Shown piece by piece: positions 1 through 64,000 of a DNA stretch of 64,000 bases (its first letter is position 1; each line of letters opens with the position of its first letter). Both the position numbers and the translations under genes were made by a program. Location of the stretch: assembly GCF_000759445.1 (NCBI RefSeq), contig NZ_JRMB01000001.1, positions 1,116,001 through 1,180,000 on the forward strand, read 5' to 3'. The notes below the pieces were generated by a model. The model did no database searches. It worked only from the letters and a program-made list of their open reading frames with translations, and was not told the origin of the DNA. Source of the stretch: Pseudomonas lutea (GTDB lineage: Bacteria; Pseudomonadota; Gammaproteobacteria; Pseudomonadales; Pseudomonadaceae).

Positions 1-1553
1 TGCGCCTGCACGGCCGCGTACGCCTCAGCGTCGTCCACGTCGGCATGGCGTGCGGCAAGCAATCGGTTGGATAATTCGAGCTCGTCGCCGTGCTGGCGCT
101 CCAGGCTCGCCAGCGCTGCGCCATGGGCGGCAAGCTGCGCGGCGATGGCGGCCAGACGCTCGTCGGCGTTGCGCCCATTGATGCGCGCGTCCTCCTCCAG
201 CGCCTGGCGCTCCTGTTCCAGTGCGCACTGCAGCGCTTTGAGGGTGACAAGGGGTTGCGGCTGGCAATCCAGGCTCATGCGCACCCGGGCGCTGGCGGTG
301 TCGAGCAGGTCGACGGCTTTGTCCGGCAGTTGCCGACCGGGCAGATAACGGCGCGACAGCAGCACGGCGGCCTGGATGGCGGTGTCTTCGATGTGCACGC
401 CGTGGTGGCTGGCGTAGCGCGCCTTCAAGCCGCGCAGCATGACCATCGCGGTGGCATCGTCCGGCTCGTCGACCTTGACGGTCTGAAAGCGCCTTTCCAG
501 CGCCGGGTCACGCTCGAAGTACTGCTTGTACTCACCCCAGGTGGTGGCGGCGATGGTGCGCAGTTCGCCACGCGCCAACGCCGGTTTCAGCAAATTGGCG
601 GCGTCGGCACCGCCAGCCTGATTGCCGGCGCCGATCAAGGTGTGCGCTTCGTCGATGAACAGCAGCACGGGGTGTTCGGCCTGCTGCACGGCTTCGATCA
701 CGTCCTTGAGACGCTGCTCGAACTCACCTTTGACGCCGGCGCCCGCTTGCAAAAGGCCCAGGTCCAAGGTGCGTACGCTGACCGGTTTCAGGCTGGCAGG
801 CACGTTACCCGCAACGATGCGCAAGGCCAGGCCTTCGACCAGCGCCGTCTTACCCACCCCCGGCTCGCCCACCAGAATCGGGTTGTTCTTGCGTCGCCGG
901 CTGAGGATGTCGATGACCTGACGAATCTCGTCGTCACGGCCCAGCACCGGGTCGATTTCTCCCCTGCGCGCCTTGTCGGTGATGTCCTGGGTGAACCTTG
1001 CCAGCGCCGGATTCCCCGGCTCGCCGCCACACGCCTTAGGTGGTGCATTCGGGGTCAGGTCCAGACACTCTGGCGGCTGTTGGCGCTCGTCAGAGTGCTG
1101 GTCGAGCACCGGCAGCAGGTGACGCAGCTGCACATCGCTCACGCTCAGCAGCGGCCAGGCATCGACGCAGGCCAACAGCTTGGGGCTCTCGATCAGCGCG
1201 GCGAGTACGTCGGCCGAGCGCAGTTGCTGGTTGTCCTCTTCCATCGAGGCGCGCAGCCAGGCGTTCTTGATCAGCAACTGCAATTTGTCGCACAGCTGCG
1301 GCCGGACTTGCACGCTGCGCGGCAGGCTGTCCAGGTGGTCGAGCAGCCCGCGCCACAGCGCGTCGATGTCCCACTCGTAACGCCGGCCGATCAGCACCAG
1401 ATCGCCATCGCCCTGCCCCAGCAGTTTCAACAGCCAATGCTCAATGGTGATGTGGCCGTGCCCGCGGCTTTGACACAGCGTCGCCGCCGCGCTGAGCGCG
1501 TGGGCGCAAAATGGGTTGAGGCGGCGAAGCAAACCTGAAGAGCTCTGTGCCAT
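1..1553 (-). CDS. tssH: TssH/ClpV, type VI secretion AAA+ ATPase (partial, 3' end off the window)
   Basis: ClpV disassembles the contracted TssB/TssC sheath in the cytoplasm so that its subunits can be reused. Reading the minus strand from the ATG at 1553 gives MAQSSSGLLRRLNPFC and an N-terminal Clp repeat domain. The first AAA+ module follows, with Walker A GEPGVGKT at residues 229-236 and a Walker B LLFIDEAH. About 517 residues lie inside the window; the second ATPase module is beyond the left edge. It follows hcp after a 189-bp gap that contains two strong hairpins. The T6SS neighbours separate it from housekeeping ClpB. The reading frame is uninterrupted. Confidence 0.95.
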   Translation of the reverse strand, partial: MAQSSSGLLRRLNPFCAHALSAAATLCQSRGHGHITIEHWLLKLLGQGDGDLVLIGRRYEWDIDALWRGLLDHLDSLPRSVQVRPQLCDKLQLLIKNAWLRASMEEDNQQLRSADVLAALIESPKLLACVDAWPLLSVSDVQLRHLLPVLDQHSDERQQPPECLDLTPNAPPKACGGEPGNPALARFTQDITDKARRGEIDPVLGRDDEIRQVIDILSRRRKNNPILVGEPGVGKTALVEGLALRIVAGNVPASLKPVSVRTLDLGLLQAGAGVKGEFEQRLKDVIEAVQQAEHPVLLFIDEAHTLIGAGNQAGGADAANLLKPALARGELRTIAATTWGEYKQYFERDPALERRFQTVKVDEPDDATAMVMLRGLKARYASHHGVHIEDTAIQAAVLLSRRYLPGRQLPDKAVDLLDTASARVRMSLDCQPQPLVTLKALQCALEQERQALEEDARINGRNADERLAAIAAQLAAHGAALASLERQHGDELELSNRLLAARHADVDDAEAYAAVQA

Positions 1554-1653
1554 GGGTCGTCGTCCTTGTACGCAAAGGGGATCGTGCCGGCAGCGAGGCC
1601 GGCGGCCGGTCACTGCTTGCCGGGGGTTCTTGAGTCGCGAGTTACTGGCGGGA

Positions 1654-1732
1654 TGTGCTGGGTTGAACGCCCGCCTGCGGACCCTCAACCCAGCACACCG
1701 CAGCCGGCAGGCAAACGCTGCCTGCCTGCCGG
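1654..1732 (-). terminator. Two strong hairpins between hcp and clpV (possible attenuator or mRNA 3'-end structure)
   Basis: A perfect 13-bp inverted repeat (1654-1666 TGTGCTGGGTTGA with 1685-1697) is followed by a perfect 10-bp one (1704-1713 CCGGCAGGCA with 1723-1732). Neither has a clear T run. On the minus strand they lie just after the hcp stop codon. They could stabilise hcp mRNA or limit read-through into clpV; that role is inferred from position only. Confidence 0.4.
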
Positions 1733-1742
1733 CCGTGCAGCG

Positions 1743-2234
1743 TCAGGCGGTCTGTCGTTCGTTCCAGGAATCGGAGTGAATGATGTTGCCGTCCTTGTAG
1801 GTCCAGGTGACCTTCTCGTAGCGCAGCTCGATCATCTCCAGGTGGTTGTGCTTTTCCTTGGCCGGGTCTTTGACGTCGTGCATTTTTGGCGCGACGCGAA
1901 CAACCTTGACGTTCTCAAGCAGGGTGTTGAAGTACTCGACTTCCTGGCCGGCGTCGTCGATGCGGTACCACTTGAACTCCGCGCTTTTCAGGGTCTGCCC
2001 GGTGCCGACGGCCTTGTACAGGTACGGGCTGCTGGCATCGATTTCCTTGGTGAACAGAAACGGCGTGTGGACTCGCGCGCCGGTCAATTTGCCGGTGTTG
2101 TTGTCGGTGGGGATGTACACGCTGTGGTCCTGGGCGACGATTTCGACGCTGCCCTCCCGGGACTGCACGTTGACCGAACCTTTGATGTCGGCGCCGCCGT
2201 CATCTTTGAGCCAGAGGTAAACGGGAATAGCCAT
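1743..2234 (-). CDS. hcp: Hcp, type VI secretion tube protein
   Basis: Hcp hexamers stack into the inner tube that carries effectors and are themselves secreted. The 163-residue protein starts MAIPVYLWLKDDGG and includes the Hcp-family stretches GSVEIVAQDHSVYIPTD and HTPFLFTKEIDASSPYL, with no signal peptide. The start at 2234 is chosen over longer upstream extensions because AAAGGAG lies about 8 nt before this ATG and the protein then has the normal family length. It lies 16 bp after the OmpA-like gene and before clpV, so the tube gene is inside the structural operon rather than in a separate vgrG island. Confidence 0.97.
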   Translation of the reverse strand: MAIPVYLWLKDDGGADIKGSVNVQSREGSVEIVAQDHSVYIPTDNNTGKLTGARVHTPFLFTKEIDASSPYLYKAVGTGQTLKSAEFKWYRIDDAGQEVEYFNTLLENVKVVRVAPKMHDVKDPAKEKHNHLEMIELRYEKVTWTYKDGNIIHSDSWNERQTA

Positions 2235-2250
2235 GTGAAACTCCTTTGCT

Positions 2251-4053
2251 TCAGTTTTCGAATGCCGCGATAGGCGACGGGTTAGCCAGTCCGGCCCCGG
2301 CGGAAAGCGACCCGCAGGCCCCCTCTTCCGGAACCAGACGGATGTCGACGCGGCGGTTGGCCCTGCGTCCCTGTTCGGTGTCATTGCTGGCGATCGGCTG
2401 CGTGGCGCCGAAGCCCTGAACGGCGAAACAACTGCCGGGAATGCCGCCCATGCGCTGCATCCAGTCGCGCACGGAAGCGGCCCGGTCGCGGGACAGGCGC
2501 AGGTTGTGCTGCACACTGCCTGTGGCGTCGGTGTGACCGGTGACGACGATCAACCAGCCCGGTCGGGCCTTGATGCCCACCAGTGCGTTGATCAAGATCT
2601 GCGTGGAGTCAGCCTTGAGCTCGGCTGAACCGATGTGAAACAGCGAGAGCGTGTCCAGCCGCACCGGTTCAGGCGCACGTGTGGTCATCTCGGCGGCTGG
2701 CCGGTAATTGCCGATCGCCGCCCAGACCGGAATCCTCAGTTGCTCTGCGCGGTATAGCCCCAGCCCCAGTGAGGCCGGCTCGCCGTAGCGGTAGTAGTCG
2801 TCCAGGCGGCGAGCGTGCTGGTGCAGCACGTTCAGCGCTGCATCACGTTGCGCCGCGGCCTGCGCACCTCGGCCGGCGGTGTGGGTGATGGAGGCGAAGC
2901 GGCGCAGGTCATCACCGACCTGACGCAACAGCAGGGTGTTCTGCCGCGCCGAACTCGACATTGCGACGATGACCGTGAACGCTGCCAGCCATAAGCCCAC
3001 CACCGTGGCGCGGCGCACTGCGCTGTGGCCGTTGTGCCGGGGCAGCAGCTCCAACAGAGGGTCCGGCAGCGGCATCGCGCAGTCGTCTTGCGCCGCAAGG
3101 GTCGGGGCTGCACGCAACGCCGTTTTCGCCTGCAGCCACTGTTGCCAGACATTGCCCGGGACCGCCGGCGGCAAGCCCGCCCCGCGGTGGATGACGTAGG
3201 CCACTGGCAATGGCGTGTGATGGCGACCGGTGCGGGTGAAATACGGGGCCACGAACTGCGCCAGCCATGCCGCGCCGGCATTCATCTGCACGGTGGTGCG
3301 CAGCCGTTCGGCGCAGGCTTTGGGATCAGCCGCCTGACGCTGCCAGTCCTCGGCGCTGACGCAGCTGCCGTCGCCGCGCACCCGTGCAGAGGCACTGCCT
3401 GCCTCCCAGCTGAACCAGAGCGGTCGGGTCACGGAATCGGCATCATGCCGGCCAAGGCCGGTCGCGCCAGGGTGACGTGCGCTCTGCTGTGCCGGCTGAC
3501 AGCTCACCACCCACAATGGCAACGCCAGGGCACGGCTGCGGATGATCGAAAGCTGGTGCTCCAGCGCCCGGAGCTGCCCGGCCAGCTCGGCGGTGTCGGC
3601 GCAATGTGCTGGGTTGACGATGCACATAACGCTCAACTGTGACCGCCATTGCGGACGCGCTGTCAGCAAGGCGGCGACCTGCGAAGGCAGCGTTTCCACC
3701 GCCGGTACGCTGATGTAACAGCCGTTGGGCGTGAGGCGGATTTGGCTGTGCTCGACTGCACCGTCGGCAACTTCACGATTGCGAGGACCCAACAGCGCCA
3801 GGTGTTCCCCGCACACCAGCACCACCGGCTGGCCATACGCAACGCCGGGCAAAGACCGCCACGCCGCGACAGACAGCGACGCGCCAACACTCGCCGAGCG
3901 CCGACCTGCAAAGACCCACGCCGCGACGACCAGCGCCAGGGCAATCGCCCCTGAGACCGCCTGCGCACCAGGGCTCAGGGGCAACACGCCGATCAGCACG
4001 AGCGCAAGGCATCCGCACCATAGGACAAGACCACGCATCAGGTTGAGGGCCAT
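2251..4053 (-). CDS. T6SS-associated OmpA-family membrane protein (peptidoglycan anchor)
   Basis: This 600-residue protein has two N-terminal membrane helices (about 7-28 and 31-49), roughly 300 residues predicted to be cytoplasmic, a third helix (about 350-367) and a C-terminal OmpA-like domain (about 465-575). The last contains GHTDATGSVQHNLRLSRDRA, the motif that carries the peptidoglycan-binding Asp and Arg. In other T6SS clusters a domain of this kind, on TssL or on a TagL-like partner, ties the membrane complex to the cell wall. Here it is encoded just after tssL (7-bp gap), which itself lacks the domain. The two-helix/cytoplasmic/third-helix topology recalls a short TssM. Residue 6 is an alternative start. 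Confidence 0.85.
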   Translation of the reverse strand: MALNLMRGLVLWCGCLALVLIGVLPLSPGAQAVSGAIALALVVAAWVFAGRRSASVGASLSVAAWRSLPGVAYGQPVVLVCGEHLALLGPRNREVADGAVEHSQIRLTPNGCYISVPAVETLPSQVAALLTARPQWRSQLSVMCIVNPAHCADTAELAGQLRALEHQLSIIRSRALALPLWVVSCQPAQQSARHPGATGLGRHDADSVTRPLWFSWEAGSASARVRGDGSCVSAEDWQRQAADPKACAERLRTTVQMNAGAAWLAQFVAPYFTRTGRHHTPLPVAYVIHRGAGLPPAVPGNVWQQWLQAKTALRAAPTLAAQDDCAMPLPDPLLELLPRHNGHSAVRRATVVGLWLAAFTVIVAMSSSARQNTLLLRQVGDDLRRFASITHTAGRGAQAAAQRDAALNVLHQHARRLDDYYRYGEPASLGLGLYRAEQLRIPVWAAIGNYRPAAEMTTRAPEPVRLDTLSLFHIGSAELKADSTQILINALVGIKARPGWLIVVTGHTDATGSVQHNLRLSRDRAASVRDWMQRMGGIPGSCFAVQGFGATQPIASNDTEQGRRANRRVDIRLVPEEGACGSLSAGAGLANPSPIAAFEN

Positions 4054-4060
4054 GGGCGCG

Positions 4061-4744
4061 TCACACCCGCTCGATGAGGAGGGAGGCGACCAGCGCCGTC
4101 AGGTGCGAATCCAGCAGCCACCACAACCCGGCCAGCAACCCGCCGACCACGAGCAGGTGCAGCAACGGCGCCCGCAGCCAGGCCGGAACGGGCCCGCGTC
4201 CTCGGGCGTCGATCAGCGTCGGCAATGCCTGATCCAGCGCCAACGGCGGGACCCGTTCGTTGAGCGCGTCCACCAGTTGCTGCCGTTCTGGGTCAGTGGT
4301 TTCTGAATAGCGGCCCAGGAAACCCAGCATCAGCACGCGGTGGTAAACCGTGAGCACACACAGATCCGGCGATGGCTCGCGCAACACGTCGCGCATTTCC
4401 TCATACAGAAACTTGCCGGCCTGATGACGCGCGAAATACCGTGCCTGAAGCGGCTCCTGCGCCCATTGCGCGCGTGTCGCCTCATCGCCGCAGGCCAGCA
4501 CCGTTTCATCCAGCAACGCACATTGGGCATAACTGATGTGGTCAACGTTGCGCTGGCTGACGCCGGCCTTTTTAAGGGCAGCGCCCACTTCCACGACCTG
4601 CCTGGCGCACAGGTCGCGCAACGCATCGCCGTCCTGGACACTGCCCCCCTGGCGCAGTTCGATGACCAGCAAATAGCTGTCCAGCAGCAACGGGTCGACA
4701 TTTACCTGGGCCGCCACCGGCGTAGGTGCAATGGGCCGGCTCAT
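4061..4744 (-). CDS. tssL: TssL (DotU/IcmH family), T6SS inner-membrane protein
   Basis: TssL forms the inner-membrane complex with TssM and TssJ and contacts the baseplate. The 227-residue product has the DotU cytoplasmic helical domain (NVDPLLLDSYLLVIELRQGG near the start, then LDETVLACG and the YHRVLMLGFLGRY stretch). It ends in a tail anchor of about 20 hydrophobic residues followed by a short periplasmic end. There is no OmpA extension; that function is on the next gene. The start at 4744 overlaps the tssK stop by 4 nt, which indicates translational coupling. The frame remains open for another 22 codons upstream, but those overlap tssK. Confidence 0.93.
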   Translation of the reverse strand: MSRPIAPTPVAAQVNVDPLLLDSYLLVIELRQGGSVQDGDALRDLCARQVVEVGAALKKAGVSQRNVDHISYAQCALLDETVLACGDEATRAQWAQEPLQARYFARHQAGKFLYEEMRDVLREPSPDLCVLTVYHRVLMLGFLGRYSETTDPERQQLVDALNERVPPLALDQALPTLIDARGRGPVPAWLRAPLLHLLVVGGLLAGLWWLLDSHLTALVASLLIERV

Positions 4745-6096
4745 GAGCGCAACACCGCAAACAGCTCCAGCTTGACGTCCGGCACTGTGGTCGGCACGTA
4801 GAAGGCACAAACGCCTTCGGCGAGCACCGCCTGGCCGCTGGGATGGGCAAAGTCCAGGGCGAAATACTGATTCTCGAGACGCAGTGGAATCGCCGCCGGC
4901 ACATGGCTGAGCGGTTGCAACGGCACGCCATCCAGCGCGGCGTTGATCAATCGATCGACGTCATCGGGCGTACCGACCTTGCACAGCCGAGGGAACTGCG
5001 CCTGCAGTTGCGCCGGCGCCTCACGGCAGCGCACCGACAGGTAAAAGTCCGCCGCGTCGGCTTCGCGCAGCCGTGGGTCGTTGAACGTTACGTGCCAGCG
5101 ACCCGCCGTGATGTTCTCCAGCGTCAGGGCGATCACCCGCGACGGCAGGCTGGCTTCCAGCAATGTGGAGATCATCTGCATCAATGGCGGGAACACCGCC
5201 GCAAGATCGTCGTGACGGTACGCAGGGATGCCGTCCACGTCGTGCTCAAGGGAGAAGGTCAGCAAGGCGCCGGCCAGCTTCACCAGTTCCTGATAGACCT
5301 GCTCCGGGTGACGCTCGGGGCCGGCCACGAAATCGGCGAGTACCGGTTGATAGGTGTTGAGCGCGTTGAGCAGCCAGAACAGCGAGACGTCAGCGACCGC
5401 GAAGTCGGCCATGCGCTGATTGCTCTCGCGGCGCATGCCCATCAACCGCTGGCGCTTGGACGCCAGCTGGGTCAGCAGATTGTCGATCTGCACGAGCAGC
5501 CCCGGGTGCCCGGCGAAACTCAACAACGGCGGTATGAATGCGTCGTCCAGCCCCCAGCGACCTTGTCCGTCGCGCACCAGCCGGGCAACCGGGCAGGTCA
5601 GGAAGTTGGCCGTGTCATCACTGTCCAGGCGCAGGCTGAGCATGTGTTCGAGCACGCCAATCGACTGCTGATCGTCGCCATACAGGTCCTGCACCTCACG
5701 CCACGCCTGGCGGTAACGCACCGGCCGGTCAGCGCGGGCGCCCTCCATCAGGCAATTGCCGCCGTTGGCCTGTTCCAGCGGCAGGCACAGCAGCACGGTC
5801 ACGCCCTGCCCTGCAGCGATCTGGATCAGATCAAGGGCCAGCGCGGCGGGCAACGGGTCGGCTACGTCAGTGTCGATCAGCGTGCCGTCCGCCAGACGCA
5901 CACGCAGCGCGGAGGCTTTGAGTTTGCCCAGCCGCAAGGCTTCAGGATCGAACCGCGCAGCCTGCACACCCCATGGATGCACCCGTGACAAGTGCGCCAC
6001 GCATTCATTGGTCCAGGCTTCCCAGCGCGACTGTTGCTGGAATTGTTGCTGGGACAGCAGTGCGCCGCCAGCCCAGAGAGGTCGGTCGATTTTCAT
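4741..6096 (-). CDS. tssK: TssK (ImpJ/VasE family), T6SS baseplate adaptor
   Basis: TssK trimers connect the baseplate wedges to the TssL/TssM membrane complex. The 451-residue soluble protein matches the usual family length and begins MKIDRPLWAGGALLSQQQFQQQ, continuing into the HPWGVQAARFDPEALRLGKL region typical of the N-terminal shell domain. It follows tssC by 23 bp and overlaps tssL by 4 nt. No frameshift or unusual composition was seen. Confidence 0.94.
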   Translation of the reverse strand: MKIDRPLWAGGALLSQQQFQQQSRWEAWTNECVAHLSRVHPWGVQAARFDPEALRLGKLKASALRVRLADGTLIDTDVADPLPAALALDLIQIAAGQGVTVLLCLPLEQANGGNCLMEGARADRPVRYRQAWREVQDLYGDDQQSIGVLEHMLSLRLDSDDTANFLTCPVARLVRDGQGRWGLDDAFIPPLLSFAGHPGLLVQIDNLLTQLASKRQRLMGMRRESNQRMADFAVADVSLFWLLNALNTYQPVLADFVAGPERHPEQVYQELVKLAGALLTFSLEHDVDGIPAYRHDDLAAVFPPLMQMISTLLEASLPSRVIALTLENITAGRWHVTFNDPRLREADAADFYLSVRCREAPAQLQAQFPRLCKVGTPDDVDRLINAALDGVPLQPLSHVPAAIPLRLENQYFALDFAHPSGQAVLAEGVCAFYVPTTVPDVKLELFAVLRS

Positions 6097-6119
6097 GTTG
6101 TGCTCACCTATGGCCGACG

Positions 6120-7658
6120 TCAGGTTTTGGCTTTGGGCATCTGGGAAACCAGAGACAGATTCACGTCCATGCCTTCCACCTGGAAATGCGGCACGGCGTA
6201 CAGCTTCACGCGGAAGAACCCCGGGTTGTCATCGATGTCTTCCACCGTCACCCGGGCATCGCGCAACGGGTGCGAGGCTTGCAGATCGTCGCCCGGGTCG
6301 GTCATCTCGGTGACCAGGCCGCTGATCCATTTATTCAGTTCCAGCTCCAGCAAACGCCTGTCTTTGGTGGTGCCGATGTTTTCGCGTTGAATCAGCTTCA
6401 AATAATGCGCAATGCGCGACAGCAGGAAGATATAAGGCAGCCGCGAGTTGATCCGGCTATTGGCCGTTGCGTCGGCGGTGTCATATAGCGCCGGCTTCTG
6501 CGTGGAATTGGCGGAAAAGAAACAGGCGTAATCACGGTTCTTGTAATAAGAAAGCGGAATGAAGCCGAGGTTGGCAAATTCAAACTCACGGGTTTCCGGA
6601 ATCATCACTTCCGAAGGAATTTTTACCTGACTGCCCGTGCCCAGGTCATACAAATGAATGGGCAGGTCGGTCACTGCCCCGCCTGACTGCGGCCCGCGAA
6701 TCTGCACGCACCAGCCATTGGCGATGAAACTCTTGACCATGTTGGCGGCGAACGCAAAAGAGGCATTGGTCCACAGGTATTTGCTGTGGTCGGTGCCTTT
6801 GACACTTTCGATGTAATTGAAACTGCGCACCGGAACAGTGTCCGGCCCGTAGGGCAGGCGCCCCAGCACTCGCGGCATGGTCAGACCGATATACCTTGAA
6901 TCATCGGTATCGCGAAAAGACTTCCATTTGATGTATTCAGCGCGGTCAAAATAATTGCCGATGTCCTTGATCGCCGCCACCTCTTCCATGGTGGATTTAC
7001 CAAAGAAGGCAGGCCCTACCGAACCTACAAACGGCATGTGCGCCGCTGCAGCGACTTTCGAGATGTTACGCAGCAGCGCAATGTCTTGCGGACTGCGATC
7101 AAACTCGTAGTTGGAAACGGCCGCCGCAATGGGTTCGCCGCCCGGTGTGTCGTATTCCTGGGTATACGTGTGCATATACAAACCGCTTTGGGCGATCTCG
7201 GGCGCGTCTTCGAAGTCCTGGACCAGATGGTCCTTGCTGATGTCCAGCAACTCGATTCTCACGTTTTGCCGGAAATCGGTCTGATCGATCAGCGACTTCA
7301 CTCCGCGCCACGTCGACTCGACCCGCTGAAACTCTGGATGGTGCATGACCGCATCGAGCTGGCGGCTTATCTGCCCGTCCAGCGAGGCGATGTGCTCGTC
7401 CAGCAGGGTTTTATCAAGGCGCTGAACCTTGCGCGACGCGCCCTTAAGCAGGTTGAGGAACACGCTGACCGCTGCGGTCACGCGCTCGTCGGCAGAAATT
7501 TCAGACAGCGCTTCGTTGTTCTGAAATGCCTCGATGTCACCCAGCGTCGACACCGGGCTCAGGTTTATTTTGGAAAACAGCGCGCTATAGACGCCCGTGC
7601 TTTCTTCGGACAAAACGGTGCCGCCGCCCGATACTGCGGACGAGTGTTTCGAAGACAT
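6120..7658 (-). CDS. tssC: TssC (VipB), large subunit of the contractile sheath
   Basis: TssC and TssB together build the cytoplasmic contractile sheath around the Hcp tube. The 512-residue protein has the family's recognisable stretches: ESTWRGVKSLIDQTDF, EYDTPGGEPIAAAVSNYEFDRS and the C-terminal region with TVEDIDDNPGFFRVKLYAVPHFQVEG. Length is normal. It lies 30 bp downstream of tssB. The coding sequence is slightly more AT-rich than its flanks, as is tssB. Confidence 0.97.
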   Translation of the reverse strand: MSSKHSSAVSGGGTVLSEESTGVYSALFSKINLSPVSTLGDIEAFQNNEALSEISADERVTAAVSVFLNLLKGASRKVQRLDKTLLDEHIASLDGQISRQLDAVMHHPEFQRVESTWRGVKSLIDQTDFRQNVRIELLDISKDHLVQDFEDAPEIAQSGLYMHTYTQEYDTPGGEPIAAAVSNYEFDRSPQDIALLRNISKVAAAAHMPFVGSVGPAFFGKSTMEEVAAIKDIGNYFDRAEYIKWKSFRDTDDSRYIGLTMPRVLGRLPYGPDTVPVRSFNYIESVKGTDHSKYLWTNASFAFAANMVKSFIANGWCVQIRGPQSGGAVTDLPIHLYDLGTGSQVKIPSEVMIPETREFEFANLGFIPLSYYKNRDYACFFSANSTQKPALYDTADATANSRINSRLPYIFLLSRIAHYLKLIQRENIGTTKDRRLLELELNKWISGLVTEMTDPGDDLQASHPLRDARVTVEDIDDNPGFFRVKLYAVPHFQVEGMDVNLSLVSQMPKAKT

Positions 7659-7688
7659 AGTGATACCTGCTTTAAAAGACCCGGTTGA

Positions 7689-8192
7689 TTAACGCGCTGC
7701 AGGGGCTGTGAGCAGCGCCAGCTCAGCGCGCAACTCGTTGCTTAATGCTTCATCTTTTACGATGCGCTCAAGCTCAAGGCGGAATGTCGCGTTATCGAGC
7801 AGATTTGATTTGAGGTCACGCAGCAGATTGCGAGTGGCCAGCAATGCGCGCAGTGAAGGGATTTGCCTTGCCACTTGCTCGGGCTCGAAATCCTTCATCC
7901 TTTCAAATTTCAAGTCCACCGACGCATCAGAGCCATCGCCGGCAAAGGTGTTCTCAACGGTGAGTTTCAAGGCAGGTGAGAATTCGGTCAGCACATTGTC
8001 GAAATTATTTTTGTTGATATTGATCTTGCTGCGTTCAGACAACGGTCGATCTTCCTGACCATTGCTGTAATCGCCCAGCATCATCAATTTGAGAGGCAGT
8101 TCCACTTTTTTCTGTGCGCCGCCCGTGTGCAAATCAAGTTTTATATTGACCCGGGCCTTTGGCACTTCATTTTGAAAGCTGTTTGAAGCCAT
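7689..8192 (-). CDS. tssB: TssB (VipA), small subunit of the contractile sheath
   Basis: TssB pairs with TssC in the sheath and carries the helix recognised by ClpV in some systems. The 167-residue protein starts MASNSFQNEVPKARVNIKLDL and includes the conserved KKVELPLKLMMLGDYS and FDNVLTEFSPALKLTVENTF stretches. It is the first gene of the visible operon. Upstream lies a 387-bp intergenic region that must hold the promoter. Confidence 0.96.
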   Translation of the reverse strand: MASNSFQNEVPKARVNIKLDLHTGGAQKKVELPLKLMMLGDYSNGQEDRPLSERSKININKNNFDNVLTEFSPALKLTVENTFAGDGSDASVDLKFERMKDFEPEQVARQIPSLRALLATRNLLRDLKSNLLDNATFRLELERIVKDEALSNELRAELALLTAPAAR

Positions 8193-8510
8193 GACGTCTC
8201 CGTTAAATCAACTGTATGCAATGAGCGGGATATCTGTGTTGCTGCGCCTTTTGTATCAGGCAAGTGCCCTTGACCCAAGCGGTCAAGTTTTAACAAGTGT
8301 GAGCAACGAATCGGCCGATGAAGTTTGCGCTGGATTCGAGAAGTGCCAAGGCTAATGCCCTACGCATAAAAACTCCACCCACCAAATACAGGTCGAGAGC
8401 GATCCTACGGAAGTCTAGAAAGTTTCCTACAAATTAATTGCGAATAGCGGAACAAGTGCACAGGCAGAATGCATGGCCAATACAGTGGCGGCGAATTTTC
8501 CAGTACAGAT
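8193..8510 (-). promoter_or_regulatory. Upstream region of the T6SS operon (presumed promoter and leader)
   Basis: No ORF is convincing here. The stretch is AT-richer than the genes and must contain the tssB promoter. A perfect 7-bp hairpin with a 5-nt loop lies at 8269-8287 (CTTGACC/GGTCAAG), about 80 nt upstream of tssB. I looked for a -24/-12 sigma-54 promoter on the minus strand and found no good match, so the sigma factor is not assigned. Confidence 0.4.
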
Positions 8511-8563
8511 ATAAAAAACCGCAGGCGGTTGAACAGCGTCAGCTGCGCAACACACCTGCGGTT
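8511..8563 (-). terminator. Rho-independent terminator of the aldehyde dehydrogenase gene
   Basis: On the minus strand, AACCG-CCTG-CGGTT (8517-8530) is followed by TTTTTT. A second, larger pairing is possible between AACCGCAGG at 8517-8525 and CCTGCGGTT at 8555-8563, so two alternative stems share one arm. It lies 17 bp after the stop codon of the gene ending at 8580. Confidence 0.75.
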
Positions 8564-8579
8564 ATTAACTGCAGATGAA

Positions 8580-10205
8580 TCAGAAAATGTAATCCGTGGT
8601 CAGGAACGTCGATTCGCGGTTATGAATGATGTCGCTGATCAGCGCCTTGTTGCTCTCCTGGAATTTGGTCGCCACCAACGTACGGATCGAGAACACGCGC
8701 AGCGCGTCGTCCACCGACAAGGTTCCTTCAGCGGAGTTCTTGCGGCCATTGAACGGGAAGCTGTCGGGGCCACGCTGGCACTGGGCGTTGATGTTGATGC
8801 GCCCCACCTGATTGGCAAACGCATCGACCAGCCGTCCAACCTGCTTGGAGTCGTTGCCGAAGATGCTCAACTGCTGGCCGAAGTCAGAGTCCAGCACGTA
8901 CTCGATAACCGTCTCCAGATCACGGTACGCGACCACCGGCACCACTGGCCCGAACTGTTCTTCGTGGTACACGCGCATGTCCGGCGTGACCGGGTACAGC
9001 ACGGCCGGGTAAAAGAATTGCGCTTGGGTGGTGCCGCCGCCTTCGTTCACCACCTTTGCGCCTTTGCTCACGGCGTCGTCTACCAGCCCTTGCAGGTACT
9101 CGGTCTTGCCAGGCTCGGGCAAAGGCGTCAGTGACACACCCGGTTCCCACGGCATGCCCGGCTTGAGCTGAGCGAGTTTTTCTTCAAATTTTTCAAGAAA
9201 GCTGCCGACGACGTTTTCGTGGACGAAGAGGATCTTCAGCGCCGTGCAGCGCTGGCCGTTGAACGACAGGGAGCCGGTGATGGCTTCCGTCACTGCGTTG
9301 TCCAGGTTCACATCCGGCAGCACGATTCCCGGGTTCTTGGCGTCCAGACCCAGGGCGGCACGCAGACGGTGCGGCTTGGGGTGCAGCTTTTTCAGGGCGC
9401 TGGCCGCCTTGTTGGTGCCGATGAAGGCGAACACGTCGATCTTGCCGCTGGCCATGAGCGCGCTGACCGTCTCGCGTCCGCTGCCGTAGATCACGTTGAT
9501 GACGCCGGCCGGGAAGCTGTCGCGGAACGCCTCAAGCAGCGGACGAATCAGCAGCACGCCGAACTTGGCCGGTTTGAACACCACCGTGTTGCCCATGATC
9601 AGGGCCGGAATCAACGTGGTGAAGGTTTCGTTCAGCGGGTAGTTATAAGGGCCCATGCACAGGGTTACGCCCAATGGCACGCGGCGAATCTGGCCGAGCG
9701 TGTCCTGCTCCAGCTCAAAGCGGCTGGAGCGACGGTCCAGTTCCTTGAGCGCATTGATGGTGTCGACGATGTAATCGCAGGTGCGGTCGAACTCTTTCTG
9801 CGAATCCTTGAGGTTCTTGCCGATTTCCCACATCAGCAGCGTGACCACGGCATCGCGCTGCTCGCGCATCAGCTTGAGGAAGGTCTCCACGTGATGGATG
9901 CGGTCGGCGACACGCATGGTCGGCCACGCGCCCTGACCCCGGTCGTAGGCTTTGACGGCAGCGTCGAGTGCGCTCATAGCGGTGTCGGCGTCCATCAGCG
10001 GCGTGCTGCCCAATACCACGGATTCAAGACCGGCGTCGGTCCTCAGCGAGACCGGGCTCAGCACCGGCGCCAAAGGCCCTTGCCACTGATGCAGTTCGCC
10101 ATTGACCAGATAATCGCGCTGCTCGATGGCGGGACCTGCGCGAAACTGCTCAGGAATCTCGTCGGCGCGCGGGTACAGGTTGTCCAGGCGGGTGTGCAGG
10201 GTCAT
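8580..10205 (-). CDS. Aldehyde dehydrogenase, NADP-dependent GapN-like
   Basis: This is a 541-residue soluble member of the aldehyde dehydrogenase superfamily, closest by eye to NADP-dependent non-phosphorylating glyceraldehyde-3-phosphate dehydrogenases. It would oxidise an aldehyde to the acid in the cytoplasm. The catalytic cysteine is C320 in SFNGQRCTALK. The cofactor region includes PYNYPLNETFTTLIPALIMGN and VVFKPAK. The usual ELGGK motif that supplies the general-base glutamate reads GLDAK at residues 286-290, so the canonical Glu is absent from that position. It appears monocistronic: the divergent T6SS promoter region is separated from it by its own terminator. The substrate is inferred only from family resemblance. 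Confidence 0.85.
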   Translation of the reverse strand: MTLHTRLDNLYPRADEIPEQFRAGPAIEQRDYLVNGELHQWQGPLAPVLSPVSLRTDAGLESVVLGSTPLMDADTAMSALDAAVKAYDRGQGAWPTMRVADRIHHVETFLKLMREQRDAVVTLLMWEIGKNLKDSQKEFDRTCDYIVDTINALKELDRRSSRFELEQDTLGQIRRVPLGVTLCMGPYNYPLNETFTTLIPALIMGNTVVFKPAKFGVLLIRPLLEAFRDSFPAGVINVIYGSGRETVSALMASGKIDVFAFIGTNKAASALKKLHPKPHRLRAALGLDAKNPGIVLPDVNLDNAVTEAITGSLSFNGQRCTALKILFVHENVVGSFLEKFEEKLAQLKPGMPWEPGVSLTPLPEPGKTEYLQGLVDDAVSKGAKVVNEGGGTTQAQFFYPAVLYPVTPDMRVYHEEQFGPVVPVVAYRDLETVIEYVLDSDFGQQLSIFGNDSKQVGRLVDAFANQVGRININAQCQRGPDSFPFNGRKNSAEGTLSVDDALRVFSIRTLVATKFQESNKALISDIIHNRESTFLTTDYIF

Positions 10206-10341
10206 CTCATTTACCTCTTCAAGTCGATCAGCGTGGCAAACAGGCTGAACACACTACGCCTCCGTCGCCGCCGAATGAAGCCTTGAGATCAATGTATGTC
10301 GAGGTAGCGCACCTGCGCAGCAGGCGGGCCAGAGCGGCCGG

Positions 10342-11463
10342 TTACGCCACCGCCGTCTGGTTGCGGCCCGACGCCTTGGCCCGAAACAGCGCCTTGTCCG
10401 CCAGGCCGAGCAAGCCGTTTACATCCGCATCGGCCTTGCCCATGGCCGCAACGCCCAGGCTGGCGGTCACACCTTCGTCATGCCGGCAGGTGATGTCGGC
10501 AATCGCCTGCCGCAGCTGCTCGGCAATGACGTGGGCGGCTTCAATGGACGTATTGGCCAGCAACAGCGCGAATTCTTCGCCGCCGAGGCGCCCGCAGACA
10601 TCACCCTCGCGCGCAGAGTCGCAGATCACCCGGCCGATTTGCCGCAACACGTCATCCCCCGCCTGATGGCCGTGGCAGTCGTTGATGCGTTTGAAGTGAT
10701 CGATGTCCAACATCAGCGCGCACAGTGGCAGGCGGCTGCGCTTGCACGTGTCATAGGTGCGTTCGGCCAGATGGAAAAAGGCCCGGCGGTTTTTCACTCC
10801 GGTCAGTTCGTCGGTCTGCGCGGCGTGGTCGGCGATGCGATGGGCGTGCTCCATTTCGCGGCCCAGGCGGAAGGCCCTCTCCATCGACTGGGATAACTTG
10901 CGCGTCGCGCTCGCCACAAAACCGGCAAAGATCAGCGACGCCACCGCCATCCCCAATTGCGCGGTCTGGGGCTGAAACAGCAGCCAGACCGACGAAGGCA
11001 ATAGCACCAGCGCGATTGCCACCAGGGTCATGGATCGGTAGGCCGAATAGCAGGACACCGCGCTCACCGACATGCCCACGGTAAACAGCAGCACCAGCGT
11101 CTGGGTCAGCAAGTCGCCGGCCTGCATCAGCGCCAATGCGCCGCAGCCCCAGATGCCTGCGGAAAGGATCAACGTGATCCAGTAGGTAGTTTCCCAGCGC
11201 TCCGGGGTGCGAGTGGCTTCCGGCACCCGAAAATAGGCCGTCAGCATGACCAGGCGCAAGCTGGCCGAGCCGCCCACCAGGCTGAGCCAGCCGCTGATCA
11301 AGGAGTGGTTCAGGCGCTCCCAGCAGATCCACGAGAGCATGGAGGCCGCCAGAACACTGCCGAACACCGAGAAGAAGCTCTGCCGAAACAGCAACTGCAG
11401 CCGATCATTACGCACTTGGGCGCGAATGCGGGCGTCGCGTGAAGATTGGGAATCCTGGTACAT
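10342..11463 (-). CDS. Membrane-bound diguanylate cyclase (GGDEF domain)
   Basis: It would make cyclic di-GMP from two GTP at the inner membrane. From the start MYQDSQSSRDARIR the protein has about 373 residues. Five or six hydrophobic helices form a sensor-like N-terminal half. A short linker leads to a C-terminal GGDEF domain with DELTGVKNRRAF, the metal-binding DIDHFKRINDCHGH and an intact active site GGEEF. The RxxD inhibitory site is not obvious five residues before GGEEF. The frame is open up to 11592, and ATG codons at 11508 and 11592 are alternatives. No ribosome-binding site clearly decides, so the start is uncertain. It seems to be a single-gene unit. Confidence 0.88.
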   Translation of the reverse strand: MYQDSQSSRDARIRAQVRNDRLQLLFRQSFFSVFGSVLAASMLSWICWERLNHSLISGWLSLVGGSASLRLVMLTAYFRVPEATRTPERWETTYWITLILSAGIWGCGALALMQAGDLLTQTLVLLFTVGMSVSAVSCYSAYRSMTLVAIALVLLPSSVWLLFQPQTAQLGMAVASLIFAGFVASATRKLSQSMERAFRLGREMEHAHRIADHAAQTDELTGVKNRRAFFHLAERTYDTCKRSRLPLCALMLDIDHFKRINDCHGHQAGDDVLRQIGRVICDSAREGDVCGRLGGEEFALLLANTSIEAAHVIAEQLRQAIADITCRHDEGVTASLGVAAMGKADADVNGLLGLADKALFRAKASGRNQTAVA

Positions 11464-11631
11464 CGAGTTCGCCTGAAACTGGCATGAGAGGTTCACCGAT
11501 TGTGGCATCGTGCTATGACGCTTAACAACTAGCGCGCCAATTATCCGCCATCCGGTAAGGCCAAATTGGCCCCGGCGTGCAAACGTGCGCAAATTATTGG
11601 CGCCCGGGCGCGCAAGTCGGTTGTTGAATGG

Positions 11632-12369
11632 CTACCTCGACTGACCGAGCAGCTCCACCAGCTTCAGCGCATCCGCGGTGGCGGCACCGCTGGCGGTGTT
11701 GTCGAAGATGCACCACACCGGCGCACCATGCTGCGCCTGGGCCTGAAGCGCCGCTGCCAAACGGGCCAGATACTCAGTCTCGTAGGCGCTGTAATAGATG
11801 CGCGGCGCGCCGTGCAGTCTCCAGTAGCGCAGGCCCTCCCAGCCCGCGGGCTGACGGTCGTTGCTGAGACGTGACGGATCAACCGCCGCCTGCGCTATTC
11901 GATGGCCGGCCAGCATCGGCTCAGCCTGCACCCAGCTTTCATGGCGGGGTTCGATCACCACAGGGCCGGCGAAGCGCTCGCGCAGCTGGGTGAAAAAAAC
12001 CTCAGCCACGTCGGCCTCAAACGCCAGCGAAGGCGGCAACTGCAGCAGCAGGCAGCCAAGCCGCTGACCCAGCTCCCCGCACTGCCCGAGAAATTCATCC
12101 AGCGCCTGGGCGCTGCCCTGCAAACGCTGCTCGTGGGAAATGAGTTTTGGCATCTTCACCGAAAACCGGAAATCTTCGGGCACGGACTCGGCCCAGCGTG
12201 CGTAAGTTTGCGGGCGATGGGGGCGGTAGAACGAGCTGTTGATCTCGGCGGTATTGAATTGCCTGGCGTAGCGCTGCAGGTGGGTACCCTCACCTGGGAA
12301 GGCTGGCGCATGCTCGCGGCCCAGGCTCCAGCCGGCGCAACCGACGAACACCTTGGCGGGCCCGCTCAA
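11632..12369 (-). CDS. DUF72 family protein
   Basis: This 245-residue protein has the DUF72 hallmark start (VFVGCAGWSLGREHAPAFPGEGTHLQRYA) and the NTAEINSSFYRPHRPQTYARWAESVPEDFRFSVKMPK block that is typical of the family. The fold is TIM-barrel-like; the biochemical function is not established. It overlaps the upstream HhH-GPD gene by 4 nt, suggesting that the two are co-translated, so a nucleic-acid-related role is possible but not shown. Confidence 0.88.
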   Translation of the reverse strand: MSGPAKVFVGCAGWSLGREHAPAFPGEGTHLQRYARQFNTAEINSSFYRPHRPQTYARWAESVPEDFRFSVKMPKLISHEQRLQGSAQALDEFLGQCGELGQRLGCLLLQLPPSLAFEADVAEVFFTQLRERFAGPVVIEPRHESWVQAEPMLAGHRIAQAAVDPSRLSNDRQPAGWEGLRYWRLHGAPRIYYSAYETEYLARLAAALQAQAQHGAPVWCIFDNTASGAATADALKLVELLGQSR

Positions 12370-12797
12370 AACAACACCTGTGCGGCCTCGCGCATGAAGA
12401 TTTCCGCCGTCTTCGGCCCGATGCCGTCAAACGATTGAAGGCGTTTCTCGAAGTCACGCCGGTCCGTGCTCGCCTCCCGCATACCGCTGACCGTGCCGCC
12501 GTATTCAGCCAACAGCCTGGAAGCCAGCGTCTGCAGCCGCGTCGAGGTGGACTCGTCATAGCGCGCATAGCCGCCCTCGCCCAACATCCGCACCAGCTCC
12601 CGATGTGTGCAACCCGCCAGTTTGCGCGGCGTGTCGCGCCCGTGCTTGTCGACGATAACATGCCATGTCTGCACCGCCACTTGGGCACGGATTCGCTTGC
12701 CCATCAAAAAGCTGGCCAGCAACCATTTGAACAGCGCGCTTTCACCGCCGTGCACAAGATCAATGCCCAGCGCGTGCGCTGTGACGTTCACGCCCAT
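12366..12797 (-). CDS. HhH-GPD-like DNA base-excision repair protein (endonuclease III fold)
   Basis: The 143-residue product contains a helix-hairpin-helix of the GPD type near its C-terminus (RLQSFDGIGPKTAEIFMREA) and the helical segment AVQTWHVIVDKHGRDTPRKLAGC. It is shorter than Nth or MutY and lacks the C-terminal Fe-S cysteine cluster. The expected Lys of bifunctional glycosylases is not obvious, so it may be monofunctional or a non-catalytic relative. The start ATGGGCGTG at 12797 is chosen because AAGGAG lies 8-9 nt upstream; the ATG five codons earlier is part of that ribosome-binding site. It is coupled to the DUF72 gene. Confidence 0.72.
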   Translation of the reverse strand: MGVNVTAHALGIDLVHGGESALFKWLLASFLMGKRIRAQVAVQTWHVIVDKHGRDTPRKLAGCTHRELVRMLGEGGYARYDESTSTRLQTLASRLLAEYGGTVSGMREASTDRRDFEKRLQSFDGIGPKTAEIFMREAAQVLF

Positions 12798-12928
12798 GCC
12801 ACTCTCCTTCATCCGGTTTGTGCAGTGACTTCGTCCGGGGCGGATGAGTTCGATTTTTCAACGAGCGGTGAAGTGGCCATGGAGCGGCCGTAACGGCGGC
12901 TATGACAGCTAAATTTGAAACGAGGGCT

Positions 12929-13621
12929 TCAGGCGTTGGAAAGCTGGTTGATCCCGATGACCTCACCGCTCCAGATCATCTCGAAGTGAGCGCTTTGCAC
13001 GATTGACGTGACGTGGCGCGGCGACAGCAAGGCCCAACAATGGTTGCCGGGTGAGCGCACCGAGCGGTAGCGCAGCCCGGCGAGCCCCGCTTCCTTCGCC
13101 GCCTTGCCCAGCCGGTGCGACTGCGAGTAGTCGTCGGGCGCGTAAATGGGGTCCGACGCGGGCACCGCAGTGGCATTGACACTGCCCTGCTCGCCGAAGC
13201 TGCAATACAGGCTACGGAACACAAAGCGCTCGTACTTCAGCGCCGCCACTCGCGACCAGTACAGCTGCTGGTGATGGCGTACCTCGGCAATGGCCGTGTC
13301 AACCGTATCGGCCAGGTACAGCACGCCGAACTCGCCGCTGCTGAAGCGCGAACCGGCCGGATTGACGTGGGTAAAAGGTGCCACAGCGTATGAACACCCC
13401 GGAATGCCGAACGGAATGTCGGCCAGAGGAATCAGCTCGATGCGTCCGACTTCGTTCAATAACCTTGGATTGGTCAGGGCCTGAATGCGGTACAGGGTTT
13501 CAAACTCGGCAGCGTCCGCCACGTCGCTGAACAGCTCGATGGGCGGGAATTTGGAATTCACCAGCCGATAGGCGTGCTGTGCCTCGCCAGCCAGTGCAGG
13601 GAGGCTGTCCGGCGTCACCAT
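12929..13621 (-). CDS. RES-domain toxin
   Basis: RES toxins act on NAD+ (degradation or ADP-ribosyl transfer) and arrest growth. The 230-residue protein has the family's key residues: Arg in AYRLV (R19), Arg-Phe in NPAGSRFSSGEFGVLYLA (R92, Y102) and Glu in TAIAEVRHHQ (E113). It is second in a two-gene operon and its start overlaps the antitoxin stop by 7 nt, the usual order and spacing for RES/Xre modules. Which NAD+ chemistry it performs cannot be told from the sequence. Confidence 0.9.
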   Translation of the reverse strand: MVTPDSLPALAGEAQHAYRLVNSKFPPIELFSDVADAAEFETLYRIQALTNPRLLNEVGRIELIPLADIPFGIPGCSYAVAPFTHVNPAGSRFSSGEFGVLYLADTVDTAIAEVRHHQQLYWSRVAALKYERFVFRSLYCSFGEQGSVNATAVPASDPIYAPDDYSQSHRLGKAAKEAGLAGLRYRSVRSPGNHCWALLSPRHVTSIVQSAHFEMIWSGEVIGINQLSNA

Positions 13622-14019
13622 TGCGCGCCCCGGAGGGTGTCGATGCGGCGGAAGGTTTCATACAGCGAGATCATGTCGCCCTGGGCCATGACGTCCAGCG
13701 GCTTTCGTCCGTTGAAGAACTCGTTGTGGTTTTCCATCGACGGGAAACCGTAGGCGTTGTCGGGGTTATCGAACAACGTTCTGAGTGCAGCGTGGATGTT
13801 CAGCACGAAGCTGACGCGTTGCATCTGGTCCTGATCGAGCGCGACCGACCACTCGGTGTCGCCTTGCCGCGCCCGTGTGTACGTGCTGCGGGAAATGCGC
13901 AAGACCTGGCAGGCTTGTTCACTGGTGGCTGTCCATTTGTCCAGAATGCGCAACGCTGCCCGCAAACCCACCACACATTCGGACTTGGACAAGTGTCTGG
14001 CTGGGATGGCAATGGTCAT
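13615..14019 (-). CDS. Xre/MbcA/ParS-type antitoxin (DUF2384)
   Basis: This 134-residue protein neutralises the RES toxin by covering its active site and normally represses its own promoter. The N-terminal half contains a helix-turn-helix region (SEQACQVLRISRSTYTRARQ). The C-terminal half has the toxin-binding domain typical of the family, with AALRTLFDNPDNAYGFPSMENHNEFFNGRKPLDVM and the end RRIDTLRGAQW. It comes first in the operon and overlaps the toxin gene by 7 nt. Its start codon lies inside one arm of a 9-bp inverted repeat, which suggests autoregulation. Confidence 0.9.
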   Translation of the reverse strand: MTIAIPARHLSKSECVVGLRAALRILDKWTATSEQACQVLRISRSTYTRARQGDTEWSVALDQDQMQRVSFVLNIHAALRTLFDNPDNAYGFPSMENHNEFFNGRKPLDVMAQGDMISLYETFRRIDTLRGAQW

Positions 14020-14080
14020 TGGAGTACCTGTGACTGGACTGAATTTGGCTCTATAGGCGCTACATTACTCCAATTGAATC
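14018..14080 (-). promoter_or_regulatory. Candidate promoter and operator of the RES/Xre operon
   Basis: Perfect 9-bp inverted repeats ATTGGAGTA (14018-14026) and TACTCCAAT (14066-14074) are separated by 39 bp. On the minus strand TTCAAT and TATAGA are spaced 17 bp apart as a possible -35/-10 pair. The upstream repeat overlaps the -35 and the downstream repeat overlaps the antitoxin start codon. Bound repressor at both arms could close off the promoter. Confidence 0.5.
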
Positions 14081-14251
14081 CATGGACGCAATGTCAAGTG
14101 CGATCGCCAATGAGACGACGAGGCGTACGGTGATCACGACCATCCCACCGCCGCGCAAAAAAATGCACAAACCCGCACGCACACGGTCAGCCTTTTTAGT
14201 TGGCTGCCCAAGGCAGTCGTGTCACCGCATTGTTGAACGGAGAGCTCACCC

Positions 14252-15295
14252 ATGTCTGAAAAACACCTACTCGTGGCCGGCGCCAGCGGGGTTATCGGCA
14301 GCGCTGTCGTCGACAGTTTCGCCGAGGCCGGGTGGCAGGTGTCGACTGTTGGCAGGTCAACCACCGCACCCAGCCACTTCCCTCATCTGAGTGCCGACCT
14401 GCTCGATCCGCACACCCTGGCGTCATTGAAGCCCAGCCTCAAGGGCGTCACCCATCTGTTCTACAGCGCCTTGAAACCGAACAGCGACCCGGGCGTCGAG
14501 GCGGATGAGAACGCTGCGATGCTGGAGAACCTGGTGGCGGCGCTGCGTGGCGCGGGGGCCGACCTGGAACGCATTACTTTTGTGCAGGGCGGCAAGATCT
14601 ATGGCGCACATCTGGGGGTGTACAAGACCCCTGCCCGCGAGGATGACAGCCGCCACTTCCCGCCCAATCTGTATTTTCGCCATGAGGACTTCGTCAAAAG
14701 CCTCGAAAGCGAGGGCATCAAATGGACTGCGCTGCGCCCCGATATCGTCATCGGCCATTCCATTGGTTCGGCGATGAACCTGGGCAACCTGATTGGGCTG
14801 TACGGGGCGCTGTGCCGCGAAACCGGCACGGCGATGCAGTTTCCTGGCTCGGACGTGGCCTACCGCAACGTATTGGTCAACGTCACTTCAGCCGAGCTCA
14901 TCGGCCAGGCAGCGGTCTGGGCAGCCGTCGAGGAAAAAGACGGGGCTTACAACCTGACTAATGGCGATGTATTTCGCTGGAGCCATGTCTGGCCGAAGCT
15001 GGCCGAGTGGTTCGGTCTGGAAGTGGGCGAGCCGCAACCCATCTCCCTCACCCAGCGCCTGGGCGCGTTGCGTCCTGTGTGGGGAAACCTTGCGCAACGC
15101 GAAGGCCTGGCGCAGACCGACCCAGACCGTATCGCACTGGGTTCGTTTGGCGACTTCATTTTCCATGTCGAAAAGGACGCGATCTTCGACGTCACCAAAG
15201 CGCGTCAGGCAGGGTTCACCGGCATGAGTCTGCGCTCGGACGAAGCGCTGCTGGCGCATCTGGAAGGCATGCGCGCGAGGAAGTTGATTCCGTAA
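14252..15295 (+). CDS. PRISE-type short-chain dehydrogenase/reductase
   Basis: This is an extended SDR of 347 residues with the Rossmann motif VAGASGVIGSAVVDSFAEAG at the N-terminus, which favours NADP(H). The segments ITFVQGGKIYGAHLG, PPNLYFRHEDFV and WTALRPDIVIGHSIGSAMNLGN fit the progesterone-5-beta-reductase/iridoid-synthase-like (PRISE) group that reduces enones. Many bacterial members are annotated simply as SDR or NAD-dependent epimerase. A good GGAG lies 8 nt before the ATG. It appears monocistronic; a hairpin without a T run follows at about 15322-15350. Its natural substrate is unknown. Confidence 0.8.
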   Translation: MSEKHLLVAGASGVIGSAVVDSFAEAGWQVSTVGRSTTAPSHFPHLSADLLDPHTLASLKPSLKGVTHLFYSALKPNSDPGVEADENAAMLENLVAALRGAGADLERITFVQGGKIYGAHLGVYKTPAREDDSRHFPPNLYFRHEDFVKSLESEGIKWTALRPDIVIGHSIGSAMNLGNLIGLYGALCRETGTAMQFPGSDVAYRNVLVNVTSAELIGQAAVWAAVEEKDGAYNLTNGDVFRWSHVWPKLAEWFGLEVGEPQPISLTQRLGALRPVWGNLAQREGLAQTDPDRIALGSFGDFIFHVEKDAIFDVTKARQAGFTGMSLRSDEALLAHLEGMRARKLIP

Positions 15296-15411
15296 CCCAG
15301 CCACGATGCGGATAACGCATGTGCCCTGCCCGTTTGGTCAGCGGGCAAGGCACTGCGCAAGAGCAGCGGTCGGCATGTGAAAAAAGCGTGAGATATATCT
15401 TTGTAACAGGT

Positions 15412-15430
15412 GGTAATGATTCGCATCTTG
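15412..15430. promoter_or_regulatory. Candidate Fur box
   Basis: GGTAATGATTCGCATCTTG matches 12 of 19 positions of the classical Fur consensus, including an intact TAATGAT half. It lies about 45 bp upstream of the chosen start of the TonB-dependent receptor, where iron-responsive repression would be expected. Confidence 0.5.
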
Positions 15431-15472
15431 ATTCAGAATCGCGACTTTTCAGCGCCTTCAGGAAATCCGCTT

Positions 15473-17587
15473 GTGAATCCTCGCCTCCCCGCTTCGCTTC
15501 TCTTTGCCAGCGTCGCCAGCGTCGTCACCGCCTGGCCTGCCGCCCATGCAGCCGATGACGTGACGCTCCCCGAGATGCAAATCCAGGACAGTGCCGTGCA
15601 GGACGACGGGCAAAGCGTGGGTTATCAGGGCAAGCCGTCTTCGAGCACCACCAAGTTGGGGCTCACCAATAAACAGACGCCTCAGGCGATTACCACAATC
15701 ACCCGCGCGCAGATGAACGACTTCAAAATGAACGGGGTCAAGGATGCGCTGCGTTCTGCGCCGTCGGTGACCGTCGAGCAAAGCGAGAGCGACCGCACGG
15801 AATTCACATCGCGCGGATTCGACATCGGCAGCTTCGAGTACGACGGGATGGGCATGCCGTTCGCCCAGACCATCCTGATCGGGGACCTGGACATGGCCGA
15901 GTTCGAGCAGATCGACGTACTCCACGGCGCCAACGGTTTGATGAGCGGCACTGGCAACCCATCAGCCACGGTCAACTTCATCCGCAAACGGCCGACGCGT
16001 GATTTCCAGGCGCAGATCGACACCAGCGTGGGGTCGTGGGACAGCCGTCGCGTGCAGGCCGACGTGTCGGGGCCTTTGGCTGAAACAGGCAATGTGCGCG
16101 GCCGCTTCATTTATGCCCATGACAAAGGCAATTCGTGGATGGACCGTTACAGCCACGAGAAGAACGTCGCAGCCGGATTGCTGGCATTCGACCTCTCCGA
16201 CGCCGACACCTTCACGGTAGGCTTCACCCAGCACAACAGTGATTCCAACGGGAGCACCTGGGGCAACTTGCCGCTGGTTGACACCAACAGCAACCCGATC
16301 CACTACAGCAGCCGTTCGTCCAACGTCGGCCAGCCATGGACATACTGGAACATGCATACCCAGCGCGCCTTCGGCGAGTGGAAGCATGACTTCGGCAACA
16401 GCTGGAACGCCACGCTGACCGGCACCGGGATCACCGAGTATCAAGACACCAACATGCTGTATGTCGCGGGCGTTACCGACGACGACGCGCTGGCATTCGC
16501 GGCGCACACCACCAGCAAGGCGCATCAGCTGCTTGGTGAGGCCAAGGTCTCCGGGCCGTTCAGCCTGTTCGGTCGCGACCACGAACTGACGTTTGGTGCC
16601 GCCTACGGCCGCACTCATCAAAAAGCCCGTGAGTACGACGCGTTCGAATCAGGCTATTTCAATACCTCGTTTGCCGGGATTCTTGCCGGGAACTCGATCT
16701 CACCGCAGTTTCCCTTCACCCGCGACAGCAACACACAAAACTTCACCGACCGCCAGAAGAGCCTGTTTGCCGGGGCACGTTTCAGCCTCGCGGATGACCT
16801 GCACTGGATCGCCGGGGCGCGCATGCTGAGCGCCGATGGCACCGGCGACAGCTACGGCACTGACCATTCACAGCGAGAACACGGCAAAGTGACGCCCTAC
16901 ACCGGGCTGGTCTATGACCTGACCCCGCAGTGGAGCGTTTACACCAGTTGGACGGAAATCTTCAATCCGCAGTACGGCACGGTCGGCGTCGACGGCAAAG
17001 TGCTCGCACCGCTGGAAGGCAAAAGCCTGGAAGCCGGTGTGAAAGGCAGCGTGATGGACGATCGCCTGAACCTGACGGCTGCGGTGTTCAAGACCCACCA
17101 GAGCAATGTGGCGTCGGCGGACTACATTCAGGTGGGTTCGCAGTTCCGCTACTTCACCGAAGATTACGAGAGCCACGGGGTGGAGCTGGAGGCCTCGGGC
17201 GAAGTTTTGCCGGGGCTCGACCTGCTGGCGGGTTATACCTACGTTCATATCGAAAACGACGACGGCGACAGAGCTCGCCGTTATGTTCCGGCTCACGCCT
17301 TGCGCGGCATGGCGAGCTACCGTCTGCCCGGCCTGCCCCAGGCGCGGATCGGTACCCGCGTCAGCTGGCAGAGCGGCATCCAGAACGACACTTACAGCGT
17401 CATCCGCCAGAACGCGTACGCACTGGTCGACCTGATGACCAGCTACGACATCGACAGCAACTGGAGCACGGCGCTGAACTTCAACAACATCACCGACCGC
17501 AAATACCTGACGTCGCTGTACACCGGCACGGCCAGTAACTACGGCGCGCCGCGCAACCTCACCGCGTCGTTGACCTGGCGGTATTGA
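15473..17587 (+). CDS. TonB-dependent siderophore receptor
   Basis: This outer-membrane beta-barrel would import a ferric siderophore using TonB energy. The protein has a signal peptide ending at about PAAHA|ADD, then a TonB-box region, a plug domain (TPQAITTITRAQMNDFKMNGVKDALRSAPSV, IDVLHGANGLMSGTGNPSATVNFIRKRP) and a 22-strand-type barrel ending in an aromatic residue (LTWRY). The GTG at 15473 is preferred: it has AGGA about 9 nt upstream and gives a clean 26-residue signal peptide and a 704-residue protein. The GTG at 15410 would place the start inside the candidate Fur box. Plug motifs resemble ferri-coprogen/pyoverdine-type receptors; the ligand is not assigned. There is no signalling extension and no adjacent sigma/anti-sigma pair. 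Confidence 0.9.
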   Translation: MNPRLPASLLFASVASVVTAWPAAHAADDVTLPEMQIQDSAVQDDGQSVGYQGKPSSSTTKLGLTNKQTPQAITTITRAQMNDFKMNGVKDALRSAPSVTVEQSESDRTEFTSRGFDIGSFEYDGMGMPFAQTILIGDLDMAEFEQIDVLHGANGLMSGTGNPSATVNFIRKRPTRDFQAQIDTSVGSWDSRRVQADVSGPLAETGNVRGRFIYAHDKGNSWMDRYSHEKNVAAGLLAFDLSDADTFTVGFTQHNSDSNGSTWGNLPLVDTNSNPIHYSSRSSNVGQPWTYWNMHTQRAFGEWKHDFGNSWNATLTGTGITEYQDTNMLYVAGVTDDDALAFAAHTTSKAHQLLGEAKVSGPFSLFGRDHELTFGAAYGRTHQKAREYDAFESGYFNTSFAGILAGNSISPQFPFTRDSNTQNFTDRQKSLFAGARFSLADDLHWIAGARMLSADGTGDSYGTDHSQREHGKVTPYTGLVYDLTPQWSVYTSWTEIFNPQYGTVGVDGKVLAPLEGKSLEAGVKGSVMDDRLNLTAAVFKTHQSNVASADYIQVGSQFRYFTEDYESHGVELEASGEVLPGLDLLAGYTYVHIENDDGDRARRYVPAHALRGMASYRLPGLPQARIGTRVSWQSGIQNDTYSVIRQNAYALVDLMTSYDIDSNWSTALNFNNITDRKYLTSLYTGTASNYGAPRNLTASLTWRY

Positions 17588-17680
17588 TCGCGGTTTCGGG
17601 GCCTTTATTTCCAAAGGCTCCGACAACAGCCCCCGGCGATGCCTGTGGGAAACGGAATCCATCTGACCAAATCCGTCTCT

Positions 17681-18244
17681 GTAGGAGCCGGCTTGCTGAC
17701 GAACAGGTCGGTTGACCCAGCAGCCACGTCACTGACACACCGCGTTCGCCAGCAAGCCGGCTCCTACAGGTTTCGTACAGCGTCCGGGGTCTGTGCCAGC
17801 CTGCGGATCTGGCCGATGTCGACAACCGCCGCAACCGCCGCAACGGCAGCCAGGCGGGCAAGCGGGCAGGCACTGCCTTAGCTTGGCGCACCAACGTTAT
17901 TCGGGTGCAATCTCTCCCGTAGGAGCCGGCTTGCTGGCGAATGCGTCGCTTGATCCAGCATCAACGTCACTGACACACCGCATTCGCCAGCAAGCCGGCT
18001 CCTACAGGTTTCGTGCAGCGTCCGGGGTCTGTGCCAGCCCGCGGATCTGGCCGATGTCGACAACCGCCGCAACCGCCGCAACGTCAGCCAGGCGGGCAAG
18101 CGGGCAGGCACTGCCTTAGCTTGGCGCACCAACGTTATTCGGGTGCAATCTCTCCCGTAGGAGCCGGCTTGCTGGCGAACAAGTCGTTTGATCCAGCATC
18201 CACGTCACTGACAGACCGCGTTCGCCAGCAAGCCGGCTCCTACA
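17681..18244. repeat. Tandem array of REP doublets, 238-bp period
   Basis: Three REP doublets (TAGGAGCCGGCTTGCTG.CGAA facing its reverse complement) start at 17682, 17920 and 18158, exactly 238 bp apart. The spacer between doublets is itself nearly identical in the first two units, with GTCGACAACCGCCGCAACCGCC and GCGTCCGGGGTCTGTGCCAGCC-like stretches, so the whole unit has been duplicated in tandem. Unit three stops after the doublet. The array fills the gap between the receptor gene and tRNA-Asn; no protein gene is seen. Confidence 0.93.
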
Positions 18245-18350
18245 GGTTCTATGCAGCGTTCAGGATTTTGCATTGGCCGTTATGCCAGAGCGTTGAACGT
18301 GACACGGAGCTGTCCTGATGGAGGCTCGACAAAATTTTTAACGCGCTCGC

Positions 18351-18378
18351 TTGACTTCCCTTTTCCAATCAGTAAGAT
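18351..18378 (+). promoter_or_regulatory. Promoter of tRNA-Asn
   Basis: TTGACT (18351-18356) and TAAGAT (18373-18378) are separated by 16 bp and end 9 bp before the mature tRNA. This is a good sigma-70 match for a stable RNA. Confidence 0.75.
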
Positions 18379-18387
18379 AGCGCGCAT

Positions 18388-18463
<76 letters not shown>

Positions 18464-18475
18464 GACGAAGTAAAG

Positions 18476-18505
18476 AAAAAGGCCAGCGCTTAGCTGGCCT
18501 TTTTC
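18476..18505 (+). terminator. Rho-independent terminator of tRNA-Asn
   Basis: GGCCAGC (18481-18487) pairs with GCTGGCC (18493-18499), preceded by AAAAA and followed by TTTTT. The symmetrical A and T runs allow termination in both directions, so it may also serve the convergent gene ending at 18574. Confidence 0.9.
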
Positions 18506-18573
18506 GTTTCCGCCGTTATTCCGCCGTTTAGGGCTGCGCAAACGGGGCCGCAACGCCCCGCTCCCTGTCTGTA

Positions 18574-19260
18574 TCAGGCTTTGGTATAGCGCAACCACAC
18601 CGCGCCGCCTTCCTGAACTTCTGCCGAGGTCAGCTTGAGGTGCGCCGGCTGCTTCCAGGCGTTAGGTGATACTTCGAACGAGGCCGGGTGCTCGCCCCGC
18701 CCGTCGATCAACGGCAGAATCAGCACGCTCACTTCATCGACCAGCCCGGCGTTGACGAAGGACCCGCTGACATGGGGCCCGCCTTCAACGATCAGACGCT
18801 TGCACCCCAACTCGCTCGACAGAATCTGCACGACCTGCTGCAGATCAATCTCGGTTTTCCCGGCGAAGACATACGACACCTCGATCGAGCGCAGGTACGC
18901 CAGATAGTCATCCGATACCGCTTCGGTCAGCACTTCCACCACATGGGAATCAAGCGCCTGGTTTTTCTTCCAGCCCACCTTGCCCTGCGGGTCGATGGAC
19001 ACCGCGTAGGCCTTGGCATTGCGATCGGCAAAATAATGGCTGCGCTCGATGGGCGCAGTGGCGAGCCCTTTGGGATAACCCTCGTCGTGGGCAATTTCCT
19101 GCATCGTTACGCGCCCGCAGATCCACGCATCGAAGGCAAAGGTCTGAGCAAGTTTCTCGTACAGATCACCGGCGTCTTTCTTGAACGCGCGATCCCAACC
19201 GTCGGTGAGGGCGTGGCCGTCGAGGGAGGACATCATGTGGCAAATGACATAAGGCTGCAT
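18574..19260 (-). CDS. RibD C-terminal/dihydrofolate-reductase-like family protein
   Basis: The 228-residue protein matches the RibD-C/DHFR-like fold, an NADPH-dependent reductase family. It includes VICHMMSSLDGHALTDGWD at the start, DAWICGRVTMQEIAH in the middle, and CKRLIVEGGPHVSGSFVNAGLVDEVSVLILPLIDG, which carries the cofactor-binding EGG motif. There is no deaminase domain and no rib operon next to it, so a role in riboflavin synthesis is unlikely; it is probably a stand-alone reductase. The ATG at 19260 is preceded by GGAG; the upstream 33 in-frame codons look non-coding. Confidence 0.8.
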   Translation of the reverse strand: MQPYVICHMMSSLDGHALTDGWDRAFKKDAGDLYEKLAQTFAFDAWICGRVTMQEIAHDEGYPKGLATAPIERSHYFADRNAKAYAVSIDPQGKVGWKKNQALDSHVVEVLTEAVSDDYLAYLRSIEVSYVFAGKTEIDLQQVVQILSSELGCKRLIVEGGPHVSGSFVNAGLVDEVSVLILPLIDGRGEHPASFEVSPNAWKQPAHLKLTSAEVQEGGAVWLRYTKA

Positions 19261-19452
19261 GGCAGGCTCCGGCTTGATAAGGGGTGTAGAGCCGACCCGC
19301 ACTGCACGGCAATAGTTCAGCCAATCAGCCCGATGCGGCTCAGGCGCCGGCCCTATCATTCACGGTGATGTACACCATAAAGCCTATTGTCTTCAGCTTC
19401 AGCAGGGGTCGCGTACCATCGCGTCATCCCAGACTCGACACGGACCACCGCC

Positions 19453-19569
19453 ATGACCCTGCACATCATCAACGCCCTCGCCCTCACCGCCGCCACGGTC
19501 TTTCTGGTCAACCGCGCGTTTGCCTTGTACGACCTGATCAACGCGGCCACGGTGTCCGAACACCTGTGA
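19453..19569 (+). CDS. Possible 38-residue small membrane protein
   Basis: MTLHIINALALTAATVFLVNRAFALYDLINAATVSEHL has one hydrophobic stretch of about 20 residues, fitting a small inner-membrane protein. No strong ribosome-binding site precedes the ATG, and nothing in the neighbourhood supports a function. An in-frame start 66 nt earlier would add 22 poorly coding residues. It could be chance. Confidence 0.3.
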   Translation: MTLHIINALALTAATVFLVNRAFALYDLINAATVSEHL

Positions 19570-19662
19570 GCCTTCAGCCGCAACTCTCACCGAAAGCGCA
19601 GCGGCTTCAAATGCCAGGCCATCAGGCCCGGCAGCCACTCGTTGATGCCGGCCAAGAGAAGA

Positions 19663-20070
19663 TCAGAAATTCGCTTTGAGGGCTTCCAGCCCACCTTCGT
19701 ACATACCTTTGAACAATGCCTCGGCTTCTGCCTCGGTCATGCCGGTTGGGGTAAAACTGCCCGACCACTCCACCAGAGCGCCGTTGGCGCCATCTTCCTT
19801 CACAACCAGCCTGGCCACGTAATCCTTGACGGCGAACGGCCCTTTTTCGATGGTGTAACTGTAGGTGCGCGCGGCATTGTCGTAGGTCTGAAGACGCTCG
19901 CTGATTTCAGCCCCATCGTCAGTGGTCAGGTGACGTACGCGGCCACCGTCCTGCGATTCGCTGTTTTTGATGAAGGGCAGCCAAAGGGGTAGCGACTGAA
20001 AGCCGCCGGTGAGCTGCCACACTTGGTCGGCCGAAACCGGGATGCGAATGGTTGCAGATGCTTGAGCCAT
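19663..20070 (-). CDS. SRPBCC (START-like) family protein
   Basis: The 135-residue protein has the polyketide-cyclase/SRPBCC pattern: ATIRIPVSADQVWQLTGGFQSLPLWLPFIKNSE at the N-terminus, a central beta-sheet region, and a C-terminal helix (EAEALFKGMYEGGLEALKANF). The fold binds small hydrophobic ligands; the ligand is unknown. It lies downstream of the YcaC-like hydrolase on the same strand with a 148-bp gap and may belong to the same transcript. Confidence 0.82.
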   Translation of the reverse strand: MAQASATIRIPVSADQVWQLTGGFQSLPLWLPFIKNSESQDGGRVRHLTTDDGAEISERLQTYDNAARTYSYTIEKGPFAVKDYVARLVVKEDGANGALVEWSGSFTPTGMTEAEAEALFKGMYEGGLEALKANF

Positions 20071-20218
20071 GGTGTTCTCCAGATGTTTGGGGGCAGCGGC
20101 CGAAGTGCCAACGCGCGATGGCGTGGTGGGGCCGCGCAGTGAACCGCGAGCAATCTTGTCACGGTTACTGCCGATCCGGGAGAGGTTTGCGCCGCAATTT
20201 CATGCGGCGCAAAAGCTG

Positions 20219-20842
20219 TTACTTGGCGGTGAAGGCCGAATAGCTGTTCATCAGGTTGCGGTAGTTCGGGATGCGCTGGGACAGCAGATTGGCCAGGCCT
20301 TCCATGTCGTTGCGCCAGTCGCCCTGCAGCTCGCACGCCACGGAGAACCAGTTCATCAATTGTGCGCCGGCTGCGGTCATACGCGCCCACGCGGCTTTCT
20401 GCACCACGTCGTTGAACGTGCCGGACGCATCGGTGACCACGAACACGTCGAAGCCTTCTTCCAGCGCGCACAGGGTCGGGAACGCCACGCAAACGTCAGT
20501 CACGACGCCGGCGATGATGATCTGCTTGCGGCCGGTGGCCTTGATGGCTTTGACGAAGTCTTCGTTGTCCCACGCATTGATCTGGCCAGGGCGAGCAATG
20601 TACGGCGCGTCCGGGAACATCGCCTTGAGCTCTGGCACCAGCGGGCCGTTGGGCCCGGTTTCAAAGCTGGTGGTGAGGATGGTCGGCAGGTTGAAAAACT
20701 TGGCGCAGTCGGCCAGGGCCAGCACGTTGTTCTTGAACTCGTTCGGGGTGAAATCCTGCACCAGGGAAATCAGGCCGGTCTGGTGATCGACCAGCAGAAC
20801 AACGGCATCATCTTTGTTCAGGCGCTTGTAGGGAACGGTCAT
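20219..20842 (-). CDS. Isochorismatase-fold hydrolase, YcaC-like
   Basis: The 207-residue cysteine hydrolase has the catalytic Asp in VLLVDHQTGLISL and the nucleophile Cys in IIAGVVTDVCVAFPTLCALEEG, preceded by the cis-peptide AGVVT segment. The whole protein resembles the octameric YcaC group, whose physiological substrate is unsettled. The start at 20842 gives MTVPYKRLNKDDAVVLLVDH, the family's normal N-terminus; an earlier in-frame ATG is not needed. It follows the amidohydrolase gene (127-bp gap) on the same strand, suggesting joint hydrolysis of an amide- or urea-like compound. Confidence 0.85.
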   Translation of the reverse strand: MTVPYKRLNKDDAVVLLVDHQTGLISLVQDFTPNEFKNNVLALADCAKFFNLPTILTTSFETGPNGPLVPELKAMFPDAPYIARPGQINAWDNEDFVKAIKATGRKQIIIAGVVTDVCVAFPTLCALEEGFDVFVVTDASGTFNDVVQKAAWARMTAAGAQLMNWFSVACELQGDWRNDMEGLANLLSQRIPNYRNLMNSYSAFTAK

Positions 20843-20968
20843 GGTTGACTCCATTGAGTGGGTGGTGGATCGATAGGATTGCCAGCGCATCACGCTCGCG
20901 CAAAGCCCCGCCAGTCAGTGCCGACGAGGCTTTTCATGCTCTTTTCAATTGCTCTGCTGACTCGACGA

Positions 20969-22963
20969 TCAGAACGCGAAGCACGAGCAGCCGAACGCGC
21001 CCCAGAAGCCCTGGAAATCGCTGACCGGGACTTTCGACTGACGCGCTTTGTCGTGACTGTGGGCGTGAACGCCGCAGGGTCCGCTGCACTGGTGGACCGC
21101 CGCTGCCATGGGTGCGCCCTGGCGCCAGTGGCCGGGGACCTTCGACACCGGCGACCAGTCCGGCAGCACCGGCACGCTGGGCGGTGCCAAGTCATCGAAC
21201 TCGGCAGCGCCGTAGACCACTTTGCCGTCGACGACGGTCAGCACCGATTCGATCCACTTGATCGACTCTTCCGGCACGCTGAAGAAATCCTGGGAAAGCG
21301 CGACCACGTCTGCCAACTGACCGACCTTGATCTGGCCCTTCTTGCCCTGCTCGGAGGAAAACCAGGCGCTGCCACGGGTGAACAGCTCCAGCGCGGTTTC
21401 CCGAGACAAGCCTTCCGGGTACAACTCAAGGCCGCCCACGGTGCGCCCGCTGACCATCCAGTACAACGAGGTCCACGGGTTATAGCTCGACACGCGTGTG
21501 GCATCGGTGCCGGCGCCCACCGGCACGCCTTCGGCCAGCATGCGTTTGATCGGTGGGGTGTGCTGGCCGGCCTTGGCGCCGTAACGCTCGACGAAATATT
21601 CGCCCTGAAATGCCATGCGGTCCTGAATCGCGATCCCGCCGCCCAGCGCCTTGACCCGCTCGATGTTCTTCGGCGTGATGGTTTCGCAGTGGTCGAAGAA
21701 CCACGGAATGCCGTTGAACGGGATCTCGCGATTGACCTTCTCGAACACGTCGAGCATGCGCGAGATCGATTCGTCGTAAGTAGCGTGCAGGCGGAACGGC
21801 CAGCGGTGCTCGACCAGATGGCGCACCACCGGCTCGAGGTCCTGCTCCATGCCCGCCGGCAAGTCAGGGCGCGGTTCAAGGAAGTCCTCAAAGTCCGCTG
21901 CCGAGAAGGTCAGCATCTCGCCGGCGCCGTTGTGGCGCAGAAAGTCATCGCCCTGGTGCAGCTTGACGGTGCTGGTCCAGTGCTTGAAGTCTTCCAGCTC
22001 TTCCTTGGGCTTCTGGGTAAACAGGTTGTAGGCGATGCGCACGGTCAGCTGTTTGGCCTCGGCCAATTGCGTGATGACGGCGTAATCGTCCGGGTAATTC
22101 TGGAAGCCGCCGCCTGCGTCGATGGCGCTGGTCAGGCCCAGGCGGTTCAGCTCGCGCATGAATTGGCGCGTCGAGTTGACCTGATACTCCAGCGGCAGCT
22201 TCGGCCCCTTGGCCAGGGTCGAGTAAAGAATCATCGCGTTCGGTTTGGCCACCAGCATGCCGGTCGGATCGCCATTGCTGTCGCGGACGATCTCGCCCCC
22301 CGGCGGGTTCGGCGTGTCACGGGTATAGCCGGCCACTCGCAGCGCGGCACGGTTGAGCAAGGCGCGGTCATACAAATGCAGTACGAATACCGGGGTATCC
22401 GGCGCGGCCTGATTGAGCTCTTCAAGGGTCGGCATGCGCTTTTCGGCGAACTGGAATTCGTTCCAGCCGCCCACTACACGCACCCACTGCGGGGTCGGTG
22501 TGCGGTCGGCCTGGGCCTTGAGCATGCGCAACGCATCGGCCAGCGAAGGCACGCCTTCCCAGCGCAGCTCCAGGTTGTAGTTCAGACCGCCACGGATCAG
22601 GTGCAGGTGCGAGTCGTTGAGGCCCGGAATCACCGTGCGCTTGTGCATGTCGATGACCTGCGTGGCCGGACCGCGCTGGGCCATGATCTCGGCGTCACTG
22701 CCAACGGCGACGAATTTGCCGCCGCTGATGGCCACGGCGCTGGCCGTGGGTTTTTCCTGATCGACCGTGTGGAAATTACCGTTGAAGAGAATCAGATCGA
22801 CGTTCATCGCGCCTCCTTGGGTAGAAGAATGGGCAGCCCCGACGGCAAGGCCGGTGCCAGGCATGGAAGAGAAAAGTGCAGCGGCGGCACCGAGCAAAGA
22901 GCCTTTGGCAACGAAGCTGCGGCGGTCCGTTGAGGACGGTTGATCGGTGTGGTCATCCTTCAT
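20969..22963 (-). CDS. Exported amidohydrolase of the YtcJ type
   Basis: This 664-residue metal-dependent hydrolase starts with a twin-arginine signal (DRRSFVAKGSLLGAAAALFSS), so it is probably folded and exported to the periplasm with its metal in place. The amidohydrolase core has VIPGLNDSHLHLIRG at the first metal site, FRLHATYDESI, WFFDHCETIT and VPVGAGTDATRVSSYNPW with the late Asp. It is longer than many YtcJ proteins because of a C-terminal extension rich in Cys and His (HQCSGPCGVHAHSH). GCAGGAG precedes the ATG at 22963, and the gene overlaps the monooxygenase gene by 11 nt. The substrate is unknown. Confidence 0.87.
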   Translation of the reverse strand: MKDDHTDQPSSTDRRSFVAKGSLLGAAAALFSSMPGTGLAVGAAHSSTQGGAMNVDLILFNGNFHTVDQEKPTASAVAISGGKFVAVGSDAEIMAQRGPATQVIDMHKRTVIPGLNDSHLHLIRGGLNYNLELRWEGVPSLADALRMLKAQADRTPTPQWVRVVGGWNEFQFAEKRMPTLEELNQAAPDTPVFVLHLYDRALLNRAALRVAGYTRDTPNPPGGEIVRDSNGDPTGMLVAKPNAMILYSTLAKGPKLPLEYQVNSTRQFMRELNRLGLTSAIDAGGGFQNYPDDYAVITQLAEAKQLTVRIAYNLFTQKPKEELEDFKHWTSTVKLHQGDDFLRHNGAGEMLTFSAADFEDFLEPRPDLPAGMEQDLEPVVRHLVEHRWPFRLHATYDESISRMLDVFEKVNREIPFNGIPWFFDHCETITPKNIERVKALGGGIAIQDRMAFQGEYFVERYGAKAGQHTPPIKRMLAEGVPVGAGTDATRVSSYNPWTSLYWMVSGRTVGGLELYPEGLSRETALELFTRGSAWFSSEQGKKGQIKVGQLADVVALSQDFFSVPEESIKWIESVLTVVDGKVVYGAAEFDDLAPPSVPVLPDWSPVSKVPGHWRQGAPMAAAVHQCSGPCGVHAHSHDKARQSKVPVSDFQGFWGAFGCSCFAF

Positions 22964-23582
22964 GCTCGGCTCCTGCAACCGGCGTTGGCCGTGCGTTCAG
23001 CCAAGGGGCGAATAGCCGCGTCGCCCGAGGCATCAGCACGTAGACCACGAGCAGGACGATGGTCACGGTGACCAGCGCGGTGCTGATCAGGTAGTTGGCC
23101 AGCAGCGGATACAGGCGGAAGACCGGGCCCCAGATCAGCGGGATCATCAGGGTCAGCGGGCAGATCACCAGAAAGGTCACGCAGGCCTGTTTCCAGCGCG
23201 GCGGCGGCGGATTTTCGCTGGGCACAAACCAGAACTCGTTGTGCGGGTTGACCTCGGTGAAGTCGCCGTCTGCCAGCATGTGCGCCGCCTCGGCGACCAG
23301 TTCGCGGCGATGCGCAGAGTCCAGCCAGCTGTGCATGGCGTCGGTGGAACAAAAACGCAGGACACAGGTGAACATGTGCAGACCGTCGGCCTTGCCACGG
23401 ATCACATCGACGCCCAGATGCCCGGGGTAGCTGGCGGCCATCGCCACGATGCGCCGCAGCCAGGCCTCGTATTGCGCTTCAAGGCCGGCCTTCACGCGGT
23501 GTTTGACCACCAGCGTGACGATCTCGTCGGCGGACAGTTTCGACGTCGGGATGACGTCTGCAGTCGTGGCGTAATCAGGCAT
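22953..23582 (-). CDS. Antibiotic-biosynthesis-monooxygenase-like domain with C-terminal membrane helices
   Basis: The 209-residue protein has an N-terminal ABM ferredoxin-like domain (EIVTLVVKHRVKAGLEAQYEAWLRRIV, then YPGHLGVDVIRG). This is followed by two hydrophobic helices (about residues 133-157 and 167-189) and a short tail. This ABM plus membrane pattern is known from proteins annotated as antibiotic biosynthesis monooxygenases, but no reaction can be assigned. The start at MPDYATT is chosen because it overlaps the DoxX gene by 8 nt and has GGAG about 10 nt upstream. It lies between doxX-like and amidohydrolase genes in one operon. Confidence 0.8.
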   Translation of the reverse strand: MPDYATTADVIPTSKLSADEIVTLVVKHRVKAGLEAQYEAWLRRIVAMAASYPGHLGVDVIRGKADGLHMFTCVLRFCSTDAMHSWLDSAHRRELVAEAAHMLADGDFTEVNPHNEFWFVPSENPPPPRWKQACVTFLVICPLTLMIPLIWGPVFRLYPLLANYLISTALVTVTIVLLVVYVLMPRATRLFAPWLNARPTPVAGAEHEG

Positions 23583-23991
23583 AACGAAGTGCTCCAGGCA
23601 AACCACGGTTGAGCGCCAGACGACCGGGTCCGGCGATCAGCACACTGGTGAAGATGATCAGTAATAACCAGCCGAACTGGCCTTGCTCCACGCTCCATTC
23701 GCTGTGCACCAGCACGAGTGCCACCAGCAGCAGAAAGAGAATAGGCAGGCACGCAAGACGCGCCAGTACGCCGGTCAGAATCAGCAGGGGGCACAGGACT
23801 TCGGCGAAGATGGCCATGCTCAGGGTCAGGGTCGCGCCCAGGTGGAAAGGGTCTTCGATCAATGCCAGCTGGGCGTTGAAGTTCAGCAGTTTGGGGAGGC
23901 CGTGGACGAACAGCAGGAACAGCGCGCCGGCGGATCTGAGGAATAGCAGCCCGAGGTCTTGCGCGCGGTCGTTGCAGGTTGAGTAGGTCAT
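23575..23991 (-). CDS. DoxX family membrane protein
   Basis: The 138-residue protein has four hydrophobic helices and the DoxX pattern (RSAGALFLLFVHGLPKLLNF, TLTLSMAIFAEVLCPLLILTGV). DoxX relatives are linked to quinone or redox processes at the inner membrane; the exact role here is unknown. It is the first gene of the DoxX-monooxygenase-amidohydrolase operon. The start at 23991 (MTYSTCNDRAQDLG) gives the family's usual length; the frame upstream is open but runs into the repeat island. Confidence 0.82.
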   Translation of the reverse strand: MTYSTCNDRAQDLGLLFLRSAGALFLLFVHGLPKLLNFNAQLALIEDPFHLGATLTLSMAIFAEVLCPLLILTGVLARLACLPILFLLLVALVLVHSEWSVEQGQFGWLLLIIFTSVLIAGPGRLALNRGLPGALRYA

Positions 23992-24120
23992 CACACACCG
24001 TTGATTGCAGGGGCCACGGCTTCGTTGTGGCGCAGGAAGGTGGTCGATGGGGTCAGTGTGCGGGGGGTTGGGGGGTGGGTATTGAACAGACGTGCTCTGG
24101 ACCATCATGGGGTGGGGTTT

Positions 24121-24477
24121 GAGATCAAAATCAAGATCAAGATCAAGGGCTTCGGCCTAACGGCCTCGGGTTTCGCCTTCGGCGAGTTACTTGGAAACAG
24201 CACCCCAAGTAACCAAGGGTGCTTGCTCCTGGTTTGGCCCCTCCTTCGTCGGGGTTCCTTCACTCCGGTCTTGCTCCGTGGGCCCGCGCCGAACGGACAT
24301 CCCTGTCCTGACGGCGCTCTCGCCGCATCCATGCGGCTCGGCCCACTGCGCAAAACCTGCGCTCAGCCTGCACCCAAGTCGCGATTGGCGGTGGATGGAA
24401 TGGCTGTGTATGAAGATCAAAAGCGGATCACAAGCAGAAGCGAAGGCGAAGGCGAAGGCGAAGGCGAAGGCGAAGGT
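24121..24477 (+). repeat. GATC-rich repeat element, copy 1
   Basis: The core runs from GGCTTCGGCCTAACGGCC at 24148 to about 24410. It contains a stem GTTACTTGG/CCAAGTAAC (24186-24194 with 24205-24213). The left end is four 6-bp units (ATCAAA/ATCAAG, 24124-24147). The right end begins with 11-bp-spaced GATCA motifs and turns into GAAGGC repeated five times plus GAAGGT (24442-24477). The same core occurs inverted at 24778-25121 and again at 62103. The long ORFs inside it have no family support. Confidence 0.9.
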
Positions 24478-24524
24478 AGCTTGGCGGTTTCCCGGCTGGA
24501 GCTGGGTCCAATAACGCAGCGCGT

Positions 24525-24606
24525 GCAGTCAGTGGGACCGGCTTCAGCCGGGAAGCTCTTGACCTGCGTTTTTTGATCGTCCCCACGCTCCGCGTGGCAC
24601 CGATCA
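24525..24606. repeat. Two short palindromic repeats
   Basis: GTGGGACCGGCTTCAGCCGGGAAG near 24533-24556 is one arm of the repeat family seen paired at 40241 and 62687. GATCGTCCCCACGCTCCGCG at 24577-24596 belongs to the longer palindrome seen complete at 56560-56666. Confidence 0.7.
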
Positions 24607-24624
24607 ACTGGCCGGGTGCAGCCC

Positions 24625-24714
24625 TGTAGGAGCCGGCTTGCTGGCGAACGCGATGGGTCAGGTATAGATAGGGTGGATGACGAAATGCATTCGCCAGCAA
24701 GCCGGCTGCTACAG
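24625..24714. repeat. REP doublet
   Basis: TGTAGGAGCCGGCTTGCTGG and its reverse complement face each other across about 45 bp. The doublet lies between the two inverted copies of the GATC-rich element. Confidence 0.9.
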
Positions 24715-24777
24715 AAAATGCAATCAATCCGCAATGCCGTACAAACGCCACCCAGCCGCCTGCGTATCCTCTACTGG

Positions 24778-25121
24778 TGATCTGCTTTCGATCTGCTTTT
24801 GATCTGCTTCTGATCTTCATATGCAGAAAGTCCAGACACCGCCAATCGCGACTTGGGTGCAGGCTGAACGGAGGTTTCGGGGAGTGGGCCGAGCGGCATG
24901 GATGCCGCGAGAGCCGCCCCCCGCCATGGATGGCGGATGGCGGCGGGCCCACGGAGCGAGACCGGAGTGAGGGTACTCCGACGAAGGAGGAGCCCAACCA
25001 GGAGCAAGCACCCTTGGTTACTTGGGGATGGTGCGACTTTCGACTTTTCCAAGTAACTCGCCGAAGGCGAAACCGAGGCCGTTAGGCCGAAGCCCTTGAT
25101 CTCGATCTAGATCTCGATCTT
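24778..25121 (-). repeat. GATC-rich repeat element, copy 2 (inverted)
   Basis: Read on the minus strand it matches copy 1 through most of the core, with a divergent stretch at about 24900-24950. At its start are four 6-bp units (GATCGA/GATCTA type, 25098-25121). At its end are 11-bp units of the form GATCARAAGCA (about 24779-24816). With copy 1 it brackets a REP doublet in an inverted-repeat arrangement. No gene is supported inside. Confidence 0.88.
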
Positions 25122-25140
25122 AAGCCACAGCAGCCCACAA

Positions 25141-26061
25141 TCACGGCATGGGCCGCGTCTCCTGCGACATAAACTCCGTAATCCGCGAACGCAACCAGCG
25201 CTCCGCAGGATCGTTATCGTGAACACCCGCCCAGACCATCGACAACTCGGCAGGCTCGATCGGGAATGGCGGATCTTCCGCACGCAGCGCGCAGCCCTCC
25301 ACCAACGCGCAGGCGGCATAGTCGGGCACGGTCGCGATCATCTCGGTACCCGCCAGCAGCGCGCGCAAACCGCTGAATTGGGGAACCGCCACCACCACCC
25401 TTCTCGCCCGGCCGACTTTCGCCAGATCGAGATCAATGTTCCCGCTCAGGTCGCCGGAAAACGACACCATCGTATGCGGCCGCGAACAGAACTCATCCAG
25501 CGTCAGCGGCTCCGGTCGCTTGTCGCCGCGCAGCACCTTGACGCCGATGTCGCGCAGCTTCTTGCGCTTGGCATTGGCAGGCAGCTCGGTGGTGTAACTG
25601 ATCCCCACCGAGATTTCGCCAGACGCCAGCAGCGCCGGCATCAACAGAAAGTTGGCGCGACGCACCACAACGATAATCCCCGGCGCCTCTTCGCGAAGAC
25701 AATTGAGCAGTGGCGGGAACAGACCAAACTCGGCGTCGTCCGACAAACCGATGCGGAACACGTCACAACTGGTCGCCGGATCGAATTCCTTGGCCCGGCT
25801 GACCGCGCCGGAAATCGTATCCAGCGCCGGCTGCAGCTCCTTGAGAATCGCCAGCGCCCGCGCTGTCGGTTCCATTGCCCGCCCATTGCGCAACAGCAAC
25901 GGGTCGTCGAACAGATCGCGCAAACGCGCCAGGGCAGCACTGATCGCCGGCTGCCCCATGAACAGCTTCTCCGCCACCCGGGTCAGATTGCGTTCGAACA
26001 TCAACGCTTCAAAGATCACCAACAGGTTCATGTCGACGCGGCGCAGGTCGTTGCGGTTCAT
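25141..26061 (-). CDS. LysR-family transcriptional regulator
   Basis: The 306-residue regulator begins MNRNDLRRVDMNLLVIFEALMFERNLTRVAEKLFMGQPAISAALARLRD, the N-terminal winged helix-turn-helix of LysR proteins, followed by a periplasmic-binding-protein-like effector domain from about residue 95. It has the normal family length. It is on the same strand as the DoxX/amidohydrolase operon but separated from it by 1.1 kb of repeats. Whether it controls that operon is uncertain. The effector is unknown. Confidence 0.92.
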   Translation of the reverse strand: MNRNDLRRVDMNLLVIFEALMFERNLTRVAEKLFMGQPAISAALARLRDLFDDPLLLRNGRAMEPTARALAILKELQPALDTISGAVSRAKEFDPATSCDVFRIGLSDDAEFGLFPPLLNCLREEAPGIIVVVRRANFLLMPALLASGEISVGISYTTELPANAKRKKLRDIGVKVLRGDKRPEPLTLDEFCSRPHTMVSFSGDLSGNIDLDLAKVGRARRVVVAVPQFSGLRALLAGTEMIATVPDYAACALVEGCALRAEDPPFPIEPAELSMVWAGVHDNDPAERWLRSRITEFMSQETRPMP

Positions 26062-26201
26062 TCAGCGATTCCGGGATAGGCGTTTTCGGGAGGCCTGACT
26101 ATGCCAGACCGGCGCATGAAGACACAGCCGAAGACGGCGCGTCTTGAACATCAGTGCTGTTGATCACCTGCCCGCTTCACTCGGCGATCCCACGGCGGCG
26201 C

Positions 26202-26627
26202 TCAGCAGGCATGCAGGCTCTGCGGGGCAAGGCGCACGGTGCAGGCCGGGCGCGCCATGGTGCGACGCCAACTGAACGGCGTGATCCCCACCACGCGGGT
26301 AAAGACCCGGGTGAAATGCGACTGATCGGCGAAGCCGCAGTCCAGGCTGATCTGCGAAATGCTCAAGATCGAGTCGCCGAGCAACGCCTTGGCCTTCTCC
26401 AGGCGCATCTGCAAAAACCAGTCCCGTGGGGACAACCCGGTGTTTTTCTTGAACGCCCGGGAGAAGTGACTGCGTGACAGCGAACATTCGGCGGCGATAC
26501 GGGCAATGGACAGACCTTTGTCCATCTGGCTGGACATCAGGTCCTTGGCTCGGCGCTCCTGCCACGGCGACAAGGCGACCCGCTCAAGCATCGATTCAGG
26601 GTGAAGGGAGGGGGTGAATGCGGTCAT
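26202..26627 (-). CDS. Short AraC-family transcriptional regulator
   Basis: The 141-residue product is essentially only the AraC DNA-binding domain: two helix-turn-helix units, LSIARIAAECSLSRSHFSRAFKKNTGLSPRDWF and LSISQISLDCGFADQSHFTRVFTRVVGITPFSWRR. There is no sensory domain, as in SoxS- or MarA-like regulators, so activity may follow protein level. GGAG lies 8 nt before the ATG at 26627; the GTG three codons earlier is less likely. It is divergent from the HD-domain gene, and a large inverted repeat lies between the two. Confidence 0.88.
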   Translation of the reverse strand: MTAFTPSLHPESMLERVALSPWQERRAKDLMSSQMDKGLSIARIAAECSLSRSHFSRAFKKNTGLSPRDWFLQMRLEKAKALLGDSILSISQISLDCGFADQSHFTRVFTRVVGITPFSWRRTMARPACTVRLAPQSLHAC

Positions 26628-26702
26628 TCCAGGCACTCCAGCTTTGCAGTTGGCGGTCAGTGGAGTCTGCGCAGAGCGGTTCTTAAAGTCCTTCTCGGGG
26701 TA

Positions 26703-26774
26703 TTAAACGTTCTGAATAGTTGTACGACGACGTGCATCCCGGCGGTGCACCGGCGCACCCTTCAGAACATTTAA
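26703..26774. promoter_or_regulatory. Wide inverted repeat between araC-like and HD genes (candidate operator)
   Basis: TTAAACGTTCTGAA (26703-26716) and TTCAGAACATTTAA (26761-26774) are inverted repeats matching at 13 of 14 positions and separated by 44 bp. The half-site size and the position between divergent genes fit paired regulator sites. Binding by the adjacent AraC-type protein is an inference. Confidence 0.5.
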
Positions 26775-26852
26775 GGCGCCGCCAAGGACCGCCATGCGCC
26801 CGAGGGTTAGCGTGTGTGCTCCTAAGAGTCGGTTCGCTGCGAGGGACGGCAC

Positions 26853-27497
26853 GTGACCACCCGATATGTCGCTGGAATTCTGATGCCTGACGGGGCGACG
26901 GCCCGTGCCGCAAGCGATTTGATGCGCGACCACCAGCCCGATCTGTTGTTGAACGCCGCGTGCCGGACATTCGTCTTCGCCAGTTTGCTGGGCCACAGCC
27001 GGGCATTGCGCTTCGACCCGGAGCTGCTGTTCATCGCCGCACTGTTTTTGCGCATCGGCATCACCCGCCTTTACGCTGAGTCGCAGCAACGTTTCGAAGT
27101 CGACAGCGCTGACGCCGCCGCTCAGTTCCTGCGCGGTCACGGTCGCACTTTGGAGGACATTGGCCAGGTGTGGGACGCCATCGCGCTGCACACCACGCCC
27201 GGCATTGCACAGCACAAAGCACCGCTGACCGCCCTGCTCTGCGCGGCTGTCGAGACAGACCTGACCGGCGCGCACTGCGAATGCTTCAGCCCGACCGCCC
27301 AGGCCCTCGTACTGGCGGCGTACCCGCGCGAAGCGGGTTTCAAATTCAAGTTTCTGCACGCCATGGCGCTGGGCCAGGTCCACCGTCCCCAGTCCACCGT
27401 CGGCACTGCCAATGCCGACGTCCTGGCTTTCTACACCCATCGCCTGAATGCCGGCGGGTTCTGCGAACGGTTATTGGCCTCGACATGGCCGTATTAA
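26853..27497 (+). CDS. HD-domain family protein with the metal-binding HD pair missing
   Basis: The 214-residue protein aligns by eye with cyanamide-hydratase-like HD phosphohydrolases: LLLNAACRTFVFASLLG, ELLFIAALFLRIGITRLY, FEVDSADAAAQFLRGHG, VWDAIALHTTPGIA. The metal ligands expected in LLNHxxR and AALLHDIG are replaced (NAAC at 34-37; L66 R67 in place of His-Asp). Only the later His in the ALHTT segment remains. It is therefore probably catalytically inactive, perhaps a binding or regulatory protein. The GTG start at 26853 is preceded by GAGGG. It is divergent from a single-domain AraC regulator. Confidence 0.72.
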   Translation: MTTRYVAGILMPDGATARAASDLMRDHQPDLLLNAACRTFVFASLLGHSRALRFDPELLFIAALFLRIGITRLYAESQQRFEVDSADAAAQFLRGHGRTLEDIGQVWDAIALHTTPGIAQHKAPLTALLCAAVETDLTGAHCECFSPTAQALVLAAYPREAGFKFKFLHAMALGQVHRPQSTVGTANADVLAFYTHRLNAGGFCERLLASTWPY

Positions 27498-27524
27498 GCC
27501 GCCCGGATCGCCCGCGAACGCGCG

Positions 27525-29561
27525 TTACCCGACGATGGGCAACGTGAACACGAAGGTCGCTCCGCCGAAGCGCGCCGGCATCGCGTAGAGGTGGCCGCCA
27601 TGGGCGATGACGATGGACTGACAGATCGCCAGGCCCATGCCCATGCCCATGCCTTTGTCTTTGGTGGTGAAAAAGGCGTCGAACAACTTGTCCCGGTATT
27701 GCGGGTCGATGCCGCGTCCGGTGTCTTCGACGCTGACCACCACATAGTCGTCGCTCACCACTTCACTGGTGATCGACAGGCGCCGCAGGACGTGATCGCC
27801 CGCGCTCATGGCGTCCAGCGCGTTGAGGATCAGGTTCAACAGCACCTGCTGCAACTGCACGCTGGAAGCACAGACCCGCGCGGGCGAGCAGGTCAGGTGT
27901 GTCGTCATCAGTACGCGCTGCTGTTCCACCTCCACTCCGGTCAGCGCGACCACGTGTCGTATCACGTCGTTGACCCGCAGCCGTCGGCGGTGATGCGGCC
28001 CTTGCCGGGCCAGGCTTTGCAGGGCGTGGACGATTTCCCCGGCACGTTTGCCTTCGGCAACGATGTCGCGCAGCGCGGACAGCGCTTCTTCCACTTGCGG
28101 GGCTTCACGATTGAGCCAGCGGATGCCGGCCGCAGCGTTGGACACCAGGGAAGCCAGTGGCTGATTGATTTCGTGGGCGATCGACGCCGCCAGCTCGCCC
28201 ATGACCGTGGCCTGGGCAACGTGGGCCAGCCGGGTGCGGGCACTGCGCAAGGCGTTTTCGACGTCCCGCCGTCGCGCGTTTTCCTGCTCCAGCTGATGGT
28301 GCAGGCGCGCGGTTTCGAGGGAGATCGCCGCCTGGCTGGTGAGCAGTTCCAGCACCTCGGCACGACACACTGTGAACACCCCCGGGGCGAGGTTGTTTTC
28401 CAGGTAGAGCACGCCAAGCACCCTGCCCTGTCTGACCAACGGCACGCACAGCGCCGAGCGCACCGGGTGCTGGCGCACGTATTCATCGGTGGCGAAGTAA
28501 GCGTCGGCCATGACATCGTCCAGCACCAGACGCTGACGCGTGCGCATCACCCGGTAGAGGATCGACAACGGCAGGTGGTGCTTGTCGGGGACCGTGTCCA
28601 CCAGCTCGATGCGCAGGCCTTCGTCCCCGCCCTGGCCAGCCGCGCAGATGATCGGTGCCTCGTCCTTGACCAGCAGCAGCAATGCCCGTTGCGCGCCGGC
28701 GTGGAGGATGGTGTTGCTCAGCAGCGCCTCGATCAAACGGTCCTGTTCGTGTTCATCACGCAGCGCGTGGGCCGATTTCATCAGCGACGACAGGTCCAGC
28801 GCATCGCGCCCTCCCGCCAGACTGGTCACTCCGAGGACCGAGGGCGCTGACGTTGGCCCGTTGGAAGGCGCCGCGCCTGACGAGCGCCAGGCCGTAGCAG
28901 CCGAACCCTGCCAGGGCGTGGTCGTGTCCGCAGCGTACCGCGCCGGCGTCAGGTCGTATTGCCCGTGCAGCGGCAGATCGGGGATGTCGCCCAACTGCTG
29001 CCACTGCCGCAGCATCTCCGCCAGATCCCGCTGAAGACCGGCCGCGCTCTGGTAGCGGTCATCGGGGTTTTTGGCGATCAGGCGGTGCACAAGGTCGGCA
29101 AGTGGCTCAGGGATGTCCCCGCGATGCTGAGTCAACGGCGGCGGTATGCGGGCCACGTGGCAATACACCCACTCGACGGCATCCTTGGCAGAGAACGGCA
29201 GCCGGCCGGCCAGCCACTCGTAAAAGGTCATGCCCAATGCGTACAAATCACTGCGCTGGTCAGCCTGGCGCTGGACCCGCCGCGCTTGCTCGGGCGCCAT
29301 GTAGGCGAGCGAGCTTAAGATCGGGTCGGACGCCGGCAATGCCGACGCAGAATGCACATCGACGCTCAGGCCGAAGCCGCTCAGCTGGATCCCACCGTTC
29401 GGGTCTTCGATGAGGTTGTCAGGCCTGATGTCGCGGTGCAGCAGGCCGGCCTCGTGAACACCGGCCAAAGCGGCCGTCGCAGCCATCGCCCGCTGAATAA
29501 AGCGTTCGATGGGCAGCGGCTCGCCAGGCGGGTTATCTGGCCAGACAGGCAAGCCGATCAC
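27525..29561 (-). CDS. Hybrid sensor: truncated Ser/Thr pseudokinase, GAF domain, histidine kinase
   Basis: The 678-residue protein has three parts. Residues 1-200 are the C-lobe of a Ser/Thr kinase, with HRDIRPDN at 42-49, AYMAPEQ at 86-92 and SDLYALG at 104-110. The DFG motif reads GFG and the ATP-binding N-lobe is absent, so kinase activity is unlikely. A GAF domain covers about 270-420. A histidine kinase follows, with the H-box SIAHEINQP (H463), NLILNALDAM and DTGRGID ahead of a Gly-Met-rich G2 region (KGMGMGMGLAI). There are no membrane segments. It starts at a GTG within the 3' end of the response regulator gene (29-nt overlap). Full-length relatives are much larger and carry an intact kinase and an ATPase module. 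Confidence 0.85.
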   Translation of the reverse strand: MIGLPVWPDNPPGEPLPIERFIQRAMAATAALAGVHEAGLLHRDIRPDNLIEDPNGGIQLSGFGLSVDVHSASALPASDPILSSLAYMAPEQARRVQRQADQRSDLYALGMTFYEWLAGRLPFSAKDAVEWVYCHVARIPPPLTQHRGDIPEPLADLVHRLIAKNPDDRYQSAAGLQRDLAEMLRQWQQLGDIPDLPLHGQYDLTPARYAADTTTPWQGSAATAWRSSGAAPSNGPTSAPSVLGVTSLAGGRDALDLSSLMKSAHALRDEHEQDRLIEALLSNTILHAGAQRALLLLVKDEAPIICAAGQGGDEGLRIELVDTVPDKHHLPLSILYRVMRTRQRLVLDDVMADAYFATDEYVRQHPVRSALCVPLVRQGRVLGVLYLENNLAPGVFTVCRAEVLELLTSQAAISLETARLHHQLEQENARRRDVENALRSARTRLAHVAQATVMGELAASIAHEINQPLASLVSNAAAGIRWLNREAPQVEEALSALRDIVAEGKRAGEIVHALQSLARQGPHHRRRLRVNDVIRHVVALTGVEVEQQRVLMTTHLTCSPARVCASSVQLQQVLLNLILNALDAMSAGDHVLRRLSITSEVVSDDYVVVSVEDTGRGIDPQYRDKLFDAFFTTKDKGMGMGMGLAICQSIVIAHGGHLYAMPARFGGATFVFTLPIVG

Positions 29562-30150
29562 TCATCTTCAACAGCTCGATCACGTTGGGCGCGTTCATTT
29601 TGGTCAAGACGTGCTTTTTGTGGACCTTGGCCGTCACTTCGCTGGTGCCCAGCTCAACGGCAATCTGCTTGTTCATTTTGCCGGTGATGAGCAGCGCCAT
29701 GACTTCGCGTTCGCGCGGCGTGAGGCTTTCATAGCGCGTCTTGACGCAAGCGGTGAGGCAGCGCTCGCTCATGCTTGAGGCATCGCTGATCAGCGCTTCG
29801 CGCACCAGCTCCAGCAGTTGCTCCGGCTCGAAGGGTTTGGTGAGGAATTCCCGGGCCCCGGCCTTGATGGCACGCACCGACATGGCGATGGTGCCGTAGC
29901 CGGTCATGAAGATGATCGGGAACGTGTGGCCGCGCGACAGCAAAGCCTGCTGCAGATCGAAGCCGGTGCCATGGGCCAGGTTGACGTCCAGCAAGAGACA
30001 GGTAGGCACTGGCGCCAGCGGGCCGGCGAGGAAGGCCTGAGCGCTGTCAAACACCTCGCAGGCGATGTCAGCGGAGTGCAACAGACGCTGCAGCGAGGTA
30101 CGTATGGCGGCGTCATCGTCCACCACATAAACCTTGGGGGTCACGCTCAT
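29533..30150 (-). CDS. FixJ/NarL-type response regulator
   Basis: The 205-residue protein has a receiver domain with the acidic pair VVDDD, phosphoacceptor Asp in CLLLDVNLAHGTG, conserved Thr in FMTGYG and Lys in LTKPFEP. A LuxR-type helix-turn-helix follows (LTPREREVMALLITGKMNKQIAVELGTSEVTAKVHKKHV). It is very likely the partner of the histidine kinase encoded next. The start at 30150 (MSVTPKVYVVDDD) lies 16 bp after the upstream gene; an in-frame ATG at 30204 would overlap that gene. Confidence 0.92.
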   Translation of the reverse strand: MSVTPKVYVVDDDAAIRTSLQRLLHSADIACEVFDSAQAFLAGPLAPVPTCLLLDVNLAHGTGFDLQQALLSRGHTFPIIFMTGYGTIAMSVRAIKAGAREFLTKPFEPEQLLELVREALISDASSMSERCLTACVKTRYESLTPREREVMALLITGKMNKQIAVELGTSEVTAKVHKKHVLTKMNAPNVIELLKMSDRLACLAR

Positions 30151-30166
30151 GAAGGGTTCCGTCGCA

Positions 30167-31693
30167 TCAACGGCCAACGGCCAGGGCTCTTTGATGCCGC
30201 GCATGATACCCGTCCGGCCCCATCGGCACAGCCCTGACGCTTTGCAACGTGCTCAGGGCGGATGGCGGGTCGCAGTCTTGCAAGCGCGGCGCGCCGGCAT
30301 CGGTCCGTACGGTTTGTTCGGCGTCAATGGCCAACAGGCAGGCGCGGTTGGCCGAGAGCATGCGGTAGAAGCGGAAAGGCCCCTGGGCCGTAACCATCAG
30401 CAACGATTGGGTGGCCAGGCGGACGATGCAGTTCATGATGCGCGCACGCGGCAGACGGGTTCGCTGCAAGGCATCGCATGCGCGTTCAAGGGTAAAGCGC
30501 CCTTCCAGCTCGGCGAGCTGGCGCAGCACTGTACGCTCTTCACGCCCCAGCAAGCGCAGGCTCCAGGCCAGTGAAGCCTGCAGCGTCTGCTGACGCGGCG
30601 GTGCCGTGCGCAACGAAGCCGACAGCAGATGCAGGCTGCCGTCCAGGCTCGCCACCAGCTGATACAGCCCCAGCGCGCAGGCCCGGGCCGCCGCCATCTC
30701 CAGCGCCAGCGGCATGCCGTCGAGGCGGCGACAAATCTCCCCCACCAGTTCGACGCTGTAATCATCCAGCTCGGCGTTGCCGCCGGCGGCGCGATGACTG
30801 TCCAACGCCCGCCACTGACGCAGAAACAGCTGTGCGGCATCACTGTGCAGGATCATTTTTCGCGATGCATTGCGCCCCGGGACCTCCAGCGGCGGCACCT
30901 GCAGGCTGCGCTCGCCGGCGATGCGCAACGGCTCGCGACTGGTGGCCAGGGCGCGCACGGCGGGCGCACCCCGTAGAATCACTTCAAGCAGGCCGGCAGT
31001 GCTTTCCACCAAGTGTTCGCAGTTGTCCAGAATGATCAGGCCCGGGCGTTGCTGCAGATGGCGGATCAGGCCTTGCAGGTCTGCTTCGCCGTGACTGCAA
31101 TCCATGCCGACAGAACTGGAAAATGCCTCCAGCAACAGCTCGTCGCATTGCAGTTGGGCCAGCGGCACGAAGTACACGGGAGTGGTTCCGGCGTCGATCA
31201 GCGTCTGGCCGAATTCGGCGGCAAGGGCGGTTTTGCCGACGCCGCCGGGACCGATCAGCGTGACCAGCACGCAGCCATTGTCCAATGTGCCGCTCACCTC
31301 ATCGAGCAAGGCCTGGCGTCCGAGCAAGGCGATACGCGCAGGCAAACGATGATGACAACTGACCCCCTGCAGCACGCTTGGGCCGGGGCTTTCGGTGTCG
31401 GCGCTTTCGCCGCCCAGCAGTACGTAGCCACGGCCAGGCACGGTACGGATTCGCTCGCGATCACTGCCCAATGCCTTGCGCAGGGCCGAGATATGCACCT
31501 GCAGATTGTTCTCTTCAACCACGGTGTCCGGCCAGACACTCTGAAGGATCAGCTCCTTGCTCACTAACTGACCTTGATGGCGCAACAGCACCTCGAGAAT
31601 GTCAAAAGCGCGCGTACCGATGCGCATCGCTACGCCGTCTTTGAACACGTCTCTGTGCTCGCGGGAAATCATCGTCTGACCGAGACTTATCAT
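30167..31693 (-). CDS. Winged-helix transcriptional regulator with an NTPase domain
   Basis: The 508-residue protein combines an OmpR-type winged helix (residues about 15-95, ending RTVPGRGYVLLG) with a STAND/AAA-like ATPase domain. The latter has Walker A GPGGVGKT at 148-155, a Walker B in LIILDNCEHLV, and the sensor-like ATSREPLRIAGE. Many relatives continue with several hundred residues of helical repeats; this one stops early, so the ligand-sensing end is short or missing. It is the first gene of a three-gene unit with the FixJ regulator and the hybrid kinase. Confidence 0.87.
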   Translation of the reverse strand: MISLGQTMISREHRDVFKDGVAMRIGTRAFDILEVLLRHQGQLVSKELILQSVWPDTVVEENNLQVHISALRKALGSDRERIRTVPGRGYVLLGGESADTESPGPSVLQGVSCHHRLPARIALLGRQALLDEVSGTLDNGCVLVTLIGPGGVGKTALAAEFGQTLIDAGTTPVYFVPLAQLQCDELLLEAFSSSVGMDCSHGEADLQGLIRHLQQRPGLIILDNCEHLVESTAGLLEVILRGAPAVRALATSREPLRIAGERSLQVPPLEVPGRNASRKMILHSDAAQLFLRQWRALDSHRAAGGNAELDDYSVELVGEICRRLDGMPLALEMAAARACALGLYQLVASLDGSLHLLSASLRTAPPRQQTLQASLAWSLRLLGREERTVLRQLAELEGRFTLERACDALQRTRLPRARIMNCIVRLATQSLLMVTAQGPFRFYRMLSANRACLLAIDAEQTVRTDAGAPRLQDCDPPSALSTLQSVRAVPMGPDGYHARHQRALAVGR

Positions 31694-32105
31694 TTCATGC
31701 AGTCCTTGGAAGTGGAGTCGCAGACCCTGATTCGCGGCATGTCATCCGGGCGGGCTTACCTCCCGAGACACGCAGCGCAGCTATCCATTTTTAACAAGCG
31801 CCCATCTAATCAGTTAAAAGCAATTGCGGATATTACCTGTAGGGATAGTTACCCCCGAGTGAGGGGGTCAGGCTCGCCGCCCTGAAGCTGTGCATCGTCG
31901 TGCCTTACCTGACTCCCATCGCCGGGCTGTTTTGCCCGGAGTATAGAGCCCGCGCTCGCCGTAAACAGCCGCCACAGCGTTGCGCCCAACGCAAAAGCGT
32001 TTTGCGCCCAGCGCCTATTCTTCCCGCCGCGGCTGCGCTCTATCGTCGACGCATGACGGATGACCCGACCGGTCTCCACCCTGCCATCGACGGGAGCCAC
32101 TGCAT
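31694..32105. promoter_or_regulatory. Divergent intergenic region, no gene
   Basis: It separates the winged-helix regulator (minus) from the MFS transporter (plus). It is AT-rich at about 31785-31840 and holds two short hairpins (ACCCCC/GGGGGT at 31851-31868 and CCGGGC/GCCCGG at 31922-31939). It must hold both promoters; I cannot place them with confidence. Confidence 0.35.
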
Positions 32106-33326
32106 ATGAACACCTCCACACTTTCCACAACGCCTTGCGCGACACAATCCCCGGCGCCTGCCCTGACACGCGCAATGGTGCTGCTGTTTGCCTTCTGCTG
32201 CGGGGCCATCGTCGCCAACATTTATTACGCCCAGCCGATTGTCGAGCTGATTGCCCCGGACCTCGGCCTTTCTGCCCAAAGCGCCAGCCTGATCGTGTCG
32301 CTGACGCAAATCGGCTACGCCCTGGGCCTGCTGTTTCTGGTGCCGCTGGCGGACCTGGTCGAAAACCGCCGACTGATGATTGCAACGGCCATCGTCGCCA
32401 CGGCCAGCCTGGTCGGCGCTGCAACGATGGAGCACGCCAATGGTTTTTTGCTGGTGTCGTTGCTGCTGGGGTTCAGCTCGGTGTCCGTGCAAATGCTCAT
32501 CCCGCTGGCCGCGCACCTTGCACCCGAAGCCTCGCGCGGCAAGGTGGTTGGCAACATCATGAGCGGGCTGCTGCTCGGCATTCTGCTGGCGCGGCCAGTG
32601 TCCAGCGTGGTGGCTGACCATTTCGGCTGGCGTGCGGTGTTCATGCTGGCTGCTCTGGTGATGCTCGCTATCGTGGCGCTGCTGGCGCTGACCATCCCGC
32701 AGCGCAAGCCGCAGCATCAAGCGACTTACGGGCAACTGCTGAAATCCCTCGCCACGCTGATGGCCCGCCATGCCGTGTTGCGTCAGCGCGCACTGTACCA
32801 AGGGCTGTTATTCGCCGCGTTCAGCCTGTTCTGGACCACCGTACCGGTTGAGCTGGCCCGGCATCATGGCCTGTCGCAAACGCAAATCGCGGTATTCGCG
32901 CTGGTCGGCGCGATTGGCGCCATTGCGGCACCCATCGCCGGTCGCCTCGCCGATGCCGGTTTCACCCGCCGCGCCTCGCTGCTGTCCATGGTCCTGGCCC
33001 CGATTGCCCTGGTGCTTGGTTTGACAGCCCCCGGCTACAGCGTGATCGGCCTGGCCATCACCGGCGTCCTGCTGGACTTCGCCGTGCAGATGAACATGGT
33101 GCTCGGCCAGCGCGCCGTATACGCCCTCGACCCCGCAAGTCGTGGCCGCCTGAACGCGCTGTACATGACCAGCATTTTCGTCGGCGGGGCCATTGGCTCG
33201 GCCGTGGCCGGCAGAGTGTTCGAGGTGTACGGCTGGCCGGGTGTCGTGCTGGTCGGGAGTGCGCTGCCGCTGCTCGCGCTGGGGATGTTTGTGCTTTATG
33301 GGCAAAGGGCTGCGCATCACGACTGA
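32106..33326 (+). CDS. MFS transporter (drug/metabolite efflux type)
   Basis: The 406-residue protein has twelve predicted membrane helices and the MFS signature between helices 2 and 3 (LADLVENRRLMIA). The first helix region ends ANIYYAQPIVELIAPDLGLS, a pattern common in bacterial MFS exporters of unknown substrate. A GGGAG sequence precedes the ATG. It is a single gene closed by a strong terminator. The substrate is unknown. Confidence 0.88.
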   Translation: MNTSTLSTTPCATQSPAPALTRAMVLLFAFCCGAIVANIYYAQPIVELIAPDLGLSAQSASLIVSLTQIGYALGLLFLVPLADLVENRRLMIATAIVATASLVGAATMEHANGFLLVSLLLGFSSVSVQMLIPLAAHLAPEASRGKVVGNIMSGLLLGILLARPVSSVVADHFGWRAVFMLAALVMLAIVALLALTIPQRKPQHQATYGQLLKSLATLMARHAVLRQRALYQGLLFAAFSLFWTTVPVELARHHGLSQTQIAVFALVGAIGAIAAPIAGRLADAGFTRRASLLSMVLAPIALVLGLTAPGYSVIGLAITGVLLDFAVQMNMVLGQRAVYALDPASRGRLNALYMTSIFVGGAIGSAVAGRVFEVYGWPGVVLVGSALPLLALGMFVLYGQRAAHHD

Positions 33327-33348
33327 GGGTCACGGCACAGGCGCAAAT

Positions 33349-33384
33349 GAAAACGCCCTGGCAATTAGACCGGGGCGTTTTTAT
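33349..33384. terminator. Bidirectional rho-independent terminator
   Basis: AAAACGCCCTGG pairs with CCGGGGCGTTTT (one mismatch), with T runs on both strands. It lies between the converging MFS gene (end 33326) and the molybdenum hydroxylase gene (end 33408), so it can serve both. Confidence 0.88.
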
Positions 33385-33407
33385 TGCGAGCTCTGAATTG
33401 AGTTCTT

Positions 33408-35669
33408 CTAAAGTGACCGGTGCCAGCCGCTGCGCGCCAATGGCAAAGACAGCAGCCGCTTTCCGGTTGCGTTGGACAACGCATTGCCCAGTGCAGCGGC
33501 CATCGGCCCCTGCACGATCTCGGCAGCCCCAAGAAACGGCTGGCCGGGCTGGTCCAGGACATGCACCTCAACATCGAGGGGCAACGCCGGGAATCGCAAA
33601 ATCGGATAGCCACTCCAGTCATAGCTGCGCACGCCGGCAGGGTCATAGTCGACCTGCTCGTACAGCGTCCAACTCGCCGACTGAATGATCCCGCCTTCCA
33701 CTTGATTGCGCAGCCCGTCCGGACTGACCACCTGACCGACATCGACCGCCGTGACAACCCGGTCGATGACCACCTCGCCGGTTTGGCGCTGCACATGCAC
33801 CTGCACTGCGATGGCGCAATAGCCCATGATGTTTTTGTAACGGGCGAAGGCAAAGCCGATACCGCTGCCCGGGCCGCCTGCCCTGGCTGGCCATCCGAAC
33901 GCCTTGGCGACCTGCTCGATGACCGAACGTGCACGGGGATCGCTGATATTGCGCAGGCGAAACTCGACCGGGTCAATCCCGGCTTGCGCGGCCAGTTCAT
34001 CCATGGCGGACTCGATGCCGAAGACGTTGACGTGGGCACCCAGCGAGCGCATCGCCGAGGTGCGGAACGGCATCTGCGTCACAAAGGTCATGTTGATGCG
34101 GCTATCGGCAATGTCATAGAGCGGGATCACGTTGCGGTCACCGTCGCCCTCGGGCTGGGCGATGGGTATGGACGGCGCCGGGGCAATAGGCTGCGCCAAC
34201 AGCCACGCTGGCAGCAGACGCCCGGCATTGACGATTCGTTCGTTGTGCGGCGTGGTCCACAGCTCGGTGTTCCAGCGGCCAAGGTGCCCTGCGGCGTTTG
34301 CCGTGACATCCAGTTCGACGCGCATCGCCGAGCTGTAAGGCTCCCAAAGGTGTTCCTGCTCACGCATCCACTGCACACGAACCGGTTTGCCCGGCACCGC
34401 CATGGCGATCAATGCCGCATCGGCAGCGGCATCATCCGCGCCGTTGTGGCCGTAGCAGCCGGAGCCTTCAACATGCACGCAGCGGACTTTCTCCAGCGGC
34501 AGGCCAAGCAATTCGGCGATGCCGGCCCGCAGCGGGTAGACCCCCTGCGTGTGAGTCCAGACGGTCAGCGTGCCCTCGTTGAACCAGGCCACCGAGCACG
34601 ATGGCCCGATGGAGCCGTGCATCAGGTATTGCTTGGTCAGCGTGGCCTTCCAGCTGTGCGCGGAGCTGTCAGCCGGGCCCGGCGACGATGCGACGGTGTT
34701 GCGGACCGGGTATCGCTTGGCCGGCAGTTGAGTGAGCAACTGGTGAATGTTGGCAGCATCAGGCAGCGGATCGCCTTGAGACCAGCGCGCCAGCTCATAC
34801 CCGCTGCGCATCGCCTTGATCGCCTGCCATTCATCTTCGGCGACGACAGCAAGGTAGCTGCCGTTGCGTACCAGTGTGACGTGGCCGGGCATGTTCTCGA
34901 TGGCGGCCTGATCGATGCCTTCGAGCTGACAGCCACGCCGCGGAGGGCGAATCACCCGGGCGTGAAGCATGCCGGGCAGGCGCATGTCCTGGACGTAGCT
35001 GGCACCGCCGCTGACCTTGGCGGGGATGTCGATACGCGGCAACGACTGGCCGATCCGGGTGAAGCGCTCCGGCGCCATGATCGGTGACTGCGCACTCGCA
35101 TAACGGTGCAGCTCGACGCCCGCCAATGCCTGCGCATAGGTCATCGACTGGCCGTAGGGGCACTGAATGACCGCATCCTGTGTGCCAAGCTGCTCGACCG
35201 GTGTACGCCACTGGCGCGCGGCTGACTCAAGCAGCAGTTGCCGCACCTGTGCGGCGGCATTGAACAACGCCGTGCCGCTGTCGAACATCGTGTGGCTGCC
35301 GGCGGTGTAGCCTTCGTTGGGCGTGAGCGCCGTGTCGGCCGTCATAAAGACGATCAGATGCGGCGCGACCTCAAGGCGCTCGGCGGCGACTTGCAACAGC
35401 GCTGTCTTGACCCCGGTGCCCAGCTCGACCTTGCCGGTATAAACGGTAATGACGTTCTGCTCGTCGATACGAATCCAGGCGTCGAGAAACGGATTGGTGC
35501 GCAGGCTGCCGGGCAGATCCGGCGCCAGTACCTGAGTGCCCAGAGTATCGACCTCGGTGTCGGCAAATGCGCGCCCTGCTCCCGGCACCATCGCAAAGCC
35601 CACCACCAATGCGCCGTTGATGAGAAACGCCCGCCGCCCCTGATCAATACCCGCATCCCTGCCCTTCAT
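33408..35669 (-). CDS. Molybdenum hydroxylase, molybdopterin-binding subunit (isoquinoline 1-oxidoreductase beta type)
   Basis: The 753-residue subunit of a xanthine-dehydrogenase-family enzyme would hydroxylate an aldehyde or N-heterocycle. It begins with a twin-arginine signal (GRRAFLINGALVVGFAMVPG), so the enzyme probably acts in the periplasm. Mo-pterin motifs include KVELGTGVKTALLQVAAERL, RSLGAHVNVFGIESAMDELA and, near the end, GQPFLGAAEIVQGPMAAALGNAL with the catalytic-Glu-type segment. The start at 35669 overlaps the 2Fe-2S subunit stop by 4 nt. It pairs with the small Fe-S subunit and a triheme cytochrome, the classic IorAB plus cytochrome arrangement without a FAD subunit. Confidence 0.9.
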   Translation of the reverse strand: MKGRDAGIDQGRRAFLINGALVVGFAMVPGAGRAFADTEVDTLGTQVLAPDLPGSLRTNPFLDAWIRIDEQNVITVYTGKVELGTGVKTALLQVAAERLEVAPHLIVFMTADTALTPNEGYTAGSHTMFDSGTALFNAAAQVRQLLLESAARQWRTPVEQLGTQDAVIQCPYGQSMTYAQALAGVELHRYASAQSPIMAPERFTRIGQSLPRIDIPAKVSGGASYVQDMRLPGMLHARVIRPPRRGCQLEGIDQAAIENMPGHVTLVRNGSYLAVVAEDEWQAIKAMRSGYELARWSQGDPLPDAANIHQLLTQLPAKRYPVRNTVASSPGPADSSAHSWKATLTKQYLMHGSIGPSCSVAWFNEGTLTVWTHTQGVYPLRAGIAELLGLPLEKVRCVHVEGSGCYGHNGADDAAADAALIAMAVPGKPVRVQWMREQEHLWEPYSSAMRVELDVTANAAGHLGRWNTELWTTPHNERIVNAGRLLPAWLLAQPIAPAPSIPIAQPEGDGDRNVIPLYDIADSRINMTFVTQMPFRTSAMRSLGAHVNVFGIESAMDELAAQAGIDPVEFRLRNISDPRARSVIEQVAKAFGWPARAGGPGSGIGFAFARYKNIMGYCAIAVQVHVQRQTGEVVIDRVVTAVDVGQVVSPDGLRNQVEGGIIQSASWTLYEQVDYDPAGVRSYDWSGYPILRFPALPLDVEVHVLDQPGQPFLGAAEIVQGPMAAALGNALSNATGKRLLSLPLARSGWHRSL

Positions 35670-36130
35670 CCCTTCACCCCGGCGGCCAGCGCAGCCTTGA
35701 TCGCGGCGAATATCCGCAAATGCGTGCCGCAGCGGCACAGGTTAGGCGCCATGTGCGTGCGTATCTGCTCGTCCGTGGGCGCGGCGACGGTGTCGATCAG
35801 CGCCTGGGCCCGCATGATCATGCCCGCGATGCAGTAACCGCACTGCGCGGCCTGGTTATCGATGAATGCCTGCTGCAAGACGCCGGGTTTGTCGGCACTG
35901 CCCAGGCCTTCCACGGTCTTGACCGCCCGGCCCGCGACGGCGCCCGAGGGCAACACACAGGAAAACACTTGTTTGCCTTCCACGATCACCGTGCACGCGC
36001 CGCACTGGCCGAGGCCGCAGCCGTACTTGGCACCGTTGAGTTGCAGGTGGTTGCGCAACGCATACAGCAGCGGCATGTCGGGATCTATGTCCAGCGAGTG
36101 ATCCGTGCCATTGACGTTCAGGGTGATCAT
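35666..36130 (-). CDS. 2Fe-2S subunit of the molybdenum hydroxylase
   Basis: The 154-residue electron-transfer subunit has the plant-type ferredoxin cluster at C38, C43, C46 and C58 (CGLGQCGAC). The second [2Fe-2S] cluster lies at C96, C99, C131 and C133 (QCGYC, NLCRCG). This is the usual layout for the IorA/CoxS type. It has no signal peptide and would be exported with its Tat-carrying partner. It overlaps both neighbours by 4 nt. Confidence 0.95.
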   Translation of the reverse strand: MITLNVNGTDHSLDIDPDMPLLYALRNHLQLNGAKYGCGLGQCGACTVIVEGKQVFSCVLPSGAVAGRAVKTVEGLGSADKPGVLQQAFIDNQAAQCGYCIAGMIMRAQALIDTVAAPTDEQIRTHMAPNLCRCGTHLRIFAAIKAALAAGVKG

Positions 36131-37464
36131 TTCGACTGGCCCTCATGGCGAAGCGTGTGGACTGTTTCAAGCAGATCGGGCCAAGGCGTGGCGGCGCAGG
36201 CCTGGCTGCGCAAATAGCCAGCCAGTGCGGCGATGTGGGCATCGTCGAGGCTGTCAGCGAATGGCGGCATGTAATGGCTGGGTGCCCGGGCTGACATCGG
36301 GATGCCCTCCAGAATGGTTTTGATCAGGTTGCCCGGATCGCTGGCTGTGGCCGCCGACACCACGCTGAGGCCGGGGCGGCCGTCGATCGTGCGCATGGGC
36401 GCACCGCCGCCATGGCAGCCCGCGCAAGCACCGGCAAAAAGCGCCTCACCCTGAGCAAACGCCGGGGCGGCTGAGGTGCTCGCAGCGCCGGGTGTCTCGG
36501 TGCCGGTTGTTGCAGCGCTCGGCGCAGGGATAGCTGCAGTGCGTGTCGCAGCGCAGTCAGGAGCGGGGGTTGGCGTGTCGCCGTCCAGGCTGAGGATGTA
36601 CTCGGCGATGGCCTGGACATCGGTTTCGGGCAACTGCGCCAGGCTGAGGCTGACCGGCAGCATGGGCCCGGCCCCCGCGCCGTGATGCCCGGCCACGCCG
36701 GCGCGCAGGTAGGTGACCAGTTGCTCGGTGCTCCAGGGGTTGTTGCGCCGGGCCATGCCGGTCAGGGCCGGGGCGTTCCAGCCGTCCACTTGGCCGCCGC
36801 TCAGGTGCTCGCTGTTTTTCTCCCCACCGATGAAATTGAGCGGCGTGTGGCAGGACGAACAATGCCCCGCCCCTTCGACCAGATAGCGTCCGCGATTCCA
36901 TTGCGGCGAGCGATCCGGCAGATCAGCCAAACGATCATCCCGCAGAAACAACAGGTTCCAGAATGACACCAGCGGACGGAAGTTCATCGGGAACATCATG
37001 TGGTTGTCGGGCGCCCGGGCCGGCACCGGGTCGACGCTCATGAGGTAGGCGTACACATCGCTGATGTCGGCATCGGACATCCGGCTGTAGTGCACGTAGG
37101 GAAACGCCGGATAGAGAAAATGCCCGTCACGGGAAACACCGTGGCGCATGGCGCGGGCAAACGCCTCGGGCGGCCAGTTGCCGATGCCCGTGTCGCGGTC
37201 GGGGGTTATGTTGGTTGTGTAAAGCGTACCGAACGGCGTCACCAGCGGCAGCCCGCCCGCCATGTAGGCGCCTCCGGGGCGGGTGTGACAGACCGCACAG
37301 TCGCCTTGCTCCGCCACCCGCGCGCCACGCCGAACACTCGCGTCATCCATCGTCGGCGCCTGAGCCAGCGGGTCGATCGAAGGACGCCACATCATGGCTG
37401 CGCAGAAGATCAGTCCGGCGACGACGATCAAAGATGCTGCCCGGTAGAGCGTCACGCGCTTCAT
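36127..37464 (-). CDS. Membrane-anchored triheme cytochrome c
   Basis: The 445-residue protein has an N-terminal membrane anchor (residues about 8-27) and three heme-binding motifs: CAVCH (56-60), CSSCH (202-206) and CAGCH (347-351). Distal Met candidates lie in each domain. A Pro/Ala/Thr-rich linker at about 298-335 precedes the third domain. This is the alcohol/aldehyde-dehydrogenase cytochrome subunit type. It would pass electrons from the molybdenum hydroxylase to the respiratory chain. It is the first gene of the operon. Confidence 0.93.
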   Translation of the reverse strand: MKRVTLYRAASLIVVAGLIFCAAMMWRPSIDPLAQAPTMDDASVRRGARVAEQGDCAVCHTRPGGAYMAGGLPLVTPFGTLYTTNITPDRDTGIGNWPPEAFARAMRHGVSRDGHFLYPAFPYVHYSRMSDADISDVYAYLMSVDPVPARAPDNHMMFPMNFRPLVSFWNLLFLRDDRLADLPDRSPQWNRGRYLVEGAGHCSSCHTPLNFIGGEKNSEHLSGGQVDGWNAPALTGMARRNNPWSTEQLVTYLRAGVAGHHGAGAGPMLPVSLSLAQLPETDVQAIAEYILSLDGDTPTPAPDCAATRTAAIPAPSAATTGTETPGAASTSAAPAFAQGEALFAGACAGCHGGGAPMRTIDGRPGLSVVSAATASDPGNLIKTILEGIPMSARAPSHYMPPFADSLDDAHIAALAGYLRSQACAATPWPDLLETVHTLRHEGQSK

Positions 37465-37578
37465 GTCATCCCCTGTTCCGGCCCGATGAGCGATCCCTGC
37501 TCAGCCTAGCCCATGGAGCCGCCACGACTTGTACGCCTGTGCTCAAAGTTGCAGCCGTCGCAGCGCCGGGGCCAGCGG

Positions 37579-38571
37579 TTACTTCAACAACGGCACGTGG
37601 GCGGCGCGCTGGTAAGGACCGTATTCGGCAGGCACCCACTGGAAGTGCTTGTCGATGGCGACGATGTGGCCGGTGCCCGGGAAAGGCAAATGCGCGGCGG
37701 CGACCCAGATTTTCTGGCTGGCCGTCTGGGTGAATACCTGATCACGGCTGGCAATGGCCTTCTGGCTGTTCTCGTCGAAGGCAATGCTGACGGCAGGGTG
37801 ATCAAACTGCACCGCAAGGCTGTGGATCAGGTCGCCGATGAACAGGATGGTTTGCCCTTTGGAGCTGAAGCGGTAGGTGGTACTGCCCGGCGTATGGCCT
37901 GCCTCCAGTGCGGTGGTGACCTCCGGGACCGGCGAGTCGCCCGGGGCGAAGGTCTTGAAGCGGCCGGCCGCGATGTAGGGCGCGGTTGAGTCCTGGGCAA
38001 TCTTGAAATACGCCCGGGCCTGCTCCGGCACACGGCTGATGGCAGTGGGGTCAAGCCAATAATTGGCTTCGGGCTTCGCGGCATAGACCGTGGCATTGGC
38101 GAATACCGGTTGCTTGTCGGCGTCCACCAGGCCGCAAACATGATCCAGGTGCAGGTGGGTGAGCAAAACGGTGTCGATCTGATCCGGCTGGTACCCCGCC
38201 GCCCTGATGTTCTGCGTAAGCATGCCCGCCGTTTCGCCGATGCATTGTCCGGCGCCAGTGTCCACCAGAATCAGGTGCTCGCCCGTGTTGACCAGAAACG
38301 CGTTGAAAGCCGTCTGCACGCCGGGGGTATCAATGTCGCGGCGGGCGAGCAATGCGCGGATGGCGTCTGGCTTCATGCCTTTGAGCAAGCTTGGCGCGAG
38401 GTCGTTGTAACCGTCGAACAGCGCCGTGACCTCGTAGTCGCCGACGGCCAGGCGGTAGTACCCAGGCACTTGGGTTTTCTGTTGCGCGGGTGCCTGCGCC
38501 AGCGCGGCACCCGCGCACAGGACCAGCCCGAGGGCCACCGAGCGTGTGAGTGAAAGATGAGGTGAGCGCAT
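37579..38571 (-). CDS. Exported metallo-beta-lactamase-fold hydrolase
   Basis: The 330-residue protein has a signal peptide ending at ALAQA and the MBL metal motif THLHLDH at 138-144, followed by AGHTPGS and ILFIGDLIH as later metal ligands. It resembles periplasmic MBL hydrolases, some of which open lactones, but the substrate is not identifiable. The start at 38571 is chosen because it gives a proper signal peptide; an in-frame extension of 41 codons lies upstream. It is on the same strand as the molybdenum hydroxylase operon with a 114-bp gap, and could work on the same compound class. Confidence 0.85.
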   Translation of the reverse strand: MRSPHLSLTRSVALGLVLCAGAALAQAPAQQKTQVPGYYRLAVGDYEVTALFDGYNDLAPSLLKGMKPDAIRALLARRDIDTPGVQTAFNAFLVNTGEHLILVDTGAGQCIGETAGMLTQNIRAAGYQPDQIDTVLLTHLHLDHVCGLVDADKQPVFANATVYAAKPEANYWLDPTAISRVPEQARAYFKIAQDSTAPYIAAGRFKTFAPGDSPVPEVTTALEAGHTPGSTTYRFSSKGQTILFIGDLIHSLAVQFDHPAVSIAFDENSQKAIASRDQVFTQTASQKIWVAAAHLPFPGTGHIVAIDKHFQWVPAEYGPYQRAAHVPLLK

Positions 38572-38768
38572 AGAGAGGCCTCGAATCGCAAGAAGTGAGG
38601 GGCCCGATACTGCCGGGTGCCGCGCGCCCTGCGCTTGAAGCAATGTGCTTGTTTCACCGATTTGCGCACCCCATCGGTTATAGACATCGCTCATGCCGCT
38701 GCCTACATTGTCGGCGCGCCTTCGCGCGAGCCAGTCCGGCCCTGCACTTATCTTTGCGGAAACCGCCC

Positions 38769-40199
38769 ATGTCGACCCTCGTCCCCCATTATTCGCTGGC
38801 GTGGAGCCTGCTGCTGTTGCTCGCCGACGCGCTGGCCTGGCACCTGCTGGCCGAGCGCAATCGGCTGGCGCGGATCGCCACGCGGCTGGCGCTGTTCCTG
38901 GCCTACAGTCTGGTGATCATCAATGCCGGCGTGAGCCCGCTGGAAGCGCCGGAATGGCCCGACGACAGTGCGCTGCAGTTTGGCGCGACGGCGCTGGCGA
39001 TTATCTGGTGGATCTACGCCGCACGGACCCTGACAGTCGTGCTCGGGCTGGCACTGACCAGCCGCGTCGGGCACAGCGGCCGGCTCCTGCAAGAGGTGAT
39101 TGGTGCGGTAATTTTCCTCATCGCCATCGTTGCCGCGGCCGGGTATGTGCTGCAGCTTCCGGTCAAAGGCCTGCTGGCGACGTCCGGGGCGATGGCGATC
39201 ATCGTCGGTCTGGCCCTGCAGAGCACCTTGAGCGACGTGTTCTCCGGGATCATCCTCAACACCACCAAGCCGTATCAGGTTGACGATTCGATCTCCATCG
39301 ACGGCATGGAAGGTAAGGTCATCGACATCGACTGGCGCGCGACGCACCTGCTGACAGGGGTCGGCACCATGGTGGTGATTCCCAACTCCGTGGCCGCGAA
39401 AGCCAAGATCGTGAATTTGAGCCGACCGGTCCATATTCACGGCGTGTCCATCAACATCATGATGTCGCCGCACATCCGCCCGCGCCGCGTGCTTGATGCG
39501 CTGGAGCGGGCGCTACAAGGTTGCAGCGCCCTGCTGCAAACCCCCAAGCCTCGCGCGGTGGTCAAGGAAACCAGCCCGACGACCATCGAATACGCCGTGA
39601 CCGGGTTCATCAGCGATCTGAACAACAAAAGTGACGTACGCAATCTGCTGTTCGATTTGGCGTATCGGCACCTGGAAGCGGCGGGCATCGCCTGGCAGTC
39701 GGAAACCACGGCCGAAGCCCTTTCACGGCCACGGGCGCTGCTTGATGAGGTGAAGGTGTTCCGCACCAGCACCGCCGAGGAGAAGAATCAGCTGGCGCAG
39801 AACATGACCGCGCGTGAATACACCGCCGGGCAGACCATTGTCGAGGTGGATGAAATCACCGACGGCTTGCTGGTCATCGCCACCGGCGTGGTATCGGCGA
39901 GCATCAAGGACGGCAGCGAGATGGTAGAAGCAGGGCGCATGGGCCCGGGCGAAGTCATGGGGGAGCAAAGCATACTGGCCGACACGCCGTCGCGGGCGCG
40001 CTTCACCGCCCTCACCTCGTGCGTGATTTACCGAATCGACAAGGCGGCCACCCGCCAGGCAATGGAACAACGGGTCGAAATCACCACCGCACTCAACAAA
40101 CTCCAGGCCGTGCGGCAACAAGGGACGGAGCATGTGCTCATGCGCAAGCCGGTGGTCATCAAGAAAAACAACTTTTTGGGCTGGCTGCAGAAGCGCTGA
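38769..40199 (+). CDS. MscS-family channel with C-terminal cyclic-nucleotide-binding domain
   Basis: The 476-residue protein has four or five N-terminal membrane helices, then the MscS pore helix and beta domain (GLLATSGAMAIIVGLALQSTLSDVFSGI, WRATHLLTGVGTMVVIPNS). A C-terminal cNMP-binding domain spans about residues 345-450 and includes the phosphate-binding segment MGPGEVMGEQSILADTPSRARFTALTSCVIYRID. Channel opening could therefore be tuned by cyclic nucleotide as well as by tension; that is an inference from domain content. The start at 38769 gives MSTLVPHYSLAWSLLLLL directly before the first helix. Confidence 0.9.
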   Translation: MSTLVPHYSLAWSLLLLLADALAWHLLAERNRLARIATRLALFLAYSLVIINAGVSPLEAPEWPDDSALQFGATALAIIWWIYAARTLTVVLGLALTSRVGHSGRLLQEVIGAVIFLIAIVAAAGYVLQLPVKGLLATSGAMAIIVGLALQSTLSDVFSGIILNTTKPYQVDDSISIDGMEGKVIDIDWRATHLLTGVGTMVVIPNSVAAKAKIVNLSRPVHIHGVSINIMMSPHIRPRRVLDALERALQGCSALLQTPKPRAVVKETSPTTIEYAVTGFISDLNNKSDVRNLLFDLAYRHLEAAGIAWQSETTAEALSRPRALLDEVKVFRTSTAEEKNQLAQNMTAREYTAGQTIVEVDEITDGLLVIATGVVSASIKDGSEMVEAGRMGPGEVMGEQSILADTPSRARFTALTSCVIYRIDKAATRQAMEQRVEITTALNKLQAVRQQGTEHVLMRKPVVIKKNNFLGWLQKR

Positions 40200-40240
40200 A
40201 TCGTTATGGCGCTGCGGTGTTGCGGTGCTGCCGCTGACGC

Positions 40241-40327
40241 TTTCCCGGCTAAAGCCGGTCCCACAGGGTTGCGCGCAGCAGGTCCCGCAGGTTGCTCATA
40301 GTCAGTGGGACCGGCTTCAGCCGGAAA
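40241..40327. repeat. Paired palindromic repeat (TTTCCCGGCT..AGCCGGTCCCAC family)
   Basis: An arm at 40241-40264 faces its near-complement at 40305-40327 (GTGGGACCGGCTTCAGCCGG). It separates the channel gene from the convergent Dps-like gene and can form a large hairpin on either transcript. The same family occurs at 24533, 56514, 56737, 56803 and 62687. Confidence 0.85.
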
Positions 40328-40351
40328 TGGCCCGTGGGAGCGCCATCAAGC

Positions 40352-40837
40352 TCAGGCAACGAATCCGTCGCCTTCGAGCAGCGAGCGCAGCATCCAGGCG
40401 GCTTTTTCGTGGACTTGCATGCGCTGGGTCAGGAGGTCCGCAGTGGGCTCGTCGCTGACCTTTTCCAACAGTGGGAACAGCTCGCGAGCGGTACGGACCA
40501 CTGCTTCCTGGCCCTCGACCAGTTGCTGGATCATGTCGGAAGCCGCAGGCACGCCCGGCTCCTCCTTGATCGACGACAGCCGCGCGTAGGTGGCGTATGT
40601 TCCTGGCGCCGGGAAACCCAGGGCGCGAATGCGTTCGGCAACGGAATCCACTGCAGTCGCCAGTTCGGTGTACTGCTCTTCAAACAGCAGATGCAAGGTA
40701 CGGAACATCGGGCCGGTGACGTTCCAGTGGAAGTTGTGGGTTTTCAGATACAGCACGTAGGTGTCCGACAGCAGCCGGGACAGCCCTTCAACGATCTCTG
40801 CACGGTCCTGCTCGCTGATACCGATTTCAATAGCCAT
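40352..40837 (-). CDS. Dps-like ferritin (starvation DNA-protection protein)
   Basis: Dps dodecamers oxidise and store iron and protect DNA. The 161-residue protein has the ferroxidase residues of the family: LKTHNFHWNVTGPMFRTLHLLFEEQY, then DSVAERIRALGFPAPGTYATYARLSSIKEE. The short N-terminus has few basic residues, so direct DNA binding may be weak. GGGAG lies 7 nt before the ATG. It is a single gene on the minus strand. Confidence 0.93.
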   Translation of the reverse strand: MAIEIGISEQDRAEIVEGLSRLLSDTYVLYLKTHNFHWNVTGPMFRTLHLLFEEQYTELATAVDSVAERIRALGFPAPGTYATYARLSSIKEEPGVPAASDMIQQLVEGQEAVVRTARELFPLLEKVSDEPTADLLTQRMQVHEKAAWMLRSLLEGDGFVA

Positions 40838-41079
40838 GAATAGCTCCCTGAATTGCGTTGATTGCTGAGGCCTCAAATTCTAGGGACCACCTCCGGTTGA
40901 TGGAAATCAGCCATGGCAATCGTTTCGATCAAGGCTGGCTATAGAACTTGCCCCCGGCTGCGTTGCCGCGCAAACAACTGACAGCCCCATCCCGCCACAT
41001 CCGGCGTTGACACAAAAGGGTTGTTCAGGCGACGTTACCGGCACTCTTCTGCTTGCCAACATTCCGAACAGGCCTCGCC

Positions 41080-42027
41080 ATGAACGAACTGCAACAGCTG
41101 AATGAAAGCCACGGGCTGTTGCTGGTGTTCGTCAACGTGCTGCTGGAACAGATTGGCTTGCCGGTGCCGGCCTATCCGACACTGATCGTCACCGGTGCGC
41201 TGGCCATGCAGAGCAAGCCGCTGCTGGGCGCCGGTGTACTGGTGGCTATGGTCGCCTGCCTGATTGCCGATGGCTTGTGGTACTGGGCGGGCAAGCGCTA
41301 TGGCGGGGTTCTGCTGAAAACAATCTGCAGGATTTCCCTCTCCCAGGACACTTGCATTCGTCAGGGTCTGACCGTGTATGAGCGCGTCGGGCCTCGGGCC
41401 ATGCTGCTGTCCAAATTTCTGCCCGGCGCGGGCGCGCTGGTGACGACAGTGGCCGGAATGAACGCCACACCAATCTGGGTGTTCGTGCGCTATTCCCTTG
41501 CTGGCTCGTTTATCTGGGCGGGTTCAGCGCTGCTATTGGGGATGCTGTTCAGCGACGCCTTGATTCCAATGCTTGACTGGCTGAGCGGCTACATTCCAGT
41601 CGCCATTGTCAGCGTGCTGGGGGTGTTGGGTCTGTTCATCGCCTGGAAGTATGCCAAGCGCCGTCGGCTCAGGGCCCGCACGGCGCGGATTCCTCGCATT
41701 ACGGTGCCGGAACTGCTGGCGTTGCGAGACAGCGACGATGCCCCGGTGATCATTGACGTGCGACCGAGTTTTCATGCAGCGGTTATCGAAGGGATTCCGG
41801 GTGCGGTGTCGATCAGCCTTGAAGAGCCAATTGCGCCGTGGGTGGAGCGGCTGGGTGATGTAGAGATGGTTTTTTATTGCGCCTGCCCTAACGAGTTGTC
41901 GGCAGCATTGCTGGCAGAAAAACTCCACGCCCATGGGCTTACCCGGGGCAAAGCGCTGATCGGCGGATTGGATGCGTGGCAGGCCGCGCATGTGCAGGCG
42001 GACGTGGGGAATAGAAGCGCGGCGTGA
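41080..42027 (+). CDS. DedA-family membrane protein fused to a rhodanese domain
   Basis: The 315-residue protein has an N-terminal DedA/SNARE-associated domain (residues about 1-195: VNVLLEQIGLPVPAYPTLIVTGAL, GRISLSQ-like region, SKFLPGAGALVTTVAGM) with about five membrane helices. DedA proteins are linked to lipid flipping and membrane homeostasis. A C-terminal rhodanese domain follows (about 210-305: ITVPELLALRDSDDAPVIIDVRPSFH, VFYCACPNELSAALLAEKL). The Cys of YCACPNE is at the active-site position. The fusion suggests a redox or sulfur-linked partner activity at the inner membrane. The start at 41080 fits the normal family N-terminus. Confidence 0.9.
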   Translation: MNELQQLNESHGLLLVFVNVLLEQIGLPVPAYPTLIVTGALAMQSKPLLGAGVLVAMVACLIADGLWYWAGKRYGGVLLKTICRISLSQDTCIRQGLTVYERVGPRAMLLSKFLPGAGALVTTVAGMNATPIWVFVRYSLAGSFIWAGSALLLGMLFSDALIPMLDWLSGYIPVAIVSVLGVLGLFIAWKYAKRRRLRARTARIPRITVPELLALRDSDDAPVIIDVRPSFHAAVIEGIPGAVSISLEEPIAPWVERLGDVEMVFYCACPNELSAALLAEKLHAHGLTRGKALIGGLDAWQAAHVQADVGNRSAA

Positions 42028-42088
42028 CCACGACGTCGGGGATGCCTGAGGCCTTGACCGAAACAGATCTCTGGCCACACACGGGTCC

Positions 42089-42380
42089 GTAGGAGCCGGG
42101 TTGCTGGCGAACAGATCCGTCGGTGGATAACGTCGGCGCTGACCTACCGCATTCGCCAGCAAGCCGGCTCCTACAGATGAACGCGGTCAGTCAGGGATAT
42201 CGGTGGTGGATGAGCCTCCGCGTTCGCCAGCAAGCCGGCTCCTACAGATGAACGCGGTTAGTCAGCGACATCGGTGGTGGATGACCCACCGCGTTTGCCA
42301 GCAAGCCGGGTCCTACAGGTGGACGCGGTGAGTGAGCGACACCGTGGATGACCCACCGCGTTTGCCAGTCAAAAGACCTT
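42089..42380. repeat. REP doublet and 71-bp tandem array
   Basis: A doublet at 42089-42176 is followed by same-orientation REP copies starting at 42151, 42222, 42293 and 42360. The period is 71, 71 and 67 bp, with a shared tail (CTACAGATGAACGCGGT, then ATCGGTGGTGGATGA). The last copy is cut off a few bases in. It fills the gap between the DedA and hemB genes, both of which end here; no gene is seen. Confidence 0.92.
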
Positions 42381-43353
42381 AAATACCGCTCAACGCCAGG
42401 TCCATGGCGAAGTAGGTGAAGATCAGGTCCGCGCCCGCCCGCTTGATCGCGCCGAGGGTTTCGCGCACGACGCGGTGTTCATCGATGGCGCCGGCCTGGG
42501 CACCGAATTTGATCATCGCGTATTCACCGCTCACCTGGTACGCGGCCAGCGGCAGGTTTGAGGCTTCACGGATGTCGCGGATGATGTCCAGGTACGCGCC
42601 TGCCGGCTTGACCATCAGCGCGTCGGCACCTTCGGCCTCGTCGAGCAGGGACTCGCGCAAGGCTTCGCGGCGGTTCATCGGGTTCATCTGATAGCTTTTG
42701 CGGTCGCCCTTGAGCGCCGAGCCGCCCGCTTCGCGGAACGGGCCATAGAGCGCGGAGGCAAACTTGGTCGAGTACGCCATGATCGGCGTCTGGGTGAAGC
42801 CGGCCGCGTCGAGGGCCGCACGAATCGCCTTGACCTGACCGTCCATGGCCGCTGACGGCGCGATCACGTCCGCACCGGCACGGGCCGCCATCACGGCTTG
42901 CTTGCCGAGGTTCTCGATGGTCGCGTCGTTATCGACGTGGCCACCGTGCATCACGCCGCAGTGGCCATGATCGGTGTATTCACAGAAGCACGTGTCGGAC
43001 ATCACGATCATTTCCGGCACGGCGGACTTGATGGTCCGCGAGATCCGCGAGACCAGGCCGTTTTCCTGCCACGTGTCACTGCCAGTGGCGTCCAGGTGAT
43101 GAGACACACCAAACGTCATGACTGATTTGATGCCGGCGCGGGCATAGCGCTCGACTTCCTGAGCCAGCCTGGACTCGGGGATACGCTGCACGCCGGGCAT
43201 GCTCTTGATGGGCACGAACTCGTCGATCTCTTCTTCGACGAAGATCGGCAACACCAGATCATTGAGGGTGAATTCGCTCTCCTGAAACAGCGAACGGAAG
43301 TTTTCGTTACTGCGCAGACGGCGTGGACGGGCAGCGGGAAACAGACTGGACAT
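42379..43353 (-). CDS. hemB: Delta-aminolevulinic acid dehydratase (porphobilinogen synthase), zinc type
   Basis: HemB condenses two 5-aminolevulinate molecules to porphobilinogen in heme and corrin synthesis. The 324-residue protein has both Schiff-base/active-site lysines (K197 in [14 protein letters not shown] and K249 in [13 protein letters not shown]). The metal site is the cysteine-rich zinc form, [13 protein letters not shown], with C122, C124 and C132. The P. aeruginosa enzyme is known to be of the Mg type without these cysteines, so the zinc form is notable for the genus. The start at 43353 ([20 protein letters not shown]) gives the normal length. Confidence 0.95.
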
Positions 43354-43566
43354 GGCGGTTCCTGAGCTAAAAATGTTCGGTAGACAGCCGGACCTCACAC
43401 GTCCGGTCGTTTCAATGGCGGGAAGCTTATGCCTGCACCGGTCGCGATTCAAACACCCTGACAAGAAAGTCCCTTACGCAAGCCGCAACAGTCTCGCGAA
43501 CCAACCCAGGGACGGCGGGTCATTTGTCCATGCTGCAGCCGTTTCGCTTGTAGCGCGAACAGAGTG

Positions 43567-44820
43567 ATGCCGACCTTGAGCAATCCGTCCGATGTGCGCA
43601 ATAACCGTTCTCTGGACGGCCTGAACTTCTTCCTGGCGGATGTGCGTGACGGCCTGGGCCCGTACCTCGCGATCTATTTGCTGGCAGTACACAAGTGGGA
43701 TCCGGCCAGCATCGGGCTGGTCATGACGCTGGCCGGCATCGCGGCACTGGTCACACAGACCCCGGCGGGTGCGCTGATTGACCGCACCCTCAGCAAGCGG
43801 CTCGTGGTCATCGTGGCCGCGTTGGCGGTGACCGCGGGTTGTCTGGTGCTGCCGTTCATTCACTCGTTCACCTGGGTAGCGATCACCCAGAGCATCAGTG
43901 CCATTGCCGGTTCCGTGTTTGCTCCGGCCATTGCTGCCATTTCCCTGGGCATCACCGGACCCAAGGCGTTCACTCGCCGAACCGGGCGCAACGAGACCTG
44001 GAATCATGCGGGCAATGCCTGCGCAGCCCTGCTGGCGGGGATTTTCTCCTGGCTGTACGGGCCGATCGCGGTGTTCTACCTGATGGCCTTTATGGCGCTG
44101 GCGAGCATCGTCGCGGTGGCGTTTGTCGATGCGTCCGCCATCGATCACGACGTGGCACGCGGTTTCGACCCCAGCCATGCCAATGGCCACGACCAACCGA
44201 GCGGCTGGTCGACGCTGCTGCATAATCGGCCACTGCTGGTGTTCGCCATTTGCTGCGGGCTGTTTCACCTGGCGAACGCGGCGATGCTGCCGCTGGTGAG
44301 TCAGAAGCTTTCACAGATCGATGTAAATCTGGCCACCCCGCTCACCTCGGCCTGTATCGTCGCGGCGCAGTTGGTCATGGTGCCCGTGGCCTGGCTGGTG
44401 GGCGCAAAGGCCGATGTGTGGGGGCGCAAACCACTGTTGCTGGCCGGGTTCATCTTTCTGCCGTTGCGCGGCGTGCTCTATGTGCTGTCTGACGACCCTT
44501 ACTGGCTGGTCGCGGTGCAGTTGCTCGACGGCATCGGCGCGGGCGCGTTTGGCGCATTGATGCCGCTGGTGGTCAAAGACCTGACCCGCGGCACCGGGCG
44601 CTTCAACGTCAGCCTGGGCGCCATTTCGACAGTGTTCGGGCTGGGTGCGGCGCTGAGCAACGGGTTGGCCGGTCTTGTCGTGCGTGAAGCAGGCTACAGC
44701 GCGGCGTTTTTGACCCTGGCGGCGATTGCCGCCGTGGCCTTCGTGCTGCTGTGGCTGGCCGTGCCGGAAACCAGCGAACACGTGGCGGACGTGCAACCCC
44801 AGGGCGCGACGGCGACCTGA
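43567..44820 (+). CDS. MFS transporter
   Basis: The 417-residue protein has twelve predicted helices. It includes FLADVRDGLGPYLAIYLLAVHKWDPASIG at the N-terminus and the cytoplasmic loop ALIDRTLSKRL, with a second signature-like loop GAKADVWGRKPLLL. The pattern resembles bacterial MFS proteins of unassigned substrate. The ATG at 43567 is used in place of the GTG one codon earlier. It is divergent from hemB, with 213 bp between starts. Confidence 0.87.
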   Translation: MPTLSNPSDVRNNRSLDGLNFFLADVRDGLGPYLAIYLLAVHKWDPASIGLVMTLAGIAALVTQTPAGALIDRTLSKRLVVIVAALAVTAGCLVLPFIHSFTWVAITQSISAIAGSVFAPAIAAISLGITGPKAFTRRTGRNETWNHAGNACAALLAGIFSWLYGPIAVFYLMAFMALASIVAVAFVDASAIDHDVARGFDPSHANGHDQPSGWSTLLHNRPLLVFAICCGLFHLANAAMLPLVSQKLSQIDVNLATPLTSACIVAAQLVMVPVAWLVGAKADVWGRKPLLLAGFIFLPLRGVLYVLSDDPYWLVAVQLLDGIGAGAFGALMPLVVKDLTRGTGRFNVSLGAISTVFGLGAALSNGLAGLVVREAGYSAAFLTLAAIAAVAFVLLWLAVPETSEHVADVQPQGATAT

Positions 44821-44930
44821 GGGCTGTGCTGGCCTGAGGCTTTTGCAGCGCGGGGGGATTTGGGCGGTGGCTCGGCGGGTAATTGCGTTTAGAATGCCGC
44901 CCTTTCCCGCTGCCGACCCGCCACCGTCCG

Positions 44931-45869
44931 ATGAATGCTGAATCGCTTGACCTGCTTGACACCCTCCTTCTTAACGCGCTTGCTACCCCGCCTGCCGAAA
45001 CCCGCCGCCTGTTCCACGGCCGCGGTCGTCGCTGGCCGGGGCTGGAGCAGCTGACCGTCGACTGGATGCAAGGCGTGGTACTCGTGTCGCTGTTCAAGGC
45101 GCCCGAGGATGAAGCACTCGCGGCGCTCAAGCGGCGTTTGCGCACCTTGATCGAATCGTCCGTCTGGCAGCAGTCCGGCGCGCATACGCTGCTGTTGCAG
45201 CACCGCTATCTGCCCGACAGCCACACCGAAGCGTTGCTCGGCACAGTGCAGGACGAGTGGACGCTGACCGAAGGCGGTCTGCGCTACCTCGTGGATTTTG
45301 GCAAGAAGCAGAACACCGGGCTGTTCCTCGACATGCGCTACGGCCGCGATTGGGTGCGCGCCAACGCCGCTGGCAAACGGGTGTTGAACCTCTTCGCCTA
45401 TACCTGCGGGTTTTCGGTTGCAGCGATTGAGGGTGATGCGGATTTTGTGGTCAATCTGGACATGTCCCGCGCGGCACTGAGTCGAGGTCGGGACAACCAC
45501 CGGTTGAATGGCCACGACCTGAGCAAAGTCACGTTTCTTGGGCACGAACTGTTCAAATCCTGGGGCAAGGTGAAAAGCACCGGGCCCTATGACCTGGTGA
45601 TCATCGATCCTCCCTCGTTTCAGAAAGGCAGTTTTCTGCTGACCAAGGATTACCAGCGCGTGCTGCGCAAGTTGCCGGAGTTATTGACGGCCCAGGGCAC
45701 GGTGTTGGCATGCATGAACGACCCGGCGCTGGGCGCGGACTTCCTCATCGAAGGCGTGACCCGCGAGGCGCCGGGTTTGCGGTTTGTCGAGCGGCTGGAA
45801 AATCCGCCGGAGTTCGCCGACATCGACCCGGATGGCGGCCTCAAGGCGTTGGTGTTTCGACAGCAGTGA
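44931..45869 (+). CDS. Class I SAM-dependent methyltransferase, RlmI/RlmK-like
   Basis: The 312-residue protein has the Rossmann methyltransferase core with SAM motif VLNLFAYTCGFSVAAIEGDADFVVNLDMSRAAL and catalytic-loop motif DLVIIDPPSFQKGSF, like the C-terminal half of rRNA methyltransferases RlmI and RlmK. It lacks the N-terminal PUA domain of RlmI. An rRNA target is likely but not shown. The ATG at 44931 is preferred, as the 16 upstream in-frame codons look non-coding. It follows the MFS gene after 110 bp. Confidence 0.8.
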   Translation: MNAESLDLLDTLLLNALATPPAETRRLFHGRGRRWPGLEQLTVDWMQGVVLVSLFKAPEDEALAALKRRLRTLIESSVWQQSGAHTLLLQHRYLPDSHTEALLGTVQDEWTLTEGGLRYLVDFGKKQNTGLFLDMRYGRDWVRANAAGKRVLNLFAYTCGFSVAAIEGDADFVVNLDMSRAALSRGRDNHRLNGHDLSKVTFLGHELFKSWGKVKSTGPYDLVIIDPPSFQKGSFLLTKDYQRVLRKLPELLTAQGTVLACMNDPALGADFLIEGVTREAPGLRFVERLENPPEFADIDPDGGLKALVFRQQ

Positions 45870-45899
45870 GCCCGTGACGCTGGGTGGCACAACCTGGAT

Positions 45900-46810
45900 C
45901 GCTGAATAATGCGGTCAGTTGTAGGAGCGCAGCATTCCGGCAGAGAGACCGTGGGACTGGGAATGCGGTCAGTTCCAGCAGCGCGCTTGCCCGCGAAAAA
46001 TAGAACATCCCCCAGAACTGGGTCGACTGTACGCGCCATTCGCGAGCATCTCCCCGTTAGTCGGATGAAATTCCATTCCGTAGGAGCCGGCTTGCTGGCG
46101 AACCCGTCGTGTCAGTCGACGTCTATATCGCTGGTTGACCGGGTTCGCCAGCAAGCCGGCTCCTACAGGTTTTGTGCCGCGTTCGGGATCTGTGCCAGCC
46201 TGCGAATCAGCCTGAAACAGCCAGGCACACCACCGTCAATCGAATGAAATCCCCTCCTAATAAGACCGGCTCCTACACCGGCAGCGTTCCGCCAGAGACC
46301 GTGCAATTGAAGAAACGCGATCTATTCTAGGAGCGCGCTTGCCCGCGAAAAATAGAACATCCCCCAAAGCTGTGTCGGCTGTACGCGCCATTCGCGGGCA
46401 CCTCCCCGTTAGTCGGATGAAATCCCATTCTTCAGGAGCCGGCTTGCTGGCGAACCCGTCGTGTCAGTCGACGTCTATATAGCTGGTTGACCGGGTTCGC
46501 CAGCAAGCCGGCTCCTACAGGTTTTGTGCCGCGTTCGGGATCTGTGCCAGCCTGCGAATCAGGCTGAAGCAACCAGGCACACCACCCCGTCTCCCCTCCC
46601 AATAAGAACCGCTCTGAACTGGCAGCGTTCCGGCAGAGACCGTCTGACTGGGAATGCGGTCAGTTCCAGGAGCGCGCTTGCCCGCGAAAAATAGAACATC
46701 CCCCAGAGCTGTGTCGGCCGTACGAGCCATTCGCGGGCAAGCGCGCTCCTACAGCAACGGCGTTCCGGCAGAGAGATACCGATCGTACCCGCGCCGCGTG
46801 GGAACGATCA
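45900..46810. repeat. Composite repeat array of two REP families, about 350-bp period
   Basis: The motif GCGCGCTTGCCCGCGAAAAA recurs at 45981, 46333 and 46672 (352 and 339 bp apart). Between these copies lie two complete doublets of the TAGGAGCCGGCTTGCTGGCGAA family (46080-46167 and 46433-46520) inside long near-identical flanks (GTCGACGTCTATAT, GGATCTGTGCCAGCCTGCG). The whole composite was duplicated in tandem and the last copy closes with an inverted GCGGGCAAGCGCGCTCCTAC. No protein gene is supported in this 959-bp gap. Confidence 0.92.
46781..46809 (-). terminator. Palindrome after the chemoreceptor gene (possible terminator)
   Basis: GATCGTACCCGCG and CGTGGGAACGATC form a near-perfect stem 20 bp beyond the stop codon of the gene ending at 46829. 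The T run is weak, so the function as terminator is uncertain. It is also a short member of the palindrome family complete at 56560-56666. Confidence 0.45.
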
Positions 46811-46828
46811 TTATCTGAAGCCTGACGC

Positions 46829-48457
46829 TTACGCGCTCAACCGCGAGATCACATCATTAAGCCCCACCGACAGCACATGCAGATCCTGGCTGGCGGTTTG
46901 CGTGCGCTGGACGTTGCTCTGGTTGGTGGTGGCGATGGCGGTGATTTCCGTGAGGTTGCGCGAGATGTCTTCGGCGACCGACGTCTGCTCCTCCGCCGCG
47001 GTGGCGATCTGGCGGTTCATGTCGCGGATCGCTTCGACGGACGAAGTGATGCGCTGCAGTGAGGCACCTGCCAGTGCGACTTGATCGACGCTTTCCTGGC
47101 TTCGCGCCTGGCCGCTCTCGATGGCCTGGGCAGCGTCCACCGCGCCTGTTTGCACCGAATTGATGATCTGATTGATCTCTGCAGTGGAGGCCGCGGTGCG
47201 TTGCGCCAGCGTGCGTACTTCGTCGGCGACCACGGCAAAGCCACGGCCTGCATCACCCGCCCGTGCGGCCTCGATCGCGGCGTTCAGCGCCAGCAGGTTG
47301 GTCTGCTCGGCGATGCCGCGAATCACTTCCAGGACCTTGCCGATGCGCCCGCTGTCCGCTTCGAGACGACGAATCACGTCGGCCGTGTTGCTGATCTCCG
47401 TGCGCATCTGGGTGATGGCGGTGATCGTCGCGCCCATGACCTTGCTGCCGTCCTGCGAGCTGCGGTCCGCTTCGTCGGCGGCCTGAGCAGCCTGCGCCGC
47501 ATGGCGAGCAACTTCCTGGGCGGTAGCGGACATTTCGGTCATCGCCGTCGCCACTTGATCAGTGCGTTCGAACTGTTCGTGGGTGCCCTGAGCCATCAGC
47601 GCCGCAATGGCTTTGAGCTCGCCGCCGGCACTGTCCAGATCGGTGGTGCTGCGCTTGAGACGGGTGAAGGTGTCGGCGAGGAAATCGCGCAGCGTATTGG
47701 CTGCAATGGCGAGTCGCCCCAGCTCGTCCTGACGGGTGACGTTGACGCGTTCACTGAAGCGTCCCTGGCTCAGCTGCGCCACGTACTCGATCAGCATGGT
47801 GATCGGTCCGACGATGTTGCGGTTGACCATCCACAGCGTCAGCACGCCCACCAGCAACGCCGACGCCAGCATCACCAGCGTGCCGACGAGGATGGTCTGA
47901 TCGGCCGTGCTGCTGATGACCTTCGATTGAGCGTCGCTCTGCTTGCGCAGGCCCTCAACCAACCCGTTCATCTGTTCACTGGCGGCGCGGTCAACGCCCT
48001 TCACCGCCAGGTCGCCGGCGACCGGGTCGCCACCCGAGGCGACGTACGCATCACGGCCTTTGCGGTACGCGCCACCGAGATTGCGGTGCTCGTCGCGAAG
48101 GGTATCGACTTGGGCTTTAGTGACCGCATCCAGGCCATTCATGGCGCTCAAACGACCGAGGGTGTCCTGAACCTGACGCTCCTGATCTTCAAACTGCGAC
48201 CAGAATTTATCGCGGTCGGCGGGCTGCTTGCCGCGCAACAGCACGTTCTTCCATTCCTGCACTTGCACCTTGAATTGCAGGTTGGCCTGATCGACCAGTT
48301 GCGACGCCTGCAGCGGGCCTTCGAGCAAGCCGCGGTAGGCATGCACGTTGCTGGACAGGAACTGGAAACAGGCAAGGGCGATGAGCACGACCAGTACAAG
48401 GCTGCCGGTGAGCAGCGCGAGGATCTGCAATCTGAGGGATTTCGACATACGGGACAT
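46829..48457 (-). CDS. Methyl-accepting chemotaxis protein
   Basis: The 542-residue transducer has a membrane helix at about 8-31 and a periplasmic ligand domain of about 155 residues rich in Gln and basic residues (no PAS or Cache motif recognised; a four-helix bundle is likely). A second helix lies at about 189-211, then a HAMP linker ([23 protein letters not shown]). The signalling domain has the conserved tip [34 protein letters not shown]. It senses an unknown attractant or repellent and signals to CheA. It is a single gene with no che genes near it. An alternative start lies three codons in. Confidence 0.95.
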
Positions 48458-48715
48458 CTCAAAAGGGAGGGCAACCTGCTCCGGGATCGCCGGAGTTTTA
48501 GTGAAGGCTGGTCACGTCCCTGTGCCGTCGTCTCGGAGCGTTCCGAAAGCAAGGCGCCTGCCTAAACTGCTTCGACACCGCGAGGGGCTTCTTGAATAAT
48601 GGCCAAGTGCAACCGACGGACGGCCGAAAAGCGTCAATGCGACGTCATTCAGCCACGTGAACGCTTTGTCGGCACGCCCAGGGGGCTTTGCAGAACTCCC
48701 TTTGGCAGTGTCAGG

Positions 48716-49552
48716 TCACTCGCGCTGGCCGAACACTTGGGAGGGTCGTCGCAGTACCGGATCGAACGGGTTGATTTTGTGGCTGATGGTGGCGGCTTCG
48801 CGCTTGAGCATCTCCACGACGGTGGGCATGCGGTCGCCATTGAGGCGGTCGCTGATGGTCGCGACGCTCAGGGCGGCCACTGCCCGGCCGTCGCGGTCAA
48901 GGATCGGCACCGCCAGACCGGCCATGCCTTCGAGCACGCCGGTGTTGCGCGCGGCGTAACCGCTTCGGCGAACGGTGTCGATTTCCGAGCGCAGCATCAC
49001 CTCGTCGTACAGGTGAAAGTCGCGGAGGCGCGGCAGGTTGTAGCGGATCACGGTTTCGCGCTCCTCCTCCGGCAGAAACGCCAGAATCGCCAGGCTGCCC
49101 TGCCCCACGCCCAACGCCACGCGCCCGCCGATATCGCCGGTGAAGGTGCGAATCGGGTATGGCCCTTCGCTGCGGTCCAGGCACACGGCATCAAAACCGC
49201 TGCGGGCCAGCAGAAACAGCGAGTCTCCCAGCGAGGCCGACAGACGCAGCAAGCTGGGCCGCACCACATCGCGCAAGTTACCGGACTGCCCGGCGCGCGC
49301 GGCCAGGGCAAAGAATTCCAGGCTCAAGCGGTAGCGCTTGCTGCGCACATCCTGCTCGACCATGCCCTCTTCCATCAGGCTGCGCAGCAATCGGTGAGTG
49401 GTCGGCTGCGACAGCCCGACCTGCTGCGCCAGTTGCGTCACGCGCTCGCTCCCGTCGGGGCACTCACCCAGCGCCCGAAGCACTGCAAACAGGCGCGAGA
49501 CTGCGCCCACTCCCGTTTCTTTGGCGTTGTCGTTCCGCTCAGTGGAATTCAT
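48716..49552 (-). CDS. IclR-family transcriptional regulator
   Basis: The 278-residue protein has an N-terminal winged helix (VSRLFAVLRALGECPDGSERVTQLAQQVGLSQPTTHRLLRSLMEEGMVEQ). The C-terminal GAF-like effector domain begins at about residue 90 and ends with AVAALSVATISDRLNGDRM. It is divergent from the seven-gene ABC/oxidase operon, with a 247-bp gap holding inverted repeats, which makes it the obvious local regulator. The ligand is presumably the imported substrate or a product of its oxidation. Confidence 0.93.
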   Translation of the reverse strand: MNSTERNDNAKETGVGAVSRLFAVLRALGECPDGSERVTQLAQQVGLSQPTTHRLLRSLMEEGMVEQDVRSKRYRLSLEFFALAARAGQSGNLRDVVRPSLLRLSASLGDSLFLLARSGFDAVCLDRSEGPYPIRTFTGDIGGRVALGVGQGSLAILAFLPEEERETVIRYNLPRLRDFHLYDEVMLRSEIDTVRRSGYAARNTGVLEGMAGLAVPILDRDGRAVAALSVATISDRLNGDRMPTVVEMLKREAATISHKINPFDPVLRRPSQVFGQRE

Positions 49553-49606
49553 ACGATGCTTATTCCTATTCCATTTCAGTCAGCGGATGAATCCGAAAAA
49601 ACTACT

Positions 49607-49654
49607 CGCTCAATGAAATTGCTCGTTGAGCGCATCCTAGTCTTGGGCCTAGGA
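49607..49654. promoter_or_regulatory. Candidate IclR operator region
   Basis: CGCTCAA (49607-49613) pairs with TTGAGCG (49626-49632) across 12 bp, and TCCTAG (49635-49640) pairs with CTAGGA (49649-49654). Both lie between the divergent iclR-like gene and the ABC operon. Assignment to IclR is an inference from position. Confidence 0.4.
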
Positions 49655-49799
49655 TCAGTCCACAGGGCGATTTGAATAACAGCGGCAGCCGACTCCGATC
49701 GAGCGCCAGCGTCCACGGCCACACGCAGCACTTCTCTTCGCATCTGCCCATAAAAAACGCATGCCATCGGCATGCACGAAAAAAAGGTGGAACGCAGCC

Positions 49800-50828
49800 A
49801 TGGCTTTTCTTCAACTTCAGGCGCTGGGCAAACGCTACGGCGCCGTCGATGCAGTCGTTGCCACTGACCTCTCGGTGGAGCAAGGCGAATTCGTCTCCCT
49901 GCTCGGCCCCTCCGGCTGCGGCAAAACCACCACCCTGCAAATGATCGCGGGCTTCGTCGATGTCAGCGCCGGCCGCATCCTGCTGGATGGCCGCGACATC
50001 ACTCACGCCAAGCCCGCCAGCCGCGGACTGGGCGTAGTGTTTCAGTCCTACGCGCTGTTCCCGCACATGAGCGTGCGTGACAACGTTGCCTTCGGCCTGA
50101 AGATGCGCAAGGTTTCCTCTGCCGACATCGAGCGCCGCGTCACCCGCGTGCTGGACCTGGTGCGCCTGACCCCGCATGCCGAGCGTTATCCGCGCGAGTT
50201 GTCCGGCGGCCAGCGGCAGCGAGTCGCCCTGGCCCGCGCGCTGGTCATCGAGCCGCCCGTGCTGCTGCTCGATGAGCTCCTTTCCAACCTCGACGCCAAT
50301 CTGCGCGAAGAAATGCAGTTCGAGATTCGCCGCATCCAGCGCGAAGTCGGCATCACCACACTGATGGTCACTCACGATCAGGCCGAAGCCCTGTCGATCA
50401 GCGATCGCGTGGTGGTCATGCAGGCCGGGCGCATTACCCAGATCGACGAGCCCTACAAGCTCTACGAACACCCGCGCACCCGTTTCATTTCAGGCTTCGT
50501 CGGCAAAGCCAATCTGCTGCGCGGTGACCGTGATGCCAGCGGTGCGGCCCAGGTCCGGCATGCCTCAGGCGATGGCGAACTGGTGCTGAGCCTGCGCCCG
50601 GAGAAGATCGATCTGGTCCCCGCAGGCAGCGGCCGGTTGCAAGGCACCATCGTCACGCGTTACTTCCTCGGCAGCCAGTGGCTGTACCGGATCGAAACCG
50701 CCATCGGCGACATCACCGTGGTGCGCCGCAACGACGGCGACGCGCCCATGAACGAGGGCTTCACCGTGGGCCTGGACTGGCCGTCCGAGCTGCTGCGCGT
50801 GCTCACCGTCGATGAGGTGCCGGCATGA
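49800..50828 (+). CDS. ABC transporter ATP-binding protein, polyamine/opine type (PotA-like)
   Basis: The 342-residue ATPase powers the importer with the two permeases that follow. Walker A is GPSGCGKT (36-43) and the Q-loop is in VVFQSYALFPHMSV. The signature is LSGGQ (134-138) and Walker B is LLLDE at 155-159. The D-loop-adjacent sequence is DELLSNLD where DEPLSNLD is usual (Pro to Leu at 160). A TOBE-like C-terminal domain starts at about 240. The start at 49800 is preceded by AAGGTGG. The next gene overlaps by 4 nt. Confidence 0.95.
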   Translation: MAFLQLQALGKRYGAVDAVVATDLSVEQGEFVSLLGPSGCGKTTTLQMIAGFVDVSAGRILLDGRDITHAKPASRGLGVVFQSYALFPHMSVRDNVAFGLKMRKVSSADIERRVTRVLDLVRLTPHAERYPRELSGGQRQRVALARALVIEPPVLLLDELLSNLDANLREEMQFEIRRIQREVGITTLMVTHDQAEALSISDRVVVMQAGRITQIDEPYKLYEHPRTRFISGFVGKANLLRGDRDASGAAQVRHASGDGELVLSLRPEKIDLVPAGSGRLQGTIVTRYFLGSQWLYRIETAIGDITVVRRNDGDAPMNEGFTVGLDWPSELLRVLTVDEVPA

Positions 50829-51688
50829 GCGTGCTGCGCGACACCGGGCGCGGTTACCTGCTGTCAGCCCCGGCGCTGGCGCTGTTTCTAGGGTTGCTGG
50901 TGCTGCCGTTGCTGCTGACGCTGGTGCTGTCGTTCAACGTGTTTGACTACGAAGTCGGGGTCAAGGGCGGCGAATGGACGCTGGCGCAGTACCTGAATCT
51001 GGTCACCGATTCGTATTTCTACGAGATCTTCCTGCGGACCTTCTGGATCAGCGCATTGGTGACGCTGCTGTGCGTGGTGATCGGTGTACCCGAGGCCTAC
51101 ATCCTCAGTCGCATGGGCACGCCGTGGCGTTCGATTTTCCTGATCCTGATTCTCACGCCGCTGCTGATTTCCGTGGTGGTGCGGGCGTTCGGATGGAGCC
51201 TGCTGCTGGGCGCCGACGGCTTGATCAATCAGGCGATCCAGGCCCTCGGCGGGCGCCCGATCAAGATGCTCTACACGCCGTTCGCAGTGATCCTGGCGCT
51301 GGTCCACGTGATGCTGCCATTCATGATCATTCCGGTGTGGACCTCGCTGCAAAAGCTCGACGCGTCTGCCGAGCAGGCCGCGCTGTCCCTCGGCGCCACA
51401 CAGGCGAAGGTGATGCGCATGGTGGTGCTGCCGCAAGTGATGCCGGGCGTGCTGTCGGGGACGTTGATCGTATTCGGTTTGTCGGCCAGCTCGTTTGCGA
51501 TCCCCGGCCTGCTCGGCGGTCGTCGACTGAAAATGGTCGCCACCGTGGTCTACGACCAATACCTCTCCGAGTTGAACTGGCCCATGGGCGCGGCGATTGC
51601 GGTGGCGCTGCTGCTGGTCAACCTGCTGGTGATGCTGTCGTGGAACCGGCTGGTCGAAGGCCGCTATAAAAAATCCCTGGGGGAATGA
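50825..51688 (+). CDS. ABC transporter permease (PotB type)
   Basis: The 287-residue membrane protein has six predicted helices. The permease EAA loop reads SAEQAALSLGATQAKVMRMVVLPQVMPGVLSG, which contacts the ATPase. It starts within the ATPase gene (4-nt overlap) and ends 3 bp before the next permease, so the three are translated together. Confidence 0.94.
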   Translation: MSVLRDTGRGYLLSAPALALFLGLLVLPLLLTLVLSFNVFDYEVGVKGGEWTLAQYLNLVTDSYFYEIFLRTFWISALVTLLCVVIGVPEAYILSRMGTPWRSIFLILILTPLLISVVVRAFGWSLLLGADGLINQAIQALGGRPIKMLYTPFAVILALVHVMLPFMIIPVWTSLQKLDASAEQAALSLGATQAKVMRMVVLPQVMPGVLSGTLIVFGLSASSFAIPGLLGGRRLKMVATVVYDQYLSELNWPMGAAIAVALLLVNLLVMLSWNRLVEGRYKKSLGE

Positions 51689-51691
51689 GCG

Positions 51692-52486
51692 ATGTCCAAG
51701 AACGGTCCTCTGGCCCTGTCGTTTCATGCCCTGGTGGTGGTGTTCATGCTGGCGCCGCTGGTGGTGGTGTGCCTGGTGGCGTTCACTCCGGAAAACACCC
51801 TCAGCTTGCCCTGGCACGGGTTTTCCCTGCGCTGGTTCAGGGCGGTGTTCGAACGCGCCGACTTCATTCAATCCTTTTACAACAGCCTGATTCTGGCGGT
51901 GGTCGCCGCCACGCTGGCGACGTTGATCGCGGTGCCGGCGGCGTTGGCGATCACCCGTTATCGCTTCCCGGGTCGCGACTTCCTCAACGGTCTGTTCCTC
52001 TCGCCCATCATCATTCCTCACCTGGTGCTGGGCGTGGCCATGCTGCGTCTGTTTGCGCTGATGGGGGTGAACGGCAGTTTCGTCTGGCTGATGTTTGCCC
52101 ACGTCGTGGTCATCACGCCCTACGTGCTGCGGCTGGTGATTGCGGCGTCCATCGGCATGGACCGCAGCGCCGAGCAGGCCGCCGAGTCCCTGGGTGCCAG
52201 CCGTTTCACGCTGTTCCGCCTGATCACCCTGCCCATGATCCTCCCGGGGGTTGCAGGCGGCTGGCTGCTGGCGTTCATCAACAGCTTCGACGAAGTCACG
52301 CTGTCGATCTTCGTCACCTCGCCCTCGACCCAGACCCTGCCGGTGCGCATGTACGTCTATGCCACCGAATCCATCGACCCGATGATGGCGGCGGTGTCCG
52401 CACTGGTCATCGCCTTGACCGCGGCCACCATGATCATCCTCGACCGGGTCTACGGGCTGGATCGGGTCCTGGTGGGGAGGCATTGA
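51692..52486 (+). CDS. ABC transporter permease (PotC type)
   Basis: The 264-residue permease has six helices and the EAA loop SAEQAAESLGASRFTLFRLITLPMILPGVAGG. It is the second channel half of the importer. Like PotC it has the conserved FINSFDEVTLSIFVTSPSTQTLPVRMY region. A 43-bp gap follows before the 2Fe-2S gene. Confidence 0.94.
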   Translation: MSKNGPLALSFHALVVVFMLAPLVVVCLVAFTPENTLSLPWHGFSLRWFRAVFERADFIQSFYNSLILAVVAATLATLIAVPAALAITRYRFPGRDFLNGLFLSPIIIPHLVLGVAMLRLFALMGVNGSFVWLMFAHVVVITPYVLRLVIAASIGMDRSAEQAAESLGASRFTLFRLITLPMILPGVAGGWLLAFINSFDEVTLSIFVTSPSTQTLPVRMYVYATESIDPMMAAVSALVIALTAATMIILDRVYGLDRVLVGRH

Positions 52487-52529
52487 TGAGACTTCCGCTG
52501 ACCTGCATTTGCCCCACGGAGCGCGCGCC

Positions 52530-52820
52530 ATGGCTTTATTGAGACGACTGGCGGAGCGTGATCGCCCTGCGCTGGGTTTCACCCTCGACGGGCAACCGGC
52601 CAGTGGCTTGCTGGGCGATACGCTGCTCACGGCGGTATTGACGGCTGAGGACTCGCTGCGCGGCAGCGACTTCAGTGGCGAGCCCCGTGCCGGGTTTTGC
52701 CTGATGGGTGCCTGCCAGGACTGCTGGGTCAAACTGGGTGACGGCCGCCGGGTGCGTGCCTGCTCGACGCCGCTGGAAGCCGACATGTGCGTGAACCGCG
52801 AACCGGGACGGCGCTTATGA
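52530..52820 (+). CDS. 2Fe-2S ferredoxin-like subunit of an opine-oxidase/HcnABC-type enzyme
   Basis: The 96-residue small subunit (LGDTLLTAVLTAEDSLRGSDFSGEPRAGFCLMGACQDCWVKLGDGRRVRACSTPL) binds one [2Fe-2S] cluster through CxxxxCxxC (FCLMGACQDC) and a later Cys. It matches the gamma-type subunit of hydrogen cyanide synthase, octopine oxidase and D-hydroxyproline dehydrogenase. The ATG at 52530 has GGAG 9 nt upstream. Its stop overlaps the next start (ATGA). Confidence 0.9.
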   Translation: MALLRRLAERDRPALGFTLDGQPASGLLGDTLLTAVLTAEDSLRGSDFSGEPRAGFCLMGACQDCWVKLGDGRRVRACSTPLEADMCVNREPGRRL

Positions 52821-54193
52821 ACACGCCAACCCCGCACGCTGCGAGCACGGTCATCATTGGCGCTGGCCCCGCCGGGATTCGCGCGGCACAAACCCTCGTG
52901 GCCCACGGCCTGCGCCCCTGTCTGGTGGACGAAGGCCTGCGCGGCGGCGGGCAGATCTACCGCCGCCAACCGGAGAATTTCAAACGTTCGGCCAAGGCGT
53001 TGTATGGCTTCGAGGCCGCCAAGGCCCAGGCCGTCCACGCCACGCTGGACCAGTTGCGGGCCGACATCGACTACCGCCCCGAAACCTTGGTGTGGAACGC
53101 CGAAGCGCGCGTTCTCGATACGTTGTGCAATGGCCGCGCCGGGCAAATCCCCTTCAAACACCTGCTGGTTGCCACCGGCGCCACCGACCGTATTCTGCCA
53201 GTGCCCGGCTGGACGTTGCCGGGGGTCTACAGCCTCGGTGCGGCGCAAATCGCCCTGAAATTTCAGGGTTGTTCGATCGGCCAGCGGGTGGTGCTCGCTG
53301 GCAGCGGACCGCTTCTGTATCTGGTGGCGTATCAGTACGCCAAGGCCGGCGCGAGCGTGGCTGCGGTACTCGACAGTTCGCCCTTCTCCGCGCAGACCCG
53401 CGCCCTGCCCGCGCTGCTTGGGCAACCCGCGACGCTTGCCAAGGGTATTTACTATCGAAGCTGGCTGACCGCCCACGGCATTGCGGTGCATCAAGGCGCG
53501 CAGTTACAGGAAATCGAGGGGCAACGTCGAGTTAGCGGCGTCACTTGGCAACAAGGCGGCCAGCGCAAAAGCCTCGCCTGCGACGCCGTGGCGTTCGCCC
53601 ACGCCCTGCGCAGCGAAACACAACTGGCCGACCTGCTGGGCTGTGAATTCACCTGGAGCGGGTTGAACCGCGCCTGGCTGCCGAGCCGCGACGGGGCTGG
53701 CCGCAGCAGTGTCGAAGGGGTTTATCTGGCCGGTGATGGCGCCGGGATCATGGGCGCGGACGCCGCTGAACTGGCCGGTGAACTGGCGGCTCTGACCCTG
53801 CTCAGTGATATCGGCCAGCGCATCGACCGGGCCCGCAGCGTTGAATTGCAGAGACAACTGGAGGCGATTCAGCGCTTTCGCCAGGGCTTGGAAACTGCCT
53901 TTCCATTCCCCGAAGACTGGGCCGCCAAGGCGCCAGACACCCTCATGGTGTGCCGCTGCGAAGAAGTCAGTGCCGGCGACATCCGCCAGACCGTGGCCGA
54001 AGGTCACTGGGAGATCAACCGGGTCAAGGCCATGTGCCGCGTCGGCATGGGCCGCTGCCAGGGTCGCATGTGCGGATTGGCCGCGACAGAGATCGTTGCG
54101 CACGCGTCCGGCCGCGATATCGCCAGCGTGGGTCGGCTGCGGGGGCAGGCGCCGATCAAGCCAATCCCGTTTGGTGTGGAGGCCGAACAATGA
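52817..54193 (+). CDS. FAD/NAD-binding subunit (OoxA/HcnB-like) with BFD-type Fe-S domain
   Basis: The 458-residue flavoprotein has an N-terminal dinucleotide-binding motif (TVIIGAGPAGIRAAQTL), a thioredoxin-reductase-like fold and a second Rossmann segment (VLAGSGPLLYLVAYQYAKAG). The FAD site is closed by GVYLAGDGAGIMGADAAELAG. The C-terminus carries a BFD-type [2Fe-2S] domain with VCRCEE and CRVGMGRCQGRMCG. It is the alpha/B-type subunit that links the amine oxidase half to the small ferredoxin. It overlaps the neighbour genes by 4 nt. Confidence 0.92.
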   Translation: MNTPTPHAASTVIIGAGPAGIRAAQTLVAHGLRPCLVDEGLRGGGQIYRRQPENFKRSAKALYGFEAAKAQAVHATLDQLRADIDYRPETLVWNAEARVLDTLCNGRAGQIPFKHLLVATGATDRILPVPGWTLPGVYSLGAAQIALKFQGCSIGQRVVLAGSGPLLYLVAYQYAKAGASVAAVLDSSPFSAQTRALPALLGQPATLAKGIYYRSWLTAHGIAVHQGAQLQEIEGQRRVSGVTWQQGGQRKSLACDAVAFAHALRSETQLADLLGCEFTWSGLNRAWLPSRDGAGRSSVEGVYLAGDGAGIMGADAAELAGELAALTLLSDIGQRIDRARSVELQRQLEAIQRFRQGLETAFPFPEDWAAKAPDTLMVCRCEEVSAGDIRQTVAEGHWEINRVKAMCRVGMGRCQGRMCGLAATEIVAHASGRDIASVGRLRGQAPIKPIPFGVEAEQ

Positions 54194-55398
54194 GCCAGCC
54201 GACAGAAGTGGATGCAGTTGTCATCGGCGGGGGCATTGTCGGTGCCTCGGCTGCGCTGTTCCTGGCCCTGAGGGGAAAACGCGTGGCACTGCTGGAGCGT
54301 GACTTTTTCGGTTCGCACTCCAGCGGCGTCAATTATGGCGGCGTGCGCCGTCAGGGCCGTCCGCTGTCGCAACTGCCGTTGTCCCAGCGCGCCCACGAAA
54401 TCTGGGGCGACTTGCGCGCTTTTATTGGCACCGATGGCGAATACGTGCGCTCCGGCCACCTCAAGCTGGCGCGCAGTGACAAGGACATGGCCTCGCTGGC
54501 CGCTTATGAACAGGCCACTCGCGGGTTTGGCCTGGATTTGCAGCTGCTTGACCACCGCCAGTTGCGCGCGCGTTTTCCCTGGGCGGGGGATGTGGCGGTC
54601 GGTGCGTCTCTGTGCGCCGATGACGGTCATGCCAATCCTCGCCTGGTCTCGCCCGCTTTCGCGTTTGCCGCGCGCCGCGCCGGTGCGCAGACTTTCGAGC
54701 AGGCGCACGTCACTCAGGTCAGCCACGATGGCCAAGCTTTTGTGGTGCAGACCGCCAACGCTCAACGCTTTTGTGCGCCGTGGCTGCTGAACTGCGCCGG
54801 CGCGTGGGCCGCGCAACTGGCTCAACAGTTCGGCGAGCCGGTGCCCATGCGCGCGGGGCATCCGGCGATGCTGGTGACCGAGCCGCTGCCGATGTTCATG
54901 GACGTCAGCACCGGCGTCGAAGGCGGCGGGATCTATGCGCGCCAGGTGGCCCGAGGCAATTGCGTATTGGGCGGTGGCCAGGGATTTGCGCTGGACCCCG
55001 CCACGGCGCGTCCCGGTCAGGCGGCCATTCTTGAGATCTTGCGAAACGCCGCGGAGTTATACCCTCCGCTGGCCGGTGCGCAGGCCATCCGTACCTGGAG
55101 CGGCACCGAAGGCTATTTGCCTGACCGCGAACCGGTGCTGGGTGCCAGTTCTACCCAGCCGGGGCTGTTGCATGGCTTTGGCTTCGCCGGATCGGGTTTT
55201 CAGATCGGGCCCGCGGCGGGGGAAGCATTGGCGCAAACAGTCTGCACCGGGGCGTCGAGCATCGACCTGACCGCGTTTTCGATTCAGCGTTTTCAATCAC
55301 AACCTCAGCCGCAACCGCAACTTCAACTGCCCGCCACCGCCGTGCGTTCCGGCACGGACAACGTCATTCCATTGCTCAGAGGAAGGTCGAACCCATGA
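54190..55398 (+). CDS. FAD-dependent amine/D-amino acid oxidase subunit (OoxB/HcnC-like)
   Basis: The 402-residue catalytic-type subunit of the DAO family has the FAD motif VDAVVIGGGIVGASAALFLALRGKRVALLER and GFGFAGSGFQIGPAAGEALA near the end. It would oxidise a secondary or primary amine such as an opine, N-methyl amino acid or imino acid. The C-terminus carries a Gln/Pro-rich tail (about residues 366-380). The start at 54190 overlaps the FAD/NAD subunit by 4 nt. The substrate is not deducible from sequence alone. Confidence 0.92.
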   Translation: MSQPTEVDAVVIGGGIVGASAALFLALRGKRVALLERDFFGSHSSGVNYGGVRRQGRPLSQLPLSQRAHEIWGDLRAFIGTDGEYVRSGHLKLARSDKDMASLAAYEQATRGFGLDLQLLDHRQLRARFPWAGDVAVGASLCADDGHANPRLVSPAFAFAARRAGAQTFEQAHVTQVSHDGQAFVVQTANAQRFCAPWLLNCAGAWAAQLAQQFGEPVPMRAGHPAMLVTEPLPMFMDVSTGVEGGGIYARQVARGNCVLGGGQGFALDPATARPGQAAILEILRNAAELYPPLAGAQAIRTWSGTEGYLPDREPVLGASSTQPGLLHGFGFAGSGFQIGPAAGEALAQTVCTGASSIDLTAFSIQRFQSQPQPQPQLQLPATAVRSGTDNVIPLLRGRSNP

Positions 55399-56447
55399 CT
55401 CAGATGAAACGTTTTGCCCTGACCGGCGCGTCCTGCCTGCCGCTCGCCCTGCTGCTCGGGTCTCTGCCGGCCCAGGCCGAGCCGACCCTGTATCTGGGCA
55501 TGAACGGCGGCACCATGGAACGCCTGTATGCCGACCATGTGTTGCCAGCGTTCGAGAAAGCCAACAACGTCAAGGTGGTCATCGTGCCCGGCACGTCTTC
55601 GGACATCCTCGCCAAGGCCCAGGCCAGCAAGGACAATCCGCAGATGCACGTGATGTTTCTCGACGACGGCATCATGTACCGGGCGATTTCCATGGGCCTG
55701 TGCGGCAAGCTGAACCCGAGCGCCGCGCTGGCGGACATTCCGGCCAAGGGCAAGATCAAGGAAGAAGCGGTGGCGGTGAGCCTTGGCGTCACCGGGCTGG
55801 CTTACAACAGCAAGATGTTCCAGGAAAACGGCTGGAGCGCGCCGACGTCCTGGGCCGATATGGCAGACAAGCGCTATAAGGAGAAGCTGGTGTTCCAGTC
55901 ACTCGCCTCCTCGACGTTCGGGCTGCACGGATTCCTGATGTTCAACCGGCTGCAGGGCGGCGACGAGACCAATGTCGAGCCGGGCTTCAAGGCGTGGCCG
56001 AAGACGGTCGGGCCCAACGTGCTTGAGTACATTGCCAGCTCGGCGAAGATTTCTGAAATGGTGCAGACCGGGGAAGCGGCCTTGTTCCCCCTGACACCGA
56101 CCCAGGTCACGGCGCTCAAACTCAAAGGCGTCCCGGTGGAGTACGCGCCGCCGAAGGAAGGCGCCGTGGTGCTCAACGTCGCCGAATGCACGATTGCCAA
56201 CAACGATCAGCCGGAACTGGCGCAGAAACTGGCGGCCTTTCTCCTGACCCCGGAAGCTCAGGCGCCAGCGCTGGAAATGGGCGACCAGATCCCGTCCAAC
56301 CCCAAGACCCCGACCACCGACAAGACCCGCGGTCAGGTTGAGGCGATGAACAAGTACCTGGAAACCGCCGTCACCATAGATTGGGACCAGGTCAACCAGG
56401 TCCGGCCGGAGTGGAACGCGCGCTGGAGCCGCACCATCGAGCGGTAG
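55395..56447 (+). CDS. ABC transporter periplasmic substrate-binding protein (PotD/spermidine type)
   Basis: The 350-residue protein has a signal peptide (LPLALLLGSLPAQA|EPT) and the extracellular solute-binding protein family 1 fold, with GTSSDILAKAQASKDNPQMHVMFLDDG and LGVTGLAYNSKMFQENGWSAPTSWADM. It delivers the substrate to the permeases encoded at the front of the operon. It is unusually placed last, after the three oxidase genes, and overlaps the preceding gene by 4 nt, so import and oxidation are encoded as one unit. Confidence 0.94.
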   Translation: MTQMKRFALTGASCLPLALLLGSLPAQAEPTLYLGMNGGTMERLYADHVLPAFEKANNVKVVIVPGTSSDILAKAQASKDNPQMHVMFLDDGIMYRAISMGLCGKLNPSAALADIPAKGKIKEEAVAVSLGVTGLAYNSKMFQENGWSAPTSWADMADKRYKEKLVFQSLASSTFGLHGFLMFNRLQGGDETNVEPGFKAWPKTVGPNVLEYIASSAKISEMVQTGEAALFPLTPTQVTALKLKGVPVEYAPPKEGAVVLNVAECTIANNDQPELAQKLAAFLLTPEAQAPALEMGDQIPSNPKTPTTDKTRGQVEAMNKYLETAVTIDWDQVNQVRPEWNARWSRTIER

Positions 56448-56509
56448 GACGGGCAGTTTGCGCGGAACCCGGCGTGCGCAGTAGTCAGTGGTGTGCTGAT
56501 CGTCCCCAA

Positions 56510-56910
56510 CGGCCTCTTCCCGGCTGAAGCCGGTCCCACAAGGGTCCGCGTCGCTGGCTGATCGTCCCCACGCTCCGCGTGGGAATGCCGCCCGGGACGC
56601 TCCGCGTCAATCGCTCTGACGCAGAGCGTCAGCAAATGCATTCCCACGCAGAGCGTGGGAACGATCGCAAGCACATGCGTGCCCCGTACGATCAGTTGTT
56701 CAGACCCCGCGCTGTCGCGCAGGCAACACAGTCCCTGTGGGACCGGCTTCAGCCGGGAAAGCGTCGGATGTTCCGCCGCAGATGGATAGCGTACTCAAGG
56801 GCCTCTTCCCGGCTGAAGCCGGTACCACAATGGTTGGCGTCGTTCCGCAACGCTGTAACCTATAAGCCGGTAGCCTGTAAGCCTGTAAGCCTGTAAGCCT
56901 GTAAGCCGGT
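56510..56910. repeat. Mixed palindromic repeats and an 8-bp tandem array
   Basis: The 599-bp gap after the substrate-binding gene holds TTCCCGGCTGAAGCCGGT-type arms at about 56517, 56737 and 56803. It also holds a 107-bp palindrome at 56560-56666 (GATCGTCCCCACGC facing GCGTGGGAACGATC) with an inner CTCTGACGCAGAG stem. GCCTGTAA is repeated four times at 56873-56904, flanked by diverged copies. No gene is supported here; the rest of the gap up to 57046 is unremarkable. Confidence 0.88.
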
Positions 56911-57046
56911 ACGCCGATAAGTCCGTAGGGCCTTAAGCCGGGAATCCTGAGCGCCGCTGACGGGCTCAATCCCACATCCGTTCCAACTATCACCGCCTCG
57001 TACAGTCACACAGTCATTCCCGCCCATTGACTGATGACGAATCCGG

Positions 57047-58417
57047 ATGAGTTTCATTCTTTGCATGACCGTCTTCGGTGTCCTGCTGATGCTGCTGGCA
57101 CTGACTTCTTCCTACCTGCGCTGGCTGCCGGTGACCACCTCGGCGGTGTGTCTGGCGTTTGGCGCGGCGATTGGCCCGTGGGGCCTGGACATCGCGCAGC
57201 TGGATGTGCGCGACGCGCGCCACTGGCTTGAACGGCTGACTGAAATTGCCGTGTTGTTTTCACTGTTCAACACCGGCATCAAGCTGCGTCTCCCACTGCA
57301 CCGGGGCGCCTGGTATTCAGCGTATCTGCTGGCCGGGCCAGTGATGCTGGCGACCATTGCCGGCGTCAGTCTGGTCGCGCACTACTGGCTTGAGCTGTCA
57401 TGGCCGATCTCACTGTTGCTCGGCGCAATGCTCTCGCCCACCGACCCGGTGCTGGCCGGGCTGGTACAGGTCAACAGCGCCCAGGATCTGGACCGGGTGC
57501 GCTTCGGCCTGTCCGGCGAGGCCGGGCTCAACGATGGCACGGCGTTTCCGTTCGTGATCTTCGCCTTGATGTTCATCACCCATGGCTTCTCGGATTTCAA
57601 CTGGACCCAGGCCTGGCTGCTGAAGAACATCATCTGGGGCGTGCCGCTCGGATTGCTGCTCGGCTATGGACTCGGCCGCGGCGTCGGCCACTTGATGATC
57701 TACCTGCGCATCAAGAACGCCGACAGTACCCAGTCGCCCAATGACTTTCTTGCCCTCGCGCTGATCGCCATCGCCTACGTGACCGCCGAAGGCCTTGGCG
57801 CCTACGGGTTTCTGGCGGTGTTCGCGGCCGGCATCGGCTTGCGCCATGCCGAGGTCAAGACCACGCAGTCAGAGGTCCCGGCCGAGCATGTGGCCATTCC
57901 TGTACTGGGCCACACCCACAGCGATCCCGAGTCGGCCATCATGGGTGATCGCGAATCGCTGTCGGACAGCCAGCTGGCGGCCGGGGTAATGATGGGCGAC
58001 ATGATGGTCTTCGGCAGCCTGGTGGAGCGCGCCATGGAAGTGTTGCTGATCACGCTGCTGGGCGCCGCACTCGCCACCTACTGGGACTGGCGCGCTGTCG
58101 GGTTGGGTCTGGCATTGTTCTGCATCATCAGACCGCTAAGCGTGTGGCTGATGATCAGCGGACGCCTGCTGACTCGGCCGCAGAAGGCACTGGTCGGCTG
58201 GTTCGGCATTCGCGGCATCGGCACCCTCTATTACCTGTGCTACGCGCTCACCCACGGCTTGCCGGCCGAAGCGGTACACACCACCATCAGTCTGACGCTC
58301 TCGGTGGTGGCGCTGAGTATTCTGGTACACGGCATCAGCATTCAGCCGCTGTTGGAGTGGTACGAGCGCAGCATCGCCGGTGACGCAGAGGCTGAAAAGA
58401 CCGACCGGGCGGACTGA
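57047..58417 (+). CDS. Cation:proton antiporter, CPA1 (NhaP) type
   Basis: The 456-residue membrane protein has about twelve helices. Its transport core has MLSPTDPVLAG (130-137) and GEAGLNDGTAFP with N162-D163, the ion-binding Asn-Asp pair of the CPA1 group. It exchanges Na+ or K+ for H+ at the inner membrane. A C-terminal half continues to an Arg/Glu-rich tail. It is a single gene with a hairpin downstream at 58509. Confidence 0.9.
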   Translation: MSFILCMTVFGVLLMLLALTSSYLRWLPVTTSAVCLAFGAAIGPWGLDIAQLDVRDARHWLERLTEIAVLFSLFNTGIKLRLPLHRGAWYSAYLLAGPVMLATIAGVSLVAHYWLELSWPISLLLGAMLSPTDPVLAGLVQVNSAQDLDRVRFGLSGEAGLNDGTAFPFVIFALMFITHGFSDFNWTQAWLLKNIIWGVPLGLLLGYGLGRGVGHLMIYLRIKNADSTQSPNDFLALALIAIAYVTAEGLGAYGFLAVFAAGIGLRHAEVKTTQSEVPAEHVAIPVLGHTHSDPESAIMGDRESLSDSQLAAGVMMGDMMVFGSLVERAMEVLLITLLGAALATYWDWRAVGLGLALFCIIRPLSVWLMISGRLLTRPQKALVGWFGIRGIGTLYYLCYALTHGLPAEAVHTTISLTLSVVALSILVHGISIQPLLEWYERSIAGDAEAEKTDRAD

Positions 58418-58508
58418 CTGGGTTTCAAAATCTCATCCGCTTCAGCTGGCATAGCCGCGTGATAGACAGTGTCGATGAAGCCATCAGAACAAGCGATTGG
58501 ACGCTACA

Positions 58509-58550
58509 GACCCCGATCGGTAGCGTGCTCACTAATTGATCGGGTCTTTT
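58509..58550 (+). terminator. Possible rho-independent terminator after the antiporter
   Basis: GACCCCGATC (58509-58518) pairs with GATCGGGTC (58538-58546) with one bulged C and is followed by TTTT. The loop of about 19 nt is long. It is the only structure noted in the 306-bp gap between the antiporter and the formate/nitrite transporter. Confidence 0.5.
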
Positions 58551-58723
58551 GGGCGCCTTCTGTCCTGCGGTTTAACGTCGCAGCGGCGCGCTCATCGGCG
58601 ATCGGCGCCGTGTCGGCTGACACCTTCGCGCAACAAGACTGGATGCTTGAACCCCTCCTTCATTACCGCGTCGCTGGCTCAGACAGTCGCGACGCCGTTC
58701 ATTGCGTGCGAGCCCGGAAGCCT

Positions 58724-59551
58724 ATGTCCATCAATACTCCCCAGCAGATCGCCGAGATCACCATCGAAGCCGGCGTGAAGAAGTCTCACATGGCCACTCC
58801 GGCGATTCTGGTGCTGGGTTTTCTGGCTGGCGCGTTCATCGCCCTGGGCTTTTTGCTGGACATCCACGTCAGCACCATGATCCCGACGCAATGGGCCTCG
58901 CTGGGTAACCTGCTGGGCGCTGCCGTATTCCCGATTGGCCTGATTCTGGTCATTCTGGCCGGTGGCGAGCTGCTGACCGGCAATATGATGAGCCTGCCAA
59001 CGGCCATGTTCGCCCGGCGCATCCCGTTATCGGCGGTGGTCCGCAACTGGGCGCTGGTGACGTTGGCCAACCTGCTCGGCGCGCTGTTCGTCGCTTATTT
59101 CTTTGGTCACGTCCTGGGCCTGACCGAAGGGGCCTATCTGGCAAAAACCCTGGCCATCGCCAAAGCCAAGGCCAGCGCTGACTTTTCGCAGGCCTTTATT
59201 TCCGGCATTGGCTGCAACTGGCTGGTGTGTCTGGCGGTCTGGTTGTCATATGCGAGCAAGGACGTCACCGGCAAGATCCTTGGCATGTGGTTCCCGATCA
59301 TGGCCTTCGTCGCCATCGGCTTTCAGCACGTGGTCGCCAACATGTTCGTGATCCCGGCGGGGATTTTTGCCGATGCCCTGAGCTGGACCGATTTCGTCGA
59401 AAACTTCGTCGCGGTGTTCCTGGGCAACGCCGTGGGGGGTGCAATTTTCGTCGGGCTCGCGTATTACGTGTCCTATTCCAAAGCCATTCAGGCTTCGGCC
59501 ACCGGCGCCCAGGCGGCGGTCATCGAACCACAGGCTGCCGGGAAGATTTAA
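58724..59551 (+). CDS. Formate/nitrite transporter family channel (FocA/NirC)
   Basis: The 275-residue protein has six membrane helices and the FNT motifs [22 protein letters not shown] and the second-half pore region [40 protein letters not shown] channels pass formate or nitrite as weak acids across the inner membrane. The start at 58724 is preceded by GGAAG; the in-frame region upstream looks non-coding. It lies 76 bp before moaA, and the pairing with molybdenum cofactor synthesis favours nitrite or formate metabolism. Confidence 0.92.
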
Positions 59552-59627
59552 CGCCGTACTCGCGGGCCGTCTATGCAGATGGCTCGCGCGCTGTTTCTGC
59601 CACGCAACACGCTGTCGAGAGGAAGTA

Positions 59628-60626
59628 ATGTCAGATCGAGTCCTGATGGACAGCTATTCACGCAAGGTTGATTACGTCCGCCTGTCGGTCACTGATCGCT
59701 GTGATTTCCGCTGCGTGTATTGCATGGCCGAGGAAATGACCTTCCTGCCGCGTCAGCAGATCCTCTCTCTCGAAGAAATCCATCAAGTGGCCGAGCGCTT
59801 CGTTGCGCTGGGCACCAAAAAGATTCGCCTCACCGGCGGTGAGCCGCTGGTGCGTTCCGGTATCGTCGGATTGTGCCGCAGCATCGCCGCCCTGCCCGGC
59901 CTGCGCGAACTGTGCATGACCACCAACGGCTCGCAACTCGACAAGCTCGCGGTGCCATTGTTCGAAGCCGGCCTCAAGCGCCTGAACATCAGCCTGGACA
60001 GCCTTGACCCTGCGCGTTTCAAGGAACTGACCCGCACCGGTGACCTGAGCAAGGTCATTGCCGGGATCGACGCCGCCAACGCGGCAGGCTTTCAGCGCAC
60101 CAAACTGAACTGCGTGGTGATGCAGGGGCGCAACGATCACGAGATCAACGACCTGGTGGCCTTCGCGATTGATCGCGGCGTCGACATCACCTTCATCGAA
60201 GAAATGCCACTGGGGGTTATAAGCGAGCACAGCCGCGCCGAGTCGTTCTTCTCCAGTGAGCAGGTGCGCGAGCGTATCGCCGAGCGCTACACCCTGGTGC
60301 ACTCCACCGAGTCGACTTCCGGGCCGTCGCGCTACTGGCGGGTGGCCGAGGCGCCGAATATCCGCATCGGCTTTATCTCGCCCCACAGCCACAACTTCTG
60401 CGCAACCTGTAATCGAGTGCGCGTCACGGTCGAGGGCCGCCTGCTGTTGTGCCTGGGCAACGAACACTCGGCGGATCTCAAAGCCGTGCTGCGGGCCAAC
60501 CCCGGGCAACCGGAGAAGCTGGAAAACGCCATCGTTAACGCCATGCAGCTCAAGCCGTGGAAGCACAACTTCGAGCTCAACGACGATGTGCAAGTGGTGC
60601 GCTTCATGAACATGACCGGGGGCTGA
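59628..60626 (+). CDS. moaA: MoaA, GTP 3',8-cyclase (molybdenum cofactor synthesis)
   Basis: This radical SAM enzyme makes 3',8-cyclo-7,8-dihydro-GTP, the first step of molybdopterin synthesis. The 332-residue protein has the SAM cluster cysteines C25, C29 and C32 (CDFRCVYC) and the C-terminal second cluster ([22 protein letters not shown]). It also has the TGGEPLVR and ISLDSLD motifs. It ends in GG (NMTGG), the usual MoaA C-terminus. GAGAGGAAG precedes the ATG. The molybdenum hydroxylase at 33408-36130 would need its product. Confidence 0.96.
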
Positions 60627-60675
60627 GGGCTTCCTGAAGCTCCCCCCCGCTCAGGCGCAGCTGAACCGTCGCGCC

Positions 60676-61005
60676 CTAGCCTTCCTGCACCAGGGTTTCA
60701 AACGCTTCTTCAAGGTCGCTTCCGCGAGTGGGCCTGACCAATCTCAACACTTCCTGCCCGTCACGCATCCACACCAGCGTGGGCCACAGCTTCACTCTGA
60801 ACGAACGCCCCAATTGGCGACCGCTGCCATCTTCGATCTTGATGTGCCGCACCTGCGGGTAATCGGCGGCGACCTTCTCGATCAACGGCTGCGCCGCGGT
60901 GCAGTGCCCGCACCAGTTGGTGCCGAAGTCGACCACGACGCAACCGGGCATGGCATCCAGTTCGGCGCGCGACAGGGTTTCGGGGAGATAGGGTTCGGTG
61001 GGCAT
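60676..61005 (-). CDS. Thioredoxin-family protein
   Basis: The 109-residue thioredoxin fold has the redox motif WCGHC (C32 and C35) in VVVDFGTNWCGHCTAAQPLIEK and the cis-Pro segment VKLWPTLVWM. The motif has GH, as in protein disulfide isomerases, where classical thioredoxin has GP. There is no signal peptide, so it is cytoplasmic. It is convergent with moaA. Confidence 0.9.
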   Translation of the reverse strand: MPTEPYLPETLSRAELDAMPGCVVVDFGTNWCGHCTAAQPLIEKVAADYPQVRHIKIEDGSGRQLGRSFRVKLWPTLVWMRDGQEVLRLVRPTRGSDLEEAFETLVQEG

Positions 61006-61169
61006 GGCGGTGCTCTCTCTCTCTGCCAGGACGATGTTGTCAGTCTAGCGACGCGTGTTGCCGATGGGTATCGCCAGCACGCTTGAGTTTGCAGGCCGGC
61101 ATCCTGGTTGGCCAGGCATCGGTGTGCCGACGGTTACCGCAACCGTCGGCACACGCCCTTACAAGCGGG

Positions 61170-61991
61170 TCAGCCCTGGATGAAGCCCAGCAGGATTTCG
61201 TTGATCTCTTCATGCTGCACGGTGCACATGCCGTGGGAGCCGCCTTTGACGACGTGCAGGGTCGAGCCTTTGACCAACTCGTGGCTCTTGTAGCCAGACG
61301 CGGCAATCGGCACGATCTGGTCGTCGTCGCCATGCAGGATCAGAGTCGGCACGTCGATTTTTTTCAGGTCTTCGGTGAAGTCGGTTTCCGAGAAGGCCTT
61401 GATGCAGTCGAACTCGCCCTTGACGCTGCCGAGCATGCCGATGGACCAGAACGAGTCGATGGCGCCCTGTGAGGTTTTCGCGCCGTCGCGGTTGAAGCCG
61501 AAGAACGGAACGGCGAGGTCCTTGAAGAATTGCGAGCGGTCGGCGGTGAAGCCGGCGCGGATGCCATCGAAGACGTCCATCGGCAAGCCTTCGGGGTTGG
61601 CCGCGGTTTTCAGCATGATCGGCGGTACGGCGCCAATCAGCACGGCTTTGGCGACGCGGGCAGTGCCATGGCGGCCGATGTAGCGGGCGACTTCGCCGCC
61701 GCCGGTGGAGTGGCCGATCATGATGGCGTCGTTGAGGTCCAGCGCTTCGAACAGTTCGGCGAGGTCGTCGGCATAGGTGTCCATGTCGTTGCCTTCCCAG
61801 GTCTGGCCGGAGCGACCGTGGCCGCGGCGGTCGTGGGCGATGACGCGGTAGCCTTTCTGGCCGAGGAAGAGCATTTGCGCATCCCATGCGTCGCCGTCGA
61901 GCGGCCAGCCATGGGAGAAGACGATCGGCTGGCCGGTGCCCCAGTCTTTGTAGAAGAGTTCGGTGCCGTCTTTCAGGGTCAGGGTGGACAT
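61170..61991 (-). CDS. Alpha/beta hydrolase (chloroperoxidase/arylesterase type)
   Basis: The 273-residue protein has the lid-less esterase/perhydrolase layout: oxyanion region [16 protein letters not shown], nucleophile S95 in GHSTGG, acid in [12 protein letters not shown] and His in KGGSHGMC. It is a soluble cytoplasmic hydrolase of unknown natural substrate. The start at 61991 ([20 protein letters not shown]) is the family's usual N-terminus. It is a single gene. A 165-bp gap separates it from the thioredoxin gene downstream. Confidence 0.92.
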
Positions 61992-62102
61992 GGGGCGCAA
62001 TCCTCAAGAGGGGGTTTGGGGGAAGGTTGAGCGTAGTCGGTGATTCAGATGCTGGATTGCTGATATGTGCTTGTTTGCGTATGGCAGGGTCTGAGGCAAA
62101 CC

Positions 62103-62687
62103 AAGATCTACAGCTAGATCAATATCTACAGCTAGATCAAGGTCAAAAGCGGTTCGGCCTAACGGCCTCGGGTTTCGCCTTCGGCGAGTTACTTGATAGA
62201 GCCCCAAGTAACCAAGGGCTTGTGCTCCTGGTTTGGCCCCTCCTTCGTCGGGGTTCCTTCACTCCGGTCTTGCTCCGTGGGCCCGCGCCGAACGGACATC
62301 CATGTCCTGACGGCGCTCTCGCCGCATCCATGCGGCTCGACCCACTGCGCAAAACCTGCGTTCAGCCTGCACCCAAGTCGCGTTTTGCGGTGTCTGGAAT
62401 TTTTGCGGATGAAGAGCAGAAGCAGAGCAACAGCAGAGCAACAGCAGAGCAACAGCAGAGCAACAGCAGAGCAACAGCAGAGCAACAGCAGAGCAACAGC
62501 AGAGCAACAGCAGAGCAACAGCAGAGCAACAGCAGAGCAACAGCAGAGCAACAGCAGAGCAACAGCAGAGCAACAGCAGAGCAACAGCAGAGCAACAGCA
62601 GAGCAACAGCAGAGCAACAGCAGAGCAACAGCAGAGCAACAGCAGAGCAAGTGCGGAGCAAATGCGGAGCAAAAGCAGAGCCAAAGC
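62103..62687 (+). repeat. GATC-rich repeat element, copy 3, with an expanded 11-bp minisatellite
   Basis: The core (about 62151-62410) matches copies 1 and 2. The left end is two 18-bp units (ATCTACAGCTAGATCAAT/AAG at 62106-62141), each three 6-mers long. The right end is AGAGCAACAGC repeated about twenty times without change (62425-62645) and then a few degenerate units to 62687. Because 11 is not a multiple of three and no stop codon arises, long artificial ORFs appear on both strands. No gene is supported in the gap 61992-62887. Confidence 0.93.
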
Positions 62688-62755
62688 TTCCCGGCTAAAG
62701 CCGGTCCCACAGGGTGTACGCGGTGCTGTTAGTGGGACCGGCTTTAGCCGGGAAG
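62687..62755. repeat. Paired palindromic repeat
   Basis: CTTCCCGGCTAAAGCCGGTCCCAC faces GTGGGACCGGCTTTAGCCGGGAAG, giving a large perfect hairpin. It abuts the end of the 11-bp minisatellite. Confidence 0.88.
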
Positions 62756-62887
62756 AGGCCGGTGTGGGCGCCATCAAATTCGGGGCAGACACCATCAACG
62801 TGGAGTGAGCTTGCTCACGAAGACGGCGTTTCGGACGCTGAAGGTCTGGTCGTGCTCACGCCCAGCCTGGGCGGCGCACCAAGTGCT

Positions 62888-64000
62888 TCAGGCCTGATTG
62901 CCACCCCGGCTCAATGCCCCCAGACGACCGGAGATGGACTGCATGCCTTTGCCCAGTTCGCGCAAGGTGCCGGCGTCCCTGGCGCCTTGTTCGCTGGAGG
63001 CGTGGATGCGCACCGCCAGTTCGTTGATTTCGTGGGTGACATGGCTTTGCTCCTGGGCGGCGACGGCAATCTGATGAGCGCGCTGGACGATGTCGTCGAA
63101 GCTGAACACGGTGGTGCCCAGTGTGGCGGCGACGCTGACGGCTTGCTGCACCGACTCACGGGTGCGGGTGGCACCGCTTTGCATGGTCGAGACGGCCGCG
63201 GTGGAGGCCTGACGCAATTGCGAGATCATCTCCTGAATCTCGTTCGCCGACGCCTGGGTTCGCCCGGCGAGGGTACGCACCTCGTCAGCCACGACTGCAA
63301 AACCGCGGCCCTGCTCGCCTGCGCGCGCCGCTTCGATCGCCGCGTTCAGGGCCAGCAGGTTGGTCTGTTGGGAAATCGATTTGATCACCTCCAGGACGCT
63401 GCCCACGCGCTCGATGTCATCGCCCAGCTGGGTGATGGCGCCGGCCGCCCCGGCAATGTCCGTCGCCAGCACCTCGATGGACTGGCTGTTGTGGTTGACC
63501 TGATCCTGGCTTTTTTGCGCGTCGCCCAGGGAACGGCGGGCGGTGTCGGAGCAGTCCGTGGTGTTCTGGGCAACTTCGTTGGCACTGGCCGACATCTCGG
63601 TGATCGCCGTCGCCAGCAAGGTGTTGTCTTGACGCTGGGATTCGGCCCGCTCGGCCACGCCTTGGGACAGCTGCGCCAGTTCGTTGGCCTGGCGCTCCAG
63701 GGACAGCGATTCCTCGGCGATGCGATGCAGCATGTTGCGCAGCGAGCCGGCGTATTGATTGACCGACTCACGCAGCGCGCCAATCTCGTCGGCGCGCAAA
63801 ATCGCCAGCTGGGTGTCGGTCTGACCGCCCTGCCCCAGACTCGAGATCTGTGCAGTGGTTTCCTCCAGTTGCGCCAGAAGCCGTTTGCCGGCCAGCCAGG
63901 CCAGACCCAGCAGCACGCCAAGCAGCGGCAGCAGGAACAACAGAATCTGTCCGGTGAGGCGGTTGGCCAGGCCGACAACGCGGGCTTCCGGCGTCACCAA
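62888..64000 (-). CDS. Methyl-accepting chemotaxis protein (partial, 5' end off the window)
   Basis: About 370 residues of a chemoreceptor: a membrane helix ([20 protein letters not shown]), a HAMP-like linker, and a signalling domain with the conserved tip [34 protein letters not shown]. The ligand domain and true start lie beyond the right edge; the frame is open to position 64000. Its stop codon is at 62888. Confidence 0.94.

What the first reader, a model, noticed from the sequence alone, without database searches (positions are those of the whole stretch)
24121..62687. A dispersed repeat element with a different short tandem array at each end of each copy
Three copies (24121-24477 plus, 24778-25121 minus, 62103-62687 plus) share a core of about 270 bp. 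All carry at one end an array with a 6-bp period rich in GATC (ATCAAG; GATCTC/GATCTA; ATCTACAGCTAGATCAAT, which is three 6-mers). At the other end all start from an 11-bp seed related to GATCARAAGCA. That seed has stayed as a few 11-mers in copy 2, turned into GAAGGC hexamers in copy 1, and expanded to about twenty AGAGCAACAGC units in copy 3. So the array positions are conserved while their sequence is rewritten copy by copy. This points to a mechanism acting at the ends, such as slippage or templated addition during insertion.
Basis: seen in the sequence. Interest (0 to 1): 0.72.

Follow-up and report, generated by a model that had tools for sequence, protein, structure and literature searches.

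The report
Repeat encoding a structured CsrA-site RNA
The repeat turns out to be one of about fifty scattered copies in this Pseudomonas genome of an element whose complementary strand looks like a conserved folded RNA with two hairpins shaped like landing sites for the global regulator CsrA/RsmA, while the short arrays at its ends appear to be ordinary, fast-changing tandem repeats.

Summary
In detail: three copies, a shared ~270-bp core, a short array at each end. The arrays are not the main story. The genome holds 50 matches to a model of the core; 103 of 149 sampled genomes of the genus, own included, hold it. In this domain G-U cells outnumber A-C 85 to 5, pointing to the R strand as the RNA. 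Two hairpin loops stay CA-N-GGAUG (both in 47 of 53 copies), the core of the printed CsrA/RsmA loop motif, while stems vary. Rfam's TwoAYGGAY, a candidate CsrA-binding family, matches. A probable pseudoknot follows. Neighbouring R strands diverge (13 of 13 model pairs). The arrays are optional (at my score both in 10 of 106 copies, neither in 51) and differ between orthologous copies, so slippage after insertion explains them. Best reading: a dispersed, multi-copy TwoAYGGAY-type RNA, possibly an Rsm-protein decoy. Transcription and binding are unshown.

The parts
24122..24147 (+). copy 1, left hexamer array (AGATCA x4.3)
24152..24167 (.). copy 1, terminal hairpin H1 (TCGGCC-TAAC-GGCCTC; inner four pairs well kept in the family, outer two often broken)
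   Evidence: read; pair counts
24171..24192 (+). copy 1, near-invariant 22-mer with hairpin H2
   Evidence: C1:1140171-1140192
24187..24222 (-). copy 1, probable pseudoknot region on the R strand (GCACC..TTACTTGG..GGTGC..CCAAGTAA)
   Evidence: read; test on other copies
24232..24361 (-). copy 1, R-strand RNA domain (model R1, 157.2 bits)
24295..24308 (-). copy 1, CsrA-type hairpin GGACAGGGAUGUCC
24322..24337 (-). copy 1, CsrA-type hairpin GCCGCAUGGAUGCGGC
24413..24435 (+). copy 1, two 11-mer seed units (GATCAAAAGC, GGATCACAAGC)
24440..24476 (+). copy 1, GCGAAG hexamer array (x6.2)
24778..24816 (-). copy 2, 11-mer array (TGATCTGCTTT x3.5 on +)
24869..24998 (+). copy 2, R-strand RNA domain (138.7 bits)
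24886..24950 (+). copy 2, Rfam TwoAYGGAY RF01731 match (43.1 bits, gathering 43)
25098..25120 (-). copy 2, GATCTC/GATCTA array (12-mer x1.9)
62102..62141 (+). copy 3, left 18-mer array (x2.2)
62231..62360 (-). copy 3, R-strand RNA domain (159.4 bits)
62413..62681 (+). copy 3, AGAGCAACAGC array (x24.5)
62688..62754 (.). inverted REP pair next to the right array of copy 3
   Evidence: 62688-62707 +, 62735-62754 -

Best explanation
Shown: on the R strand a ~130-nt domain is kept by compensatory change across the genus, and two hairpin loops in it stay CA-N-GGAUG; a probable H-type pseudoknot and two terminal hairpins follow. Shown: 50 matches here, matches in 103 of 149 sampled genomes of the genus, positions largely shared with a related species, and neighbouring R strands that diverge. 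Inferred: the R strand is transcribed and its hairpins bind CsrA-family proteins (RsmA/RsmE-type; this genome has three CsrA-family loci), so the copies act as decoys or local binding platforms, as RsmX/Y/Z do from single genes. Inferred: the arrays are by-products. A 10-11 bp motif (GATCAANNGC) stands in the same orientation at both ends; slippage turns it into 11-mers, or into 6-mers after point changes, copy by copy and after insertion. Recombination between the two end motifs can delete the core and leave an array beside a REP.
For: Copy number: 50 matches in the own genome; 103 of 149 genomes of the genus at E<=1e-4, own included, 50 of 149 with ten or more scored (my count, cap 23); in the class 2 of 143, one of them the own genome. 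Structure: A1, 60 copies from 4 genomes, 98.0% of cells paired, covariation 0.331 vs 0.122 shuffled and at most 0.093 slid; A2, 53 matches, 48 of them from other genomes, 97.1%, 0.530 vs 0.186 and 0.099, 28 of 36 pairs changed on both sides (shuffles 21.2). Strand: in the domain G-U 65 vs A-C 6 cells in A1, 85 vs 5 in A2. Loops: CANGGAUG in hairpin A 58 and B 59 of 60 (A1), 50 and 48 of 53 (A2); 140 and 138 of 142 in four near genomes. Printed consensus RUACARGGAUGU in hairpin loops (PMC7937890, passages); window copy 1 matches 11 of 12. Rfam TwoAYGGAY hits the R strand in 17 of 20 own loci (4 of 18 hits above gathering, all 43.1 bits) and in 20 of 20 chosen loci of other genomes (17 of 33 hits above gathering, best 65.7 bits over the full model). 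TwoAYGGAY was proposed as CsrA-binding (PMC4333381, passages). Pseudoknot: helices >=9 and >=5 bp in 35 of 46, 7.6% in shuffles. Pairs: 13 of 13 model pairs divergent here, 14 of 15 by the 22-mer; loci outside G000/G020: 16 divergent, 3 tandem steps, 0 convergent (my count). CsrA-family loci: 3. Arrays; core loss between end motifs at G020 ~4817 kb.
Against: No sigma-70-like promoter and no terminator placed to end the R strand were found at the window copies. No expression or binding data were available. Against the full 12-nt consensus only 38 of 60 (A1) and 5 of 53 (A2) copies reach 10 of 12, and below that shuffles do about as well; only the loop core is conserved. In A1 two of the five measures do not exceed shuffles (pairs with a change on both sides 14 vs 13.8; further pair types 32 vs 32.3). 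A2 was fitted to the model and made of the best-scoring match of each genome plus its neighbours, which favours it. In the pseudoknot helices of the 142 near copies the G-U balance leans slightly the other way (R-strand G-U 7 and 26, S-strand G-U 12 and 39 cells), and at a looser cut 41 of 46 distant copies pass but so do 47% of shuffles. The outer two pairs of H1 fail in 90 of 284 cells as neither Watson-Crick, G-U nor A-C. Some genomes have one or two matches and 46 of 149 none, which a genus-wide decoy role does not explain. The R strand usually runs toward the 3' end of the neighbouring gene (78 of 112). Selection on single-stranded DNA structure is not excluded.
Confidence: 0.58

Rival explanations
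1. The R-strand fold is selected as single-stranded DNA: the element is a non-autonomous mobile element whose hairpins are read by a transposase, in the way REPINs and IS200/IS605 ends are.
For: Dozens of copies, many next to REP sequences (89 of 106 right windows contain a REP-like string); two of five sites without an element in G020 show no scar by eye.
Against: 40 of 45 placed sites have an element near the same place in G020, so movement is slow; ends are direct, not inverted, repeats in 87 of 106; three of the five empty sites are remnants of an old copy; the conserved CANGGAUG loops fit an RNA-protein site better.
Confidence: 0.2
2. The structure works in cis as part of neighbouring transcripts: a 3'-end stabiliser, transcription barrier or terminator between genes, with no decoy role.
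For: Left ends lie a median 47.5 bp from a called gene, and 78 of 112 of those genes end toward the element; a collapsed pair in G020 became a terminator-like hairpin. The slight S-strand lean of the pseudoknot helices would fit sense read-through.
Against: Sense read-through from those genes carries the complementary (S) strand, in which the domain's G-U pairs become A-C mismatches; 34 of 112 left neighbours start there instead.
Confidence: 0.2
3. The end arrays are added by the insertion process itself.
For: Array positions and periods are element-specific.
Against: 51 of 106 copies have neither array above the cut; orthologous copies differ in array unit and length.
Confidence: 0.05

Closest known systems
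TwoAYGGAY RNA (Rfam RF01731, clan CL00106)
   Same: Two neighbouring hairpins with AYGGAY-type loops inside a closing stem; R-strand copies match the model, up to 65.7 bits over its full length.
   Different: Most hits cover only the two-hairpin core (model positions about 45-113 of 168). Here a longer closing stem, a further hairpin and a probable pseudoknot are conserved, and it is a multi-copy repeat. Seven papers hold the name, five were listed; the passages naming it in all five do not mention a dispersed repeat.
RsmX/RsmY/RsmZ and CsrB/CsrC decoy RNAs
   Same: Several GGA motifs, some in hairpin loops, in a short structured RNA (PMC12047976, passages).
   Different: Those are single genes (recalled); no RsmX/Y/Z family match was reported for the loci searched (E<=1, E<=0.1). 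No promoter identified here.
P. fluorescens intergenic repeat families R200, R178, R26 (Silby 2009, PMC2718517)
   Same: Size, copy number and place fit: R200 320 bp, 47 copies in SBW25; R178 101 bp with an internal 11-bp inverted repeat; R26 352 bp (passages).
   Different: Their sequences are in a supplement that could not be read, so identity is untested; the passages read describe hairpins and possible termination but no RsmA role.
REP / REPIN
   Same: Intergenic, dispersed, often directly adjacent to the right array.
   Different: REPs are short palindromes; the core is ~270 bp and multi-hairpin.

Membership tests
TwoAYGGAY RNA (RF01731) | Score above the curated gathering threshold (43 bits) | tested here: met
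   Met by part of the family: 4 of 18 hits in 20 own loci (all 43.1 bits); 17 of 33 hits in 20 chosen loci of other genomes, up to 65.7. In the window: copy 2 43.1 bits, copy 3 34.4 bits (L003), copy 1 no hit at E<=1.
TwoAYGGAY RNA (RF01731) | Two hairpins with AYGGAY loops | tested here: met
   CANGGAUG in both loops: 57 of 60 (A1), 47 of 53 (A2). N is U or G, rarely A, so AYGGAY holds to the letter when N is U and is varied when N is G.
CsrA/Rsm decoy RNA | Binds CsrA-family protein | not testable with these tools
   No binding data; motif only.
CsrA/Rsm decoy RNA | Several GGA motifs, some in loops | tested here: met
   3 to 9 GGA per domain among the 53 copies listed, two of them in conserved loops in 47.
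CsrA/Rsm decoy RNA | Own promoter, Gac-dependent | tested here: inconclusive
   No sigma-70-like site at the window copies; the GacA box (recalled) was not searched for.
REPIN | Short REP palindromes in an inverted pair as the unit | tested here: not met
   Core is ~270 bp with several hairpins; REPs lie beside it.
MITE | Terminal inverted repeats | tested here: not met
   The end motifs are direct repeats in 87 of 106 copies. Other terminal inverted repeats were not searched for with a tool.
MITE | Target-site duplication | tested here: inconclusive
   Only two scar-free empty sites were seen, and their flanks are too diverged to define the junction.
Silby R200/R178 | Sequence identity to the published consensus | not testable with these tools

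The most novel reading that the evidence does not exclude
Pseudomonas genomes carry a dispersed, vertically kept family of decoy RNA elements for RsmA/RsmE, up to dozens per genome, arranged as back-to-back pairs away from the replication origin; together they set or buffer the free Rsm protein level, so that what was filed as intergenic repeat DNA is a distributed part of the Gac/Rsm circuit.
Probability: 0.3. Interest if true: 0.9.

Novelty: new variant of a known kind. Interest (0 to 1): 0.7.

Why it matters
High-copy intergenic repeats in Pseudomonas are usually treated as REP-like or mobile DNA. Here one such repeat appears to encode, on its overlooked strand, an RNA whose base pairs are defended across a genus and whose loops match the core of a global regulator's site. 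If bound, dozens of copies could titrate that regulator, and the question 'what are these repeats for' becomes a pull-down and an RNA-seq away. It also gives TwoAYGGAY, a family without a demonstrated role in the passages read, a well-populated host group in which to test it.

Tried and rejected
Insertion-coupled arrays: rejected. Protein coding: rejected, because core lengths differ by non-multiples of three. Plasmid or phage origin: no match in either collection by distant BLAST at E 1e-5. Promoter search: none found. A CRISPR-repeat hit at 24169 (19.8 bits, cut-off 38) and several microRNA hits far under their cut-offs are taken as chance. Two hits of the 19-base pattern in a Rhodobiaceae and a Lachnospiraceae record are not copies: no match to model R1 or TwoAYGGAY there. 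A strand-mapping mistake was corrected (all loci are in genome orientation).

Rows dropped and limits: one search kept 106 of 109 extracted cores; one search kept 142 of 144; one search chose 60 of 126 distinct domains for diversity; one search took 32 loci, the top match of each genome among them (L171 and L172 left out); one search took 20 of the 29 held loci of other genomes; one search took 47 of the 53 matches and counted 46 distinct; searches use 106 of 112 sites. Scoring caps of the genome search (40 or 23 matches per genome) make copy numbers outside the own genome lower bounds. One search covered 440 kb of G020 chosen by interpolation; 8 of 53 G000 sites could not be placed, and of the 40 'shared' sites three belong to pairs of which G020 shows one member.
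Full report
What is in the window. The three copies, their ~270-bp core and their end arrays are real and at the stated places. Copies 1 and 2 face each other at 24.1-25.1 kb; copy 3 lies at 62.1-62.7 kb. The window is part of an unnamed 5.64-Mb genome, G000.

How many copies. A covariance model of the core's central 130 nt finds 50 places in G000, 47 of them at 130 bits or more. A 22-mer inside the core occurs 53 times with up to 3 mismatches, 47 exact. Three near relatives give at least 40 matches each (40 candidates scored per genome). In the class 2 of 143 match, own included.

Anatomy. The motif GATCAANNGC stands in the same orientation at both ends in 87 of 106 copies (control windows 0 of 106 at both ends, 10 at one).

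The functional strand. Paired columns change together. On the complementary strand (R), 60 copies from four genomes keep 98.0% of cells paired, with covariation 0.331 against 0.122 in shuffles and at most 0.093 when slid; the plain counts of pairs changed on both sides (14) and of further pair types (32) do not exceed shuffles there. RNAalifold found nearly the same structure on its own (35 pairs). In 53 matches, 48 from other genomes than G000 and G020, the figures are 97.1%, 0.530, 0.186 and 0.099, and 28 of 36 pairs have changed on both sides against 21.2 in shuffles. In this domain the R strand shows 85 G-U and 5 A-C cells, and 65 and 6 in the near set; on S these would be swapped, so selection seems to see the R strand. 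Two cautions: the 53-row alignment was fitted to the model and holds best-scoring matches; and in the pseudoknot helices of 142 near copies the balance leans slightly to S (R 7 and 26, S 12 and 39 cells).

The loops. While stems change, both loops stay CA-N-GGAUG: both in 57 of 60 near and 47 of 53 wider copies. CsrA/RsmA proteins prefer RUACARGGAUGU in hairpin loops (PMC7937890, passages); copy 1's hairpin GGACAGGGAUGUCC matches 11 of 12 positions. Measured against the whole 12-mer the signal is weaker: 38 of 60 near but only 5 of 53 wider copies reach 10 of 12, and below that shuffles do about as well. Rfam's TwoAYGGAY matches the R strand in 17 of 20 own loci, 4 of 18 hits just above threshold, and in 20 of 20 chosen loci of other genomes, 17 of 33 hits above threshold, the best over the full model at 65.7 bits. 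Copy 1 itself has no TwoAYGGAY hit and copy 3 only 34.4 bits. A motif-annotation paper proposed TwoAYGGAY as CsrA-binding (PMC4333381, passages). The genome holds three CsrA-family loci.

The pseudoknot. Downstream on R, two helices in H-type order (in copy 1 GCACC..TTACTTGG..GGTGC..CCAAGTAA) are found with at least 9 and 5 pairs in 35 of 46 copies of other genomes against 7.6% of shuffles; at 7 and 4 pairs it is 41 of 46 against 47%. Among those 41 there are 31 different sequence pairs for each helix. No column-wise covariation test was run on it across the genus, so I call it probable.

Arrangement. In G000 all 13 neighbouring model matches closer than 2.5 kb have diverging R strands; by the 22-mer it is 14 of 15, the exception being a duplicated left end 68 bp apart. 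Loci outside G000 and G020 with two or more matches read as 16 divergent and 3 tandem steps, none convergent (my count). Left ends lie a median 47.5 bp from a gene and right ends 484 bp; 78 of 112 left neighbours end toward the element and 34 start there (genes called by my own simple codon-usage finder, which appears to have missed at least one gene of the window). Among the copies scored, none lies in a broad region around dnaA in three genomes, as printed for REPs (PMC3390384, passages).

Age and turnover. 45 of 53 G000 sites could be placed in G020; 40 have an element nearby, 5 do not (read). Of those 5, one has lost the core between the two end motifs, leaving array and REP; one is a pair collapsed to a single terminator-like hairpin; one is a truncated core; two show no remnant that I could see. 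Orthologous copies are hardly more alike than others (0.867 vs 0.845), which suggests shuffling of old alternative modules.

The arrays. In 106 copies arrays above my score cut are left 22, right 43, both 10, neither 51. Periods are restricted: left 6 or 12 in all 22; right 11 (23), 6 (15) or 12 (3) of 43. In the 24 orthologous pairs printed the arrays differ in unit or length, including one case of the same six-base unit with about 12.7 copies in one species and about three in the other. Several of 23 copies of other genomes printed lack them by eye. Slippage of the end motif after insertion fits; addition during insertion does not.

What it most likely does. Shown: a conserved structured strand in many copies. 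Inferred: transcription, and binding of RsmA/RsmE-type proteins, making the copies decoys or local platforms. No promoter of the usual kind was found, and this is the weakest link. A suggestive lead: in P. putida, Rsm pull-downs recovered intergenic regions beside ISPpu8, one a long palindromic region (PMC7937890, passages); I could not test whether they are copies.

Known or new. TwoAYGGAY is known as a small candidate family, and P. fluorescens repeat families of fitting size and number were listed in 2009 (PMC2718517, passages). I found no paper linking a dispersed Pseudomonas repeat to TwoAYGGAY or to Rsm decoys in my searches (open-licence papers only, most seen as listings). I file it as a new variant of a known kind.

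Noticed in passing
G020:C1 1.035-2.995 Mb; G000:C2 above 346 kb; G203:C1 below 1.5 and above 5.16 Mb: No scored copies in a broad region around dnaA (1.618 Mb, 1.821 Mb, 0.419 Mb), an origin-proximal desert like that printed for REPs. G020 and G203 lists were capped at 40 scored.
   Followed up: partly
G000 C1:652439-652614 (L090): Two facing copies collapsed into one another inside the core, leaving a short fused palindrome.
   Followed up: partly
G020:C1 around 5153.6 kb (L128): At the site of an element in G000, G020 keeps only GTCTGCCTAAGGGCAGAC flanked by A and T runs, a terminator-like relic, probably of a collapsed pair.
   Followed up: partly
window 17681-18259, 42140-42368, 45944-46739: Other tandem arrays (units 238, 71 and 352 bp); the first two contain REP-like palindromes in their consensus unit.
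   Followed up: no
window 56853-56921: An 8-bp CTGTAAGC tandem array close after REP matches, not linked to the core.
   Followed up: no
L189 2177-2262, L190 2194-2287: C4 antisense RNA matches above threshold near element copies in two other Pseudomonas genomes.
   Followed up: no
L324 (G345:C7), 861-978 (-) and 1501-1570 (+); L326: A genome of another family of the class has weak matches to the model, one pair again divergent, and a sub-threshold TwoAYGGAY hit of 40.6 bits; perhaps an independent member.
   Followed up: partly
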